Below are positions 1 through 64,000 of a stretch of 64,000 bases of DNA, piece after piece. The stretch is taken from the NCBI GenBank assembly GCA_902765485.1, contig CACWZZ010000003.1, forward strand, positions 1 to 64,000, read 5' to 3'. The position numbers and the translations under genes are program-made. How positions within the stretch are numbered: the first letter of the stretch is position 1; each line of letters starts with the position of its first letter. This stretch comes from an uncultured Bacteroidales bacterium (GTDB taxonomy: Bacteria > Bacteroidota > Bacteroidia > Bacteroidales > Paludibacteraceae). The notes beneath the pieces were generated by a model. It was not told where the DNA came from, ran no database searches, and was given only the letters and a program-made list of their open reading frames with translations.

Positions 1-1
1 T

Positions 2-304
2 TTATATTGTTTGAAGAAAAAGGATGTTGCTGAACGAGCATTGCACGATGAGCAATTATATCGCACAATCATAGACCATCGCCGTCAGTTTATTAATCTG
101 AAGGGCTTTGATTATGATACGCTTTACCCGGCAACCTTATCCATCCTGCCTCCTGCGCATATAATGGATGCTTGGCGTGAGGATTACGAGTATATGTTGT
201 TGCACATGATATACGACAACGATGCCCCAACATTTGAACAACTAATTGAGGCAATTACGGAATTGCAGAAAGAGATCAAGACCTTGCCGTATAAGTCCTT
301 GTAA
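2..304 (+). CDS. AbiEii/AbiGii-type nucleotidyltransferase toxin, C-terminal part
   Basis: The frame is open to the left edge, so this is the 3' end of a gene that starts outside the window; a TTG at 11 is unlikely to be the true start. The visible 100 residues match what I know of the C-terminal helical end of AbiEii/AbiGii toxins (type IV toxin-antitoxin nucleotidyltransferases): an ALxDEQLYRTIIDHRR stretch, GFDYDTLYPATL, then PPAHIMDAWREDYEYM. The catalytic GSxxxD site would lie upstream and cannot be seen. In such systems the antitoxin AbiEi gene normally precedes the toxin gene. The next gene, a RelA/SpoT-type protein, follows after 20 bp on the same strand and may be co-transcribed. The assignment rests on family recall, not alignment. 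Confidence 0.7.
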   Translation, partial: LYCLKKKDVAERALHDEQLYRTIIDHRRQFINLKGFDYDTLYPATLSILPPAHIMDAWREDYEYMLLHMIYDNDAPTFEQLIEAITELQKEIKTLPYKSL

Positions 305-324
305 ATTATTGATATATTAGAGCG

Positions 325-1650
325 ATGTTAAATAGAACAGAAATACATAAGTTAGGAAAACGTATCCGTGAGTCGTATGGAGATGGCACTGGAAAGGTTG
401 ATGTGGCGGATCTTGAGATGCTGCAAGAGTATCGTCTATCATATCGTGATATAATCGCAGAAGTGTTTAAAATCCTTTATGATACCGGCAAACGAGTAGA
501 TTCCCAATGCATCGTAACATATCGAATAAAACGTATCAACTCTATTGTTGAGAAACTGAAGAGATATCCGACTACGGCATTTGAACATATGGTAGATATT
601 GCTGGCTGTCGATGTATAACCGGCGACACTAAACAAGTATATAAAATAGTAAGGAAACTAAGAGAAAACCCTGCGCTGATAATTAAGGATAAAGATAAGG
701 AAAAGGGTGATTATATCCAAAACCCTAAACCGGATGGATATCGTTCTGTGCATTTATATGTGAGCCTAGCAAATGGCGATGGTAAACAAGTAGAAATTCA
801 AATCCGAGATAGAGAACAACATAACTGGGCAACATTAGTTGAAATATCGGATGTCATAATTCCGGGGGCTCGGTTGAAAGAATACCATACTCCTGCAGAT
901 TTGTTAGAATTTCATCGCATATTATCATTGCCCGAAGAGAAACTGACATCAGAGGAGAAGAGAACATATTTTAAGATTTTAGATGAATATGATTATATAA
1001 ATCTATTACAAAAGGTTTTTCTCCAAAATACGTTTATTCGGTATCAATGGCTCAATACAAAAAGTAGCCGAATCAAAAATTTCTATCTCATTGAGGCGGG
1101 CGTAGGGGCAAAAACAAAGATTAATTGTTATCAAACTTTTCAAGATGCGGAAAATGCATATTTTGAACGTTTCAAGCAAGATAGAAATGCGAATATTGTT
1201 TTGACTCAGATACAGAATGTAACATATGAACAATTAAGTATGGCATATTCAAACTATGTCCTTTCAACGCATAGTTTTGTGTCTGACTGTATGAATCGTT
1301 ATTTGAAAGAGATTCGTAATGCATTGAATAATAGAGATATAAAACTGTATAAAAGATTACTTAACTCATATTTCAATGCAGTTGCTCAACAGATTATTCG
1401 TATTAATCAGGAAATCTATACGATCAATCATACTTTAGATACTGTGCATGATCAAAAAAAGCGCGATTGGATTCAAGACTTAAGAAGGCAAATTGCACAA
1501 TTGGATGGACGTCGAGATAGGTTAATTACGATCTATCAAGGAAGTATGAGATCAATAGACAACCCTATATTTCATTTGATGTGTCACATTATAACCAAAC
1601 GGTTGGGCAAGAAATATCAAAAACTTGTACAAAATAATATTCCACAATAA
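325..1650 (+). CDS. RelA/SpoT synthetase-domain protein (alarmone-synthetase-like, possible toxSAS)
   Basis: 441 aa. The N-terminal half carries the (p)ppGpp synthetase fold: RIKRINSIVEKLKRYP (about 67-82), DIAGCRC (91-97), PKPDGYRSVHLYV (134-146) and VEIQIRDREQHNWATLVE (156-173), the last two matching the GYRSxH and ExQIRTxxxxxW motifs of the family. No HD hydrolase, TGS or ACT domain is visible, so this is not the housekeeping Rel enzyme. The C-terminal 240 residues are helical, Asn/Arg/Tyr-rich and not recognised. Proteins of this kind either make alarmones or, as toxSAS toxins, modify nucleotides or tRNA ends. The location directly after an AbiEii-type toxin gene, in AT-rich DNA, suggests a phage-defence or toxin role. 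Which reaction it performs is not decidable here. Confidence 0.8.
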   Translation: MLNRTEIHKLGKRIRESYGDGTGKVDVADLEMLQEYRLSYRDIIAEVFKILYDTGKRVDSQCIVTYRIKRINSIVEKLKRYPTTAFEHMVDIAGCRCITGDTKQVYKIVRKLRENPALIIKDKDKEKGDYIQNPKPDGYRSVHLYVSLANGDGKQVEIQIRDREQHNWATLVEISDVIIPGARLKEYHTPADLLEFHRILSLPEEKLTSEEKRTYFKILDEYDYINLLQKVFLQNTFIRYQWLNTKSSRIKNFYLIEAGVGAKTKINCYQTFQDAENAYFERFKQDRNANIVLTQIQNVTYEQLSMAYSNYVLSTHSFVSDCMNRYLKEIRNALNNRDIKLYKRLLNSYFNAVAQQIIRINQEIYTINHTLDTVHDQKKRDWIQDLRRQIAQLDGRRDRLITIYQGSMRSIDNPIFHLMCHIITKRLGKKYQKLVQNNIPQ

Positions 1651-1682
1651 TTATGCACAAATATGATTATGGGGTAATATTA

Positions 1683-2132
1683 CTATTTGTTAGTGTCTTT
1701 AGCCAATTCATCTTCTATATCTTCATATAACTGCTGGAGATCGATGTAGTTATATATGAGGACAATGATTGTGTACAACAAAAAACACAATACGGATACT
1801 GACCATGTAGAGTAAAGTTTAAATGAGTCTTTCTCCAGCCATGTGACCTGTTGCAAGGAGTTCGGTAATAAAGAGTACACTACGAAAAATATTGAACAGG
1901 CAGTAAAGATGATAAGAAAATTGTTTCTAGTTTCATGAATAGAATCTCGGATACCTTTTTTAAGTTCTAAATTGTTTATTTTTGAACCGTCAAAAGCAAT
2001 AATTAAGCTCATTGCTACTGAAAAAAGCACACCAATAAGACCATACAGAATATTCAGTGTGATTTCTATTGGTTTTAATGGAATGAGCGATAATGCAATG
2101 CAGACAAGTGCCGCAATAATAATCCGTTTCAT
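1683..2132 (-). CDS. Small four-helix membrane protein (RexB-like position)
   Basis: 149 aa with four predicted membrane helices at about 4-19, 25-47, 72-90 and 108-130, a polar loop of about 24 residues between helices 2 and 3, and a charged tail ending EDIEDELAKDTNK. No catalytic motif. It lies 55 bp behind the 305-aa gene on the same strand, so the two are very likely one transcript. Size, topology and gene order (soluble gene first, membrane gene second) resemble lambda rexA-rexB, where RexB is a 144-aa four-helix protein that depolarises the membrane. I see no convincing residue-level identity to RexB, so the resemblance is architectural. A Kiwa-type KwaA protein is an alternative, but there the membrane gene comes first. 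Confidence 0.6.
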   Translation of the reverse strand: MKRIIIAALVCIALSLIPLKPIEITLNILYGLIGVLFSVAMSLIIAFDGSKINNLELKKGIRDSIHETRNNFLIIFTACSIFFVVYSLLPNSLQQVTWLEKDSFKLYSTWSVSVLCFLLYTIIVLIYNYIDLQQLYEDIEDELAKDTNK

Positions 2133-2187
2133 AACTATTGGATTGATTCAAGTACAGCTCGCATACTCTTGATATATGTAAGAGGAG

Positions 2188-3105
2188 TTATAATCTCAGC
2201 CTCCAAAGTCTCTTATGAGTATAGACTAAGTCAGAACCTTGAATCTTCATGCCGCTCCGCAAGGTGAAATATACATTTTCAAGATTCTGGATAGGAGCTA
2301 AAATGGCACCTAATTGCTTGTTGTAATCCTGTTGCTTCATTTTACGAGGTTTCTCAAAACTGATAACCATATTTGCAGAAACGATGTTGGATGCGAGAAT
2401 CTTATTGAGGCCCTTCACTTCTGGGCTGATATATCGGAACAATTTTCTTACAGGTTGTTGTATGGAAACCGGATTATTGTCATTTTGTGGCATAGGAGCA
2501 AATGACTCTTTGAAAACAACCTTGCTAATGTCATTGAGTCGTAGATCTTTGCGGTGTAAATATGGCCTAAAATAATATTCTGCATCTCCAAGAAACCGGT
2601 TAATATACTTCTCAAAAACGGATATATTTTGAATTTGTGGCAAATCGGTAATAAGAAAATCACCCATGATAAGGAAATGGAAAATCCCACTACAAATGGT
2701 TTTTCCCGCAACTTCTTGTATTTCTTTTAATTGCTCCTCGCTCAACTCCGGTAATTTCATGTAATCGTCCGGCAAAGCCTTGATCTCTTTGGCTGGTTTC
2801 AATCGCATCATAACGCCATAGAAATACCCAGAATCCGGGGCACCTGTTGCTGGGAAAAAAGAACTTAACAAGTCATTTATACTATCATCGTCCTCATTGA
2901 CCGGGATCAAACGATGCTCAATGTTACTTTGGGCTAATTTCGTACGGAGTTCATCTTTCAAGTCCGATGCATCGTGAGACAATGATGCATTTTGGATCGT
3001 AAAGACGCGATAAGTTACTTTTTTCCTTTCCATATTGGTGTTTATTGTATGATAGTAGTGCAATTTGAGCCCTAAAATAGTTATTATTTTATCGTATTGA
3101 CTCAC
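2188..3105 (-). CDS. Soluble partner of the membrane protein, RexA-like hypothesis
   Basis: 305 aa from a GTG start; the in-frame ATG of MERKKVTYRVF (about 3033) is an alternative. I prefer GTG because a good promoter (3124-3154) puts the transcript start about 12 bases upstream, although the ATG would simply have an 85-base leader. No named domain is recognised. It has a hydrophobic strand followed by a helix and a basic strand-rich part (FHFLIMGDFLITDLPQI, then FRPYLHRKDLRLNDISKVVF, about 161-205), and a C-terminal strand-rich segment rich in Lys and Arg, ending in WRLRL. This order is reminiscent of RexA and KwaB-like sensors, which bind DNA or phage products. Together with the membrane protein it would form a two-part sensor/effector unit. 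Function is inferred from architecture only. Confidence 0.55.
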   Translation of the reverse strand: MSQYDKIITILGLKLHYYHTINTNMERKKVTYRVFTIQNASLSHDASDLKDELRTKLAQSNIEHRLIPVNEDDDSINDLLSSFFPATGAPDSGYFYGVMMRLKPAKEIKALPDDYMKLPELSEEQLKEIQEVAGKTICSGIFHFLIMGDFLITDLPQIQNISVFEKYINRFLGDAEYYFRPYLHRKDLRLNDISKVVFKESFAPMPQNDNNPVSIQQPVRKLFRYISPEVKGLNKILASNIVSANMVISFEKPRKMKQQDYNKQLGAILAPIQNLENVYFTLRSGMKIQGSDLVYTHKRLWRLRL

Positions 3106-3123
3106 AATTTAACAAATTGCGTG

Positions 3124-3154
3124 CAAAGATACAACTTTTTTCTGAGATATGCAA
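3124..3154 (-). promoter_or_regulatory. Promoter of the rexAB-like pair
   Basis: On the minus strand TTG (3152-3154), 20 bp, then TATCTTTG (3124-3131), a full match to the Bacteroidota consensus TTG-N20-TAnnTTTG. The expected start is near 3117, just before the GTG at 3105. Confidence 0.75.
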
Positions 3155-3247
3155 GGGAAAAATAATTAATCGTGCACGAACTATGGAAAATCATAGATTT
3201 TCGATTCGGGCGGCAGTTTTTTGTGTCTCGGTCTTGTGTCGGTTGTG

Positions 3248-3280
3248 AGTCGGTCATCGGTCGGTCATCGGTCGGTCAAA
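3248..3280. repeat. 11-bp tandem array (GGTCGGTCATC)
   Basis: Three units in a row: AGTCGGTCATC, GGTCGGTCATC, GGTCGGTCAAA. Related GT-rich sequence (tgtctcggtcttgtgtcggttg) precedes it from about 3223. It lies between the rexAB-like pair and the flavodoxin gene, at the edge of the AT-rich segment. Rotated and reverse-complemented, the array at 44453 differs by one base per unit, so both belong to one family. Confidence 0.8.
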
Positions 3281-3342
3281 AGGGAGGGTATCGGTCTATA
3301 AAAAGGCGAGCCGGAACCCGGAAAACCACATGATTTTCGGCT

Positions 3343-3819
3343 TTACTGCAATTTGCCGTCCTGCCAGGTGAGGGAAGGGTAGGTCTTGCGGAGATATTCT
3401 ACCGATTTCTCAATGCCGCTGCCGCCGGAAGTAGCGAAGGGGATGAGCGTCTTGCCCTCCAACTGGAAGAGGTTGTTGTCGACCCATGAATTGATGATTC
3501 TCGGACAGATACCCCACCAGATCGGATAACCGACGTAGATGGTGTCGTACGGCGTGACGTCGGTGCAGCGTTTGATCGCCGGACGGGATTCGGGATCGTT
3601 CATCTCAACGGACGAGCGGGACTGTTTGTTACGCCAATCAAGGTCCGCAGCCGTGTACGGCTCTGCGGGTTGGATCTCCCAAAGAGTAGCGTTCTGAGCA
3701 TTGGCAATCTTTTGTGCAGCCGCTTTGGTCGTTCCGGTAGCGGAGAAATAGGCAACTAAAGTCTTGGCGTGAATGCCGGTAGCCGCAATCAGAAGTGCGG
3801 CGAGAAGGATTTTTCGCAT
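3343..3819 (-). CDS. Exported flavodoxin-fold protein
   Basis: 158 aa. Residues 1-18 form a signal peptide (MRKILLAALLIAATGIHA). The flavodoxin fold follows: LVAYFSATGTTK (about 21-32) is the FMN-phosphate loop, DTIYVGYPIWWGICPRIINS the central strand and second flavin loop, and PFATSGGSGIEKS the third. It therefore looks like a flavodoxin of the Flavodoxin_4 type, but exported to the periplasm. Such proteins are common in Bacteroidales and are presumed FMN-dependent oxidoreductases or electron carriers; the substrate is unknown. It lies 54 bp downstream of the CotH-like gene on the same strand side, but reads as its own unit with a weak TACTTTTA-like element upstream. Confidence 0.85.
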   Translation of the reverse strand: MRKILLAALLIAATGIHAKTLVAYFSATGTTKAAAQKIANAQNATLWEIQPAEPYTAADLDWRNKQSRSSVEMNDPESRPAIKRCTDVTPYDTIYVGYPIWWGICPRIINSWVDNNLFQLEGKTLIPFATSGGSGIEKSVEYLRKTYPSLTWQDGKLQ

Positions 3820-3873
3820 GTGATGGGTTGTTTAAATAAATACTATAATTAGTGTATAAAAGTACCGATTATG

Positions 3874-5247
3874 TTATTGGACAAGCTGCCCCTGCAGGGT
3901 GTAAAGGCGTCCGCGGGAGAGGATAAGCAGCTGACCGTTCCTGAGGATGAGTTTGCCCTTGTTCTCCGGCTGCGAAGCAGGCGTGAGCGGAGCGTCCCAC
4001 GTAGCAGGTCTGATGCCTTCTCCCCACTGCGAATAGAGCCAGTTGATACGCCAATCATAGCGACGGAAATAGCGGTCGCGGACATCGGCGTAATTGCTGT
4101 TGTCGCAATAATTCTGCGTGCCTCTCCATACTTCGGCGTCGTTTTTGGCAGCGGTCTCAATCTTGTCGGCAAAGGCTCGCACTTGTGCGCGCACGGAGTC
4201 TTTCATGGTGTGGTAATAAATCCACCATTGCTCCTTCACCGCCTGTTGGAACGGTTGCCGGGAAGCGAGTTGCCCGATCCAGTATTGAGCCCAAGTGGGG
4301 TTCACGTAGATCCACGTCTCTTGGTGACGGTTGTACGCATTGCCGAAATCCCACACGGGCCCGAATTTCCACGGGTCTTTCATCCCGAGCGAGTCGCGGT
4401 CTTTGTACAGAAAGCAGCTGCCGTGGTAACTCTCGCAATCCTCCATGATCTCTTGCACGAGATAGTATTTGGCGGCTTCCTCAAGATCCAGCAACTCCTC
4501 TAACCGCGCGTCGCTATCGCCGTACAGCGCGTCATTGATGGCGTAGATCTGGGATTTGAGGTAGTTGCGCTGCGCGGAAGAGAGCACTTCCGGCTCGCGG
4601 AGGGAGATCATGACATATTGCCCGTTGCCCTCATTGAACGTGATATTGCCTTCGGAAGGGTAGTTGTCAATCTCGACGAGCCATCCTCCGGAGATCGAAT
4701 CCGGGTGGGTCTCGCTGTCCGCTTGCTCGTGTATATGCACCCGATTCGAAGCGATACGCACATGCTCGGTGAGGAAATAAAGCCCCATGAACTTGCCGTT
4801 GAGGACGAGCTCGACAGGTCTCATCCGCGGCGTCCAACGCAAAGCGAGTGCCTTGCTGATACGGAGACCTGCCGGTAACTTGAGAAAACCCAAGTAATCG
4901 TCCGCCGAAGCGAGCAGACACCAGTGGCGGTTATTCGGCATTCCCAGCACTTTCTGCTTGACGTCAAACTTGATTTTGTAGGGTTTCTTGTCGAAATCCC
5001 TCCACGTATAGTTGCCCCGACCTTTGATCGTGGCGCGTATAGGTGCGGCAGCCGAGCCGAGAGACGGGTATTCGGCGAGCACGGAGTCGATATAGACCGA
5101 GGCGGGGATTTGCGTCTCGGTGTCGTTGATTGCCCGGTTATTATCGGTGTTGACGTACACGATCGGCAGCGTCCGGGTTGGCTTCGGCGTAGCGTTCAGA
5201 GCGAGAATGCCGAGCGCGGAAACGAGGCAAAGGAGAAATCGTCGCAT
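3874..5247 (-). CDS. Secreted CotH-kinase-like protein with short C-terminal sorting-type end
   Basis: 457 aa, signal peptide 1-19. The body (about 25-390) matches the CotH family: TLPIVYVNTDN start, IKGRGNYTWRDFDKKPYKIKF (about 92-112), then VELVLNGKFMGLYFLTEHVR and KFGPVWDFGNAYN. The R-G-N, K-K-P-Y-K-IK and GxYFLTEHVR blocks are the family's hallmark. CotH proteins in Bacillus phosphorylate spore-coat proteins; in Bacteroidales the role is unknown and probably at the cell surface. The last 28 residues (KLILRNGQLLILSRGRLY, then GQLV) match the ends of three other secreted proteins in this window and look like a short surface-sorting signal. Its ATG is 2 bp from the stop of the CYTH gene, so the two form an operon. 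Confidence 0.85.
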   Translation of the reverse strand: MRRFLLCLVSALGILALNATPKPTRTLPIVYVNTDNNRAINDTETQIPASVYIDSVLAEYPSLGSAAAPIRATIKGRGNYTWRDFDKKPYKIKFDVKQKVLGMPNNRHWCLLASADDYLGFLKLPAGLRISKALALRWTPRMRPVELVLNGKFMGLYFLTEHVRIASNRVHIHEQADSETHPDSISGGWLVEIDNYPSEGNITFNEGNGQYVMISLREPEVLSSAQRNYLKSQIYAINDALYGDSDARLEELLDLEEAAKYYLVQEIMEDCESYHGSCFLYKDRDSLGMKDPWKFGPVWDFGNAYNRHQETWIYVNPTWAQYWIGQLASRQPFQQAVKEQWWIYYHTMKDSVRAQVRAFADKIETAAKNDAEVWRGTQNYCDNSNYADVRDRYFRRYDWRINWLYSQWGEGIRPATWDAPLTPASQPENKGKLILRNGQLLILSRGRLYTLQGQLVQ

Positions 5248-5249
5248 GG

Positions 5250-5714
5250 CTACATATTGGCGTTATAATACTGCGGCAGTCCGGTGACTTCCTCTCCGAT
5301 CCAATCGGGGCGGACAAAGGGTTCGTTCTCGTCTCCCAGTTCAATCTCGGCGAGGACACGTCCCTCCAGCCGTCCGTGGAAGACATCCACTTCCCAACAT
5401 CTGGGAGCGCCTTGGTAGGGCGGGGCAGGGATGATATAGCGCGTCTTGGAGATAGCTCCGGGCAGGCAGAGGTTCATCAGCTCCTGCGCGTCAGCGAGGT
5501 CAATCTCTTTCTCCCATTCGAATTTGGCAATACCGTCGCGCAGACGCGAGGATTTGATTGTTAGGAACGCGCGTTCGTCGCGTATTCGTACACGAATGGT
5601 CTTTCCTGGCTCCTTACAAAGGTAGCCCTGCTGAATCTCGTAATTTGCGCAAGCCTGCGCGATAAAGTCCTCGGAGGTAACCAGAAATTTACGCTCAATT
5701 TCGGTATTATTCAT
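5250..5714 (-). CDS. CYTH-domain triphosphate tunnel metalloenzyme
   Basis: 154 aa, the usual length for a stand-alone bacterial CYTH protein. The signature ExExK is at residues 5-9 (EIERK, followed by FLV). Other tunnel residues are visible as TIRVRIRDERAFLTIKS (R-x-R, then K), KFEWEKEID, KTRYIIP, WEVDVFHGRLEG and LAEIELGDE, in the order typical of the family. Members act on triphosphate-containing substrates such as inorganic triphosphate or, in class IV, ATP to cAMP; short Bacteroidota members are mostly regarded as triphosphatases. It is the first gene of an operon with the CotH-like protein, directly downstream of the tRNA-Ser terminator. Confidence 0.9.
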   Translation of the reverse strand: MNNTEIERKFLVTSEDFIAQACANYEIQQGYLCKEPGKTIRVRIRDERAFLTIKSSRLRDGIAKFEWEKEIDLADAQELMNLCLPGAISKTRYIIPAPPYQGAPRCWEVDVFHGRLEGRVLAEIELGDENEPFVRPDWIGEEVTGLPQYYNANM

Positions 5715-5727
5715 AATGTGGGGGTAT

Positions 5728-5753
5728 TAAAAAAGGCAACCCATCGGGTTGCC
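5728..5753 (-). terminator. Terminator of tRNA-Ser
   Basis: On the minus strand GGCAACCC, loop GAT, GGGTTGCC, followed by six T. It lies just behind the tRNA 3' end and before the CYTH start. Confidence 0.85.
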
Positions 5754-5764
5754 TGATCATTTTG

Positions 5765-5851
<87 letters not shown>

Positions 5852-5876
5852 GTAGCTTAAATCTCAAAAGCGGGTG

Positions 5877-5907
5877 CAAAAGTACTGCTTTTTTTTGATA
5901 TATGCAA
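5877..5907 (-). promoter_or_regulatory. Promoter of tRNA-Ser
   Basis: Minus strand TTG (5905-5907), 20 bp, TACTTTTG (5877-5884). Start expected near 5870, about 18 bases before the mature tRNA. Confidence 0.75.
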
Positions 5908-5945
5908 ATATTTGGGCAAAAAAATGCAAAAAAAAAGAAGATTGC

Positions 5946-6076
5946 AAAAAAGAAGGTTGTCCTTCTTTCGCTTTTCTAATCACGTGCGTGATTACAAAAG
6001 AAAAAAAGAAGGTTGTCAGACAAGTGACAACTTTTGTTGCCCAAAGGGCAAAAAAGAAGGTTGTCTCCCGACAACC
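5946..6076 (-). ncRNA. Cluster of tandem terminator-like hairpins, candidate small RNA or attenuator
   Basis: This gene-free stretch holds at least four stem-loops in 130 bp, read on the minus strand. First: GGTTGTC-GGGA-GACAACC followed by TTCTTTTTT (6050-6076). Second: GTTGTCA, 6-base loop, TGACAAC followed by CTTCTTTTTTT (6001-6031). Between them is a plain hairpin TTGCCC-TTT-GGGCAA (6037-6051). Third: TAATCACG-CA-CGTGATTA extended by CTTTT/AAAAG (5971-6000). Fourth: AAGAAGG-ACAA-CCTTCTT followed by T (5946-5967). A consensus promoter lies just upstream. Three of the hairpins look like intrinsic terminators with a shared GACAACCTTCTTTTTT end. The ORF that runs through it (MKRLGCRETTFFF) is an artefact. 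I know no named RNA family with this shape. Confidence 0.55.
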
Positions 6077-6123
6077 CAATCTTTTCATTTAACCTTAAAT
6101 CTAATACCATGAAAAACACGATG

Positions 6124-6154
6124 CAAAAGTACTGCTTTTTGACGAAATGACCAA
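6124..6154 (-). promoter_or_regulatory. Promoter facing the hairpin cluster
   Basis: Minus strand TTG (6152-6154), 20 bp, TACTTTTG (6124-6131). It shares the element AAAAAGCAGTACTTTTGC with the tRNA-Ser promoter. No protein gene lies downstream before tRNA-Ser, so its product must be non-coding or very short. Confidence 0.7.
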
Positions 6155-6229
6155 ATAATTTGCAAAAAAAGTGCTCAAAAACTAAAAATTGTAAAATTCA
6201 GTTGACAAAATGTTGTGATGTGTGTCGGT

Positions 6230-6790
6230 TCAGTCGCAAAGTGAGAACAGATCTTCTCGCGGATTAACCAGCATCACCGGCACGAGTGAGCGCTGGATTG
6301 CTTTTCTCTCCGGCGGTCCGAAGAGGATGTCGTCCAGCCCATAGTCACGGCTGGCGGTCAGGATCAGCAGGTCGTGGCGGAAGTCCCTTTGCCGCTCAGA
6401 CGCTTCGCGGATGATCGAAAAGGAGTCCTTGTGCGCCTGTACAACCTCATAAGTGATGGGGGTGTCTATCTGCGTATTGATGCGCTCGATATGGGTAATG
6501 ATCCGGTTGACGTTCTGACGCGCGTGCGAACCATAGTCATTGGCTTGCAGAAGAATGATATGTGCTCCGGTCTTGCGGGCAATATAAGTACAAATCTCAG
6601 CTTTATAGGTCTCTTCCTCCAGCATAGACACAGGCACGAGAAGCCGTCTGAGAGGCTTGACGGTCATTGTCGGAGTAAGGAAGAGATAAGGTCTCCTTTC
6701 CTCCCTGCAAAGATTGAGTTGCTGCTGAATATCTCGCGCTTTGTTCTCGCACTCGACCAACCGAATATCGTCGTTATTATCCCAAATCAT
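6230..6790 (-). CDS. Universal stress protein (UspA-like)
   Basis: 186 aa. Residues about 45-180 form one Usp-like Rossmann domain: RRLLVPVSMLEEETYKAE, then ARKTGAHIILLQAND, ITYEVVQAHKD, HDLLILTASRDYGLDDI, and GPPERKAIQRSLVPVMLVNP at the end. The typical ATP-binding G2xG9xGS pattern is only partly kept (FGPPERKAIQRSLVPV in place of GSVxxxVxxxAxxPV), so it may not bind ATP. The N-terminal 45 residues are extra. The start codon overlaps the mltG stop by 4 bp (ATGA), so it is the distal gene of the TonB receptor-mutS-mltG-usp operon. Role inferred as a stress-related nucleotide-binding protein. Confidence 0.75.
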   Translation of the reverse strand: MIWDNNDDIRLVECENKARDIQQQLNLCREERRPYLFLTPTMTVKPLRRLLVPVSMLEEETYKAEICTYIARKTGAHIILLQANDYGSHARQNVNRIITHIERINTQIDTPITYEVVQAHKDSFSIIREASERQRDFRHDLLILTASRDYGLDDILFGPPERKAIQRSLVPVMLVNPREDLFSLCD

Positions 6791-7839
6791 CGTTCTTCCC
6801 AGTGAATGGTGTCCATTGTATGGCGGTACTGCTTTGCGGCTGCGGCATGTCCGCTATAGGAAGCGGAGAAGATATGCGTATTATTGAGTTCCGGACTGGC
6901 GCACATGAAGAGGTAGTCGGTCTTTGGCGCATTCAGAACCATATCAATCGTCTCCGGCGAAGGGCAGCGGATCGGTCCGGGAGGAAGACCCGGGTTCTTG
7001 TAGGTATTATAAGGCGAATCGACCGTCAGATGGCGATAAAGAATGCGTTTGAGTTTGAAATCACCCACCGCATATTTGATGGTCGGGCACGCCTGAAGCA
7101 GCATACCTTTATGCACGCGGTTGAGATAGAGGCTGGCGATAAGCGGCATTTCGCGCTTGTTATGGCTCTCGCCCTCCACGATTGAGGCTACGATCGCAAT
7201 CTCAATAGGACTGAGACCGATCGAGTCGGCTTTAGCGCGCCGCGAGTCATTCCAGAAGAGATTATATTCCTTCTGCATTCGATTGAAGAGCTGCTCCATC
7301 GTGATATTCCAATAGACCTCGTATGTGTTCGGGATGAATAGGCAACGGCTGGTCTCGCGGTTGAGTCCGTAAGGCGCGAGAAACTCGTCGTCCTCCAAGT
7401 ATTGAAGCAGCGTGACGCTGTCCATCATCAGATGGCGCGTGACCTTTCCGGCCAGATCCTCGCGCGTGCGGACAAAATTATTCCAAGTAATCCGCACGGG
7501 TGTCTGGTAGCCGTATTTGAGTCGCTCTATGAGTTCGCGGTCACCCAGTTGCGCGGGGAAGAGATAGTGCCCGGGTTCGGGGCTGTTGAAAACGAGGAAG
7601 CGCATATGCAAGCGGAGGTCGGTTTCGGAACTGATCTCGTAATCCTGCTCCAGCAGCGAGAGAACGGAATCGATTGTCGCGCCGGGGTAAATATCATAAC
7701 TATGCGGTTCGTCGTCTATCGAGCGGAAGTTACAGATATGCCATCGGTAGTACTGCTCTGCAACAAAAGCACAGGCAAGCGCGGAAATAATACCAATCAC
7801 GATCAAGATCGTGCGGATGATATAGCGTTTTTGAATCAT
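6787..7839 (-). CDS. mltG: Endolytic murein transglycosylase MltG
   Basis: 350 aa, normal for the YceG/MltG family. One membrane helix at about 9-28 anchors it in the inner membrane; the rest is periplasmic. Family blocks seen: YDIYPGATIDSVL (LysM-like region), EPGHYLFP, FIPNTYEVYWN (166-177), IVASIVEGES with the catalytic Glu at 222, LQACPTIKYA and DSPYNTYKNPGLPPGPI, which is nearly invariant. The enzyme cuts nascent glycan strands and sets their length. It sits 1 bp behind mutS and overlaps usp by 4 bp, so expression is coupled; I see no functional link to mismatch repair. Confidence 0.95.
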   Translation of the reverse strand: MIQKRYIIRTILIVIGIISALACAFVAEQYYRWHICNFRSIDDEPHSYDIYPGATIDSVLSLLEQDYEISSETDLRLHMRFLVFNSPEPGHYLFPAQLGDRELIERLKYGYQTPVRITWNNFVRTREDLAGKVTRHLMMDSVTLLQYLEDDEFLAPYGLNRETSRCLFIPNTYEVYWNITMEQLFNRMQKEYNLFWNDSRRAKADSIGLSPIEIAIVASIVEGESHNKREMPLIASLYLNRVHKGMLLQACPTIKYAVGDFKLKRILYRHLTVDSPYNTYKNPGLPPGPIRCPSPETIDMVLNAPKTDYLFMCASPELNNTHIFSASYSGHAAAAKQYRHTMDTIHWEER

Positions 7840-7840
7840 A

Positions 7841-10456
7841 TTATTTTCCTCCTACAAGACGTTTTATTTCCGATAATTTATTGAGCGCGTCAAGGGGCGT
7901 AAGACTATTGATATCCAGCGAAGTAACTTCATCTCGGATCTGCTCCAGTACTGGGTCGTCCAATTGGAAGAAGGATAGCTGCATTCCCTCGCGCGTCTCG
8001 CCTATATGTCCAATCGGTTTGGTTATATCGCCGTTTTTGGCAGTACGCTCCAAATCCGTCAGGATATGCGTCGCACGCTCTACGATCGAAGCCGGCATAC
8101 CCGCCAATTTGGCTACATGAATACCGAAACTATGTTCGCTCCCGCCGCGGACGAGTTTGCGCAGGAAAATCACTTTACCGTTTGCCTCACGCACGGAGAC
8201 ATTATAATTGCGAATCCGGTCGAAGGTCTTCTCCATCTCGTTCAGCTCGTGGTAATGGGTAGCAAAGAGCGTCTTGGCATGACCTTTGTTCTCATGGATA
8301 TATTCCACGATCGCCCACGCGATGGAGATGCCGTCGTACGTGCTCGTACCGCGTCCCAACTCGTCGAAGAGGACCAGCGAGCGCTCGGAGAGGTTATTGA
8401 GGATCGAAGCTGCTTCGTTCATCTCCACCATGAAAGTCGATTCGCCGAGAGAGATATTATCGCTTGCACCGACGCGGGTGAAGATCTTGTCCACCACGCC
8501 GATTGAAGCGCTCTCTGCGGGCACGAACGAACCCATCTGCGCCATGAGCACAATGAGTGCTGTCTGGCGGAGCAGGGCGGATTTACCCGCCATGTTCGGT
8601 CCGGTGATGATGATGATCTGCTGACTGTTATTATCCAGCAGCACATCGTTGGCGATATATTGCTCTCCCGGCGGCAGCTGTTGCTCGATGACAGGATGGC
8701 GACCTTGACGAATATCAATGACGAGCGAGTCGTTCACGTCCGGGCAGACATACCGGTTCTCGGTAGCTGTAGTTGCGAAGGAGAGCAGGCAGTCGATCTG
8801 CGCAAGGACATTGGCGTCCACTTGCATCTGCGGCACCCATTCCGAGAGCGCGAGCATCAGTTCCTGATACAGGCGGTTCTCGATGATCTGGATCTTCTCT
8901 TCCGCCGTCGTGATTTTTTCCTCATACGCCTTCAACTCGTCGGTGATATAGCGTTCCGCCGAAACGAGCGTCTGTTTGCGAATCCACTCCGGCGGCACTT
9001 GGTCTTTGAACGTATTGCGAACCTCCAGATAGTAACCGAAGACATTGTTATACCCGATTTTAAGGCTGGTGATGCCTGTGCGTTCGATCTCGCGTTGCTG
9101 GATCTGGAGCAGGTAGTCTTTTCCGTCCGACTGGATGGCACGCAGTTCGTCCAGCTCTGTATCCACGCCGCGCGCAATAATATTCGGTCGTCCTTGCGCC
9201 AAGGGAGGATCGGGTACGATCTCGCGCTCAATACGTGTCCGCATCTCGGTGCAGGGATCCAGTTGTTCGCCCATCAGACTCAAGTACGCATTTTCTTTCG
9301 CCTCGTCGCACACATCCTTAATCGGTTTGATCGCTCGCAGAGCACGCCCTAATTGTACCATCTCCCGCGGACCGATACGTCCCGTGGAAATCTTGCTGAC
9401 TATACGCTCTAAATCGCCCATCTGTGAGAGTGCTTCGCGGATCGTCTCACGCGCTTCGGGGTGCTTGAACAGATATTCCACAACGGTCTGCCGGTTGCGA
9501 ATCGGACGAACATCTTTCAGCGGAAAAGCCATCCATCGATGCAGCATTCGTCCGCCCATCGGCGTGATCGTGCGGTCGATAATATCGAATAGCGTGCGGC
9601 TCTCCTCCGTCTGACCTCCGATGAGTTCCAGATTGCGGATCGTGAATTTATCCAGCCAGACGTATTTGTCTTCTTCGATGCGACTCAAGTGCTGGATATG
9701 TCCCGTTTGCAGGTGTTGGGTCATGTCGAGGTACATCAAAATTCCTCCGGCTGCAGTCACGCCTGCCGGCATTTTCTCCAAACCGAATCCTTTGAGCGAA
9801 GACACGCCCCATAGTTTCTGCAGCCGCTCTTTGGCGGTGGACTCAACCAGCATCCAGTCCTCCAGCTCGAAAGTAAAGAAGCGCGATCCGAAAAGGTTCT
9901 CCAGTTCCGCCTTGCGTCCGCGCAAATGCAGCACTTCCTTGGGCGCAAAATTAGTCAGCAGTTTGTCGATATAAGCGCTGTCTCCTTGTCCGGCGAGAAA
10001 CTCGCCCGTAGAAATATCGAGGAAAGCGACGCCGATCTGGTGTTTGTCGAAATGGAGACACGCCACCCAGTTGTTCTCCTTCTGGGTGAGGGTAGTATCG
10101 GAATAACTCACACCCGGAGTGACCAATTCCGTCACACCGCGTTTCACCAGCTTCTTTGCCAGTTTGGGGTCTTCCAACTGGTCACATATTGCTACGCGCA
10201 GTCCGGCACGAACCAGTTTCGGCAAGTATGTATCCAAAGCGTGAAATGGAAATCCTGCCATTTCCAGAGCTTGCGCAGCTGAGCTGCCACCGTTGGAGCG
10301 GTGGGTGAGTGTGATATTCAGAATCTTGCTCGCCTTAACGGCATCCTCTGCGTATGTCTCATAGAAGTCGCCGCAACGGAACAGCAACATCGCGTCCGGA
10401 TATTGCGTTTTGATATCCCGGAACTGCTTCATCATCGGAGTTAACTCTTCTGCCAT
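7841..10456 (-). CDS. mutS: DNA mismatch repair protein MutS
   Basis: 871 aa, the normal length of bacterial MutS1. The mismatch-reading motif is [14 protein letters not shown] with Phe31-Tyr-Glu33. Connector, lever and clamp domains follow, then the ABC-type ATPase: Walker [15 protein letters not shown] (about 620), [16 protein letters not shown] signature region, Walker [14 protein letters not shown] and ATHYHEL. All key residues are present, so it should be active. The TonB receptor gene ends 1 bp upstream and mltG starts 1 bp downstream, so it is in the middle of a tight operon. A working MutS matters for how the many short tandem arrays in this window behave. Confidence 0.98.
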
Positions 10457-10457
10457 A

Positions 10458-12947
10458 TTATCTCAAATCTACTGTTATTTTCAAATTATACCGTCTTCCT
10501 GTCAGGTAATTCGGACTGAGCCAGGGCTTGGACTCGGCGTCGTAAAGCACGAAATACGAGTTCACATTTCGCCAGCCGACGATATTAAATACCTCAAATT
10601 GGATCGCCCATTGTTTGACATGTTTGGCGGACGGAGCGCGCATGAATTTGGCGGTCTTCTCGTTGAAAACATACGTGGCACCAAGGTCGATGCGTTTGTA
10701 TGCCGGCATGTGGCGACCCGAAGCAGCCGTGCGAACCACATTCGGCAGATAGTACATCTGTCCGTCCGCAAACTGCATCTTGATATGGAATTTCAGCTGC
10801 GGCAGGCGGGGAATGTAGTCCTGAAACAGCATCGAGAAATTCCATCGCTGCTCATTCGGACTTGGCATCCAGTCTGAGGGCTGACTGCTGATACCTGACG
10901 GCTTGACAAACCGCTGCCTTGCCGCCATCGTGGAGAACGAAATCCAACTGTCCGCTCCCGGAACCAGTTCGCCGTACAACTTCAGATCCAAACCTGCCGC
11001 AAAACCCTCGGAGTCATTCTTTCCTGAATAGCGAATCCGCACATTATCAACGGTATAGCTCTCCATTCGGTCGATATATTTGTAGTACGCTTCGGCGGTC
11101 AGTTTGAACGGTCTTCCCCACGCACGGAAATAATAATCCGAACCCAGTACCACATGCACGGACCGTTGCGCTTTGAGGTCTCTGTTCAAGCGGATTCGCG
11201 TGATTCCCAACTCGTCCGTGAGGGTGTCGCGCAGCTCTTTGTAGAAAGGCGCTTGGTAATAGAGACCCGTTGCCAGACGGAAGCACACATCTCTCTTCCA
11301 ACCCGGAATCCATTCGACGGAAGCGCGAGGGGAGGGCAGCACTTCGTTATTCCAGCTCCACCATTGCAACCGTCCGCCCACATTCAGAATCCATTGACCG
11401 GAAGAAGTGTTCCATTTATGTTCGTTTTGGATGTAGCCCTGAACGCGTCCGGAGCGCATAGCGCTGTCGCCTCGCATGGCGTAGAAAAGTTCCATATCCT
11501 GTCCGTTATTCGGCATCGAATAGCCCGCAGAGTCGCGCCATTCCCATTCGCTGATATGGTCGGAGATCAGTTCCGCTTGTCCGCTCACGCCCCATCGGAG
11601 CGTGTTGCCACCGGTTTTCCATTCCCCCTTGTGCGCTAAGGTAATCACACCTGCCTCCAGACTATTGCGCGCGTGCTGGTGAAAAACACCTGTTCCCAAA
11701 GCGTCTGTTATCTCGCCTCCCGGCGCATTGGAAAGCACGTACTCACCCGTAATATCGAAATTCTCACGCTCGTTGGTATAGAATCCGCTGGCGTCAAAGC
11801 CGATCTCCACTTCTGACGGCTGACCGCTGATAGCTGATAGCTTATACCTCCCTTTCGCGCTGAGCGCCGCAAAAGTGGTCAGGAATCGGTCTTTCTCTTG
11901 ACCCTCGTAATAAATGCTGGTATGCCGCGCGTCCTGACCTCCAAACGATTCGGACAGACTGTCCGGCGAGAAAAGATAATCGTTCTGGCTCACGTTGCCC
12001 AGAAAAGACATCGTCCACCGCCGACCCGCTTTCCATGTAATGTAAGTCTGGTAATCAATATAAGTCGGCTGGTAATTGCCGGAAGTGGCAAGTCCGCCCA
12101 ACATATATTTGCTCGTTTTGTACCGCAGTCCGTGCATCTGGCTGTATGTGCTGTCGCCATGACCCACATAGAGTTGCGCGCCCAGCAAACTACCACTTAT
12201 ACTCGCCTCAAAAGCCTGCGGTCTTTTGTAAGTAATATCCAAAACGGACGACATCTTATCGCCGTATTGCGCGCCGTAACCGCCCGCGGAGAAACCCACG
12301 TTCTCCACCATTTCGGGGTTCACAAAACTCAAACCCTCCTGCTGACCGCTGCGAATAAGGAGCGGACGGTGTACTTCGATACCATTCACATACACCGAGT
12401 TCTCATCGAACGAACCGCCGCGGACATTGTATTGGCTGCTCAACTCGTTGCTCTGACTCACGCCGGCAAAAGTGATCAGCAGGCTCTCTATCGATCCGCC
12501 GGTTGCGTCCGGCATCACACGAGTCGTCGAAGCGTCAATATGATCCATCGTACCCTGCGTGTGTTTGATTCCGCGCACCTCGATCTCTGTCAATACTTGC
12601 TCGTCTGTCAGCAACTGCACATTGATATTCAGCACGTCTTTGAAATCGATAATTCGTTGCTGCACAGTGGTATAGCCGATCATCGAAAAGGATAGAACAA
12701 CCGTGTCCGCTTCCTCCAGCAAAAGCTCATAATAGCCGTTTTTGTTAGTCGCCGTTCCACCCAACAATACCCGTTCTTCTCCCTCCCTTGGGGTGGGGTT
12801 TCCCCAAGCAGCTACATTCGCCAGCTCAATTCCCACATTGTCCTGATCCACGACATAACCATATACACGTGCGTTGCGCGCGTATAAAGAAACCGTGCTC
12901 AGAATAAGCAACAGCCAAAAGTTTACTATTTTTAAGAATCTACTCAC
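10458..12947 (-). CDS. TonB-dependent outer-membrane receptor with carboxypeptidase-regulatory-like domain
   Basis: 829 aa from a GTG start (the ATG a few bases upstream is out of frame). Signal peptide 1-23; a CarboxypepD_reg-like domain at about 27-115 ([32 protein letters not shown]); a plug domain at about 125-240 containing [19 protein letters not shown] and [20 protein letters not shown]; then a 22-strand-type barrel to the C-terminus, ending [12 protein letters not shown]. No SusD partner lies next to it, so it is not a classic Sus locus; the ligand is unknown. Two stretches (minus strand, 10870-10903 and 11812-11842) are built from 7-bp CTGACGG-type repeats and add [12 protein letters not shown] and [12 protein letters not shown] to barrel loops, presumably exposed ones. 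Confidence 0.9.
10870..10903. repeat. 7-bp CTGANGG array inside the TonB receptor gene
   Basis: Degenerate units ctgaggg, ctgactg, ctgatac, ctgacgg. Read on the minus strand they encode [10 protein letters not shown] in frame. Confidence 0.7.
11812..11842. repeat. 7-bp CTGACGG array inside the TonB receptor gene
   Basis: Units ctgacgg, ctgaccg, ctgatag, ctgatag. In frame they encode [10 protein letters not shown] on the minus strand. Confidence 0.8.
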
Positions 12948-12985
12948 GTTTTAACTTCATTTCAAAATCGTTTCAAGCGGCAGAT

Positions 12986-13018
12986 CTCGCGCCACTCTCG
13001 CGCCACTCTCGCGCCGAT
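12986..13018. repeat. 11-bp tandem array (CTCGCGCCACT)
   Basis: Two exact units and one partial (CTCGCGCCGAT) in the intergenic gap between engB and the TonB receptor gene. Confidence 0.85.
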
Positions 13019-13043
13019 TTTGGAAATGTACTATTTTTAAGAT

Positions 13044-13081
13044 TTCTCAATTCTCAATTCTCCATTCTCAATTCCCCATTC
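13044..13081. repeat. 7-bp TTCTCAA array at the 3' end of engB
   Basis: Units ttctcaa, ttctcaa, ttctcca, ttctcaa, ttcccca. The last residues of EngB (GELRMEN) and its TGA stop are encoded by this array. Confidence 0.85.
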
Positions 13082-13680
13082 AGTCCCTCAATGTATGCCG
13101 TCAGTTCCTCGCCACCCAATCCGGTCTCGGAAGAAGTAACGAATACAGGCGGTAACTCTTCCCATTCTTCCAGTAATCGTTCTTTGTACTTAGTCACTTT
13201 GTCACTTAGAGCCACGCGACCGAGTTTGTCACCTTTGGTGAAAACAATCGCGAAAGGCACACCGTTCTCGCCCAACCAGTTAATGAAATCTATATCAATC
13301 TTTTGCGCTTCATGCCGGCAATCAACCAGCACAAAGAGACACACCAACTGCTCGCGCATAAGGCAATACCGCTCGATCATGCGCCGCAACGCCTCACGCT
13401 GTTTCTGACCCGCCTGCGCATACCCGTATCCCGGCAAATCCACCAAATGCCATTCCTTTGTACCTTGTACTTGGTCACTTAGTACCTTAAAATGGTTGAT
13501 CAGCAGCGTCTTTCCCGGTTTCTGGCTTGTCTTCGCCAACTTCGGATTATGGCACAACATATTGATCAGGCTTGATTTGCCCACATTGCTTCGCCCGATA
13601 AAAGCATACTCCGGCAACCCGCTCTGTGGACAATCCTTCACATCCGGAGAGGAAATAATATATTTGGCATCCTTAATCAC
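13054..13680 (-). CDS. engB: Ribosome biogenesis GTPase EngB (YsxC/YihA)
   Basis: 208 aa, normal for EngB. G1 [10 protein letters not shown]3 DLPGYGYA, G4 TKGD are all present, with a TSSETG-like G5. The protein helps assemble the large ribosomal subunit and is usually essential. Two parts of the gene are made of 8-bp CTTNGTCA-type repeats: [12 protein letters not shown] in the switch region before G3 and [11 protein letters not shown] after G4. The C-terminal residues GELRMEN and the stop codon come from a 7-bp TTCTCAA array. The start is immediately next to a third array (13681-13750). The core motifs are undamaged, so I expect function. Confidence 0.95.
13178..13212. repeat. 8-bp CTTNGTCA array inside engB
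   Basis: Units ctttgta, cttagtca, ctttgtca, cttagagc. In frame it encodes SDKVTKYKE on the minus strand. Confidence 0.7.
13459..13491. repeat. 8-bp CTTNGTCA array inside engB
   Basis: Units ctttgtac, cttgta, cttggtca, cttagtac. It encodes [10 protein letters not shown] just before the DLPGYG motif. Confidence 0.7.
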
Positions 13681-13750
13681 TTTTCACCTTTCACCTTTCA
13701 CTTTTCACTTTTCACCTTTCACTTTTCACTTTTCACTTTTCACCTTTCAC
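13681..13750. repeat. Ten-unit 7-bp array (YTTTCAC) between engB and cstA
   Basis: Ten perfect heptamers, either TTTTCAC or CTTTCAC, with no interruption. The array supplies the last residues (VKGEK) and the TGA stop of CstA at its right end and abuts the engB start codon at its left end. Ten units of 7 bp make it the most regular array in the window and a good candidate for slippage. Confidence 0.9.
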
Positions 13751-15247
13751 TCTCTTTGCCCCAAGCATAAACCCTACCAAACAACCGATGGTCACTAATC
13801 CGGCGCACAGGTATCCGATCCAACGCCATTCAACAGGCAGATGCAGACCTTCCGGCGCAATCAGAATATAACTGCTGCAAACCATCGTCATAAACAACGC
13901 CGGAATCATAGACACCAGATAGCCGTATCGGTATTTGGTACTTGGTACTTGGTCGCTTTGTCCCTTCTTGAAGAGCCAAACCGTTCCCGCCCAAAGCGTG
14001 AAGACCGCCAGCGTCTGGTTCGTCCATGCGAAATAACGCCATACGACATTGAAATCCACAAACACCATGCCGAACACACACAGGAAGAGCGGCACAGCAA
14101 TAATCAGGCGCTTCGGAATAGGACGCTGATCCCATTTCAAGAAGTCCGCTACTATCAGTCGTGCGCTACGCAAAGCCGTGTCGCCGCTCGTAATAGGAGC
14201 TGCAATCACGCCGATAATTGCTAAAATACCTCCCCCCGTTCCAAGCCAGCTGCGGCTCACTTTGTCAATCACCAGAGCGGCTATATTCTCACCCGGATGG
14301 GCGGCAGCGAATGCCTGCAGACCGTCAATGCCGTATAATCCTTTCTCCGGATCAGCAAAGAAAGTACCCGCTGCGGCTGCCCAGATCAACGCCAAAATAC
14401 CTTCCGCTACCATCGCGCCGTAGAAGATCCAACGCCCCTGACGCTCGTTCGTCACGCACCGAGCCATGATAGGACTCTGCGTACCATGGAAACCCGAAAT
14501 AGCACCACAAGCAATACTAACGAACATCATCGGAAAGAGCGGCAGACCGTTGGTTTGTCTGTTCTGCAGACCGTCAAACACCTCCGGCATTTCCGCACTA
14601 TGCCAGCCTAACATCACTACCATGATTCCTATTCCCATAAATAGCAGTATACCGCCGAAAATAGGGTAGAAACGACCGATTAACTTATCCACAGGAAGCA
14701 CCGTTGCCAGCGCATAGTAGCCAAAGATGATCAACACCCATATAATAGGAATCATGCGACCATGGAAATCCATCGTCCCGAGTCCCGCCAAACCTTGCAA
14801 CAGAGTTGCAGGACCGCTCAAAAAGGTCGTCGTCAGCAGGATTAGCAAAACGAGAGACAGCACACGCATGAACAATTTCGTGCCTTGTCCCAACTCGTCG
14901 CCAATAATATCCGGCAGCGAAGCACCGCCTTTGCGGATAGAAAGCATTCCGCTCAAATAATCATGTACGCCTCCGGCGAAAATAGTACCGAATACGATCC
15001 ACAGGAATGCCGCCGGACCATAGAAAATACCCATAATAGCACCGAAGATCGGACCCAGTCCCGCAATGTTCAGAAACTGAACCAGAAAGATACGCCATGG
15101 AGCCATCGGTACAAAGTCCACACCATCCGTTTTGGTCAATGCCGGCGTCTTACGCTCCGGCTCTACACCGAAGATTTTCTCCACCAGCGTTCCGTACGTA
15201 GAGAATCCCACCACCAGCAGGATTAAAGCAATGATAAATGTAATCAT
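13733..15247 (-). CDS. cstA: Carbon starvation protein CstA family transporter
   Basis: 504 aa, about 13-14 membrane helices. Family blocks: DFVPMAPWRIFLVQFLNIAG (about 45-64), GPIFGAIMGIFYGP, FGTIFAGGVHDYLSGMLSIR (about 87-106), ISGFHGTQSPIMARCVTNE, and GVIAAPITSGDTALRSARL. CstA-type carriers import peptides or pyruvate; Bacteroidales commonly have one short member. The stretch GQSDQVPSTKYRYG (13931-13965) is made of 8-bp repeats and sits in a cytoplasmic or periplasmic loop; the last five residues come from the 7-bp array. A consensus promoter (15274-15304) with a palindrome over the start point precedes it, and the leader is only about 20 bases. Confidence 0.9.
   Translation of the reverse strand: MITFIIALILLVVGFSTYGTLVEKIFGVEPERKTPALTKTDGVDFVPMAPWRIFLVQFLNIAGLGPIFGAIMGIFYGPAAFLWIVFGTIFAGGVHDYLSGMLSIRKGGASLPDIIGDELGQGTKLFMRVLSLVLLILLTTTFLSGPATLLQGLAGLGTMDFHGRMIPIIWVLIIFGYYALATVLPVDKLIGRFYPIFGGILLFMGIGIMVVMLGWHSAEMPEVFDGLQNRQTNGLPLFPMMFVSIACGAISGFHGTQSPIMARCVTNERQGRWIFYGAMVAEGILALIWAAAAGTFFADPEKGLYGIDGLQAFAAAHPGENIAALVIDKVSRSWLGTGGGILAIIGVIAAPITSGDTALRSARLIVADFLKWDQRPIPKRLIIAVPLFLCVFGMVFVDFNVVWRYFAWTNQTLAVFTLWAGTVWLFKKGQSDQVPSTKYRYGYLVSMIPALFMTMVCSSYILIAPEGLHLPVEWRWIGYLCAGLVTIGCLVGFMLGAKRVKGEK
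13931..13965. repeat. 8-bp CTTGGTNN array inside cstA
   Basis: Units tttggta, cttggta, cttggtcg, ctttgtcc, ctt. It encodes GQSDQVPSTKYR in frame. Confidence 0.7.
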
Positions 15248-15251
15248 ACCA

Positions 15252-15272
15252 AGCCTAATTTACAATTAGGCT
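15252..15272. promoter_or_regulatory. Palindrome over the cstA start point
   Basis: AGCCTAATT, 3-base spacer TAC, AATTAGGCT: a perfect 9-bp inverted repeat lying between the -7 element and the start codon, covering the expected transcription start (about 15267). It may be an operator for a dimeric regulator, or a 5'-end mRNA hairpin. Confidence 0.6.
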
Positions 15273-15273
15273 G

Positions 15274-15304
15274 CAAAGGTACAACTTTTTTTTGACATAT
15301 ACAA
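15274..15304 (-). promoter_or_regulatory. Promoter of cstA
   Basis: Minus strand TTG (15302-15304), 20 bp, TACCTTTG (15274-15281), a full consensus match. Confidence 0.8.
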
Positions 15305-15375
15305 GAAAAAGATGATAAATCATCAAAAACTTTCTAAATACCTTTACCAAGTACTTTTACTAAATTACCTTTCAC

Positions 15376-15408
15376 CCCCGTGACCACCCCGTGACCACTC
15401 CATGACCA
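15376..15408. repeat. 11-bp tandem array (CCCCGTGACCA)
   Basis: Two exact units followed by CTCCATGACCA, in the gene-free stretch between cstA and tRNA-Val. Confidence 0.85.
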
Positions 15409-15465
15409 TTACGTACATGTAAGTACCCAGACCGGGCTGCGGGGAGAAGGCCGTAGTGCCTTCCA

Positions 15466-15499
15466 CACAAGAAAAGGACACCGTTTGGTGTCCTTCTTG
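15466..15499 (-). terminator. Hairpin behind tRNA-Val
   Basis: Nested stem: CACAAG outside and AAGGACACC/GGTGTCCTT inside with a 4-base loop. The T tract on the minus strand is short (CCTTTTCTT), so termination may be partial. Confidence 0.65.
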
Positions 15500-15574
15500 T
15501 GGGCGTTTACGGATTCGAACCGCAGACCCTCTGCTTGTAAGGCAGATGCTCTAAACCAGCTGAGCTAAACGCCC
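15500..15574 (-). tRNA. tRNA-Val(UAC)
   Basis: 75 nt; acceptor GGGCGTT pairs with AACGCCC, discriminator A, no encoded CCA. The anticodon loop CTTACAA gives TAC, which reads GUA and other valine codons. The T loop GGTTCGAATCC is intact. Confidence 0.95.
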
Positions 15575-15603
15575 TCATTTCTGCTCTTTTTCAAAAGCGA
15601 GTG

Positions 15604-15634
15604 CAAAGGTACTGCTTTTTTTTGATATGACCAA
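15604..15634 (-). promoter_or_regulatory. Promoter of tRNA-Val
   Basis: Minus strand TTG (15632-15634), 20 bp, TACCTTTG (15604-15611); the spacer holds AAAAAAAAGCAG as at tRNA-Ser. Confidence 0.8.
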
Positions 15635-15679
15635 ATTTTTTTGCAAAAAAATGCACTTTACCCCTCATTTTTTTGCTTT

Positions 15680-16414
15680 TTACTGCTTTTTACCTCCTAA
15701 AACACGGTAATTATACCATTTTTTGTCCTCATAGCGGCTCAATACTATATAACAAAGAAGTGTTATCCCTATACCGATAATTATTCCCCCGAATACATCT
15801 CTCGCGAAATGCTGGCTCAGGTAAATCCGGCTATAGCCACCCAGTGCCGCCAAAAAGAATAGCGACACTTGCCCAATAATACTCCAGATCCCAGAATACC
15901 TAGTTAAACTAGTTCTACTAGATATACTAGTTCTACTAGATCTACTAGTTCCACTAGTTTTACTAGTCAAAAGAATACACGCCACAAAAGCCAGCGCAAA
16001 AAAACTCGTAGTATGGCCGGAGGGGAAGGAAAGCCAATAATTCATCTTGACACCTTCTACCAGCGGCAGTTGCACTTCCGGCATAAACTGCTCAAACCAC
16101 GTCACCGGACGAAGGGCATTGAATATATGCTTGAGAACTTGCGTCGAGAGAGCCGAAAGAGCCATGGCTGACGTCGCAAACACACCGTCTCCGATGCGGC
16201 TGAATAGCAGCAATGCGACACACACTACATACGGAAACCATTCTGCCACATGCGTATAATACCTATAGAATATATCGCGCGCGGGCGTGTGACGGTCGCA
16301 TAGCAACAGGTGCAACTCGCCCTGCGGTATATATATAAGGGCTAAGCCCAATACTAATAGTAGTATCAGGCTTAGCGATATAAATACAGCGTTATTTCGA
16401 AAGAATGTTCTCAT
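15680..16414 (-). CDS. PAP2-family membrane phosphatase
   Basis: 244 aa with about five to six membrane helices. The three PAP2 catalytic blocks are present: KHIFNALRP (about 90-98), FPSGHTTSFF (about 130-139) and GYSRIYLSQHFARDVFGG (near 195-212). Such enzymes remove phosphate from lipid or undecaprenyl pyrophosphate. The ATG overlaps the stop of the 932-aa surface-protein gene (16411) by 4 bp. Between blocks 2 and 3 a 9-bp repeat array (15908-15968) adds a Ser/Arg/Thr stretch beginning TSGTSRSSRTS to a loop; the catalytic parts are intact. Confidence 0.9.
   Translation of the reverse strand: MRTFFRNNAVFISLSLILLLVLGLALIYIPQGELHLLLCDRHTPARDIFYRYYTHVAEWFPYVVCVALLLFSRIGDGVFATSAMALSALSTQVLKHIFNALRPVTWFEQFMPEVQLPLVEGVKMNYWLSFPSGHTTSFFALAFVACILLTSKTSGTSRSSRTSISSRTSLTRYSGIWSIIGQVSLFFLAALGGYSRIYLSQHFARDVFGGIIIGIGITLLCYIVLSRYEDKKWYNYRVLGGKKQ
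15908..15970. repeat. 9-bp array (ACTAGTTCT) inside the PAP2 gene
   Basis: Seven units starting ACTAG: ACTAGTTCT, ACTAGATAT, ACTAGTTCT, ACTAGATCT, ACTAGTTCC, ACTAGTTTT, ACTAGTCAA. A 9-bp unit keeps the frame whatever the copy number. Confidence 0.9.
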
Positions 16415-19209
16415 TGTACTTTCTGACCGTAGATGTCGTATGTTTGATCTTCTCTCTGAATAACAATTTTATTGTTAATGATCATCTTGCGCGCCGGTGC
16501 CTGCTGCTGGTCCGGCTTGTTGTAATCCGGCACAGTGGTGATTGTCTGACCGCAAGAAGGTATCCTGACGCCATTTTTATCGATGAGGGCAACATGTACC
16601 TCATCTCCGATTTCAAACGTCACACCATCTCCCAGATAGAGCACAGACTCGGTTGCGCCTTCAATCGGCAAATAGTTACGATACCATTGGAAAGTATAAT
16701 CTGCTAAATTGTATTCATTATTACCTCCAAAGCCTTTTTTGTAAACTGCCAAGACATTGTTGAACTTATACAAGAAGATGTCTTTGGGGTAGTAAACAGC
16801 AACGTCAATAGGGAATGTCTTGTTGTCGCAATACTGATCTTCCACTTTCAACTCACCTTTGTACAGACCCGGTTTCAAATTCTGGGTCGGCAATGAGAGT
16901 TTACCCATCTGGGTATTGTAATTGTCGATATTAACCTCTTCGTCCAATACTCCCGGAATGACGAACCGTGCTTCGCCGAGATCGCCTTTGGTCTTGGTGT
17001 ATTCGATATCCAGCGTGTTATTCGGGCAGACATGTTGCGCCGCGGAATCATTCGTAACCGTCATTGCCAAGCAGGTAATGACTTTGACATAGTACTTGCG
17101 ATAAATAGCACATCTGTTAACCGTCGCAGGAATTGTGTCAATCACATCCGTGGAAGCGTAGTATGTTTTGTTATTATGACCGGTAGCTTGGTCTTCTCCG
17201 GTGATGGTGTCTAATTTCTCTTCAGTATCTATACCATAGCTGACAGGCGTGATATGTACCTCGCTGGAGCAATCTTCCGGATTGACCTGAGTGGTGTCAT
17301 TGCCGCCATTTGCAATCATTTCTGCAATCTCTTCTGCTGTCAGTTTGCGACCGTCGTAGATGCTATCCACAGAGATACAACGGTGTTCCGGCTTCATGTA
17401 AACCGTATCAGGAGGCATGACGCGGAAGGTGAAATGAACGGTTCCTAATTCCTGATTGCTCTCGTCGGTGCAGACCTGATGACCGAACAGTTTCGCCGTA
17501 ACGTCATACCAACCCGGCGACGTATAAGTGTGTTCCGTTTGCGGCATACCATTGTACTCCGAAGTACCATCGCCAAATGTCCAATCCACGCGGGTGATTT
17601 CGTCCGTTCCGACTTTCGAATCGAATTGCAACGGTCTATCCAGACAGAATCTTGAGTCGCTTTTAAATCCATTAGTAAACGTCTCTCCATCTACATTCAC
17701 ACCGCGCTCAACAGCAGCCGAACCGGCGGAGTAGGCATAACTTTCATCATTTCCGTTACCATATACAATGGCGTTAAAGCCTTTGGCGTTCTCCAGACGG
17801 AAGACGCTGAAATCCTGTGTGTTGGCGTCGCCAATCATAGCCCGTGCATAGGAGTAGAAGGGGTTATTGGGAACGGGAGTCCAAACCAAAAGCGAACTTT
17901 TGTCTATCTCCACCGACCGATTGAGGATGTTGTCAAACTTTAGCGCTTTCAATACAGTATTCTGGCATGCACTTGTCTCAGCCAGCACGTTGATGCAGTG
18001 GTCTGTTGTCTTGTTCGTATAGCAGGTTCCGAAGGTGATATTACCGATCTTCTGCTGGATAGGCGACACCCAGACAGCCGAAGGGTCTCCGTGGCTGTTA
18101 ATCATTTCCGTCGGCGTCGATTGGTATCCGTTGCTGACATCGTATGAGTAAACGGCAACAGGACACGAGGTCTCGATAAAAGCCGCGTCCTCTTGCAGTT
18201 TGATGTCCGGTTGGTGTATCAATCCTTGCTGGGTGGGGAGCGTTTTATACATCTCGATCTCGAACGTCTCTCCGGCATTGCACATGCCTAAGAGCGTGCC
18301 GTTCGCTTTCGATCCGTAGAAAATCTCCGTGCCGTTCTCCATCGCGGTGATACGGATACGGTTAGCGTCCTTTTGGAGGCTGCGGGTAATAACAAACTGG
18401 GTGCCCCAGTAGTCCACCGGCATTGCTTGCTCATAGGTACAGTCACGTGCTGCTTTTCCGCCCGGAATCTGGGTGAATACATCGCCTTGGAATACTGCTA
18501 CCGGCTTGTCTGCTACTACATGCGACCCCGATAGTGACTGGAGTGTCTCGGAGATCACGTAATACGTCTGACCGGCATTCAAGGTGACGTTGAAAGTCTG
18601 GCCTGCAGCTTTGTTGTCGTGCGTCTTGCATGCCGGAGTGATGGCTACATTCGTTCCGTTCACAGTAGCCAGAACAGTGAACATAGACAGCGATTCTCCG
18701 TCGTCCGGTTTGATATACGGCGGGTAGTCCTGAGTGTAGTACTCACGCTGCAGAGCATGGATAGGCAGGACATTGGCTGCGTCGAAGGAATTCTCCATGC
18801 GCAATGCTGCATAGACGGATATGTCATGATCCGCAACTACTTTGAGTCCAAAATTGTTTGTTTTACTGGCTTGCTGCGCTGCATTTGCTATCGAGTTGGC
18901 TGCTTGCGGATACCATTTGTCCAGCGAAATAGCGCTACCGTCAAACACTTCCCATTGGTTAGCAGAAATGTCGCGAGTGATCGACCAAGGCTGCCCGTTC
19001 ACCAAGATATTGGGATTGGAGATGGTTACCCTGGTGTTCTGTTTGGTAGAAATCGCAATAAATGGTTCCGGCAGTCCGTTGCTGGGTGCGGCACAAAGCG
19101 TGAGGGCTACCCAGAACTCCTTTCCTTCCGTAGAGGACTGGCTCCATGCCGGAAGGCTGAGTGCTACCAGCAACGTAGCAAGTGTCAGCGATTTAAAGAA
19201 TCGTTTCAT
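16411..19209 (-). CDS. Secreted IgGFc-binding-domain/PKD surface protein with short sorting-type end
   Basis: 932 aa, signal peptide 1-23. The N-terminal 500 residues look like the IgGFc-binding N-terminal domain found in many Bacteroidota surface proteins (STEGKEFWVALTL, then ISVYAALRMENSFDAANVLP and PVDYWGTQFVITRS). A PKD domain follows (about 545-600: TRVDWTFGDGTSEYNGMPQTE), then a Cys-containing region. The end (RKMIINNKIVIQREDQTYDI, GQKVQ) matches the short C-terminal signal of other proteins here. It is the third gene of the 24118-16411 surface operon and related to its first gene, so the two flank an OmpA-family protein. Likely adhesion or cell-surface structure; ligand unknown. Confidence 0.8.
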   Translation of the reverse strand: MKRFFKSLTLATLLVALSLPAWSQSSTEGKEFWVALTLCAAPSNGLPEPFIAISTKQNTRVTISNPNILVNGQPWSITRDISANQWEVFDGSAISLDKWYPQAANSIANAAQQASKTNNFGLKVVADHDISVYAALRMENSFDAANVLPIHALQREYYTQDYPPYIKPDDGESLSMFTVLATVNGTNVAITPACKTHDNKAAGQTFNVTLNAGQTYYVISETLQSLSGSHVVADKPVAVFQGDVFTQIPGGKAARDCTYEQAMPVDYWGTQFVITRSLQKDANRIRITAMENGTEIFYGSKANGTLLGMCNAGETFEIEMYKTLPTQQGLIHQPDIKLQEDAAFIETSCPVAVYSYDVSNGYQSTPTEMINSHGDPSAVWVSPIQQKIGNITFGTCYTNKTTDHCINVLAETSACQNTVLKALKFDNILNRSVEIDKSSLLVWTPVPNNPFYSYARAMIGDANTQDFSVFRLENAKGFNAIVYGNGNDESYAYSAGSAAVERGVNVDGETFTNGFKSDSRFCLDRPLQFDSKVGTDEITRVDWTFGDGTSEYNGMPQTEHTYTSPGWYDVTAKLFGHQVCTDESNQELGTVHFTFRVMPPDTVYMKPEHRCISVDSIYDGRKLTAEEIAEMIANGGNDTTQVNPEDCSSEVHITPVSYGIDTEEKLDTITGEDQATGHNNKTYYASTDVIDTIPATVNRCAIYRKYYVKVITCLAMTVTNDSAAQHVCPNNTLDIEYTKTKGDLGEARFVIPGVLDEEVNIDNYNTQMGKLSLPTQNLKPGLYKGELKVEDQYCDNKTFPIDVAVYYPKDIFLYKFNNVLAVYKKGFGGNNEYNLADYTFQWYRNYLPIEGATESVLYLGDGVTFEIGDEVHVALIDKNGVRIPSCGQTITTVPDYNKPDQQQAPARKMIINNKIVIQREDQTYDIYGQKVQ

Positions 19210-19232
19210 ATAGGTTGATATTGTTCTGATTA

Positions 19233-21392
19233 TTACTGTATTTCAATCTCAACACGGCGGTTATTCTGACGACCTTCTTCTGTGTCGTTGGTGTCAATCG
19301 GCTGGGTCTCACCGCGACCTTCTGCCTGCAGACGATCCGCGCTGATACCACGTTCGATCAGTTCGTTCATTACTGCATTGGCACGTCCGTCAGACAGTTT
19401 CTGGTTCGCTTCGTCCTTACCCACATTATCGGTGTGACCGACGATCTTCACGCGTACCTGCGGGTTGCGCGCGAGATACATATATAGGTCATTAAGCGCT
19501 TGCTCCGAACGAGAGAGGATACGTGTCTTGTTGGTCGCGAAATGGAGATTCTTAACGATGAAGACTTCGCCTTTCTTAATCGGAGTCAACTGGATGTTGA
19601 GAGAATCGCCGATATTGGCAATCGCCATATCTACGGTGTCATAACCCATTTGCGCGATATGGAGGCTATATTTAGGACCTTCCTCCAGCATCTGGCGAGC
19701 TGCACCGTTCGTTGAATCTGTAGCAAGGCTGTATGCCGGTTCTTCTGCGCCGCTCTTGCGGATTTGTACCACAGCAGGCACAGCCAGACCTGTCTCTTTG
19801 TTCGTCACGCGAACGCGCAGAACAGGACGAGGTCTCATGGCAATAGTGACGTACTCGGTGCTACCCACTTTCTCAATCTCAAATACTTGCGTAGCATCGT
19901 AGAAACCATCCGCTTTAACCGTAGCGGTGAATGAGCCTACTGCATGTTTCTGGCGGAAGCCCTTCGGGCCTATTTGTTTCTCACGCATAGCGATCTTTCC
20001 GCTCTCTGTGCCGCGAGTCTCTACAAATGCCTTTTCCAAAGGTTCGTTGGTTACAGCGTTCACAACGCTGTAGATTGCATAGGAAGAGGGTGGGGGAACA
20101 GGGCGTGCTTTTTTGCCCGGAACCTCGAATTGGATCATAAATTTAGCACCTACAAAGAGGTTATTCAGCTTGGTGTCGCCATTCATAGCCAGCATGGTGT
20201 TGGTCTTTTGAACCTCCACATTGTCCGTTGCAAACGCAACCGGATTGGCTTTCGGTGTTGCGTTGGTATTGAGCACACCGTATTCAGCGAACAAAGCCAC
20301 GCGATAGTGTACGTGCTCGCGGCCGAAAGGCAGACGCTGACCGGGTTTCACCTTGGGTTGCTTTTTATCCGGTTGCGCTTGCAGCCATTCGTCCAGATCC
20401 AAACCGATCTCTGCCGCAACGCTGACATCCGGTTGCTTGAATACCATTTTCTGGTCGGTTTGACCATTCAGCTGGTGAATACCCATTCCGTAAGGCTCCA
20501 GCATATTCGGATCGTTCACTACGATGTCATACTGACCTTTCTGAGTATAACTCATCGGGAGACCGTAGTGCACTTTCGCTCCTAATAAGAAATAGTATCT
20601 GCTAAACTGAGCACCGAACATAACCGGAATACCCACCTCCAGCATATTTCTATTTTCTTTCAGATTATCAAACAGATAAACATACGTAGCGCCGTACGTC
20701 TTATCCGCACGCGTAGCCTGGAAGCCATAGGCGGAAGTAGAATTGAGGAATCTCAGGTCGAGACCTGTCTCAAAGAGGAAATGTCCGTATTCGAGGTTGT
20801 ACGTGACATCGAGACCGGCGCCCGGACCACCTTTCAACTGCTGAAGGGCATTGCTCCTATTCAGCGTGCCGGCTCCGTAGAGCGAACCATCAGCAGCGGG
20901 TTGGATCTTATCCATCATTGCTGCATAGCCCAGACGCAGACCGAGGTTGAAATAGGACACTACTTCCGTTTTCGGATTAGCTAAGTTCTCTTGGTATTTC
21001 TCGTAGTCGCGGATCGCTTTTTCCTCTTTCGCTTTTGTTTCCGCTTCTTTCTTAGCCTGTGCTTCCGCGCGTTCTTCAGCTTCTTTTGCGCGTTCAGCCG
21101 CTGCTTTATCGCGCTCTGCCTGTTTCTTGGCATTGGCTTTGGCTGCCGCTTCGCGTTTTTTCTCTGCCTCGCGTTTCTTAGCCTCGGATGCTTTCTGTTT
21201 CTCGCGCTGAGCTTTGGCTTTCTCTTGTTCTTTCTTGCGTTTCTCCGCTTCTTTCTTCTTCTGCGCAGCTGCTTTTTGCTTGTCGGTTTGGGTTGCAGGT
21301 ACCGGCTCCGGCATTGCGTACATTGCAACCGGAGCAGCAGTCAAACTCAGAATAACACTTGCAATCAGTATGTTTCTAAATACGTTTTTCAT
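19233..21392 (-). CDS. OmpA-family outer-membrane protein with Lys/Ala coiled coil
   Basis: 719 aa. Order of parts: signal peptide (1-28), a highly charged Lys/Ala/Glu coiled coil (about 38-135), an eight-strand-type barrel (about 145-425, starting FNLGLRLGYAAMMDKI), two carboxypeptidase-regulatory-like Ig domains (about 440-605), and an OmpA peptidoglycan-binding domain (about 612-719) with VKIVGHTDNVGKDEAN, LSDGRANAVMNELIERGI and GRQNNRRVEIEI. It should tether the outer membrane to the peptidoglycan. It sits 23-24 bp from each of two related IgGFc/PKD genes, which suggests all three make one envelope structure, similar in flavour to gliding or type IX accessory loci, though no T9SS core gene is seen. 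Confidence 0.9.
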   Translation of the reverse strand: MKNVFRNILIASVILSLTAAPVAMYAMPEPVPATQTDKQKAAAQKKKEAEKRKKEQEKAKAQREKQKASEAKKREAEKKREAAAKANAKKQAERDKAAAERAKEAEERAEAQAKKEAETKAKEEKAIRDYEKYQENLANPKTEVVSYFNLGLRLGYAAMMDKIQPAADGSLYGAGTLNRSNALQQLKGGPGAGLDVTYNLEYGHFLFETGLDLRFLNSTSAYGFQATRADKTYGATYVYLFDNLKENRNMLEVGIPVMFGAQFSRYYFLLGAKVHYGLPMSYTQKGQYDIVVNDPNMLEPYGMGIHQLNGQTDQKMVFKQPDVSVAAEIGLDLDEWLQAQPDKKQPKVKPGQRLPFGREHVHYRVALFAEYGVLNTNATPKANPVAFATDNVEVQKTNTMLAMNGDTKLNNLFVGAKFMIQFEVPGKKARPVPPPSSYAIYSVVNAVTNEPLEKAFVETRGTESGKIAMREKQIGPKGFRQKHAVGSFTATVKADGFYDATQVFEIEKVGSTEYVTIAMRPRPVLRVRVTNKETGLAVPAVVQIRKSGAEEPAYSLATDSTNGAARQMLEEGPKYSLHIAQMGYDTVDMAIANIGDSLNIQLTPIKKGEVFIVKNLHFATNKTRILSRSEQALNDLYMYLARNPQVRVKIVGHTDNVGKDEANQKLSDGRANAVMNELIERGISADRLQAEGRGETQPIDTNDTEEGRQNNRRVEIEIQ

Positions 21393-21415
21393 ATCCGTGT
21401 TCTCCTATATTAGAT

Positions 21416-24118
21416 TTATTGAATGATAAATTTGAAACTACGGCTGCCTTTGCCGGTTCTGACATAGAGCAGGTACAAACCGCTCTCTGCCGGAGTATCA
21501 ATGGTGCAACCGCCATCGGGGACGTCAAATTTCATATCTTTGTAAACATGTCCGCTTGCGTCAATCCATTGCGCAAAGCACTCCAGATTCTTTGCTCCGT
21601 TCCAGTTTGCGTTCACAAACACTTTACCATTGCGTTGCAAGGTATAAGTAGCCGTGATTACTAATCCTGTGCCGATAGTATCTGCTTCGAACTGATGAAC
21701 GCTTGCGTTCTCGCCGAAGGCTTTAGCGCAAGCACACGTTCTAACCTCGTCGCTCTGACCTTTGTTGATCGTGAAGCAAACATAGAAAGCGTCGTCTGTG
21801 CTACCCGGTACATCATAGAAATTGAGGTTTGCAGAAACCTGACCTTCCAGCGCAGTACTATCTGAAGTACGATACCATTGGAAATCGCTCAGTTCCTTAC
21901 CCGCAAACGGCGTAGTGAGCAGACCCAGCACATTGTCATAGCGCTGGCTGATGACATCCTTGTCGAAATTGATCATGAAATTCATGGTCGTGTCAGCTCC
22001 ACCGCAATCAGATTTGATGACCAAGTGGATGCCGTATGCTGTTTCCGGTTTGGCGGTAGCAGGAATGGTGATCTGGAAATACGAATCGTTGATAACCAAT
22101 TGGTCATTTCTGAATCCATCTGCTTTAGCTACGTCGTTAAACTCAATTGTCACATTGTCGCCATGCAAGTTCACTTTGCCTTCATTGCTATAGAAAACCT
22201 TGCCGGTGTATGCTTTTCCGTCTTCCGGACAAGGAATTTCAATCTCGTCAATCGAGAATTGGTAGCGTCCGATGGTGACCGTAACCGGAATGGAATCCAC
22301 TGCGTTCTGTCCCGCACATACGTGGCTACTCTCGCGATAGATGAGTACGTATGCCGGATAGACGCCCGATTTCTCATAATAGTGCGGAACAATGGAATCA
22401 ATGTCCCGATTTTCGTATGTCACTTCTTTTGCCGGCGATCCGTCTCCGAAGTTCCAAACGAGTTTGGTAAATTCGTAGTCCGGGTGGCATGCGAATTTGA
22501 TAGTGTCTTCGCCGCAGAGGTTGTTCTCCGTATCCGGCGAGAAGATCTGACCATTGATTGTAATGAATTGAGTCAGTGGTTTGGTCGCTCCGCCGGCGGA
22601 GTAGCCGTATGATTCGTTCTCCGTAAATCCATATACGTGTGCTATGAAGTTCGAGCCGTTGCTCTTGAGGGTATGCGAGCCGGCTGTTGTGCCTAAGTCT
22701 ATTTGTGCGTAGTGATAATTAGAGGAGCCGGATACGGGTTGGAACTGCGAGGCGATAGGTGCTCCGTCCAGTATCATTTTATCCGGCTGGTCTGTCACCA
22801 CGTTGCAATAGTGATAGGTTGTTCTGCTTGTTCCTGTACCATCTTTTCCCAGACTCTGGTATGTAGCGAAGGTCACCTGGTCTATCTGCTGCTCAATCGG
22901 GTTGATCCACATCATTGCGGGGTCTCCGTTCGTTTTCTTATCGCCTCCCTGGTACTCCTGAGAAGTGATGAAAAGGTGCGCCGAGCAGGGGCAAGATGTC
23001 GTCAGCAGGCAGCTTCCGTTCTGCGCGTAGGTACCCTTGGGACCGATAGAGAACTCCCAATAGCGTTTTGTATCCTGTGCAAAATTGAATGTATGTACGA
23101 GTTCGCCGTTGATGCGCACTTCGGTACCATCATTGAGCGCCATGACACGGATGATGTCGGCGAAACGGTTCTTCGACGCTGTCAGGACGAACGTATTTCC
23201 CCAGTACTGAGTAGGCATGGCCTGCGAGAAGATATGGTCTCTCTGACGCACCTGATAGGGTATATTCGTATGCGGTGCACCTTGGAACACCGCTATTTTC
23301 TTGCCGTCACGCGCTTTGACGTATGTTCCGGACAAGTCACCAGGTGTGTTGTCTTTCTTTCCAGTCCATACATACCAGACCTGTCCTTTCTTCAGTACCG
23401 GCGAATGGAGCGTATCCTGTCCGATCCGATATTGGGCGTAGGGGCGTACCGCCTCATCCAGCAGCATGATGTCTCCTCCGACGTATTCCAGCGAGGCTTT
23501 GGCTTCTCCGGTCAGTTTGGTATCCACGGTAGGGCAGTAGTCAATGACGGTATTATCCTCGGCTGCTATCACAGCAAAATGGGTACCCTGTGTGGAGCTG
23601 ACGCCTCCGTGGTCCGAAGGGGTGTAGGTCTGGATATAGTACTCGTCCAGGAGCGATGCCGTAGGCAGCACGTTGGTAGCGTCGAACGTAGCGTATTTGT
23701 AGTTGGTAGCAAAAAGCGATATGTTCTTGTCCGAAGTAACATGCAAAGCGCAAGTATCTATCTGCTCCGAATTAACGGCATAGCAGACTTTGCCAGTCCC
23801 CGCCATAGCGGTGCGCGCCGTGCTTGCAATGACATTGCCGTGGTAGAGAGTAACCAGCGCCATCTGGTTCGCCACTACATCAACGGTCTCCGAGTACGTG
23901 GTGAACGGATTGCTGATTGTCACCTGGCAGTCCTCGCGAGCTGAAATGGAAAGTTGCAGGATGAGGTCGTTGTCTCCCTGGTCCGCCTGCATGAATGTTA
24001 CCCAGAAGTCCTTGCCTTCCGTGGACTGACCCTCGACCACTGTGCTCTGCGCATGGATGCCGACGAAAGGCACCATCAGCAGGCAGCAGAGTAGGGCATT
24101 GAATAGTTGTTTTTTCAT
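21416..24118 (-). CDS. Secreted IgGFc-binding-domain/PKD protein with full-length type IX-like C-terminus
   Basis: 900 aa, signal peptide 1-23. The N-terminal 500 residues carry the IgGFc-binding-like domain (STEGKDFWVTFMQADQGDND, ISLFATNYKYATFDATNVLP, TQYWGNTFVLTAS), with a PKD domain at about 545-600 (KLVWNFGDGSPAKEV). The last 75 residues differ from the paralogue at 16411: they look like a classical type IX sorting domain ending GLYLLYVRTGKGSRSFKFII. It is the first gene of the operon, preceded by a TAACTTTG element. Function at the cell surface is inferred from domains and export signals. Confidence 0.8.
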   Translation of the reverse strand: MKKQLFNALLCCLLMVPFVGIHAQSTVVEGQSTEGKDFWVTFMQADQGDNDLILQLSISAREDCQVTISNPFTTYSETVDVVANQMALVTLYHGNVIASTARTAMAGTGKVCYAVNSEQIDTCALHVTSDKNISLFATNYKYATFDATNVLPTASLLDEYYIQTYTPSDHGGVSSTQGTHFAVIAAEDNTVIDYCPTVDTKLTGEAKASLEYVGGDIMLLDEAVRPYAQYRIGQDTLHSPVLKKGQVWYVWTGKKDNTPGDLSGTYVKARDGKKIAVFQGAPHTNIPYQVRQRDHIFSQAMPTQYWGNTFVLTASKNRFADIIRVMALNDGTEVRINGELVHTFNFAQDTKRYWEFSIGPKGTYAQNGSCLLTTSCPCSAHLFITSQEYQGGDKKTNGDPAMMWINPIEQQIDQVTFATYQSLGKDGTGTSRTTYHYCNVVTDQPDKMILDGAPIASQFQPVSGSSNYHYAQIDLGTTAGSHTLKSNGSNFIAHVYGFTENESYGYSAGGATKPLTQFITINGQIFSPDTENNLCGEDTIKFACHPDYEFTKLVWNFGDGSPAKEVTYENRDIDSIVPHYYEKSGVYPAYVLIYRESSHVCAGQNAVDSIPVTVTIGRYQFSIDEIEIPCPEDGKAYTGKVFYSNEGKVNLHGDNVTIEFNDVAKADGFRNDQLVINDSYFQITIPATAKPETAYGIHLVIKSDCGGADTTMNFMINFDKDVISQRYDNVLGLLTTPFAGKELSDFQWYRTSDSTALEGQVSANLNFYDVPGSTDDAFYVCFTINKGQSDEVRTCACAKAFGENASVHQFEADTIGTGLVITATYTLQRNGKVFVNANWNGAKNLECFAQWIDASGHVYKDMKFDVPDGGCTIDTPAESGLYLLYVRTGKGSRSFKFIIQ

Positions 24119-24158
24119 ATTGATTTGTGTGTTAAATGTTGGCTGTTGAAAAACGCTG

Positions 24159-24192
24159 CAAAGTTACACAAATTATCTTACGCGCGCGTGCA
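24159..24192 (-). promoter_or_regulatory. Probable promoter of the surface operon
   Basis: Minus strand TAACTTTG at 24159-24166 matches the -7 consensus. The expected TTG 20 bp upstream is not present (TGC/GTG-like bases instead), so this is a weaker match. Confidence 0.5.
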
Positions 24193-24226
24193 CATTTCCG
24201 CGAAAAATGTGGAAAAATTGACACAC

Positions 24227-26035
24227 TTACTGAATTGGTTGTCCTAAAGTGTTGTAAATTGTTGAATTTTGGAAAATAATTATAATCTTTCCCTCTCGCA
24301 GCTCTTTGCGTGCCGCGCTCTTATGATCACGAGTGCCGGGGATAGCGGTTGCGGTTTCGTTGTATGCGTCGCCATAACTCTGCTGCAGCAGATGGAAATC
24401 CACTGCTGTGCCTTGTTTGTTTCCCCAGATATATTCCACCAAATCGGGGTAGTCGATAAACGGATTCCGGTTGCCTTGAATCTTATTGACTTGCACGGCT
24501 CGATCCAGTTCCTTTTGGCTCACCGGATCCATCCGATGCCACTGCAAAAGCAGGTCCCGCAGCCAAGGTCGGAACTCCTGCCAACTATCGTTGGTCATGG
24601 CTGTTCCCGGTTCGCCGCTTTCCACCCATTTGAGGGTATCTCCATAACATGTTGCGATATAGAAATACGCCCGTGCAAAGTCTCCTTTGTATTCATCCGC
24701 AGGGCAGAACACTTTTTGCAGACCGTAAGCCGCTCCGCTGCCGGTAGCAAACGAGCCGTTCCAGAACGTGGTGTCGCTGGGAATACCCGGTGCATGATTC
24801 GACTTGCTGCGGTTGGCAGAGTAGTCTCCCGGAACCAAATGGAAGAGATCGCAATACGCGGGATTGACATCTCCTCCCCACCAGCTCTTAGGCAGCATGT
24901 GCTCGATATCGAACTCTGCTACACTCGCGGTCGGTTTGTCGATATTAAAATACCGGATATTATCGGAATACATGTCCAGCACTTGGTTAGTGACGGTGTC
25001 CCGGTCGGTATAATAGAACCCATCCCATGTCTTGCGATTGCCGCTGCCGTATTTGTACCGGATGCCGCAGTTGATGATTTTGCCTAACTGCGATTTGAGC
25101 ACGGAATCCTGTGTGCCCTGCGCTGTAGCATAATAATTGCCGGGCATCGGACCTATCCGCATGCTGCTCGAATCGACATTTACGTTGGTATGCTGCGAGG
25201 GGATATAGGTGCTAATCTTAATAGGTACTTTGCCCAGCAGAGGAATCTGATCCTCTCCCATACATTCCACGATCAGGGTGTCATGGAGCGTGGTGTAGCC
25301 GGAGAAATTGATACTATAGGCGATATTGGCTTCTCCGCCTTGCGCCGGTAGTGAAGCCGGATGAACCGAGAAATAGGTCCCTTGGCTCATGCTGAGTACG
25401 ATAGGCGAATTGACGTCCTTGCCGCAGATGTCAATATTATAGACATCTTCCGCCGGTAACTCGTCCGGATAGGTGTTTACGCGCCCCAAATCAATGGTCA
25501 TCGGTATGTCCAGTTTGGCATGTGTCGGCATCGGATCTTCCGCTTCAAACTCAATCTTCTGTATATACCAGCGGTTGTTTTTTGCCGCCAGAGCCGTGAT
25601 AGCAAGCGATTGAATGTCTTGATTAAGCGTCAGATTATAAGGATAAATCTCATATTTATGTCCGTCTGCCCATGTGATGGTTTGACCGCAAACGGAGAGG
25701 AAATTGCCTTTCGTCGAGTCTCCCGCAAAAGGAGCGGCATAGACCCGCATGGAGGTAATATGATACGTGGTGTTCAGGTCTATCGTGAGTTCGCCTTTCG
25801 TCTTTTCTGTACCGCCTTTGATACCAAACCCTGCTCTCGCCCGATAGATATTATTGGCTGTACTGATATTGCTTGCGCAGCCATGCGTGGAACTCAAGAC
25901 GATCTCGCTCAGGACTTTTTTGGAACTGCTGGAGTCGGAATTGCCTTCGCTACTGTTGAACACAATCGTATAGGTCTCCGCCGAGAGGCTGAGAGAGAGG
26001 AGCGCGGCGAGGAAAAGAAGGGTCTGTTTTCGCAT
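24227..26035 (-). CDS. Secreted endonuclease I family protein with short sorting-type end
   Basis: 602 aa from the ATG at 26035, chosen over an upstream in-frame ATG at 26083 because a signal peptide (MRKQTLLFLAALLSLSLSA) begins there. The nuclease domain (about 310-570) shows the EndA/NucM blocks: YGSGNRKTWDGFYYTD, FDIEHMLPKSWWGGD with the catalytic His, LFHLVPGDYSANRSKSNHAP, and GDFARAYFYIATCYGD. N-terminal strand-rich domains of unknown role precede it. The C-terminus (ARKELREGKIIIIFQNSTIY, GQPIQ) matches the short sorting-type signal. It probably degrades extracellular DNA for nutrition. The 140-bp gap upstream holds an 11-bp array. Confidence 0.88.
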   Translation of the reverse strand: MRKQTLLFLAALLSLSLSAETYTIVFNSSEGNSDSSSSKKVLSEIVLSSTHGCASNISTANNIYRARAGFGIKGGTEKTKGELTIDLNTTYHITSMRVYAAPFAGDSTKGNFLSVCGQTITWADGHKYEIYPYNLTLNQDIQSLAITALAAKNNRWYIQKIEFEAEDPMPTHAKLDIPMTIDLGRVNTYPDELPAEDVYNIDICGKDVNSPIVLSMSQGTYFSVHPASLPAQGGEANIAYSINFSGYTTLHDTLIVECMGEDQIPLLGKVPIKISTYIPSQHTNVNVDSSSMRIGPMPGNYYATAQGTQDSVLKSQLGKIINCGIRYKYGSGNRKTWDGFYYTDRDTVTNQVLDMYSDNIRYFNIDKPTASVAEFDIEHMLPKSWWGGDVNPAYCDLFHLVPGDYSANRSKSNHAPGIPSDTTFWNGSFATGSGAAYGLQKVFCPADEYKGDFARAYFYIATCYGDTLKWVESGEPGTAMTNDSWQEFRPWLRDLLLQWHRMDPVSQKELDRAVQVNKIQGNRNPFIDYPDLVEYIWGNKQGTAVDFHLLQQSYGDAYNETATAIPGTRDHKSAARKELREGKIIIIFQNSTIYNTLGQPIQ

Positions 26036-26105
26036 GGCTGAAAAGGTTAAAATCTTAATAATCGTATATTTTTTGTGCCCCAAAAGGGCTATTTTTGTGT
26101 CGGTT

Positions 26106-26151
26106 GTGTCTCGTATGTGTCTCGTATGTGTCTCGTATGTGAGTCGTATGT
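26106..26151. repeat. 11-bp tandem array (GTGTCTCGTAT)
   Basis: Three exact units and one variant (GTGAGTCGTAT) between the endonuclease gene and pssA; a further half unit (tgtgtcggtt) lies to the left. Confidence 0.9.
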
Positions 26152-26175
26152 AACTAAAATCTTAATAATAGTACA

Positions 26176-26880
26176 TTATTTCTTCTGCGGAACAAACGCC
26201 AAAAGTACGTTCAGCATGACGTACCAGAGGATGCAACCTGTTCCGCTGAAGAGCGCGAACTCAATATGATGATGCATGATTGCTTTTGCTACGCAAAAGC
26301 CGATAATAATGAGACATCCGACCAAGAAAGAGCAAATGACCATCTTGTCTTTCTGCCATCCTTTGAAGCTGAAGAACGGAATCTCTGCATTCAGCAGATA
26401 GCAACTCAGCAAGGATATTCCCAGCAGGCACCAACCCATCCAGTCGTACGCCAACATGGCATACGGCATGCAGCATATACCGCCCCAAAAAATAGCGTTT
26501 GCCGGTGTTGCCAAACCGATAAACGAATCATGCTGACGCTCATCGACGTTGAATTTCGCCAAGCGAAGAGCGGAAAAAGCAGCCATTAGCAATGCAATCG
26601 CAGCCCACCAGCCGAGAATAGGACGCAGATAGCAGAAGAGCATCATCGCCGGTGCCAAACCGAAGGTAATGTCGTCCGCCAGCGAATCCAACTGCACGCC
26701 GATAGGGCTTGGAGCCTTCAGCAGACGAGCACTCATACCATCGAAGAAATCAAAGAATGCACCCGCTAAAATGAACACAAACGCCCATATAAATGCACCT
26801 TGTGTAGCCAGAAAAACGGCTATACTGCCGCATAGCAGATTGCAACATGTGATCGCGTCCGGAATAATTCGTTTTATCAT
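26176..26880 (-). CDS. pssA: CDP-diacylglycerol-serine O-phosphatidyltransferase
   Basis: 234 aa, seven to eight membrane helices. The CDP-alcohol phosphatidyltransferase signature DGxxAR(8)GxxxDxxxD is present as DGMSARLLKAPSPIGVQLDS followed by LADD. The N-terminal IPDAITCCNLLCGSIAV is typical of PssA. It makes phosphatidylserine, the precursor of phosphatidylethanolamine, in the inner membrane. Its start overlaps the stop of the MFS gene by 4 bp. Confidence 0.95.
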   Translation of the reverse strand: MIKRIIPDAITCCNLLCGSIAVFLATQGAFIWAFVFILAGAFFDFFDGMSARLLKAPSPIGVQLDSLADDITFGLAPAMMLFCYLRPILGWWAAIALLMAAFSALRLAKFNVDERQHDSFIGLATPANAIFWGGICCMPYAMLAYDWMGWCLLGISLLSCYLLNAEIPFFSFKGWQKDKMVICSFLVGCLIIIGFCVAKAIMHHHIEFALFSGTGCILWYVMLNVLLAFVPQKK

Positions 26881-28199
26881 AGTTTTTTATATACAAAATA
26901 GGTTATTGCAAAAGTGGTAATACTGCATGCATTGGCGATCCAGAAGAACGTGGAATAGCCCACTGCCATCTCCAGCGAACCGGCGATGAAACCCGGGATC
27001 ATCATACTTAGAGCCATGAATGCCGTGCAGATAGCATAGTGCGAGGTCTTATATTTGCCCTCCGAGAAATGCATCATATACATCATATAGGCGGTAAAAC
27101 CGAAGCCGTAGCCGAAGTTCTCAAAACTAACAGCGCTGCCAATGATCCACAGCGATTCGGGTTGCGCCATACTCAGGTAGCAATAGACGAAACTCGGCAG
27201 CGTCAGGGCGGAAGCCATCAGCCAAAGCGAACGTTTCAGTCCGTGGCGGGAGATATAGATTCCTCCGAGAATACCACCAAGGAGCAGAAAAGCAACGCCT
27301 ATTGTGCCATACAGCAATCCGACCGTATCTGTACTCAGTTCCAGTCCGCCTCCGATGATCTGACCGTTGCGCAGCATCGTTGCGCGGCTGTCAACAAGGA
27401 ATGGTTGACATAGTTTAACCAGAAATCCTTCGCTCAGACGGTAGAGCAGCATGAATCCGATTGCCAGCCCCACACCGGGTTTGGTGAAGAACGTGCCGAA
27501 CGATTCTTTCAGCTCATTCAACGCCTCCGAGGCACTCTTGACCGAACGCTGGTCATCCGCTTGCGCTTTGGGCAGGAAGAAAATATGGTACAGCGTTACG
27601 CAGAAGAGAATGACACTCGTAGCACCTAAAGTCAGCTGCCAGGACATCGGAATATCGCCTGTTTTATTCTCAATGTACCCGGCGATATACACCAGCACAC
27701 CTTGCGAAAAGACAGACGCGATGCGATAGAACGTAGAGCGGATTCCGATGAAAGCGGCTTGGCTCTTGGTGTCATGCGCCAGCATGTAATAGCCGTCTGC
27801 CGCAATGTCGTGCGTAGCAGAAGCAAAGGCTGCGATGATAAAAAAGACCAGCGTCCATCGGAAAAGACCGACCGAAGTCTCTTTCGCTGCAATCAGCTCC
27901 GGATCCGGATGCGGTAACGTCACTGTTAACAAGATGCACAGCGTTGTCATCAGCACTTGCATCGCAATAATCCACCATCGTTTGGTTCGGATGATATCCA
28001 CGAACGGAGCCCATAAGCCCTTGAGAAACCATGGGAAATAGAGCAGGGTGGTGAAGAATGCCAGCTGGTCGTTTGGCACTCCCATTTTAGCAAACAGCAT
28101 CACAGAGATGCTGTTTACCAAAAAATAGGGTATTCCTTCTGTGAAGTACAACGTCGGTACCCACACCCAAGGCGATGTGACCTTATTATAATTACGCAC
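26877..28199 (-). CDS. MFS transporter, AmpG-like
   Basis: 440 aa from a GTG start, twelve membrane helices. The start WVWVPTLYFTEGIPYFLVNS, followed by GLWAPFVDIIRTKRWW, is the pattern of the AmpG-like branch of MFS carriers, which in proteobacteria import muropeptides. The substrate here is not known. It lies 8 bp behind the PpiD-like gene and overlaps pssA, so it is in the middle of the 31179-26176 operon. Confidence 0.85.
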   Translation of the reverse strand: MRNYNKVTSPWVWVPTLYFTEGIPYFLVNSISVMLFAKMGVPNDQLAFFTTLLYFPWFLKGLWAPFVDIIRTKRWWIIAMQVLMTTLCILLTVTLPHPDPELIAAKETSVGLFRWTLVFFIIAAFASATHDIAADGYYMLAHDTKSQAAFIGIRSTFYRIASVFSQGVLVYIAGYIENKTGDIPMSWQLTLGATSVILFCVTLYHIFFLPKAQADDQRSVKSASEALNELKESFGTFFTKPGVGLAIGFMLLYRLSEGFLVKLCQPFLVDSRATMLRNGQIIGGGLELSTDTVGLLYGTIGVAFLLLGGILGGIYISRHGLKRSLWLMASALTLPSFVYCYLSMAQPESLWIIGSAVSFENFGYGFGFTAYMMYMMHFSEGKYKTSHYAICTAFMALSMMIPGFIAGSLEMAVGYSTFFWIANACSITTFAITYFVYKKL

Positions 28200-28207
28200 G
28201 CGCGCGA

Positions 28208-30208
28208 TTATTGGAAGTTAGCGCGGTTGTCAACCACTTCAGCCTGGTCCTCAAGGATCTGCATTGCCTGGTACGGCAGATAAGCATAGCGGCTTGACAA
28301 ACGGTTTTTCTCGTTCTCAACAACAAAATCTTCGCTGATATTGTTGGCAGCTCCGGTCTTTACCATGAAGACACCCATCTTACCCTGAATAGGAGCGCTC
28401 AGTACGTTCTCGCCTTGTGCGATAGCTGTACCGATCACAGCCGGTTCGGCACCTGCGTTTCCGAAACGGTTGTCAGCCAGGCTCACGCGCTCGATATGTT
28501 GGATCGGTTGACCCATCTTCTCTGCGGCTGCCTCCAGACTCTCAACGCCTTTCAGCTCTTTCTGGATATAAGCTGCTTTGGCATTGTTGGTAGCCTCGTA
28601 GGTCAACTCTGCGCGTACTGCCTCCATCGGACGGTACTCACCGTCGTTCACTTCGGTCAGCGCAGCGATCACGAACTGCTGGCCGCACTCGAATACATCG
28701 CTCACTTGACCTTCTTTTGCCTCAAATGCCCAACGAACAATCGGACGGCTGCTCTTCAGCTGACCTACTTTCTCGGTCGTTGCGGTCAGGTTGTACTGCG
28801 GTATAACGGTCATGCCTGCCTCTTGGGCTGCTTTCTCCAATGCCTCGGCATTGTTGTTATCTACGATGAACTGTTTAGCTTGGTTGTAGATGATGGAGTA
28901 GGTCTTGCTGGACGGAGTCACCTCACGGGCGAGGATAGCCAGTTTTACTTTCGGCGACGGTTTGCCGATCTCCATGATCTCGTAGGTCTGCTCACCCATT
29001 CCCATTGCTACGGTGAAGCGCTCACCGCGTTTGCCTGCCAATGCCGGCTCTGCAATGTTCTTCGGCAGATCGGTTGCTTTGAACCAACCTAACTCTTGGT
29101 CCTCACCGCCTTCTACGATCGCTTTGAGCTCTACGGAATCCGGCATCGAGTAACCGGCTTTCATGATACGAGCCATCGCGTAGGTGTTGTTCTCAAAGAG
29201 GATGTCCGTGCAATCGCCGGCTTTAGCGCCCTTTGCGAAAGCGAACTCTTTGAATTGCGCCGGAACGGTCTGCTCCGAGTAATCGCGACCGTCGTACATG
29301 ATGTCCGAATTGGTGTTCACAACCAGACTTACGTCCTCTGCGGTCTTGAACTCCTCCTGCAGGTTTTGCAGCAGCGTCTCTGCTGCTTTGAAATCAGCCT
29401 CGCTCGGCACGATGTCGTAAGCGATGTATTTGATTGCGCGGTTCGGAGTCTGTTTGTACTGCGACAGGTGTTGTTTGTACAGTTTCTTGATGTCTCCGTC
29501 GCTTACTTTAACCAGGCTGTCAGCCACGGTGTAGTATGGTTTCATCACGTACTCCGCGCTCACGCCGTTCTGACGCTCGTTGAATGCGTACTCTGCGTCC
29601 AGCGAGTTTGCCTTGAGCAGGTGTTGCAGCAGCGTGGTGTATTTCTCCTGCATGTAGCTGATACGAACGGCTTTCTCCCAGTACAGCCAATAGGTCTTGG
29701 CTTGCTTGAGGTTCGCGTTCTGCTCCTCGTCGCCGCTCTCGTCGTTGATCGCTTGCAACAGGTTCACCACGATGTCGCGGCTGAACTGACCGTTCTCGTC
29801 CATGAAAGCACGACGCCCTGCGATGATCTGGTGAGGATGTTCACCGATGCACAACTCGCTCAGCTCGTCTGCGGTGATGTCCATTCCGATCTTTTTTGCC
29901 TGCGCACGCAGCGTGTAGTCCATTACGAACATGTTCCATACCTGGCTGCGGATCTGGGCGTACAGGTCCTCGTCGAAATCCGTACGACCGCTCTCAATCT
30001 TGTACACTTCTGTTAATTGCTCTCTTGCTGCTTCATACTCCGTGTAGTGGATCTTCTGACCCTCTACTTCGCCGATGTTTTCGCGATTGCGGTTGAAGAA
30101 ACTACTACCGGAGTTCAAAAAGTCTCCGAGAATAAATGCCAACATGGCGAGACCGACAATCGCGATCAACAATGCGCCATGATTTCTAATTCTTTGTAAA
30201 CTTGCCAT
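28208..30208 (-). CDS. PpiD-like periplasmic chaperone with reduced parvulin domain
   Basis: 666 aa; N-terminal membrane anchor at about 11-29 (HGALLIAIVGLAMLAFILGD) and a SurA-N/PpiD-like region (IGEVEGQKIHYTEYEAAREQ). It should sit in the inner membrane and assist proteins leaving the Sec translocon. The parvulin part is short: SVELKAIVEGGED is joined directly to QELGWFKATDLPKNIAEPAL, while the usual ARHILI strand and the roughly 50 residues up to the GGxLGWF motif are missing. This suggests loss of prolyl isomerase activity but retention of a chaperone role. It is the second gene after the OB-fold lipoprotein gene. Confidence 0.85.
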   Translation of the reverse strand: MASLQRIRNHGALLIAIVGLAMLAFILGDFLNSGSSFFNRNRENIGEVEGQKIHYTEYEAAREQLTEVYKIESGRTDFDEDLYAQIRSQVWNMFVMDYTLRAQAKKIGMDITADELSELCIGEHPHQIIAGRRAFMDENGQFSRDIVVNLLQAINDESGDEEQNANLKQAKTYWLYWEKAVRISYMQEKYTTLLQHLLKANSLDAEYAFNERQNGVSAEYVMKPYYTVADSLVKVSDGDIKKLYKQHLSQYKQTPNRAIKYIAYDIVPSEADFKAAETLLQNLQEEFKTAEDVSLVVNTNSDIMYDGRDYSEQTVPAQFKEFAFAKGAKAGDCTDILFENNTYAMARIMKAGYSMPDSVELKAIVEGGEDQELGWFKATDLPKNIAEPALAGKRGERFTVAMGMGEQTYEIMEIGKPSPKVKLAILAREVTPSSKTYSIIYNQAKQFIVDNNNAEALEKAAQEAGMTVIPQYNLTATTEKVGQLKSSRPIVRWAFEAKEGQVSDVFECGQQFVIAALTEVNDGEYRPMEAVRAELTYEATNNAKAAYIQKELKGVESLEAAAEKMGQPIQHIERVSLADNRFGNAGAEPAVIGTAIAQGENVLSAPIQGKMGVFMVKTGAANNISEDFVVENEKNRLSSRYAYLPYQAMQILEDQAEVVDNRANFQ

Positions 30209-30230
30209 TTTTTGTTATTTATTTTTTATT

Positions 30231-30256
30231 TTCAATTTTCAATTGTCAATTCTCAA
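30231..30256. repeat. 7-bp TTCAATT/TTCTCAA array between lipoprotein and ppiD-like genes
   Basis: ttcaatt, ttcaatt, gtcaatt, ctcaa. It begins right at the stop codon of the lipoprotein gene. Confidence 0.7.
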
Positions 30257-31179
30257 AAGTTCGGGTTGGTGGATTGCTCGATGAATCCTTGTACCGGCTC
30301 GCATGTGCCGTTGTAGTTCTGGATTTTTGCATTCACCAGCACGGTGTCGCCTACCATCACTTGGTTGATATTGGTGAATTTGTTGTTTGCGCTCTTGTAG
30401 AACAGGCGGAAGCAGGTTGCTGTCACCTCGCCGTCCGAAGAGATGTTGAAGGTCATGTTGCCGTAGTTGCTCAGCGTCTTGTCGGTCACGCTTGTCACCA
30501 CGCCGCGGATCTTATAGCTCTCGCTGGTCGTCTTGCCTGCTCCGATGCTGTCGCAAATCTCTTTAGCGCGGTTCACGCTGATTTCGCCTTCACCCGGCTC
30601 AGGACAGCCCGGGAACGGAGGGAATACCTCGTTGAAATGCGCGTTGCTGGACGAATAAGTGCCACACGTTCCGCTGCTCTCAATGATACCGTTATAGTTC
30701 TGGATCTTGCATTTCACCACCACGAAATCGCCGATCTGCAATGCGTCGTGATCGGGCAGCGGAGCGCCGTTCTTGCCCAATATACGGTAGCAATAGAACT
30801 CTTTCGAACCCTTGCCGTCGTTCCGGGCGCTCAGATAAACGTAGTCGTTGCCGTATTGGGCAAACTTGCTCTCGAAATCCGATTTCGAACGCTGGGTCTC
30901 GTCGAAACGTCTTACCCAGCCTTTGATATAATATTCCTCGTCAGATGACTGTCCGGCTGCTAATTTCTGACCTATCTTCACCGCCTCGTTCACATTGATC
31001 GTTCCTGCCGGAATCGCTACGCCCGCCGGATCCGGTGTCGGATCGGGATCTGCAATAGACGGCATGGTGTCATTCTTGGTCATCTCATTGTCACCCGGTG
31101 CGTTGATATACGGACTTTCCTTGCAACCGATAAATGCCAACGCGATAGCTGTGGTTAATACCAATAAACTCTTCTTCAT
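30253..31179 (-). CDS. Lipoprotein with two OB-fold-like repeats
   Basis: 308 aa. Lipobox AFIGC puts the lipid on Cys19. Two similar halves of about 120 residues follow: VNEAVKIGQKLAAGQSSDEE with YYIKGWVRR, then VNRAKEICDSIGAGKTTSES with YKIRGVVTS; each ends GDxVxVxxKIQNYNG. This is the pattern of the OB-fold domains (DUF6359-like) seen in Bacteroidales surface lipoproteins and nucleases. A Pro/Asp-rich linker joins the first half to the anchor. Role unknown; the fold suggests binding of a nucleic acid or sugar. It is the first gene of the operon and has a consensus promoter. Confidence 0.8.
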   Translation of the reverse strand: MKKSLLVLTTAIALAFIGCKESPYINAPGDNEMTKNDTMPSIADPDPTPDPAGVAIPAGTINVNEAVKIGQKLAAGQSSDEEYYIKGWVRRFDETQRSKSDFESKFAQYGNDYVYLSARNDGKGSKEFYCYRILGKNGAPLPDHDALQIGDFVVVKCKIQNYNGIIESSGTCGTYSSSNAHFNEVFPPFPGCPEPGEGEISVNRAKEICDSIGAGKTTSESYKIRGVVTSVTDKTLSNYGNMTFNISSDGEVTATCFRLFYKSANNKFTNINQVMVGDTVLVNAKIQNYNGTCEPVQGFIEQSTNPNF

Positions 31180-31225
31180 AATATTGTAGTATTTAAGATT
31201 TTACACATTATGTCAAAATCGGCTA

Positions 31226-31256
31226 CAAAATTACAAAAAATATTTCACGCGCGCAA
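31226..31256 (-). promoter_or_regulatory. Promoter of the lipoprotein-ppiD-MFS-pssA operon
   Basis: Minus strand TTG (31254-31256), 20 bp, TAATTTTG (31226-31233). Confidence 0.75.
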
Positions 31257-31293
31257 ATAATTACGGAAAAAAGTGAAAAAAATCACTCAACTC

Positions 31294-31324
31294 TTGCGTA
31301 TATCAAAAAAATGTAGTAATTTTG
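31294..31324 (+). promoter_or_regulatory. Promoter of infC-rpmI-rplT
   Basis: TTG (31294-31296), 20 bp, TAATTTTG (31317-31324). The start is expected near 31331, giving a leader of about 66 bases. Confidence 0.8.
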
Positions 31325-31342
31325 TCCGCTTTTTCGATGGTA

Positions 31343-31357
31343 GGGCAATTTGTGCCC
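31343..31357 (+). promoter_or_regulatory. Leader hairpin of infC
   Basis: GGGCA, loop ATTTG, TGCCC in the infC leader. It may take part in autogenous control of the infC-rpmI-rplT operon by L20, known in other bacteria; I cannot show an L20-binding site. Confidence 0.4.
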
Positions 31358-31396
31358 GCACGGAAAGCACATTATTAACTATTAAAAGTTGAACAT

Positions 31397-31954
31397 ATAG
31401 CAACTATCCCTCAGCGACCACGCGGTGGTCGAGTTATTAAAGAGGACCCGCATCGTATCAACGACAAAATCCGCGGTGTCCAGCAAGTGCGCCTCATTGG
31501 CGAAAATGTAGAGCCCGGTATCTACACCTATCAGCAGGCAATGAGAATTGCAGATGAGCAAAACCTTGATCTCGTTGAGATCGCTCCTACTGCTACTCCT
31601 CCTGTCTGCCGCGTCATTGACTACCAGAAGTTCCTTTACGCTCAGAAGAAAAAGCAAAAGGAAGCGAAGGCGAACCAGAAAAAGCAAGAGGTGAAGGAGA
31701 TCCGTTTCGGACCGCAAACCGATGACCACGATTACAACTTCAAGCTCAAGCACGCTATCGAGTTCCTCAAAGAAGGAAACAAAGTGAAAGCTTATGTCTT
31801 CTTCCGCGGACGGTCCATCGTCTTCAAGGAGCAGGGCGAACTCCTCCTCGCGCGCTTCGCTGCCGACCTCGCTGAATACGGCAAACCCGATAATGTGCCA
31901 ACCCTCGAGGGGAAGAGAATGATCCTCTTCATCAGCCCGAGGAGCCAAAAGTAA
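31397..31954 (+). CDS. infC: Translation initiation factor IF-3
   Basis: 185 aa when started at the ATA at 31397. There is no in-frame ATG, GTG or TTG before residue 31, yet the reading frame continues upstream with [20 protein letters not shown], which matches Bacteroidota IF-3 proteins that begin MATxxRxxRGGR. A TAA closes the frame at about 31376. So ATA is the best start, with ATC (31406) as an alternative; infC genes generally start with rare codons such as ATT because IF-3 itself rejects them, giving feedback control. The body has [40 protein letters not shown] and [20 protein letters not shown], all family hallmarks. Confidence 0.93.
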
Positions 31955-32062
31955 TAGCCGTTCCAGAGCCCATAAACAAGTCGTAGGGCCTACCTTTTTA
32001 TCGCGTCTGAGTACGCGTGGCTGCCCGAGACTTATATTATTAATAACTAAATTCAAAACAAA

Positions 32063-32200
32063 ATGCCAAAGGTAAAAACGAACTCCGGTGCTAAAAAGCG
32101 TTTCACGCTTACCGGAACCGGTAAAATCAAGCGTAAGCACGCTTACATCAGACGAACATGCGCTCCATCCGTGAGATGCTCCTGCTTCGTTAAGTACTAA
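32063..32200 (+). pseudogene. rpmI: Ribosomal protein L35 gene with internal deletion and frameshift
   Basis: The first 28 residues are a perfect L35 start ([20 protein letters not shown], then KIKRKHAY). After that the frame reads [17 protein letters not shown], which is not L35. In another frame the DNA at 32156-32193 gives [12 protein letters not shown] and a stop, the expected L35 C-terminus. From the ATG to that stop is 131 nt against 198 for a 65-aa L35, so about 67 nt of the lysine-rich middle are missing. Since 67 is not a multiple of three, the frame breaks. An essential-type gene in an otherwise normal operon makes an assembly or sequencing error the likeliest cause; a true deletion or a second copy elsewhere is possible. 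Confidence 0.85.
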
Positions 32201-32225
32201 CCATTAAAGTGAAAGGACAAGAGAA

Positions 32226-32582
32226 ATGCCAAGATCAGTAAATCACGTTGCTTCGCGCAACCGTCGCAAAAAGATCATGTCGCTCACCCGTGGTAACTTT
32301 GGTGGTCGTGCCAATGTATGGACCGTTGCAAAGAACACATGGGAGAAAGGTTTGCAGTATGCTTACCGCGATCGTAAGAACAAAAAACGCACATTCCGTG
32401 CTCTCTGGATCCAGCGTATCAACGCTGCTGCTCGCCTCGAGGGTCTGAGCTACAGCCAGTTGATGGGTCTGCTCAAGAAAGCAGGTATCGTCATCAACCG
32501 CAAAGCGCTCGCTGACCTCGCTATGAATCAACCCGCTGCTTTCAAGGCAGTTGTTGACCAAGCGAAGAAAGCTGCGAAGTAA
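32226..32582 (+). CDS. rplT: Large-subunit ribosomal protein L20
   Basis: 118 aa, normal length. [20 protein letters not shown] at the start and [20 protein letters not shown] near the end are typical. L20 binds 23S rRNA early in assembly. Third gene of infC-rpmI-rplT, 25 bp behind the broken rpmI frame, and followed by a strong terminator. Confidence 0.97.
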
Positions 32583-32591
32583 TTGCGCAAG

Positions 32592-32610
32592 AATCCGCCA
32601 AGCATGGCGG
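32592..32610. repeat. Hairpin ATCCGCCA-AGC-A-TGGCGGAT
   Basis: An inverted repeat between rplT and its terminator, nearly identical to the one at 44316-44335 behind nifJ. It has no T tract of its own. Confidence 0.7.
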
Positions 32611-32629
32611 ATCGGTTCTTACAAAAAAG

Positions 32630-32656
32630 GCTCGCATTTTGCGAGCTCTTTTTTTA
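32630..32656 (+). terminator. Terminator of the infC-rpmI-rplT operon
   Basis: GCTCGCA, loop TTT, TGCGAGC, then TCTTTTTTTA. The convergent dapA gene ends inside its T tract (dapA stop at 32654-32656). Confidence 0.9.
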
Positions 32657-33523
32657 TCTGACATCTGATATCTGACGGCTGACGGCTGACATCTGACAGC
32701 TTAATTCCTCGCTTGCAGGAACAAGCGGCAGCCTTAGATTATTCTCTATCAATCCCTTTTGCGCCAGAACGGCTTTGATACCAACCGGATTGCCTTCTGC
32801 AAAGAGGAGTTTGATCATCTCTGCGTACTTCGCCTGCAAGGCTGCATCTTTGTCATGCACGATGTGCCAGAAGTCCTCCGGGAACACGTTGCTCGCTACG
32901 GAGATCAATCCTGCAGCTCCTGCTTCCATCAGTTCGCACGCTATACCGTCATCGCCGGAGATGACGCTGAATGCTGCATGCTGACGGCTGATAGCTATCA
33001 AATGCTTGATCTGCTCTACGTTGCCGGACGCTTCTTTGATGCCGCAGATCTTATCGGGGTGGGCATTGTAGATGCGCATAACGGTCTCCGGCAGCAGGTT
33101 CACGCCCGTGCGCCCGGGTACATTATATAATATCACGGGAATCGGACTTGCTTCCGCTACTGCGCAGAAATGCTGGAAGAGTCCTTCCTGATTCGGCTTG
33201 TTGTAGTACGGACAAACGCTCAGTATGGCGCTAAACCCGCTTAAGTCCATCGAGCGCAAACTCTCGCATACCGCCGCCGTGTTATTGCCGCCAACGCCTA
33301 ATACCAGCGGCAGACGCCCACGGACGTAGTTAACGATGAACTGTCTGACCTCTTTCTTCTCTTCTTCGGTCATAGTAGCGGCTTCGCCGGTGGTACCCAG
33401 CACAACGATGTAATCCACAAAGCCTGTCAACTGTGTATCCAGCAGGCGCGCCAATGCGTCGTAATCCACGCTCTTATCTGCTTTGAAGGGCGTGATAAGT
33501 GCCGTTCCGAGTCCTTTAATCAT
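32654..33523 (-). CDS. dapA: 4-hydroxy-tetrahydrodipicolinate synthase
   Basis: 289 aa. Catalytic residues are all visible: Thr44-Thr45 in VVLGTTGEAAT, Tyr133 and Arg138 in YNVPGRTG, and the Schiff-base Lys163 in GIKEASGN. The enzyme joins pyruvate and aspartate semialdehyde in the lysine/meso-diaminopimelate pathway. The last 14 residues (CQMSAVSRQISDVR) are encoded by a six-unit 7-bp CTGACNN array and do not belong to the family core. A second short stretch (AISRQHAAF) near residue 180 also looks repeat-derived. The start overlaps the DUF6913 gene by 8 bp; the stop lies in the terminator of rplT. Confidence 0.96.
   Translation of the reverse strand: MIKGLGTALITPFKADKSVDYDALARLLDTQLTGFVDYIVVLGTTGEAATMTEEEKKEVRQFIVNYVRGRLPLVLGVGGNNTAAVCESLRSMDLSGFSAILSVCPYYNKPNQEGLFQHFCAVAEASPIPVILYNVPGRTGVNLLPETVMRIYNAHPDKICGIKEASGNVEQIKHLIAISRQHAAFSVISGDDGIACELMEAGAAGLISVASNVFPEDFWHIVHDKDAALQAKYAEMIKLLFAEGNPVGIKAVLAQKGLIENNLRLPLVPASEELSCQMSAVSRQISDVR
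32657..32703. repeat. Six-unit 7-bp array (CTGACGG type) at the 3' end of dapA
   Basis: ctgacat, ctgatat, ctgacgg, ctgacgg, ctgacat, ctgacag. It encodes the DapA tail MSAVSRQISD. Confidence 0.9.
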
Positions 33524-34064
33524 TACTTTTGATGGTTGTTAAGAATTTCATCATCTGTTCATACAGCCACGCTGCCTCAATCGCCGCCTCTGCTCCTTGC
33601 TCCGGCGTGAAATCCGGTAGCGAAAGCAGCATATCGTGTATTCCTTCGCCTAAGTTGAGACCCACTTTGAAATCCGCGTCCGTGTACATCGCAATATAGC
33701 GCAGCGATAGAATAGGGCGGGGTGTTAAATCTATCAGCAGATCATAGTGCTCCGCCTGCAGGTCTTTGAGCACATGCTCTTTCGGTTTGCCCCAAAAGTT
33801 AAAATCCTCCAGACCCAAGATGCGGCTTTGCGGCAGGACGAGCGAAGTGATCTCTTTCTTCTCAACGAATCCCCACATCGTGACATCCATCTGTCTCCGC
33901 AGCAAGTCCTGGCGAATGGATTTGATACTATCGTTGCGCTCCAGCACATCGCTTTCGTAGATCAGCATAATCTTCAGCGGCCGATCCAGATGCGGAAAGC
34001 GAGGATTGCGCTCCGGCATTCGCTTGCGCAGGTAATCAAAGATGAATTGGTATAGTTTTCTCAT
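33516..34064 (-). CDS. DUF6913-like conserved protein
   Basis: 182 aa, soluble, no signal peptide. I recall this family as a conserved Bacteroidales neighbour of ligA and dapA; its function is not known. Visible features are MRKLYQFIFDYLRKRMPERN at the start, a Rossmann-like first strand KIMLIYESDV, FNFWGKPKEHVLKDL, YDLLIDLTPRPILSLRYIAM and FKVGLNLGEGIHDMLLSL. It lies 4 bp behind ligA and overlaps dapA by 8 bp, so all three are translated together. Confidence 0.6.
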   Translation of the reverse strand: MRKLYQFIFDYLRKRMPERNPRFPHLDRPLKIMLIYESDVLERNDSIKSIRQDLLRRQMDVTMWGFVEKKEITSLVLPQSRILGLEDFNFWGKPKEHVLKDLQAEHYDLLIDLTPRPILSLRYIAMYTDADFKVGLNLGEGIHDMLLSLPDFTPEQGAEAAIEAAWLYEQMMKFLTTIKSND

Positions 34065-34068
34065 TTTC

Positions 34069-36126
<2,058 letters not shown>

Positions 36127-37719
36127 TTATCGAATGATCAATTTATGCGAGATAACAGTTCCGCGGTAGTAGAAATGCAGCACATACAACCCCTTCGGCA
36201 GCGGCAAGAATCGCTTTACTTCGTCCGGCAGGTTTATGTTGTCGTTTGATAGCGTGTAGTATTTGGTGCGTTTCTCGAAGATGTCCCCCTGATAAAGGAT
36301 CTTCGTTGGCGGGCAAATCCGGTAGCCGTTGATGCTGTAGATGTCGAAATAGATCATAGGATCCTCGTTCTGCTCCGTATAGATATAATAGAAGGAGAGG
36401 CTGTCTTTTCCCATGTCGGCATTGTTGAAATACGGCACAATCGGTTGCGAGAGCGTGCTGTCCAGTTTCAGACCCACCAAAACCGGGTCGTGGTCCGAGC
36501 AGCGGAACATGGTCTGGTCGGAGGACTTGTCGTACGTATAATAATCGTCCTCGTCGGAGTTGATATGGTATCCTGCCATGCCGGTTACTTGGCGATAGAG
36601 CGTCTCGTTGCTGATGGCGTGGTCGATGTAACTTGCCAAACCGCCGAACATATAGCTGTAACTGCTGTCGGCGTGAAAAGCGCGATGGAGGTCGAGCATA
36701 TTGCTCTTCTCGGTAAACACCATGATCGGATCGGTCTTGGCGTAGCAGTTCATATCGCCCATGATCAGCACATCGTTTTCTGCGATATTGGGGTAGCGAC
36801 GGTAGGAATTATAGAGCGAAACGACCGCTTTTGCTTCGTTCTCGCGGCGGTCTGCTCCGCCTGTATTCATCGATTTGAAATGGTTGATCGAATAGATGAA
36901 TTTCTCGCCCGTGGCGATCTCTCGGAAGCAAACCATTTTCTTGCGGTAAGGCAGCTCTACGTTGGTTTCCACAGGCGTGCCGACGGGTTCTACTGTGTTG
37001 GCGTCATAGACGAAATCCACTTTCTGGGACGTACCCGTTGCGGCTTCGCGGAAGAACTGGTAATTGCGTTTCGGGAGGTTCTTATTCAGGTCGCTGACGA
37101 TCTCCGAGATTGCTTCGTTTCCTTGCTGCAACTCCACCAGACCGTATATGTCGGCGTTTATCTTCTTCAGCGCTTTGCTGACCTTGGCGCGCTGGTCTTG
37201 GTGCTCCGAATAGCTCCGCGCACCCATCGAACCAAATGTGAGATAATAGTTCTCCAGGTTGAATCCGCATACCAGCAGCCGGTAATCACCCAGCTCCGGC
37301 AGACCTGCTTCCAGTTCCGCGCGCGTGTTACCACGCCATGTGCCGCTCTGCATACCCAAGGCGGAGGTGCTAATCACTTTCGCACGCAGACCATAAATCT
37401 TCTCGCCGCAACGGTGGTAACCGCTTACGCCGCTCAAACTGAACATACAGGTGCTATTAATCCGCACGGTCTCGTTGTATTCCGCCGAACCCGCCACGCC
37501 TTGGCATTCCGGCTGAAAACGCCGCCAAGGCGATACGATATAATTGCCGTTTGCGTTATTGCAAACGATCATCGGCATGTCGAAGACCACCGTTTGTCCG
37601 ATATATTCCTTCAATGCCTGGCCGCTCCACGTGCCGCTATCCGGCAGCGCGATATGCACTTCGGCTGCGATACTCAACGCGCAGAACAGAAACGCAACGA
37701 GTGAAATTCGTGTTTTCAT
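36127..37719 (-). CDS. Secreted endonuclease/exonuclease/phosphatase-family protein
   Basis: 530 aa, signal peptide 1-18. An N-terminal OB-like part (about 20-130) is followed by an EEP fold: LVCGFNLENYYLTFG, INADIYGLVELQQGNEAI with the metal-binding Glu, DVLIMGDMNCYAKTDPIMVF, and CSDHDPVLVGLKL with the catalytic Asp-His pair. This matches extracellular nucleases of Bacteroidota. The C-terminus (LPKGLYVLHFYYRGTVISHK, LIIR) is a type IX-like sorting end. It is the first gene of the operon with ligA, which begins right after it, and has its own consensus promoter. Confidence 0.85.
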   Translation of the reverse strand: MKTRISLVAFLFCALSIAAEVHIALPDSGTWSGQALKEYIGQTVVFDMPMIVCNNANGNYIVSPWRRFQPECQGVAGSAEYNETVRINSTCMFSLSGVSGYHRCGEKIYGLRAKVISTSALGMQSGTWRGNTRAELEAGLPELGDYRLLVCGFNLENYYLTFGSMGARSYSEHQDQRAKVSKALKKINADIYGLVELQQGNEAISEIVSDLNKNLPKRNYQFFREAATGTSQKVDFVYDANTVEPVGTPVETNVELPYRKKMVCFREIATGEKFIYSINHFKSMNTGGADRRENEAKAVVSLYNSYRRYPNIAENDVLIMGDMNCYAKTDPIMVFTEKSNMLDLHRAFHADSSYSYMFGGLASYIDHAISNETLYRQVTGMAGYHINSDEDDYYTYDKSSDQTMFRCSDHDPVLVGLKLDSTLSQPIVPYFNNADMGKDSLSFYYIYTEQNEDPMIYFDIYSINGYRICPPTKILYQGDIFEKRTKYYTLSNDNINLPDEVKRFLPLPKGLYVLHFYYRGTVISHKLIIR

Positions 37720-37742
37720 CGCTATTCATATTAAATCGGCTA

Positions 37743-37773
37743 CAAAAGTACAAAAAAATTTGCAAATGTGCAA
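37743..37773 (-). promoter_or_regulatory. Promoter of the nuclease-ligA-DUF6913-dapA operon
   Basis: Minus strand TTG (37771-37773), 20 bp, TACTTTTG (37743-37750). It overlaps the divergent divIC promoter. Confidence 0.75.
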
Positions 37774-37790
37774 ATAAAATTGTAACTTTG
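37760..37790 (+). promoter_or_regulatory. Promoter of divIC-ruvC
   Basis: TTG (37760-37762), 20 bp, TAACTTTG (37783-37790). The start near 37797 leaves a leader of about 15 bases. Confidence 0.8.
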
Positions 37791-37811
37791 CACCGAAAAT
37801 CGAAAAACAAC

Positions 37812-38111
37812 ATGAACTTTTCAGACTTTTGGAACACAATCAAGATTCGCAAATGGGGTAAGTACGTCATTACTATCCTCCTTTTTGCGGTGGTGTTCCT
37901 GTTTATCGGCGAGCAAAGTTTGATCCAGTTCGCGCGACGCGGACGGGAGATCCGCCATCTGGAGGAGCAGCGGGATATGTACCGCGAGGGAGCGGAGAAA
38001 GCCAAACGCGAGATTCAGTCGCTCCACCAAACGGACAGCCTCGAGCGCTACGCGCGCGAACATTATTATATGCATAATAGTAATGAGGATATCTATCTTG
38101 TAGAAGAATGA
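37812..38111 (+). CDS. Septum formation initiator (DivIC/FtsB family)
   Basis: 99 aa from the ATG at 37812, which follows the promoter directly; an earlier frame extension would lie upstream of the transcript start. One membrane helix at about 17-36 (YVITILLFAVVFLFIGEQSL), then a coiled coil (about 45-80) and the conserved end LERYAREHYYMHNSNEDIYL, typical of DivIC/FtsB. It bridges early and late divisome proteins. The stop overlaps the next start by 4 bp. Confidence 0.88.
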   Translation: MNFSDFWNTIKIRKWGKYVITILLFAVVFLFIGEQSLIQFARRGREIRHLEEQRDMYREGAEKAKREIQSLHQTDSLERYAREHYYMHNSNEDIYLVEE

Positions 38112-38269
38112 AAAAATCATCTATCATATTAATCATCGGCCTGATTATTCTGGCAGTTGGAGCAGGTCTCAGTATTGCGAAAATTGAACCTTGGGCGGAT
38201 TACGTCCTCATCGCCGGAGCGGTGGTGGTACTCATCCGCGGATTTGTGCGCACTCGTGAAAGAGAATGA
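38108..38269 (+). CDS. Small two-helix membrane protein between divIC and ruvC
   Basis: 53 aa, starting MKKSSIILIIGLIILAVGAG. Two membrane helices (about 5-22 and 31-45) with a short loop containing EPWADY, and a basic end (VRTRERE). It overlaps both neighbours by 4 bp (ATGA on each side), so translation is coupled in a three-gene block. Small proteins of this sort occur at this position in related Bacteroidota by my recollection; no function is known. Confidence 0.75.
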   Translation: MKKSSIILIIGLIILAVGAGLSIAKIEPWADYVLIAGAVVVLIRGFVRTRERE

Positions 38270-38901
38270 TCGATAAATTACGCTCCGAACATATTATTTT
38301 AGGCGTGGACCCGGGTACGCTTTTTATGGGCTACGCGATTCTTAAAACGGTCGGGCAACAGGTTGAAATACTGGACTTTGGCGTGCTCGACGTGCATAAA
38401 CTGGAGGGACAGTATCCGCGTCTGCAGCAGGAGTTTTTCTTCCTCCAGAAAATCATCGACCAATACCGGCCTTCCTGCTTGGCGATCGAGACCCAGTTTG
38501 TGGACAAAAACCCGCAAACGATGATCAAAATCGTCCATGCCCAGGGAGTGGCGATTGCTGCCGCGCTGAGCAAAGACATCCCTATTTATGAGTACTCGCC
38601 GATGAAGATCAAGATGGCTATCACCGGAAATGGTCATTCGTCCAAGGAGCAAGTGGCAGGCATGCTCCAGCGGTTTCTGCATATTCCCGACGAACAAATG
38701 CCTAAGAAACTGGATGCCACCGATGCCTTAGGCATCGCTTACTGCCACTACCTACAACTTGGAATGCCGGTCGGCACAGAAGGCGGCGCGAAGGACTGGA
38801 CCACCTACGCCAAACGCAAAGGATTGACGGATAAAGGGTTAACGGGTCCTGCGGCACAATTGGCAGCAGCGCTGGCAACAGCAAAGAAAAAGAAAAAATG
38901 A
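38266..38901 (+). CDS. ruvC: Holliday-junction resolvase RuvC
   Basis: 211 aa. Acidic catalytic residues are in ILGVDPGTLFMGYA (Asp15), CLAIETQFVDKNPQT (Glu) and KKLDATDALGIAYCH (two Asp). The enzyme cuts Holliday junctions after RuvAB branch migration. The C-terminal 40 residues, ending in a run of lysines, are longer than in E. coli, as is usual in Bacteroidota. Third gene of divIC-small protein-ruvC. Confidence 0.97.
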   Translation: MIDKLRSEHIILGVDPGTLFMGYAILKTVGQQVEILDFGVLDVHKLEGQYPRLQQEFFFLQKIIDQYRPSCLAIETQFVDKNPQTMIKIVHAQGVAIAAALSKDIPIYEYSPMKIKMAITGNGHSSKEQVAGMLQRFLHIPDEQMPKKLDATDALGIAYCHYLQLGMPVGTEGGAKDWTTYAKRKGLTDKGLTGPAAQLAAALATAKKKKK

Positions 38902-38919
38902 AAAAAATATACCTAAAAT

Positions 38920-38950
38920 TTGGTAGTGTCAAAAATTTGTTGTACCTTTG
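38920..38950 (+). promoter_or_regulatory. Promoter of the ferredoxin gene
   Basis: TTG (38920-38922), 20 bp, TACCTTTG (38943-38950). Confidence 0.8.
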
Positions 38951-38991
38951 CACTCGCAAATGACCAAATGAACAAATAAATAAATAACGTT

Positions 38992-39156
38992 ATGGCTTAC
39001 AAAATTTCAACAGACTGCGTAGCGTGCGGTACGTGTATTGACGAATGTCCGGTTGGAGCAATCCACGAGGGAGAACATTATTCCATCGACCCGGAGGTTT
39101 GCATTGAGTGTGGTACTTGCGAGGGCGTTTGCCCGAGTGGGGCGATTAGTCTCTAA
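38992..39156 (+). CDS. 2[4Fe-4S] ferredoxin
   Basis: 54 aa. Two cluster motifs: CVACGTCIDECPVGAI and CIECGTCEGVCPSGAI, each CxxCxxCxxxCP. This is the size and pattern of clostridial-type ferredoxins. It is the probable electron acceptor of the pyruvate:ferredoxin oxidoreductase encoded 1.5 kb downstream. It has its own promoter and terminator, as expected for a strongly expressed small gene. Confidence 0.96.
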   Translation: MAYKISTDCVACGTCIDECPVGAIHEGEHYSIDPEVCIECGTCEGVCPSGAISL

Positions 39157-39191
39157 TAACACGTCTTTTTTTAGCAAAAATGCACAATTTG

Positions 39192-39224
39192 GAGGGGTTA
39201 TTACACGTAATCCCTCATTTTTTT
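39192..39224 (+). terminator. Terminator of the ferredoxin gene
   Basis: GAGGGGTTA, loop TTACACG, TAATCCCTC, then ATTTTTTT. Confidence 0.9.
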
Positions 39225-39244
39225 GTAAAAAATGTAATCTAAAC

Positions 39245-39275
39245 CTTGCAAATATCAATTTTTTTTTGTAATTTT
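39245..39275 (+). promoter_or_regulatory. Promoter of the AAA ATPase gene
   Basis: TTG (39245-39247), 20 bp, TAATTTTG (39268-39275). Confidence 0.8.
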
Positions 39276-39303
39276 GCGGCGAATTTTCAAAATTTGGGCT
39301 AAA

Positions 39304-40617
39304 ATGGAGAAAAATGAAGCGTTAATAGTAGAGAATGATCAGCTTGCAACATCGTCTGCAGATACCCGCAAAGGGCAAATGCTCGATGCTTTTTTCCGCA
39401 TCCATGATTATCTTGTTGAGCATGCCAAAATGCCAATTCGCCGCCAGCTCATGGATGAGATTGATTGGAACGACCGTCTGATTGCTATCAAGGGCGGACG
39501 TGGAGTGGGGAAGACCGATTTCTTGCTCTCGCGCGCCAAAGAAGTGGAGATTGAGGAGAAAAAGAAAGCGGAGGAAGAGGCGCTTGCCTCGCCTAAACGA
39601 CGCCGTCTGAAAAGACCGCTGCGCCCGTGCCTGTACGTCAGCATGAATGATTTCTTCTTCACCAGACATTCGCTGATGGAGGTGGCGTCCCAGTTCGTTA
39701 AGATCGGAGGACGATACCTGTTCTTGGATCAACTCTTCAAATACCCCAACTGGTCGCGCGAACTGAAGCGCTGCTATAGCAAATATCCGACTTTGCATGT
39801 GATCTTCTGCGCTACGCCCGTCATGCCTATTGATGAGGATAATAATGACCTGAAGGGCATCGTGCAGACCTATAACCTCCGCGGATTCTCTTTCCGCGAG
39901 TATCTGAATCTCCAGACAGGACTGCGTTTCCGCTCCTATACGCTGGAGGAGATCATCCAGCGCCATGCTTCTATCTCCCGCGAGATATGCGAACGGGTAC
40001 ATCCGCTTACTTATTTCCGCGATTACATCGATCATGGCTATTATCCTTCTTATCTGGAGAGCTCGTCGTTTGAGGCGGAGCTGCTCAAGACCATGAATAC
40101 CCAGCTGGAGGTGGATGTGCTGATGATCAAGCAGATTGACGTGGCTTGTCTCCATAAGCTCCGCAAACTGCTCTATATCCTCATGGAAGACGCGCCCTCT
40201 GCGCTTAATATCAGCAATATATCCGACGAGATCGGACTCAGTCGCGCTACCACGATGAACTATATCAAGTATCTCAAGGACTCGCGTCTGATTAACCTGC
40301 TGTACTTGGAGAACAAGAATTTCCCGATGAAGCCGACCAAGGTCTATATGCATAATACCAACCTCGCGCGGATGATCTTCACCCGCGAACTGACGCCGAT
40401 GGAGCTGTATGAGACCAATTTCTATACGGCGATCCACGGCGCGCACAAGGTCAATGCTACCGAGCGCTCGGCGATGTTCATCATTGATAACCAGTATTAT
40501 TTTGATGTCAAGGAGAAACCGTCCAGCCGCGATGCTATCCGTCCCACGGCGGTAGCCGAGATGGAGCTCGGACGCGGCAACCAGATCCCGCTCTGGCTGC
40601 TCGGATTCTTGTACTAG
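39304..40617 (+). CDS. AAA-family ATPase, AAA_14/DUF4143-like, with Gln in place of the Walker B Glu
   Basis: 437 aa from the ATG at 39304, which lies about 22 bases behind the predicted start of transcription. Walker A is GGRGVGKT (64-71). Walker B reads RYLFLDQLFKYPNWSRELKR (137-156); in this family it is usually LDExxxxPxWSxxLK, so the catalytic Glu is Gln143. A long Lys/Glu-rich insert (about 79-106) sits behind Walker A. The C-terminal part contains a winged-helix-like piece (ISNISDEIGLSRATTMNYIK) and a DUF4143-type end, but is short of the usual nuclease-like KxE region. The role is unknown. The stop codon TAG lies inside an 8-bp CTAG array. Confidence 0.8.
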   Translation: MEKNEALIVENDQLATSSADTRKGQMLDAFFRIHDYLVEHAKMPIRRQLMDEIDWNDRLIAIKGGRGVGKTDFLLSRAKEVEIEEKKKAEEEALASPKRRRLKRPLRPCLYVSMNDFFFTRHSLMEVASQFVKIGGRYLFLDQLFKYPNWSRELKRCYSKYPTLHVIFCATPVMPIDEDNNDLKGIVQTYNLRGFSFREYLNLQTGLRFRSYTLEEIIQRHASISREICERVHPLTYFRDYIDHGYYPSYLESSSFEAELLKTMNTQLEVDVLMIKQIDVACLHKLRKLLYILMEDAPSALNISNISDEIGLSRATTMNYIKYLKDSRLINLLYLENKNFPMKPTKVYMHNTNLARMIFTRELTPMELYETNFYTAIHGAHKVNATERSAMFIIDNQYYFDVKEKPSSRDAIRPTAVAEMELGRGNQIPLWLLGFLY

Positions 40618-40655
40618 GGTCCTAGGATCCTAGTATACTAGTATACTAGCAATCT
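40613..40655. repeat. 8-bp CTAGTATA array at the 3' end of the ATPase gene
   Basis: ctagggtc, ctaggatc, ctagtata, ctagtata, ctagcaat. The ATPase stop TAG is the first of these. Confidence 0.85.
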
Positions 40656-40692
40656 TTTATAAATCACAAATAACAAATAATCATTTAATCTT

Positions 40693-44235
<3,543 letters not shown>

Positions 44236-44261
44236 TCCACGCGTGTACGCGTAATAATAAG

Positions 44262-44295
44262 GAGAGGCATCCGTCGGGTGCCTCTCTTTTGTTTT
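44262..44295 (+). terminator. Terminator of nifJ
   Basis: GAGAGGCA stem with TGCCTCTC (extended by a T-G pair), followed by TTTTGTTTT. Confidence 0.9.
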
Positions 44296-44315
44296 GCCTA
44301 ACATTTTCTCTTTGT

Positions 44316-44335
44316 ATCCGCCAAGTTTGGCGGAT
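44316..44335. repeat. Hairpin ATCCGCCAA-GT-TTGGCGGAT
   Basis: Perfect 9-bp inverted repeat behind the nifJ terminator; the core TCCGCCA/TGGCGGA is the same as at 32592-32610. Confidence 0.7.
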
Positions 44336-44389
44336 TAGAAAATTCCGCCTCGCCCGTGACACTCCATACGGACGTAGCGGTGTCCTGTG

Positions 44390-44414
44390 CGCGCTGACGG
44401 AGCCAGCGCGTTTT
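44390..44414 (+). terminator. Terminator-like hairpin in the nifJ-DUF4062 gap
   Basis: CGCGCTG, 7-base loop, CAGCGCG, then TTTTC. The short T tract makes termination uncertain. The rest of the 44296-44565 stretch shows only the 11-bp array and no gene. Confidence 0.45.
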
Positions 44415-44452
44415 CTTCCCCGTTGATACCCTCCGAAATTCACGACTCTCCC

Positions 44453-44496
44453 GACCGAGCGATGACCGAGAGATGAGCGGGACACGACCGAGACAA
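44453..44496. repeat. 11-bp tandem array (GACCGAGNGAT)
   Basis: Four units: GACCGAGCGAT, GACCGAGAGAT, GAGCGGGACAC, GACCGAGACAA. Reverse-complemented and rotated, the first unit is GGTCATCGCTC, one base from the rotated 3248 unit GGTCATCGGTC. Confidence 0.8.
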
Positions 44497-44565
44497 AAAA
44501 CGGGCGATTTTTCGCCCCAAAACGGTCAAAAACCACACTCCCCAATTCAATTTCCGCCATAATAC

Positions 44566-44596
44566 TTGCACATGTCCGAAAAAAGTAGTAAATTTG
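44566..44596 (+). promoter_or_regulatory. Promoter of the DUF4062/HATPase gene
   Basis: TTG (44566-44568), 20 bp, TAAATTTG (44589-44596). Confidence 0.8.
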
Positions 44597-44636
44597 CACG
44601 CAAATTTGTTTCGAGTAGAACAACAGACAAAGATTT

Positions 44637-46226
44637 ATGGCAGATATCAAAGTTTTCATAAGTAGCGTCCAAAAGGAATTCGCCCATGAGCGGCGGCTCT
44701 TGTGCGACTACATCCGCACAGACGGCTTGCTCGGCCGGTTCTTCGTGCCGTTTATTTTTGAAGACATGCCGGCATCGGAGGTCTCTGCGCAGAAAGCCTA
44801 TCTCACCCAAGCAGCGGAATGTCATATCTACCTCGGCATTCTCGGCACCCAGTATGGCTACGAGGACGAAGAAGGTATCTCGCCCACCGAACGCGAATAT
44901 GATACGGCTACGGCTCACCACGCGCACCGGCTGATTTATACGCTGCGCACAGACACGCCGCGTACCCCTAAAGAGCAAGCCTTCATCGGCAAGGTGGAGC
45001 AAGAGGTTGTCCGCCGTGGTTTTGCCACTTACGACGAACTGCGCACGGCTGTTTATAACTCGCTTGTGGATTATCTGGTTCGGAAAGAGATCGTCCGCCG
45101 TGTGCCTTTTGATGCAGCGGCTCATCCGGTAGCCACGTATGACGATATCGACCCGGAGAAAGTGCGCACTTTTGTGAACCGTGCCAAAGAGAAACGCAAT
45201 TTCCCGCTGAATTTCGAAGATGGTATCGAGAAAATCTTCTCCGCTATCCATGTGCTCACGGACGACGGCCGTCTGACGAACTCTGCCTTACTGCTTTTCG
45301 CCAAAGACCCACAACGCTTCTTCCGCACTTCGGAAGTCCGCTGCGCCCAGTTCTATGGAACGAAAGTGGAAAAACCCATCCGCAATTATCAGGTCTTTAC
45401 CGGTTCGCTTTTTGAGATGATTGACAAGGCGGTGGGTTTTGTCATGTCGCGTATCGACGCACGTGTGGGCAAACGTGACCTCTCGCCGGACGCTCCTGTG
45501 GAGTATGAACTGCCGGAGAGCGCGGTAGCCGAGGCGATTGCCAATGCCGTAGCGCATCGTGACTATACGAGCAATGCGAGTGTGCAGGTCATGCTTTTCC
45601 GCGACCGTCTGGAGATTTGGAATCCCGGCAGACTGCCTGATGGTTTTACTATCCAGAAACTGCATGAGGTACATCGCTCCGAACCGACCAACCCCGTACT
45701 GGCTCATCCGCTTTTCATGGCTGGCTATATTGAGCATCTGGGCACAGGTACTACGGATATGATTGCCGATTGCGAAGCCCTTGGTCTCCGCACGCCCGAA
45801 TTTATCCAAGCGGACGATTTCCGAACGATTATCTATCGTCAGGAAAAAGAAACAGAGCAGCCCCCAAAAGTGTCAAACCCGACCGAAAAAGTAACAGAGC
45901 AAGAGCAAAAAAGTAACCAAGTGGAGCAAAAAGTGTCAGACCATGGGCAAAAAAGTAACCAAGCGGATCCCAAAAGTAACCAAGCAGAGCCCCAAAGTAA
46001 CCAAGTACGTCTAACCGCGAAGCAGCGAAAAGTGTTAGACTTCTGTGATGAGACACCGCGTACAGCTCAGGAGATTTTGGAAATGCTTGGTGTGCAGAAC
46101 CAAAACAAGACCCGCCAGCAGTACACCACCAAATTAGTGCTTGCCGGACTTCTGCGCCCGACCACCACGCATAAAAACGACTCCAACCGTCGTTACATCA
46201 CCGCCCATCCCTCCACCGACCAATGA
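44637..46226 (+). CDS. DUF4062-HATPase (RecG-like) protein with repeat linker and winged helix
   Basis: 529 aa. The N-terminal 100 residues match DUF4062 (KVFISSVQKEFAHERRLLCD, YLGILGTQYGY, SPTEREYDTA), a TIR-like fold found in defence and signalling proteins. The middle (about 200-395) matches the RecG-like/HATPase_c_4 region: GRLTNSALLLFAKDPQRFF, ELPESAVAEAIANAVAHRDY with the GHKL Asn, LEIWNPGRLPDGF and HLGTGTTDMI. Residues about 415-460 are a low-complexity linker with repeated KSNQ. A winged helix (LTAKQRKVLDFCDETPRTAQ) ends the protein. Similar proteins are regarded as transcription regulators or defence factors. Base composition is like the housekeeping genes, unlike the AT-rich operon that follows. 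Confidence 0.85.
   Translation: MADIKVFISSVQKEFAHERRLLCDYIRTDGLLGRFFVPFIFEDMPASEVSAQKAYLTQAAECHIYLGILGTQYGYEDEEGISPTEREYDTATAHHAHRLIYTLRTDTPRTPKEQAFIGKVEQEVVRRGFATYDELRTAVYNSLVDYLVRKEIVRRVPFDAAAHPVATYDDIDPEKVRTFVNRAKEKRNFPLNFEDGIEKIFSAIHVLTDDGRLTNSALLLFAKDPQRFFRTSEVRCAQFYGTKVEKPIRNYQVFTGSLFEMIDKAVGFVMSRIDARVGKRDLSPDAPVEYELPESAVAEAIANAVAHRDYTSNASVQVMLFRDRLEIWNPGRLPDGFTIQKLHEVHRSEPTNPVLAHPLFMAGYIEHLGTGTTDMIADCEALGLRTPEFIQADDFRTIIYRQEKETEQPPKVSNPTEKVTEQEQKSNQVEQKVSDHGQKSNQADPKSNQAEPQSNQVRLTAKQRKVLDFCDETPRTAQEILEMLGVQNQNKTRQQYTTKLVLAGLLRPTTTHKNDSNRRYITAHPSTDQ
45893..46005. repeat. Degenerate repeat coding for KSNQ(V/A)(E/D)(Q/P) linker
   Basis: Four copies of aaaagtaaccaagNNGA with intervening variants; protein pieces KSNQVEQK, KSNQADPK, SNQAEPQ, SNQV. 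Confidence 0.8.
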
Positions 46227-46385
46227 GCGAGAGAAGAGCGAGAGACAAACTAAAAAAGACGAATAATTCTAAAATCACGGGATATATACAAAGTATATAT
46301 AAGGTATGGTGGGATACGTGATAACCAGGTAACGCATAGGCAACAAGCAGGCAACCTGTCTGAAAGATAAGAGAAATTATATACA

Positions 46386-47555
46386 ATGGCTATACAAAAA
46401 GACTTATTTGGGAAAAAGGATGTAAGCGTTCATGCTCGAAAGAAAAAACGCAAACGCTCAGCAAGCGAGAAACGCGAAGATATTATCAAGCGTTTGCTTT
46501 CTTCTGCGGATGTGCGCGAAGATGACCTTGTCAATCTTAGCAAAGATGTTCCATTGCTTGAAACATTGTTGCGCGATCAGACTAAAGGCTGTCGCGTAAC
46601 ACCGTTGCATATTACCGAGGATGGTGAGCATTGCGAATTCGATAATGTATGCACATATCATCATATTATTTGGGCTACGGATGATTACCGTCGGCGAGGA
46701 GATGGGTATTATGCGACGGATGAGATAGAAGTGCCTCGTATTACGCGCACTCATAATCGTGTTATCCGTCCCCGTGCAGTAAAAAGCAAAGAGGAGCAAC
46801 GTCGTCGTATCAAGCAGAAAGCAGAAGTTTTCACTCCTTCTTGGGTGTGCAATGCGCAAAACAATCTTGTAGATGAAGCATGGTTTGGACGCAAAGATGT
46901 CTTTAACCACGAGAACGAAGACCACACATGGACAACTAATAAAAAGCCGATAGTATTTTCCAATGTTCGCGGAAAGACATGGTTGGATTATGTGACGGAA
47001 CGGCGTTTGGAGATATGTTGCGGTGAAGCGCCATATATTGTAAGCCGGTATGATGCAACAACAGGAGAAATCATCCCCCTGCAAAATCGTATAGGTCTGT
47101 TAGACCGCAAATTACGTGTTGTAAGTGAGAATGTGAAAGATTTAGCCCATTGGCGCGAATATGCATATAAGGCCATTCGGAGTGTCTATGGCTTTGAGTG
47201 GCAGGGCGATAATCTGCTATTGGCTCGTGAAAATATCTTTGTCACTTTTATTGATTATTATTACGATTTCTGCAAAAAGTTAGGAATAAAAGCAGATATT
47301 TCTTCGCAAAGTCTTTATCATGTGGCATATATTGTTTCATGGAACTTATGGCAAATGGACGGTATGAAATATATCATCCCATATTCTGACCAAGAAGCAG
47401 AAGAACACGTAGTCAACTTACTTTTTGAGAAGAAGCCACAAAAGCTTCCACAAACGCCAACAGGCATCTATGCTCAAACGGCTTATTGGCTTGGAGATGG
47501 AAGGCAAAAATATCTTAAACGGATCGAATTCAGAAACCTTATTAACAAAAGATAA
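46386..47555 (+). CDS. Restriction-modification subunit with methylase-like fold (restriction endonuclease subunit M type)
   Basis: 389 aa. Highly basic N-terminus (ARKKKRKRSASEKREDIIKR). The central part has AEVFTPSWVCNAQNNLVDEA (about 145-164), resembling methylase motif X, and RRLEICCGEAPYIVSRYD (about 207-224), resembling SAM-binding motif I; FEWQGDNLLLARENIFVTF follows. There is no NPPY/DPPY catalytic motif IV, so the protein should not methylate DNA by itself. I recall database entries for this family as restriction endonuclease subunit M, found next to a GIY-YIG/helicase/methylase protein as here (2 bp gap). Low GC content compared with 44637-46226 suggests horizontal gain. Confidence 0.75.
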   Translation: MAIQKDLFGKKDVSVHARKKKRKRSASEKREDIIKRLLSSADVREDDLVNLSKDVPLLETLLRDQTKGCRVTPLHITEDGEHCEFDNVCTYHHIIWATDDYRRRGDGYYATDEIEVPRITRTHNRVIRPRAVKSKEEQRRRIKQKAEVFTPSWVCNAQNNLVDEAWFGRKDVFNHENEDHTWTTNKKPIVFSNVRGKTWLDYVTERRLEICCGEAPYIVSRYDATTGEIIPLQNRIGLLDRKLRVVSENVKDLAHWREYAYKAIRSVYGFEWQGDNLLLARENIFVTFIDYYYDFCKKLGIKADISSQSLYHVAYIVSWNLWQMDGMKYIIPYSDQEAEEHVVNLLFEKKPQKLPQTPTGIYAQTAYWLGDGRQKYLKRIEFRNLINKR

Positions 47556-47557
47556 CT

Positions 47558-50500
47558 ATGGCAGACACGTACGCGAAAAAACATGATTACGAAATCGTTT
47601 ATGTGTATTCTATAGACGATGGCGGACACGATGGGGCGTATAAGATAGGAAAAGCCTCTATCAAATTGACGTATAAAGAGGCCGACTTGATAGACCCAAC
47701 TGGCAGTCAAGTAATGACAGCGGCAAAGGAGCGCATTAAACATCAAATGTCGCAAGTTGCAACTTTGCCTACCATCCATCATGCGGAACTGACACGCTAT
47801 ATCAATGAAGACGGTGAGGAATGTTCTTTCACCGATGACCAACTGCATAGTGTGCTTGAGCAGAACGGATTTAAGAAAAAGGACTTTCCAGATTTATGGT
47901 GGAAACCTCGTGATTGGATGGAATGCACGTTGGATGATATCCTGTTAGCCATAAAAACCATCAAATCCGGTCATCAAGTAATGCCGAAAAATAAGGCATG
48001 TGGGTCAATTGTTTTCCGAGAAGAACAAGAGAGGGCTATAAATAATACCATTGAGCGTTTTAAGGTGGTTGACAAAATGCTGTGGAACGCCAAGATGCGT
48101 TTCGGTAAAACGCTCTGTTCTCTTGAATTAATCAGGCGGTATGGTTTTAAGAAAACGCTGATTGTCACCCACCGTCCTGTTGTCCGTGATGGCTGGTTCG
48201 GGGATTATGAATTACTGGATTTTACAGGCTATTCTTATGGGTGTAAGGAAGCGGAAACGACATCTAAAAAGAACGTAGGAGAAACGTTTGTAACACTCCA
48301 ACGCGACTTTAGGAAGCATGGTATCAACTATATTTATTTTGCCTCCATGCAAGATTTGCGCGGAGGTGATAATGTGAAAGAAGGCGGTATTGACAAAAAC
48401 CATGAGATATTCAAGAACAATTGGGATTTGATTATTGTAGATGAGGCACATGAGGGAACGCAAACCGCACTTGGCAAGAATGTGCTCGACTTGCTTATTT
48501 CTAAACATCCCAAAGTGTTATATCTCTCCGGAACACCGTATAATATTCTGCATTTATTTGAAGAAGAAAATATTTTCACATGGGATTATAACATGGAGCA
48601 AGATGCCAAGGAAAAATGGTATTCAAGTCATCCCCATGAGGATAATCCCTATGAGGAGTTGCCACGTCTCAATATTCGCACATTCAAGTTAGGCGATGAA
48701 TTCCAGTCGTACTATAATAGCGACGAAGAGTTCTTCAACTTCTCGGAATTGTTCAGAACATGGGAAGGCAATGAAGCCAAAGATGGAGCACAACTGCCAT
48801 CACCGGCACATGTCGGTAGGTTCGTGCATGAGCAAGATGTACGTGATTTTTTGGATTTGATGCACAAACCCGATTCTTTGTATCCATTCTCTACGGAAGG
48901 CTACCGCTATCTTTTTGCACATACATTCTGGGTACTCCCTGGAATTAAAGCGGCAAAGGCATTATCAAAACTATTGCAGGAACAGAACTCATGGTGGCAA
49001 CAAAAAGGACATGAATATGCCATTGTAAATGTGGCTGGCGAAGGTGACGATCCTACTTATGACAGATTGGATACCAAAAAACATGTTGAGGAACACGAGA
49101 AGAAAGAAAAAGATGCTTTGGAGAAAGTCAAAAAAGCCATCAAGAAACATCCTCGAACGATTACGCTTTCGTGTGGGCGTCTTACTACAGGCGTAACTGT
49201 CAAACCGTGGACAGGCGTCTTTATGCTTAAAGGGAACGGAGAAACAAAAGCTTCGTTCTACATGCAGACTATTTTCCGGGCACAATCTCCTAATCATGAG
49301 CCGTATCTCAAAACTGATTGCTATGCCTTTGATTTTGCGCCAGACCGTACATTGACGGTTATTAATGAGTACTTGGCATCTCAGCCGAATAATCGAGACC
49401 GCCATAAACGTCCGAAAGAAACCGTTATTGAGGAATTTCTGCGTTTTTGTTCGGTAGTTTCTATCGAAGGTAATACGCCTACGGAATATCGGACAGATAC
49501 ATTCATTTCTCAAGTAAACCAAGCCTACAAAGACTATATTGTGCGCAACGGCTTCAAAGGGCGTCAGTTGTATGTGGACCTATATCAAATTTCAGATGCA
49601 GACCGTGTGCTATTAGAAGAAGTGCGTGCTGCACTCAAAGGCTCCAAGGCAAAGAATGGAGGTGATGGAAAAGTGACTATCGCTAATGGCGGAGTAACCA
49701 TTACTGGTGGAAAAAAGAAAAATATCTTTGATACTCCTGTAGCCAAACAGCAAAAGACAGATCGCAAGAAGCAGCGCGATGCTTACCAAGCCATATTGGA
49801 TACACTTTCTATCCGATTGCCGATGATGGTGTTTGGAGAATTGGAGAGTTTGGAACATTTCTCTATGGAGGCTTTTGTGGATGGTATACACGAAGATTCA
49901 TGGAGTATATTTATGCCCAAAGGAATAACAAAAGATATATTCCGTCGGTTATTGCATTTGTATAATACAGATGCTATATTGGCTTCATTCCAAAATATAT
50001 TAGAAAGAGCTCATCGGGCAGACCAATTACCGGTTGCAGAAAGGGCCAAAGAGATGGCGCATATTATTTCTCAATTCCGTTTCCCCGACAAGGAAACCGT
50101 CTTAACGCCTTGGCAAGTCGTTAATATGCACATGACGGACACAATCGGTGGCTATGATTTCTATGACGAGACACATTCTCAGCAATTGGCAGAGCCGCGT
50201 TTTGTGAAGAGAGAAATGACGGATGATATTTTTGCAGATGAGAACACCCGTATTTTAGAGGTAAATGCTAAATCCGGTGTTTATCCTTTATGGTTAGCAT
50301 ATACGTTCTTCCGCTACAGAGAAAAGGAATTTGAAAGGCGACATGAAACGCCTCCAAATGAGATGGAACAGATAGACATCTGGCGCGCAATATTACGGAA
50401 TAACATATTCGTCTTGTGTATGTCGCCAATGGCGGTAAAGATTACAGAACGAGCTTTGCGAGGCTATCACGATTATCAAATAAATTGCAAGTATCAACCG

Positions 50501-51604
50501 AGGTTGTTAGAAATCCTCAAAAATGAAGAAGGACAAAAGAAATTAGTTAAACACTTAAAGAAATACTCCTATTGGGGAATCGAAAATATGGAACCAAATA
50601 AATTTGAATTTAAAGCAGTAGTAGGAAATCCTCCTTATCAAGAAATGGATGGAGGGAATAATGCTAGTGCTAAACCTATATACCACTACTTTGCTGCGTT
50701 GGCTAGGGAACTTTCCCCAAATTTCTTTTCTTTAATCATGCCAGCAAGGTGGTATGCAGGAGGGAAAGGACTTGATGATTTTAGAAGTAAAATGCTTTCT
50801 GATAAAAGAATAATCAAGTTGGTTGATTTCGCAAACAGTGCAGATTGTTTTCCAAAGGTTAGCATTGCTGGTGGTATTTCATATTTCTTATGGAAAAGAG
50901 ATGCAAATGAAGATTGTGAAATTACGAATATGAATCAAGGAAAGGTGATGTCAGTCGTAAAGAGAGATTTGAGTCAGTATTCAATATTAGTTCGTGATAA
51001 TAATGCATATTATACCGTTCAAAAGATTCTTAATGATTCAGATAAAATGTTGAGTAGTCATGTCTATTCTCGTAATAGTTTCAATCTGCCAAGTAACTTT
51101 AGAGGGCATTCCATTAAGAGTAATGGAGACTTAATGGTTCTAACTTCCAATGGGGTATTCTATGTAAAACCCAATAAAGTAAAAGTCAATGATAAATTGT
51201 TAAATAAATATAAAGTGATTATCACATATGCGATGTCAGGAGGAAATAAACCGTCTTCAGATGGTACTTATCAAATAATATCGTCGCTAACAATATTGAA
51301 ACCAAAAGAAATTTGCACAGAAACATTCTTAGTATTAGATGTTTTTCCCAATGAGAAAGATGCACTTTCTCTTGTAAATTATGTTAAAACAAAGTTCTTT
51401 AGATTCCTGTTGCTACAATCCTTAACTTCAATTCACATTACAAAAGATACTTTCCGTTTTGTCCCTCTCCAAGACTTTTCTACGAATAGTGACATTGATT
51501 GGAATAAATCAGTTGCAGAAATTGATTCACAACTTTATGCAAAATACAACCTCTCTGATGAAGAAATATCTTTTATCGAGAAAATGATAAAACCAATGGA
51601 TTAA
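47558..51604 (+). CDS. Fused GIY-YIG-like/DEAH helicase/N6-adenine methylase restriction-modification protein
   Basis: 1348 aa. Order: a T5orf172/GIY-YIG-like domain (about 8-70, EIVYVYSIDDGGHDGAYKIG), a superfamily 2 helicase with motif I AKMRFGKT (ending at 185), DEAH at 295-298 (LIIVDEAHEG), motif III LYLSGTP and an arginine-finger region QTIFRAQSP, then a methylase with a motif I-like TRILEVNAKSGVYPLWLA (about 897-914) and the catalytic NPPY at 1024-1027, and a C-terminal target-recognition-like part. This resembles Eco57I-type and type ISP enzymes, in which one chain cuts, moves and methylates. Motif I lacks the usual GxG. It follows the subunit at 46386 after 2 bp and precedes the next gene by 4 bp. 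Confidence 0.85.
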   Translation: MADTYAKKHDYEIVYVYSIDDGGHDGAYKIGKASIKLTYKEADLIDPTGSQVMTAAKERIKHQMSQVATLPTIHHAELTRYINEDGEECSFTDDQLHSVLEQNGFKKKDFPDLWWKPRDWMECTLDDILLAIKTIKSGHQVMPKNKACGSIVFREEQERAINNTIERFKVVDKMLWNAKMRFGKTLCSLELIRRYGFKKTLIVTHRPVVRDGWFGDYELLDFTGYSYGCKEAETTSKKNVGETFVTLQRDFRKHGINYIYFASMQDLRGGDNVKEGGIDKNHEIFKNNWDLIIVDEAHEGTQTALGKNVLDLLISKHPKVLYLSGTPYNILHLFEEENIFTWDYNMEQDAKEKWYSSHPHEDNPYEELPRLNIRTFKLGDEFQSYYNSDEEFFNFSELFRTWEGNEAKDGAQLPSPAHVGRFVHEQDVRDFLDLMHKPDSLYPFSTEGYRYLFAHTFWVLPGIKAAKALSKLLQEQNSWWQQKGHEYAIVNVAGEGDDPTYDRLDTKKHVEEHEKKEKDALEKVKKAIKKHPRTITLSCGRLTTGVTVKPWTGVFMLKGNGETKASFYMQTIFRAQSPNHEPYLKTDCYAFDFAPDRTLTVINEYLASQPNNRDRHKRPKETVIEEFLRFCSVVSIEGNTPTEYRTDTFISQVNQAYKDYIVRNGFKGRQLYVDLYQISDADRVLLEEVRAALKGSKAKNGGDGKVTIANGGVTITGGKKKNIFDTPVAKQQKTDRKKQRDAYQAILDTLSIRLPMMVFGELESLEHFSMEAFVDGIHEDSWSIFMPKGITKDIFRRLLHLYNTDAILASFQNILERAHRADQLPVAERAKEMAHIISQFRFPDKETVLTPWQVVNMHMTDTIGGYDFYDETHSQQLAEPRFVKREMTDDIFADENTRILEVNAKSGVYPLWLAYTFFRYREKEFERRHETPPNEMEQIDIWRAILRNNIFVLCMSPMAVKITERALRGYHDYQINCKYQPRLLEILKNEEGQKKLVKHLKKYSYWGIENMEPNKFEFKAVVGNPPYQEMDGGNNASAKPIYHYFAALARELSPNFFSLIMPARWYAGGKGLDDFRSKMLSDKRIIKLVDFANSADCFPKVSIAGGISYFLWKRDANEDCEITNMNQGKVMSVVKRDLSQYSILVRDNNAYYTVQKILNDSDKMLSSHVYSRNSFNLPSNFRGHSIKSNGDLMVLTSNGVFYVKPNKVKVNDKLLNKYKVIITYAMSGGNKPSSDGTYQIISSLTILKPKEICTETFLVLDVFPNEKDALSLVNYVKTKFFRFLLLQSLTSIHITKDTFRFVPLQDFSTNSDIDWNKSVAEIDSQLYAKYNLSDEEISFIEKMIKPMD

Positions 51605-51608
51605 TACT

Positions 51609-52574
51609 ATGGCACAGAAGGAAAAAATGTATCAAATCAAAGTTCCTGTATATACCAGTGCGGGAATAGAAGGACTGACGCAGAGTTTATTTGGCTACAT
51701 GTCTTACAAAGAAATGAATGAGGCAATAAAGCAACAAATAAAAGATGCAAAATATCCGTATTTTATTAATAGTAGAGTGAAAACGAAAACTACTATTATA
51801 GATTCTGTCATCTGTAAAGATGTTATTGTTGATGGAAGAGATGCTTTGCTCTTAAGAATCTCAGCCTATAACACGAACCTATACGGCGGATATTTTGAGG
51901 ATGATACGAAGCGTAAACGCGAAATAACAAACACGAATAGGATAGGTAGTGATAATAATTTTGTGTTGCTATTCCCTATGATGCTGGGTATCTCCGATGA
52001 AGAGACGAATTATTATTTCTTAATGCTTGTATATGAAGACCCCTCCAAAGATACGGGAGAAGTTGTGAAACTTGCCAAAGTGTTGCTTAATAAGATGCTT
52101 AATATCCCCATGCAAAATATTAAGATGGAAACAGTAATGGAGGAGTTGCGTATAAGTAAAAGAATTCCGGAATTGAATCTTAAATTTTCCTCTTTAGACG
52201 AAGGAGATAATAATGTCGATGCGCGGTTCAAAGAGTATCTGGTAAAGACAAAGACTATTCAAAAGAAAGAACGCAAATTTGAATATGTGCCCTCTGATTT
52301 GATTAATGAAGTTATAAATGACACTACGGATGTAGATGTTTCGAAATACGATACTCGAGAGGCACAAATCAAATTAGGAAGAAAGGAATACCGTATTAAA
52401 CATATGCTGCATGAAGCGAATGAGGAAATTCAGGACACCATAGAGCGAATATTCAATGCAAGCGTAGAAGTAACCAAAGAAGAAATGGATAATAAAAAAA
52501 TATACGATACGGAATTTATTGTTGAGAAATTAACAGCTGTCATGAATAACTATTTGTCTTATGGAGATAAATAA
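51609..52574 (+). CDS. Soluble protein paired with a small membrane protein in the RM operon
   Basis: 321 aa, not recognised. No signal peptide or membrane helix. Visible features: SLFGYMSYKEMNEAIKQQIK near the start, ALLLRISAYNTNLYGGYFED, FVLLFPMMLGISDEETNYYF, and a basic, helical C-terminal third. Its size, its small membrane partner (overlap of 14 bp) and the strand-helix-basic-strand middle part are like the 305-aa protein at 2188, hence the rexA-like hypothesis, but residue identity between the two is not evident by eye. It starts 4 bp after the RM gene, so all are co-expressed. It could be a sensor of cut DNA or of phage components. Confidence 0.5.
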   Translation: MAQKEKMYQIKVPVYTSAGIEGLTQSLFGYMSYKEMNEAIKQQIKDAKYPYFINSRVKTKTTIIDSVICKDVIVDGRDALLLRISAYNTNLYGGYFEDDTKRKREITNTNRIGSDNNFVLLFPMMLGISDEETNYYFLMLVYEDPSKDTGEVVKLAKVLLNKMLNIPMQNIKMETVMEELRISKRIPELNLKFSSLDEGDNNVDARFKEYLVKTKTIQKKERKFEYVPSDLINEVINDTTDVDVSKYDTREAQIKLGRKEYRIKHMLHEANEEIQDTIERIFNASVEVTKEEMDNKKIYDTEFIVEKLTAVMNNYLSYGDK

Positions 52575-52974
52575 TATCCTATCTGATTTAATAACACTCT
52601 ATTTTGCCATATTGGGAATCCTATTTGGCATATTTACTGTGTTATGGTCATTTATTTTGTCTAAGCGCGATGAGTTGTTGGTGGCACTTGAAGATTTGAG
52701 ACAAAATAACAAAAGGCCTTTACTGGTTAAAAAAGTATCACTTTTAAAATCGTATATATGCCATCTAAAAAAAGTTAACGCGTGGTGTGTTAGTGATATA
52801 TTGGGAACCTTATTTATGTTGTCTGCGTGTTGGGTATCGCTGCGTTTTACTCATGACTACTGTCAAGAGATTTGTTTTTGGATAATTGTAGGTCTAAGCG
52901 CAATATGCATTGTGGGATTGATGATACAATCTGTTTTTCTTTGGATTAACTATAAAAATTATTCCAAGATATAA
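52561..52974 (+). CDS. Small membrane protein of the RM operon (RexB-like position)
   Basis: 137 aa with three membrane helices: about 11-33 (TLYFAILGILFGIFTVLWSF), 79-97 (DILGTLFMLSACWVSLRF) and 105-130 (CFWIIVGLSAICIVGLMIQS). A charged cytoplasmic-type loop of about 45 residues separates the first two. The first helix region resembles helix 2 of the 149-aa protein at 1683 (ILYGLIGVLFSVAMSLIIAF), so the two may be distant relatives. No enzyme motif. It overlaps the upstream gene by 14 bp and shares one base with the downstream start codon, showing tight coupling. Confidence 0.55.
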   Translation: MEINNILSDLITLYFAILGILFGIFTVLWSFILSKRDELLVALEDLRQNNKRPLLVKKVSLLKSYICHLKKVNAWCVSDILGTLFMLSACWVSLRFTHDYCQEICFWIIVGLSAICIVGLMIQSVFLWINYKNYSKI

Positions 52975-53795
52975 TGAGGTCTGGTGTAATATATCTATAT
53001 ACATTTCCAAACGGCAAAGTGTATGTTGGGCAAACTCGGCGTGATCCTAAAGTGCGGCATAGAGAACATCTTGATCCCAAAATAGGTCCGACAAATAGCG
53101 CCTTTTGGAAAGCATACCAAGAACAAGGCGAACCGAAATATGAGATCTTAGAAACGCATCAATTTGAGAATGTGGAAGAACTGATAGATGTACTTAATGA
53201 ACGCGAAACATATTATATCAATTTCTATCAATCTACAAACACCGAACATGGGTATAATGTAAAACCATCCGGAACCGTTGGACTGCATGGAGAGCCAAAG
53301 ATATGCAGGCTGTTTGATGCGTACTATCATATGTATATGCAAAACATATGGCCGCATTTCAAAGAGGTAGAAAAGAAAGTGGAGAAAGGCGAAGAACTAA
53401 ATGAGGAAGAAAATGAAGTCTATCAAGATTATTTTGTAGAGAAGAATGTTTTTTATAAAGAAAACGGAGAACACAAAACAGATGAATTGATATATGAGCA
53501 TTGGTTTGATTTTGCGGAATTCTGCTTGCAGGATGATATACGGACTTATGCACATGAGTATGTTCATGAAAATGCAGCACAATTATTAGATGAATATATA
53601 GACAAGGAAACAATATATCAACTTAACTCCGATGGTGAAATTATTGCCAAGTTTGATTCTCAACAAGATGCCGCTACAGCAATGGGAGCAAAAAACGCAG
53701 CAAATATCAATAACGCTGTCCTCGGCAAGCAGAAAACAGCCTATGGCTATCGCTGGGTAAAAGCTATAGATTATCAACAACCGCATAAAGAATAG
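52974..53795 (+). CDS. GIY-YIG nuclease-family protein with NUMOD1-like C-terminal piece
   Basis: 273 aa. The N-terminal 95 residues are a GIY-YIG domain: GVIYLYTFPNGKVYVGQTRR gives the two motifs (as IYLY and VYVG), with Arg in HREHLD and Glu in ERETYYINFYQS. The middle (about 110-210) is acidic and unrecognised. The last 60 residues (IYQLNSDGEIIAKFDSQQDA, then AANINNAVLGKQKTAYGYRW) match the NUMOD1-type DNA-binding repeat of homing endonucleases. So it may be a mobile-nuclease derivative or the operon's second nuclease. It starts at the last base of the membrane-protein stop (TAATG). Confidence 0.8.
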   Translation: MRSGVIYLYTFPNGKVYVGQTRRDPKVRHREHLDPKIGPTNSAFWKAYQEQGEPKYEILETHQFENVEELIDVLNERETYYINFYQSTNTEHGYNVKPSGTVGLHGEPKICRLFDAYYHMYMQNIWPHFKEVEKKVEKGEELNEEENEVYQDYFVEKNVFYKENGEHKTDELIYEHWFDFAEFCLQDDIRTYAHEYVHENAAQLLDEYIDKETIYQLNSDGEIIAKFDSQQDAATAMGAKNAANINNAVLGKQKTAYGYRWVKAIDYQQPHKE

Positions 53796-53950
53796 TTTTG
53801 CTCACATAATAACAGAAAATGCATTTTTTCTAAAAAAAACTTGCTTTTTGAGTGATAGATTTCAGGTCTTTTTTGACTTATATATGGAGGGGTATATATA
53901 AACACGAATCTATTAACACAAAACACAACGGATAAAATATTATCAAATAT

Positions 53951-54162
53951 ATGAGTACCAAACAATCCATAGGGTTCTACAAAGACCGCGAAGTGCGGGC
54001 TATATGGAATGATGAACAAAGCAAGTGGTTCTTTTCCATCGTAGATATAGTGGCCGCAATTACCGAAAGTCCCCGCCCACGTGTCTATTTACAACTATCA
54101 ACGACCGTGAGTTGTTCATGAAAGGAATAGACTATTCTTATTACTACGAACAAGAAGATTAA
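53951..54162 (+). pseudogene. Remnant of a Bro-N-type gene
   Basis: The first 45 residues (KQSIGFYKDREVRAIWNDEQ, WFFSIVDIVAAITESPRPRVY) are a Bro-N-like start as in phage antirepressors and DinD-like proteins, then a stop comes at 54119-54121. In another frame the DNA continues NDRELFMKGIDYSYYYEQED to a stop at 54160-54162. The piece between is missing, so a deletion with frameshift has removed most of the gene. The AT-rich composition fits the preceding operon. It marks the right end of the accessory segment. Confidence 0.7.
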
Positions 54163-54164
54163 CC

Positions 54165-54308
54165 ATGCCTTGTCCGCATAATAACATAGATTGCCCTTGT
54201 CCGAAAGACTGCCCGCGGCACGGGCATTGCTGCGCCTGCGTAGCACATCATAAAGCCGTAGGGGGTAAGCTGCCGGCATGCCTCCGAGGCATTGACTGGC
54301 AGAAATGA
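54165..54308 (+). CDS. Small cysteine-rich protein (DUF6485-like)
   Basis: 47 aa: MPCPHNNIDCPCPKDCPRHG, then HCCACVAHHKAVGG and KLPACLR. Eight Cys and several His in a spacing that suggests metal binding. I relate it to the DUF6485-type family with the pattern CxCxxxxCxxxGxCCxCxxxHxxxxxLPxC. It lies 33 bp ahead of the SBF symporter gene on the same strand and may be co-expressed with it. Function unknown; zinc binding is a guess. Confidence 0.65.
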   Translation: MPCPHNNIDCPCPKDCPRHGHCCACVAHHKAVGGKLPACLRGIDWQK

Positions 54309-54340
54309 GAACAATCTCCGCATCATAATATACAGAAACT

Positions 54341-55234
54341 ATGAACACCATCTTTATCGTACTGCCGATATTAACTATTCTGATGTTTGACTTGGGCTTG
54401 GTGCTCAAGCCTGCCGACTTCAGACTGATAGCCGAACGCCCGAAGCCGGTGATTATCGGGCTGGTCGGGCAGATTATACTGCTGCCGCTCATTGCGTGGG
54501 GGCTGATAGAGCTGTCAGCCATCAGCTTTCAGCATTCAGCTATCAGCGTCCAGCTGTCGGCATTCAGCGTCATCGGTATCATGCTGGTGGCGTGCAGTCC
54601 GGGTGGGAGTTCGAGCAATGTGTTCTCAATGCTGGCGAAAGGCGATGTAGCGCTGTCGGTGACGCTGACGGCGTGCAGCAGTATCCTCACGCTCTTCACC
54701 CTGCCGCTTATCATGGCGTGGGTGACTGCCGGAGTAGGGGAGGCGGTGAATATCCATCTGCCCGTCGGCAAACTGCTGATACAGAATATCGTGCTGATGG
54801 TAGTGCCTATCTCTGTCGGATTTATCGTGAACCTCTACCGCCCGGGGACAGCGGCGAAGATACATAATGTGCTCAAGCGCATTGCCATGCCGGCGTTGGT
54901 GCTGTTGGTGACAATCTTTTTTATTCAGCACAGACAGACTATCGTAGCCGAGTTCGGTTCGCTGGGACTGATGATGACGGTCCTTATCCTTGCCACGACG
55001 GGCTGCGGCGCGTTGCTGGCATGGCTGTTCCGCCTGAGCGGCAGAGAACGCCGCACGCTGGTCATCGAGATAGGCATGCAGAACGCCGCGCAGGCAATCA
55101 CCATCGCCTGCAGTCCCTTGATATTTAACAACGAACTCATCGCCGTCCCGGCAATCATCTACGCGCTGGTGATGAACCTTGTTCTGTTGGCGTATGTGGG
55201 ATTGACCAAGCTGTCTTGTCCTGAAAGAAGTTGA
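54341..55234 (+). CDS. Bile acid:sodium symporter (SBF) family protein
   Basis: 297 aa, nine to ten membrane helices. Family blocks: VLPILTILMFDLGLVLKPAD at the start, LVACSPGGSSSNVFSMLAKG (about 83-102) and EIGMQNAAQAITIACSPLIF (about 246-265), the two conserved discontinuous helices. It is likely a Na+-coupled carrier for an organic anion; the substrate need not be a bile acid. Between helices 2 and 3 a nine-unit 7-bp array adds ELSAISFQHSAISVQLSAFS, which replaces or lengthens a loop. The array is the longest in-frame example in the window. Confidence 0.9.
   Translation: MNTIFIVLPILTILMFDLGLVLKPADFRLIAERPKPVIIGLVGQIILLPLIAWGLIELSAISFQHSAISVQLSAFSVIGIMLVACSPGGSSSNVFSMLAKGDVALSVTLTACSSILTLFTLPLIMAWVTAGVGEAVNIHLPVGKLLIQNIVLMVVPISVGFIVNLYRPGTAAKIHNVLKRIAMPALVLLVTIFFIQHRQTIVAEFGSLGLMMTVLILATTGCGALLAWLFRLSGRERRTLVIEIGMQNAAQAITIACSPLIFNNELIAVPAIIYALVMNLVLLAYVGLTKLSCPERS
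54508..54572. repeat. Nine-unit 7-bp array (NNNTCAG) inside the SBF gene
   Basis: ctgtcag, ccatcag, ctttcag, cattcag, ctatcag, cgtccag, ctgtcgg, cattcag, cgtcatc: the same family as the CTGANGG arrays, read on the other strand. Confidence 0.85.
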
Positions 55235-55306
55235 CACTAAAAAAAGGTGTCCTTATGTATAAAAAAGTCAATATTAGTGCAAATATAAAACAAAAACAAT
55301 ACAATT

Positions 55307-56101
55307 ATGACAGATTTATTGATTCTTTTTGCGGTGGCGATGGCAGTGTCCGCAATAGGGTGGAAGTACTTCGTGTATTTCTTCAGTCTCGGTTACGGTT
55401 ACGGGATTGCTGCTTTGGCAATCACGATGGGCGTGCTATACCACGCGAATCTGAGTGTGCCGACCGCGGCGATGTTAGTGCTGCTGCTGATTTTCGGAAT
55501 CCGGCTTGGTACGTATCTTTTGGTGCGTGAGCGTAAGGCGGTCGGGTACCGTAAGATTCTCTACGGCGAGGGGCATTCGGACAAGAAACCGGCAGGCGTG
55601 ATGATCATGATCTGGCTGTTCTGCGCGCTGCTGTATGTGGCGCAGGTGAGCCCGGTGGCATTCCGTCTGGCGAACGGTCCGCACGACAGCGAGCTGTGGG
55701 CGTGGATCGGAGCAGCAGTCATGGCGTGCGGAATATTATTAGAGAGTATCAGCGACGCGCAGAAGAGTGCCGCGAAGAAAAAGAACCCGAAACGGTTTGT
55801 CGATACCGGTTTGTACCGCATTGTGCGTTGCCCGAACTACTTAGGCGAAGTGACGATCTGGACGGGCGCATTGTTGAGCGGTATCGGCGCAGGGCTTAAC
55901 TGGTGGCAATGGGTGATCGTAGCGATCGGTTACGCAGGTATCGTATTTGTGATGTTCAGCGGAGCGCGCCGTCTGGAGTTGCGCCAGAACGCTGCCTATG
56001 GCGACGATCCCGAATATCAGGCGTACGTGAAGAAGACACCGATCCTGATTCCGTTCCTGCCGATTTACTCCGTAGCCAAATACGAATGGCTCAAGGCGTG
56101 A
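55307..56101 (+). CDS. DUF1295/steroid 5-alpha-reductase-like membrane protein
   Basis: 264 aa, about seven membrane helices. The conserved block RFVDTGLYRIVRCPNYLGEV (about 164-183) followed by LRQNAAYGDDPEYQAYVKKT is the DUF1295/isoprenylcysteine-methyltransferase-like signature. The family reduces or methylates lipid substrates using NAD(P)H or SAM; the substrate here is unknown. It follows the SBF gene after 72 bp on the same strand. Directly behind the stop lies a 7-bp AGAGTTT array. Confidence 0.85.
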   Translation: MTDLLILFAVAMAVSAIGWKYFVYFFSLGYGYGIAALAITMGVLYHANLSVPTAAMLVLLLIFGIRLGTYLLVRERKAVGYRKILYGEGHSDKKPAGVMIMIWLFCALLYVAQVSPVAFRLANGPHDSELWAWIGAAVMACGILLESISDAQKSAAKKKNPKRFVDTGLYRIVRCPNYLGEVTIWTGALLSGIGAGLNWWQWVIVAIGYAGIVFVMFSGARRLELRQNAAYGDDPEYQAYVKKTPILIPFLPIYSVAKYEWLKA

Positions 56102-56103
56102 TG

Positions 56104-56160
56104 AGAGTTAGAGTTTAGAGGGTAGAGTTTAGAGGTTAGAGGGTAGAGTTTAGAGGTTAA
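56104..56160. repeat. 7-bp AGAGTTT/AGAGGGT array
   Basis: About eight heptamers (agagttt, agagggt, agagttt, agaggtt and so on) between the DUF1295 stop and the acid phosphatase start. Confidence 0.85.
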
Positions 56161-56180
56161 AACAAAAAAAACAAAATGAT

Positions 56181-57107
56181 ATGAATAAATTTATTTGCCA
56201 TGTAAGTGCATGGCTGTTGGTACTATTGAGTATGCCGATGAATGCGGCAGTAACGCTGGATGCGGATCTTAAGAACGCTCTGCCGAGCGGTGAGTTCTTC
56301 TTACCGGCTCCCCCGGAAGTGGGTTCGCTCATCTGGCAGGACGATTCTGTGAAGTATTTTCAGTACAAAGAGATCGCCCGTAATTCCCTTGATACACTGG
56401 GTGATCAATGGGATTCGATTTGGGCAAAGATGAATGAGCCGTATTATTTTGCGCTCTATCGTCTGGCGGCAGATTCGGTGATGAATGTGCCCTTCATCGA
56501 GGTTTCCTGGACACGCACAGGAGCCAATAAATACAGCGTTTCGTACACCCGCAACACGACCGATTTTCCGAAGATGAATGCGTTGGAGGAGTTATGCGAG
56601 GTGATGAAGACGGAGAACACGTCTAAGATTTGGCGCACGCGTCCGCGTCCGTATAAGTATTTCGGAGAGTGGTATAGCGGAAAGAAATATGCGGTTGATC
56701 TCACCGACGCTTCCTCTTATCCTTCCGGTCACGGTTATTTCGCCGGTTTATTCGGAATGTGTATGCTCTATATCGATCCGGCTAACGCGCAGGCGATCAA
56801 AGCGATGATGGACGAGTGGGCAGAGTGCCGTCTATGGATTGGCGCGCACTGGAACACCGATCTGGCAGCGGGTAAGCAGTTGGGCGCTATCGCTTTCGCG
56901 ATCGCGATGAACCATACACAGTTCCGCGAGTTGGTAGAAGAAGCCAAAGCCGAGCTGGAGGCTTATCGCGAGGCACATCCGGTAGCAACAGATGTCGAGG
57001 AAACCGTAGTGCGCAACGAGAGCGCCAAGAAAACGATAGAAAACGGCGTGCTCTATATCACGCGCGAGAATAAGGTGTATAACCTTATGGGAGAGAGGGT
57101 TGAGTGA
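56181..57107 (+). CDS. Secreted class A-type acid phosphatase (PAP2 fold) with short sorting-type end
   Basis: 308 aa, signal peptide 1-24. Catalytic blocks: KIWRTRPRP (about 152-160), SSYPSGHGYFAGLFG (about 180-194) and ECRLWIGAHWNTDLAAGK (about 215-232), matching KxxxxxxRP, PSGH and SRxxxxxHxxxD, with an unusual RLWIGAHWNTD version typical of PhoN-like enzymes. It should release phosphate from organic esters outside the cytoplasm. The end (AKKTIENGVLYITRENKVYN, GERVE) is the clearest copy of the short C-terminal signal. Its leader contains a 7-bp array. Confidence 0.88.
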   Translation: MNKFICHVSAWLLVLLSMPMNAAVTLDADLKNALPSGEFFLPAPPEVGSLIWQDDSVKYFQYKEIARNSLDTLGDQWDSIWAKMNEPYYFALYRLAADSVMNVPFIEVSWTRTGANKYSVSYTRNTTDFPKMNALEELCEVMKTENTSKIWRTRPRPYKYFGEWYSGKKYAVDLTDASSYPSGHGYFAGLFGMCMLYIDPANAQAIKAMMDEWAECRLWIGAHWNTDLAAGKQLGAIAFAIAMNHTQFRELVEEAKAELEAYREAHPVATDVEETVVRNESAKKTIENGVLYITRENKVYNLMGERVE

Positions 57108-57114
57108 TTAGGGG

Positions 57115-58635
57115 TTAATAAGTTATTTCAAACCAATCGACATCCATCCATCCGGCAGTATTGTCCGGACGCTTGTAAGGAGAAGAGGGTTCTACGACCG
57201 ACCGCACGGCGTAGAGCCCTATTTTTGCGCCGATCCATTCGCCGGCAACGGCTTGGAATGGTTCGCCTATTTCTTGCCATTCCTCGCCGTCATCGCTGAG
57301 GAAGAAACGGCATTGCTGCGTCGCGGACACTTCGATCCGTGCGTACCACCACTCGCCATCCGCCGGAACAGGTAATGTGCGGCTTTTTCTGCCATGGACG
57401 ATCAGACCTGCCTCCTCCGTGTATTTCGGCTTCTTGCCCTGCGGGTGAGGAGAGAAACGCACTCGTGCCGTAGCTGTGAAAGCGGTGTTGGCAGGGATCT
57501 TACGGAGCAATAAGTTCGACGCGGTCTGAACGTCTGCGGCAGGGTACGTGAAGAGACGAATATAATCGTTCGTCATGTGCGCGGCGGAATCGGTCTCGAC
57601 GGCGAGGTAGTAATACTGCGCTTTGCGGTTTCCGCTCCATTGCCAATCGGGCGAGAGGGTGCGTGTCCAGAAACCATCCATAATACGGTGCGAAGCGGGT
57701 TCTTGGTTTTCTCCCATGGAGAGTACAGGTTCGCCGTTATTGCCTATTATGGGCCAGTTGTCCTGCCATTTGAGCGGCTGGAGGTGCACGATTCGTCCTG
57801 CTGTGCCGACATCCTGGAAATGGTAGAATTTATCATCCACCCATGCTCCCTGATGCGGCGCATTGACAGCTGTCGAACCTTGCTCCAGCACGCGCCGCCA
57901 TTCATACGGACCATAGACGGATTTGCTGCGGAGACAGAGCTGCCAGCCCGTTTTGACGCCTCCGGCGGGGCAAAGGATATAGTAATAACCATTGCGTTTA
58001 TGGAACTTCGGTCCTTCGCAGGTCGGATTATCTTGGTGTCCGTCAAAGACCAGTTGGTCCTCGTGCAGCACGGAAAGTCCGTCCGGATTTAATTCACATA
58101 CCGCCAGCGCGGATTTGAACCCTGCGCGGCTTCCGGCAAACGCGTGGACGAGATAACACCGTCCGTCTTCGTCCCACAGCGGGCAAGGATCAATAAGACC
58201 TTTGCCGCGTTTGACCAGCACAGCGGGTTCCCAACGACAAGGGATCGTTTTCGTTTTCTCGGAGCGGATACAGAAGATACCAATGTCCGGATCTCCGTAA
58301 TAGATATAGAACCGTCCGGCATGATGGCGAATCGAAGGTGCCCAGACGCCGCAACCGGCAGGGCACGCGTCCAGATGTCCGTAGCCCGGAACCGTGTCCG
58401 GCAAAGCTGCATCGACAATCGTCCATTCCACGCCGTCGCGGGATTGCAGGATCTGCAGACCCGGTACGCAAGCAAACGTGCTATAGGTCATATAATAGTT
58501 CTTCCCCACACGAATCACATCCGGATCGGAGTAATCGTACGGCAAGATAGGGTTGGTGTAACCCGGAGCAGTCGCTTTCGCCTGGCATGTGAGTGCGGCG
58601 AAGCATGCAATAAGGAAGTAAATAGATCGTTTCAT
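57115..58635 (-). CDS. Secreted glycoside hydrolase family 43 enzyme
   Basis: 506 aa, signal peptide 1-20. The five-blade propeller of GH43 is visible: NPILPYDYSDPDVIRVGKNY (general base Asp), GVWAPSIRHHAGRFYIYYGD, GLIDPCPLWDEDGRCYLVHA (pKa-modulating Asp region) and CEGPKFHKRNGYYYILCPAG (general acid Glu). A C-terminal beta-sandwich (about 330-506) resembles the GH43_C2/DUF1349 domain. It probably acts on xylan or arabinan side chains. No SusCD pair is next to it. It is convergent with the phosphatase gene, 7 bp apart. Confidence 0.92.
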   Translation of the reverse strand: MKRSIYFLIACFAALTCQAKATAPGYTNPILPYDYSDPDVIRVGKNYYMTYSTFACVPGLQILQSRDGVEWTIVDAALPDTVPGYGHLDACPAGCGVWAPSIRHHAGRFYIYYGDPDIGIFCIRSEKTKTIPCRWEPAVLVKRGKGLIDPCPLWDEDGRCYLVHAFAGSRAGFKSALAVCELNPDGLSVLHEDQLVFDGHQDNPTCEGPKFHKRNGYYYILCPAGGVKTGWQLCLRSKSVYGPYEWRRVLEQGSTAVNAPHQGAWVDDKFYHFQDVGTAGRIVHLQPLKWQDNWPIIGNNGEPVLSMGENQEPASHRIMDGFWTRTLSPDWQWSGNRKAQYYYLAVETDSAAHMTNDYIRLFTYPAADVQTASNLLLRKIPANTAFTATARVRFSPHPQGKKPKYTEEAGLIVHGRKSRTLPVPADGEWWYARIEVSATQQCRFFLSDDGEEWQEIGEPFQAVAGEWIGAKIGLYAVRSVVEPSSPYKRPDNTAGWMDVDWFEITY

Positions 58636-58652
58636 TTGATATTTGATATTTA

Positions 58653-59090
58653 TTATTTTTTGCTTTTGAAGACTACGGTCTCGTTGAGCACGAAATTCAG
58701 GATTCCCGATATACAGAGGGCTAAAATATTACAGATCAGTACGTCCCATCCTCCGGAGAAACGCTCGATGAGGAGCAGGACGCACATTTTCAGCAGGAAC
58801 GTGCCCGTGCAGGAGAGATTATATCCCGCATAGTGGCGGCAGAACGAGCGAAAGGTGTACGCCGAGACACGATCCTTCCAAACAGAGTAATACGCAATGG
58901 TGAAATTCACCAAGACCGCACATTCGAAAGAGATAAACGGCGAGAGCAGATACTCGCCCCAGTAGTTGCCTTTGAACAGATAATCCGAACAAAGCCATAG
59001 GACGAGCATGTCAACAGCCGTTCCCGCCAGCGTGGAGGCTGCAAAACGCAGGTAACGGAGAGTTAGTTCTATTACCTTACTTTTGCTCAT
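58653..59090 (-). CDS. GtrA-family membrane protein
   Basis: 145 aa with four membrane helices. LRYLRFAASTLAGTAVDMLV at the start, VLVNFTIAYYSVWKDRV in the middle and CISGILNFVLNETVVFKSKK at the end are typical of GtrA, thought to help move lipid-linked sugars across the inner membrane. It overlaps the upstream phosphatidyltransferase gene by 14 bp. Confidence 0.9.
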   Translation of the reverse strand: MSKSKVIELTLRYLRFAASTLAGTAVDMLVLWLCSDYLFKGNYWGEYLLSPFISFECAVLVNFTIAYYSVWKDRVSAYTFRSFCRHYAGYNLSCTGTFLLKMCVLLLIERFSGGWDVLICNILALCISGILNFVLNETVVFKSKK

Positions 59091-59793
59091 CTTTCGGATG
59101 TTTGATCAGCGGATCTTGTTTGGCGAACCAATGCAGATCCTTGAAGAAACTGACGAAATAGAAGATTGTGAGGATACAGAGAATACCCATTCCGATGATG
59201 TCCAGCGTGCCATAATGGATGGTTTCGCCGAAGTACTCAAACGAGCCATGGTAGGCAGTGAGGGCAGGGATGTACATCAACAGGATATTGGCAATAATGA
59301 TCACCACGCGGAACTCCGTCGGACCCATATATCCGTACGTCAGTTTGAATTCCGATTTGAGGTGGGCATTGATGCTGACATAGACGGTGAGCGCCAGATA
59401 CGCGGCATAGCAGAGCAAAGCGACACTCATGTTCATCAGCGGAGAGAGACCCGCTCCGATGAACATAAACGCTTCGGTGACGGTGTCGATATTATGATCC
59501 AGATAATAGCCGTAGAGCGGTCGCTGGGCATGGCGTACGCGGGCTACTGTTCCATCGAGCGAATCGCCAAACCAGTTAATCACAAGACCGAGGCAGGAGA
59601 GCCACAGCCAATAGATACTATAGTGGGTCAGGAAGAAACCGAGACCACCGAGAAACGAGCCAAAGAGACCTAACCAAGTCAGCATATCACTTGTGACCCA
59701 TTGCGGCATACGTGAACCTATCCAGACTAAAACTTTTTTCTCCACTCCGTTGAGAAGCGAAGTTTGAATACGATTAGATTGTTTGATATCCAT
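59077..59793 (-). CDS. CDP-alcohol phosphatidyltransferase family protein
   Basis: 238 aa, about six membrane helices. The signature is complete: GDSLDGTVARVRHAQRPLYG followed by YYLDHNID (DxxDGxxAR, G, D, D). It transfers a phosphatidyl-type group from a CDP-linked donor to an alcohol; the acceptor is unknown. With GtrA it forms a two-gene unit, possibly for a modified lipid or glycolipid. Confidence 0.9.
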   Translation of the reverse strand: MDIKQSNRIQTSLLNGVEKKVLVWIGSRMPQWVTSDMLTWLGLFGSFLGGLGFFLTHYSIYWLWLSCLGLVINWFGDSLDGTVARVRHAQRPLYGYYLDHNIDTVTEAFMFIGAGLSPLMNMSVALLCYAAYLALTVYVSINAHLKSEFKLTYGYMGPTEFRVVIIIANILLMYIPALTAYHGSFEYFGETIHYGTLDIIGMGILCILTIFYFVSFFKDLHWFAKQDPLIKHPKDEQK

Positions 59794-60092
59794 AATATAG
59801 TAAAAATACGTTATATTTAACCGTCCTTTTTCTTAACAAAAATTATGCCAAATGTTCCATTTGTCAGTAAATGACATGCAAAAAAAATATTTTGAAAAGC
59901 GCAAATGAAAATGCAAAAATGGCGATTTTCGGCGATTTTTGGTGTTGCTGTAAGTCGCTGATTTCGAGTATGTTAGTAGTAGATTTCAGGAACAAAGTCT
60001 AGAACTACCACGAAAGTACCTTTATGGGCATATTATTTGCCCCTTATTTTGAGTCGATTTGCAGTAAATTTTGACAAAAATGCGGGTGGGTA
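59794..60092. other. Gene-free stretch upstream of the RND operon
   Basis: About 300 bp of AT-rich DNA with runs of A. I see no ORF, hairpin with a T tract or clear repeat; the divergent 59793 gene must have its promoter here, but no full consensus match was found. Confidence 0.6.
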
Positions 60093-60123
60093 TTGTGTAT
60101 GTCAGAAAAAAGTAGTAAATTTG
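60093..60123 (+). promoter_or_regulatory. Promoter of the RND efflux operon
   Basis: TTG (60093-60095), 20 bp, TAAATTTG (60116-60123). The start near 60130 lies at the left edge of the 7-bp array, so the array is transcribed as the leader. Confidence 0.8.
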
Positions 60124-60135
60124 CAGCGCGATTTA

Positions 60136-60200
60136 TTGAGAATTGAGAATTGAGAATTGAGAATTGAGAATTGAGAATTGAAAATTGAGAATTAAAAATT
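60136..60200. repeat. Nine-unit 7-bp array (TTGAGAA) in the RND operon leader
   Basis: Six exact TTGAGAA units, then TTGAAAA, TTGAGAA and TTAAAAA. It fills most of the about 85-base leader between promoter and the MFP start codon and is the same family as the array at the end of engB. Confidence 0.9.
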
Positions 60201-60215
60201 ATTATACTTACTGAA

Positions 60216-61301
60216 ATGAAAAAAACACAGGTACTTTTTTATTCCTTGTTGGTATGTGTGTTGTCCGGCTGCGTGAAAGAGCCGGAGGAACAACACACGA
60301 GTTATGAAACCGTGACGCTGAAACGCGAAAATGTGACCGCTCCGGTTAGTTGGAGCGCCGCTATTCGCGGAACAGGCGATGTGTCAATCGTATCGCGTTG
60401 CACCGGCACGCTGAACGCTATCAAAGTGAAAGACGGTCAGCGGGTGAAGAAAGGCGATGTGCTGTTTTTGATCGACAGCCGGAGTGCTGAGAACGCGCTG
60501 GTACACGCACGTGCGGATTTGCAGACCGCTATCGCCAACCGCGATAACATGCGTCTGGAAGCAGAGAGCAACAAAGAATTAGCAGAGCAGGGTATTATCG
60601 GCGAATACTTGCTGCGCAAGAGTTTGAACACGTTGCAATCCGCCGAAGCGCAAGTGGCGCAAGCGAATGCGGCTGTGCGTGACGCGGAGCTGCGGCTGGA
60701 TTATTGCACGATCAAAAGCCCGGTTGACGGTTTGGTAGGAACCATTCTTCCGCGCGTAGGCGATGTGATTTCCGAAGGAATGATGCTGACCCGCGTGGCG
60801 GGCGTGAGCGAGATGGAAGCCAGTTTCTCGTTGACAGAGAGCCAGATTCACGCGCTGGTAAGCGAGTTCGGCAATCTGGACGAGGTGATCAAGATCGCTC
60901 CGAAAGTGCTGCTGCGATTCAAGGACGGAAGCGAATATTCCGAAAAAGGCCGGATCACTTCATTCTCCGGAATGGTGGATCAACGAACGGGTAGTGTGAG
61001 CTGCTTTGTGACGTTCCCGAATCCGAAAGGCGAGCTGTTCTCGGGTATGCAAGGAACGATCGTTATGCCGTTTGAATGGCAAGACGCGATGCTGGTTCCT
61101 CTGACTGCTGTTGTGCGCATCCAAGACAAGGCATTGGTTTACAAAGTGGGAGCAGACAGTCTGGCTCACAGCGCGATCGTGGAGATCGAGGAATTAGGCG
61201 ACGGCGTGCGTGCCGCTATTCTCTCGGGAGCCGAAGTGGGCGAGACAATCGTAGCCAAAGGAGCGGCGAATGTGCATGAAAATGACAAAGTAATATGGTA
61301 A
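60216..61301 (+). CDS. RND efflux periplasmic adaptor (membrane fusion protein)
   Basis: 361 aa lipoprotein (lipobox VLSGC, Cys19). Barrel-sandwich half-motif GTLNAIKVKDGQRVKKGDVL (about 67-86), a helical hairpin with ENALVHARADLQTAIANRD and AEAQVAQANAAVRDAEL, second half-motif DYCTIKSPVDGLVGTILPRV, then beta-barrel and membrane-proximal domains. It is the AcrA-like linker between the inner-membrane pump and an outer-membrane channel. Gene order adaptor-pump (28 bp apart) is standard; an outer-membrane factor may follow beyond the window. Confidence 0.95.
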   Translation: MKKTQVLFYSLLVCVLSGCVKEPEEQHTSYETVTLKRENVTAPVSWSAAIRGTGDVSIVSRCTGTLNAIKVKDGQRVKKGDVLFLIDSRSAENALVHARADLQTAIANRDNMRLEAESNKELAEQGIIGEYLLRKSLNTLQSAEAQVAQANAAVRDAELRLDYCTIKSPVDGLVGTILPRVGDVISEGMMLTRVAGVSEMEASFSLTESQIHALVSEFGNLDEVIKIAPKVLLRFKDGSEYSEKGRITSFSGMVDQRTGSVSCFVTFPNPKGELFSGMQGTIVMPFEWQDAMLVPLTAVVRIQDKALVYKVGADSLAHSAIVEIEELGDGVRAAILSGAEVGETIVAKGAANVHENDKVIW

Positions 61302-61328
61302 TTAAAAATTAAAAATTACGAATTACTT

Positions 61329-64000
61329 ATGGCAAAGGGAAATATATTCGTAGATCGGAAAGTGATGGCGGTGTGTATCTCGCTGCTGATCGCTTTGGTG
61401 GGCTTTATCTGCCTGAAGACGCTTCCAATTGAGCAATATCCGGATATTGCGCCTCCGACGGTGATGATCACAACATCTTACACCGGAGCGGACGCAAACA
61501 CGGTGATGAAATCCGTTGTGATGCCTATCGAGGAGGCGGTAAACGGCGTGGAGGACATGGCGTATATGACTTCGGAGGCTTCGGCAACGGGTGATGTCAA
61601 TATCAATGTCTTTTTCAAACAAGGAACCGATCCGAACATGGCTGCGGTCAATGTTCAAAACCGTGTGTCGGCGGCTTTAGGTCTGCTGCCGCAAGAGGTG
61701 ACGCGCGTGGGTGTGAAAGTGGAGAAAAGACAGAATAACATTCTTCAGATTTCCGCTCTGGTGAGCCGCGACGGTAAGTTTGACAACGATTTCATCGCGA
61801 ACTACATTGATATCAACGTGAAGCCGCGTCTGCTGCGTGTGACGGGCGTCGGGGCTGTGCAGAATCTCGGAAACACCTATTCGCTGCGAATCTGGATGAA
61901 GCCGGATGTGATGGCTCGTTACGGGATTGCGCCGGAGGATATTTTTGCGGCAATCGGCAACCAGAACATGGTAGCTGCAACCGGTTCGTTAGGCGAACAG
62001 AGCGGCAATACATACCAATACAACTTGGAGTACAAAGGTCGTTTGCAGTCAATCGATGAGTTCAACGACATCGTGTTGCGCAGTTCCGGCGGCAATGTGT
62101 TGCACCTGCGCGATGTGGCGGACGTGGAGTTGGGTGCGCTGAACTACAGCTTCTCGTCCCGCGTGGATGGTCAGCCGGGTGTTGTATTCATGATCAACCA
62201 AGCTCCGGGCGCCAATGCTACGCAGGTCAACGCGGCGATCAACGAGATATACAAAGACCTGCAAAAGACGATGCCTGCGGGCTTGGAGTTCACGACACTT
62301 CAGACATCCGATGATTTCCTTTTTGCCGCCATTCATAACGTGGTGGAGACCCTGATCATCGCGATTATTCTGGTGATTTTGGTGGTGTATTTCTTCCTGC
62401 AGGATTTCAAGGCGACCTTGATTCCGTCGATCTCGATCATCGTGTCGCTATTAGGTACATTTGCGGTAGTGAAAATAGCGGGATTCTCGCTTAACATATT
62501 GACACTGTTTGCTTTAGTGCTGGCGATCGGAACGGTGGTGGATGACGCGATCGTGGTCGTAGAGGCGGTGATGGCGAAGATGGAGCATGGTTATACGTCG
62601 GCATACAAGGCTACGAAAGACGCGATGAGCGAAGTGACGGTGGCTGTGATCAGCTGTACGCTGGTGTTCATGGCGGTGTTCATTCCTGTGACATTTATGC
62701 CCGGAACGAGCGGTACATTCTTCACCCAATTCGGTATCACGATTGCCAGTTCGGTGGGTCTGAGTTGTATTTCGGCTTTGACGCTCTGTCCGGCATTGAC
62801 GGCTATGCTTTTCCGTCCGAAGAAAGAATCCGAGAACGGCAAGAAGAGCCTGAATCAATGGGTGAAAGAGGCTTACGAAGCAGGTTATAACGCCATCTTA
62901 GGCAAATACAAAAACGGCGTGGGTAAGTTCATCCAGAAACCGGGTCGCGCATGGATATGGTTGATTGCCGCCGTAGTGGCGATGGTTTTGGCAATGCGCG
63001 CTCTGCCGGCAGGTCTGGTTCCTCAGGAGGACCAAGGTGTGTTCGTGGTCGATGTGACCGCTCCCGCCGGCTCTCCGCTGGTGGAGACCGACAAGATCAT
63101 GGCGCAAGTGGAGGAACATGTGCTGCGGCTGGAGGAAGTGGAGAGTTACGCCAAGATCTCCGGTTTCGGTATCATCTCCGGAACAGGCGTGAGCTACGGT
63201 ACGCTCGTCGTGCGTCTCAAGCCATGGGACGACCGTAAGGGGCTGGAGCACTATATCGACATGGTGATGGCGAAACTGTATTATTCCTGCGAGGATATCA
63301 AGGACGCCAAGATCTTCCCCGCTCAGATGCCGCAGATCCCGGGCTACGGAAACAACAACGGTATCGACCTGCAGATGGAGGATTTACAAGGCGGCGACAT
63401 GTCGAAATTCAACGAGGTAGTCAATGCGTTCCTCGCGGAGCTGCAGAAACACCCGGAAGTGCAGATCGCACAATCGCTCTACAGCGAATCGTTCCCCAAA
63501 TACAAAGTAGATGTGAACGCGACGCAATGCGACCGCGCAGGCATCTCTCCGGACGTAGTGCTCAACACGTTGGGCGCATTCTGCGGAAGCGCGTATATAA
63601 GCAATTTCAACCAATACGGCAAGGTCTATCGTGTGATGGCAGGAGCGGCTCCTGAATACCGTCTGGATCCTTCTTCTCTCAATAATATCTTCGTGCGCAT
63701 AGGCGATGAGATGGCGCCCATTTCGCAGTTCGTGACGCTGACCCCGACCGTGGGATCGGCATCGCAGAAACGATTCAACCTGTATCAATCGATCGGTTGC
63801 TTCATCCAGCCCAATGCGGGTTACAGCGAGGGCGATGTGCAGCGCGTGATAGACGAGGTGGCGAAAGACCATCTGCCGGCTGGTTACAGCTACGAATACG
63901 GCGGAATGAGCCGCGAGTTGCAGGCGAACAGCAAATCCAATATGACCGCGCTCATTTACCTCGTCTGCGTGCTGCTGATCTATATGATTCTGGCTTCTCT
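61329..64000 (+). CDS. RND efflux pump, HAE1/AcrB type, N-terminal 890 residues
   Basis: Open to the right edge; a full protein would be about 1040 aa. Start MAKGNIFVDRKVMAVCISLL, with the first helix and LPIEQYPDIAPPTVMITTSY, is typical of AcrB. NRVSAALGLLPQEVTRVGVK, QGVFVVDVTAPAGSPLVETD and the helix 4 motif VLAIGTVVDDAIVVVEAVM with the paired Asp residues needed for proton flow are present. It expels drugs, bile salts or similar compounds using the proton gradient. An upstream 7-bp-like AT array (61301-61327) separates it from the adaptor gene. Confidence 0.96.
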   Translation, partial: MAKGNIFVDRKVMAVCISLLIALVGFICLKTLPIEQYPDIAPPTVMITTSYTGADANTVMKSVVMPIEEAVNGVEDMAYMTSEASATGDVNINVFFKQGTDPNMAAVNVQNRVSAALGLLPQEVTRVGVKVEKRQNNILQISALVSRDGKFDNDFIANYIDINVKPRLLRVTGVGAVQNLGNTYSLRIWMKPDVMARYGIAPEDIFAAIGNQNMVAATGSLGEQSGNTYQYNLEYKGRLQSIDEFNDIVLRSSGGNVLHLRDVADVELGALNYSFSSRVDGQPGVVFMINQAPGANATQVNAAINEIYKDLQKTMPAGLEFTTLQTSDDFLFAAIHNVVETLIIAIILVILVVYFFLQDFKATLIPSISIIVSLLGTFAVVKIAGFSLNILTLFALVLAIGTVVDDAIVVVEAVMAKMEHGYTSAYKATKDAMSEVTVAVISCTLVFMAVFIPVTFMPGTSGTFFTQFGITIASSVGLSCISALTLCPALTAMLFRPKKESENGKKSLNQWVKEAYEAGYNAILGKYKNGVGKFIQKPGRAWIWLIAAVVAMVLAMRALPAGLVPQEDQGVFVVDVTAPAGSPLVETDKIMAQVEEHVLRLEEVESYAKISGFGIISGTGVSYGTLVVRLKPWDDRKGLEHYIDMVMAKLYYSCEDIKDAKIFPAQMPQIPGYGNNNGIDLQMEDLQGGDMSKFNEVVNAFLAELQKHPEVQIAQSLYSESFPKYKVDVNATQCDRAGISPDVVLNTLGAFCGSAYISNFNQYGKVYRVMAGAAPEYRLDPSSLNNIFVRIGDEMAPISQFVTLTPTVGSASQKRFNLYQSIGCFIQPNAGYSEGDVQRVIDEVAKDHLPAGYSYEYGGMSRELQANSKSNMTALIYLVCVLLIYMILAS

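Follow-up and report, generated by a model that had tools for sequence, protein, structure and literature searches.

The question raised by this locus is how one short, degenerate repeat comes to lie inside several unrelated and conserved genes. The window, by which we mean the whole 64,000-nucleotide stretch of Bacteroidales DNA that was analysed, had been described in a first-pass annotation as carrying CTGANGG-type heptamer arrays twice in a TonB-receptor gene, twice in ligA, at the end of dapA and in an SBF symporter gene. A scan with the motif CTGANGGCTGANGG, allowing at most two mismatches, bears this out, as it gives 24 matches in the window against a mean of 4.1 and a maximum of 9 in 100 shuffles. 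The clustered matches are those in the TonB-receptor, dapA, ligA and SBF genes, the remaining 4 of the 24 being single and isolated elsewhere, and the domains that Pfam recognises in the host proteins are DHDPS, NAD-dependent ligase, SBF and TonB plug. What is more, the scan brought out a further array inside dapA (32974-32994), which had been overlooked.

In the TonB-receptor gene, the arrays lie at 10874..10901 (array on the plus strand, gene on the minus strand) and at 11812..11849 (plus strand; motif matches 11813-11840), encoding two peptides of 10 residues; at the latter site, a sister genome (G167) has 16 bases of native-type sequence instead. In ligA, one array occupies 34291..34326 (motif matches 34294-34321; array plus, gene minus), approximately residues 600-609 of the protein, between the HHH_2 (525-587) and BRCT (611-684) domains. 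The other occupies 35875..35912 (motif matches 35879-35906; plus strand), at approximately residues 73-84, after Nlig-Ia (20-62) and before the adenylation domain (85-324); the sister has a short LGKKG loop there. Both arrays, which encode LQPSAISHQ and a second peptide of 10 residues, sit between Pfam domains, in agreement with the domain-border placement proposed for them. The SBF array, at 54510..54572 (motif matches 54512-54546; array minus, gene plus), comprises about nine degenerate units, encodes LSAISFQHSAISVQLSAFS and is 21 bases longer than that of the sister. As for dapA, whose array peptide is MSAVSRQISDVR, the additional array lies in an internal loop (32967..32999, plus strand), where the sister carries a different, longer dispersed element, while the one at the 3' end spans 32656..32703 (motif matches 32665-32692; array plus, gene minus). 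The arrays had been said to enter their genes in frame in each case, and here this does not hold: the array at the dapA end caused a frameshift and took the place of the C-terminus seen in relatives, and the terminal codons known from those relatives have been left behind, downstream of a new TAA stop (the tail was located in 5 of the 9 relatives probed, the sister's being cut off). The peptides are most likely tolerated linkers, and the spread of the arrays would need no function.

How general is the phenomenon? Scanning the whole genome for this family, as the first-pass annotation had advised, gives 259 matches to three successive CTGANNG units in this rumen Bacteroidales genome and 2 to the reversed control pattern; among the matches listed, they span contigs C1 to C10. 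The family is thus abundant here, but it is only one among several. In a 464-kb sample we found 87 seven-base arrays, as compared with none when a single Markov copy of it was scanned, and 76 exact period-7 runs, again against none in Markov sequence; periods 11, 8 and 9 are likewise raised. Chance origin is ruled out by the shuffles and Markov copies. Arrays are present in the window and in 18 of the 20 sampled stretches, and the resulting figure of 18.8 per 100 kb may overestimate the density, because the stretches were picked partly around matches. The counts themselves are, on the other hand, too low, because, of the window's 7 in-gene CTGANNG arrays, the detector overlooks 3 (TonB 10874, the dapA loop and SBF). 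Other families in the window, given without strand unless stated, include TTCTCAA at the 3' edge of a GTPase gene (13040..13081; sister longer by one unit), TCACYTT at a gene edge (13673..13754; exceeding the sister by 56 bases, or 8 units), GGTACTT in the called gene that follows (13926..13957; equal length in the sister), an AT-rich intergenic TCAATTN array (30211..30258), intergenic GTTAGAG (56104..56159, plus strand), TATTTGA (58633..58662; sister longer by one unit), ATTGAGA upstream of a gene (60131..60201, plus strand; exceeding the sister by 42 bases, or 6 units) and intergenic AATTAAA (61298..61330, plus strand). Assembly artefacts are an unlikely source of the arrays: four of them (TonB 10874, 30211, ligA 34291 and 61298) are letter-identical in the sister genome, which was recorded separately.

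With genes called by a codon-usage script, 44 of the 87 sampled arrays lie inside genes, 13 at gene edges and 30 in intergenic DNA. On the sense strand, the 44 coding arrays read TCA in 37 cases and TGA in none, 7 being uninformative; in other words, stop codons are avoided. The families differ in this respect, with 27 of 33 CTGA arrays and 0 of 11 GTGA arrays being coding. The arrays show head-to-tail seven-base units far above chance, dispersal to unrelated genome sites and length change by whole units, as do heptanucleotide microsatellites of the LSSR/STRR type. A mainly intergenic location, which has been reported for earlier heptamer examples and does not define the class, is not seen here, about half of the sampled arrays being in genes.

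Comparison with the sister genome speaks to how the arrays change. Fourteen of the 87 arrays could be placed there: 5 are of equal length, 4 are longer or shorter by a whole number of units, 2 stand opposite native sequence and 3 opposite different or partly different repeats. The comparison of unit number that had been recommended thus did reveal whole-unit differences, all four pure length differences being multiples of 7, and the SBF array, with its 21 bases, is the one coding case resolved. Setting the spread of the family against slippage, as was originally done, is therefore not supported. At the N-terminal ligA site, the difference lies in a divergent homologous tract of about 0.8 kb, roughly 35600..36400 (strand not assigned), where identity to the sister is 0.74-0.83 per 100-base bin against mostly 0.88-0.97 in the surroundings, and which, judging by this divergence, has apparently been imported.

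Relatives have other contents in these loops. Namely, the ligA, dapA, SBF and TonB loops are either empty there or filled by heptamers of unrelated families or by dispersed repeats of other sorts. The stretches are therefore insertions, as had been supposed, and ordinary protein sequence common to relatives, the finding that would have refuted this, is ruled out because in relatives the site either lacks the stretch or holds sequence unrelated to it. (The naming of LigA families was done in part by rule and in part by eye, and that of the dapA, SBF and TonB families all by eye; SBF and TonB loci sharing too few 4-mers were left out.) At the LigA site, 87 genes, retained after 23 of 110 loci were removed as identical, carry six named heptamer families in addition to short loops (30 of the 87). 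On the tree of these genes (86 scored, one left unscored; 21 states), the loop state has changed at least 43 times, while 20 changes would suffice if each state had arisen once. Insert length is 14 residues in 7 of 7 GGTTACG cases and 16 in 6 of 7 GGACAAA cases, and varies between 12 and 31 for GGCGAAA. Near-identical inserts occur in distant species in 21 of 1529 pairs whose genes are less than 85% identical, the inserts averaging 95% identity (having been selected at 90% or more) and the genes 80%. The flanks of such inserts are mostly about as similar as the genes, though a few pairs do have long identical flanks; this implies either very short exchange tracts or repeated seeding of sites. 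Across the genus, four successive TGAN4 units are present in 148 of 151 genomes, three successive CTGANNG units are missing from 10 of 24 genus-mates examined, and TGA heptads are missing from the single family-mate outside the genus that was examined. A scan of viral contigs returned 103 stretches. The repeat class, in short, occurs in almost every species sampled from this gut Bacteroidales genus, CTGANNG being the family abundant in this species.

The account we favour, and hold to be probable, treats the arrays as degenerate heptanucleotide microsatellites that arise through copying of short patches, change by slippage, persist as gene function allows and pass from one species to another. 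In particular, illegitimate template switching would copy a short piece of an array already present into a site unrelated to it, replacing a few native bases; the array would then grow or shrink via slippage, be retained only where the protein tolerates the insert, and move between species as an allele through recombination. A literature search on short-patch double illegitimate recombination yielded no paper on the mechanism itself. Copying, of which template switching had been offered as an example, is plausible at TonB 11813, where the 16 native bases of the sister contain no CTGA and no divergent tract is seen in the flanks, although both genomes have a native GCTGAG at a distance of about 20 bases, out of phase. 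That said, several observations count against this account. The seeding step has never been caught in a strain pair. At TonB 11813 the native state is presumed to be ancestral, another genome, G050, has the array, and the native GCTGAG is close by. The flanks of the near-identical LigA inserts in distant species, the genus-mates lacking CTGANNG and the family-mate lacking TGA heptads also speak against it, as does the concentration of variation in certain registers, which uniform slippage and mutation do not predict. A targeted element, which had also been proposed, is not supported, as unrelated dispersed repeats occupy the same loops, one array difference falls within the imported tract, and the preference for certain sites fits the tolerance of loops, domain borders and C-termini. 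In a by-eye view of the loops beside relatives, no terminal inverted repeats or target-site duplications were noticed.

Could most in-gene arrays instead be loop alleles of long standing, which homologous recombination passes around among species while new insertions are rare? The diverged tract around the N-terminal ligA array, the scatter of LigA-site families on the tree, the 21 pairs with near-identical inserts and the sharing of the TonB 11813 array with G050 but not with the sister all point this way. However, neither TonB 11813 nor the dapA loop has a divergent tract around it, and closer flanks in same-family LigA pairs, which would have signalled recombination, are absent on average when such pairs are set beside others, this signal being present in one sister comparison. 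Moreover, CTGANNG reaches approximately 12 per 100 kb in the whole genome and approximately 1 per 100 kb in a 384-kb sister sample, and this roughly 12-fold gap requires either new insertion or mass loss. As a description of most arrays, we find shuffling alone unlikely. Growth in place, whereby slippage would extend a chance short motif with nothing copied from elsewhere, agrees with the common whole-unit changes, with a 26-base sister stretch that resembles a short form of an 82-base array, and with the GCTGAG near TonB 11813. Yet this motif is out of phase and the bases actually replaced have no CTGA, the native CTGA-like motif at the N-terminal ligA site is on the opposite strand, and one family recurs among unrelated genes, so that we give this reading little credence.

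A dedicated process, such as a template-switching polymerase, a reverse transcriptase or a small mobile element writing TGA-core heptamers into the genome, would account for TGA or TCA being present in 72 of the 87 array consensus units of this genome (G000), where letter shuffles predict 24, for a core nearly invariant between neighbouring units while other registers vary, and for TGA exceeding AGT in 115 of 151 same-genus genomes (the reverse being true in 34). The universal TGA rule suggested by G000 nevertheless fails across the order, since of 148 genomes 58 favour TGA and 62 AGT. Likewise, LigA inserts of relatives include GGACAAA and GGTTACG, with neither TGA nor TCA, periods other than 7 are raised as well, and other dispersed repeats occupy the same loops; we thus regard a dedicated process as doubtful. 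A TGA-centred copying activity particular to the genus, with a fixed core, variable flanks and existing arrays as templates, giving each species its own vocabulary and conserved proteins interchangeable linkers, is conceivable, even if we would wager little on it. Finally, tandem repeats of variable unit number within genes recall contingency loci for phase variation, but the hosts include ligA and dapA, the SBF difference of 21 bases keeps the frame, and LigA insert length is nearly fixed in GGTTACG and GGACAAA, though not in GGCGAAA, all of which makes this reading highly improbable.

These arrays show a route from microsatellite DNA to protein sequence in conserved genes, one taken repeatedly and at shared loops. 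Since the arrays differ among many species, they offer a natural experiment: one can ask which loops of a protein accept an insertion and how short repeats move from site to site. Where housekeeping genes of these bacteria differ in length, the cause can be repeats and not adaptation, and seeding by copying as opposed to growth in place becomes testable with strain-level reads.

The kind of repeat is already known, while its scale within conserved genes appears new. The STRR heptamers of heterocystous cyanobacteria form dispersed arrays, including in rnpB, and thus also enter tolerant loops of a conserved gene, in that case an RNA gene. The TAACTGA direct repeats described in PMC4679880 occur in marine Beggiatoaceae, some cyanobacteria and five Bacteroidetes; two sets are reported in Paludibacter propionicigenes and one within a purC gene of Flexibacter. 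Their reverse orientation is translatable (LSVISYQ), while the forward one carries stops. They share with our arrays the seven-base tandem unit, and TAACTGA rotates to CTGATAA, near CTGANNG, but they are, as described there, mostly intergenic with one exact unit, whereas here the units are degenerate, with several families per genome and about half of the sampled arrays in genes. The long simple sequence repeats of Mrazek 2007, among which heptamers were most abundant and for which slippage was proposed, show the same enrichment of 7-base units, although that work, as related in PMC4679880, was a survey and did not concern entry into conserved genes. The GGGNATC-type repeats of Xanthomonas and Nostoc (PMC4692102) are likewise degenerate heptamers arrayed throughout the genome, in which certain positions are conserved while others vary; unlike ours, they form G-quadruplexes and are under-represented in coding regions. 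In Nostoc, the P6b loop of the tRNA-Leu intron houses degenerate heptamers of two unrelated classes, Class I (TDNGATT) and Class II (NNTGAGT), and one class has repeatedly taken the place of the other there without following phylogeny (PMC4476775). The same swapping of alternative classes is found at LigA, with its six families and short loops, but while the Nostoc system concerns a single loop of a group I RNA intron, the arrays examined here lie in protein-coding and intergenic DNA, and involve several protein-coding loops and many families.

Searching the window with CTGANGGCTGANGG at no more than two mismatches gives 24 matches, compared with a mean of 4.1 (maximum 9) in 100 shuffles, and the clustered matches lie in the TonB-receptor gene (arrays at 10874 and 11812/11813), in ligA (the C-terminal array at 34291 and the N-terminal one at 35875), in dapA (one array at the end and one internal) and in the SBF gene. 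All the sites named by the first-pass annotation, namely two each in the TonB receptor and ligA, the end of dapA and SBF, are present among these clusters, though it had overlooked the internal dapA array, and the encoded peptides agree with its description, (A/V)ISxQPSA(V/I)S. The TonB-receptor, LigA, DapA and SBF families are all recognised by Pfam, and both LigA arrays fall between Pfam-recognised domains. The N-terminal stretch of LigA is 9 residues longer than in 2owo, which we take to be the E. coli-type LigA, and in the SBF protein the stretch exceeds that of the transporter 3zuy by 11 residues.

The arrays had also been described as entering the genes in frame, which is true of six of them but not of the one at the dapA end, where the array moved the frame. 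Namely, in four relatives the end of dapA, ...ATAAAAAAAGAGCTCGCRTRA, coding for IKKELA, overlaps a terminator-like stem, and a fifth is nearly alike (nine relatives were probed, four of which gave no such tail, and the tail of the sister genome is cut off). The genome of the window, G000, retains ATAAAAAAAGAGCTCGCA, the upstream array having displaced the frame such that dapA now terminates at AGA TAA. The leftover old codons are a trace of the insertion.

G000 (2.12 Mb in 41 contigs, 82.8% complete, with the window at the start of contig 3) has such arrays dispersed throughout: three consecutive CTGANNG units match 259 times, as opposed to 2 for the reversed pattern. In a 464-kb sample, comprising the window and 20 stretches picked partly round matches, there are 76 exact period-7 runs, compared with 0 in Markov sequence, and 34, 44 and 34 exact runs at periods 11, 14 and 21. 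A looser detector finds 87 seven-base arrays in this sample and 0 in one Markov copy, belonging to several families (CTGANNG, AATTGAG, AAAGGTG, AAAGTTG and others). Periods 11, 9 and 8 are likewise raised; arrays of 9-base (CTAGTTCTA) and 11-base units lie at 15900-15967, 26105-26151, 12985-13015 and 3249-3278 of the window, and the open frame 44637-46226 contains, at 45886-46006, a longer repeat, roughly 42 bases in size.

The consensus units contain TGA or TCA in 72 of the 87 arrays, with 24 expected. When adjacent units are aligned on TGA, registers 1-7 differ in 60, 18, 28, 11, 3, 78 and 52 of 278 comparisons. A motif-free test gives register-clustered variation in G000 (z 7.4) and its relative G007 (7.9), and a weaker clustering in G008, G014, G018 and G022 (2.6-3.7); it was not found in G001 (1.3) or G011 (1.1, two arrays). 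This is suggestive only, since duplication of variant units yields such clustering too. Of the 151 genomes in the genus, 115 have more TGA than AGT and 34 have more AGT than TGA; among 148 other genomes of the order these numbers are 58 and 62.

When genes are called by codon usage (coding fraction 0.867), the 87 arrays divide into 44 within genes, 13 at gene edges and 30 intergenic, and their orientation is filtered. On the sense strand, 37 of the in-gene arrays read TCA, none TGA, and 7 are uninformative, while 12 of the 13 edge arrays have the TGA orientation; by family, the coding share is 27/33 for CTGA and 0/11 for GTGA. Because the TGA orientation carries stop codons, the in-gene TCA bias requires no targeting. 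A separate observation concerns 40681-44304, where two open frames on opposite strands, each about 1,200 codons long, overlap nearly completely; Pfam matches (pyruvate:ferredoxin oxidoreductase domains) occur only in the + frame, and the opposite one is therefore probably a shadow frame.

What occupies a given loop changes among relatives. The closest LigA records come from metagenome-assembled Bacteroidales, many ruminant-derived and several titled Paludibacteraceae; one titled Ruminococcaceae (L219, RUG11941) has a LigA that belongs to this Bacteroidales group (its identity to locus L089 is 0.94) and may be misnamed. After removal of 23 identical loci from 110, 87 were retained, one of which could not be scored. 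The loop is short in 30 (27 LGKKG and three others of six residues) and is elsewhere filled by arrays of GGACAAA (7), GGTTACG (7), AAAGTCR (7), GTACAAGG (8, two of which fall under the periodicity threshold), GGCGAAA (5) or CTGANGG (3); three further loops hold a dispersed palindrome, three an insert of 36 residues, and the remainder other sequence. On a quick tree of 86 genes, built without the insert columns and with 25 of 84 inner branches weak, the 21 loop states require at least 43 changes, and short versus filled alone 19. By eye, the loops of dapA and TonB (21 relatives each) and SBF (10 aligned among 16 other loci supplied) resemble this pattern: short loops are common, and the occupants include AAGAGTC, ACAATTC and AAAATTA arrays in dapA and TTTCACC and CAATTTT arrays in SBF. 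G000 itself has a dispersed GC-rich palindrome, AACCCCACCC...CCTCCC..AAGGGAGGG, at 12780-12830 and several sampled loci (16 pattern matches, some counted twice, and 2 for the reversed pattern), a relative of which occupies the LigA loop in three other species.

The sister genome G167 (RUG13776), whose LigA is the closest found (94% amino-acid identity), was compared over 384 kb and its ligA locus, where 14 of the 87 sampled arrays could be placed. Five are equal in length, four differ by whole units (7, 7, 42 and 56 bases), two face native sequence (TonB 11812 and ligA 35875) and three face different or partly different repeats. In direct alignment, G000 has 21 more bases in its SBF array than G167, and the TonB 10874 and C-terminal ligA arrays are identical; in the dapA loop, G167 has a longer, unrelated dispersed element in place of the array, between flanks that are 0.94 identical. 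The N-terminal ligA difference lies in a divergent tract, at about 35600-36400, where 100-base bins are 0.74-0.83 identical to G167, compared with 0.84-1.00 (mostly 0.88-0.97) in the surrounding bins. Such a drop is the signature of DNA imported from a different species, although no close donor was found among the sampled species (best 0.87-0.88). TonB 11812 has no comparable divergent tract.

CTGANNG in three units occurs 4 times in the 384 kb of G167, or about 1 per 100 kb, as opposed to twelve in G000. Of 24 genus-mates 14 have it, and of 16 order-mates one does. The wider pattern of four TGAN4 units occurs in 148 of 151 genus genomes, G000 included, and in 114 of 148 others of the order, and is absent from the one family-mate outside the genus. 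Three units of GGGTTAN are found in 11 of 25 genomes, G000 not among them, and three of AAAGGAC in 5 of 25. This scattered presence, along with the differing loop occupants, means that the array vocabulary differs between species. Hundreds of seven-base array matches occur in G221, G242, G198 and G218, from other families of the order, with about a thousand each of TGA and AGT in G221. In viral_contigs, a pattern of more than three repeated CTGANGG units has matches in 103 stretches (80 listed), and arrays of this sort may therefore be carried by viruses or mobile DNA from other hosts as well.

As for how new sites arise, we infer that they would be seeded via short illegitimate copying, with a few native bases replaced. 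At TonB 11813 the replaced bases contain no CTGA; a native GCTGAG about 20 bases away, out of phase, could be a seed or microhomology. In LigA, inserts at least 90% identical occur in 21 of 1529 comparisons of genes less than 85% identical. The flanks of these pairs are 0.79 (left) and 0.84 (right) identical, compared with 0.80 for the genes, and in a few of the pairs long flanks are identical. Where the inserts differ, in a set of pairs that takes in more distant genes, the flanks are 0.70 and 0.73 identical. Near-identical inserts between flanks only about as similar as the genes point to short-tract exchange or repeated seeding, the two being inseparable here.

Among the literature matches listed, with subscription papers mostly outside their scope, none deals with arrays of this type within the conserved genes of this Bacteroidales group. 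Earlier reports describe heptamer arrays, degenerate or exact, in Beggiatoaceae and some Bacteroidetes (PMC4679880) and in Xanthomonas and Nostoc (PMC4692102). The Nostoc tRNA-Leu intron is a known precedent for class replacement at one loop, between NNTGAGT and TDNGATT (PMC4476775). Heptamer arrays are thus of an already-known kind, and we rate those described here as a variant of it.
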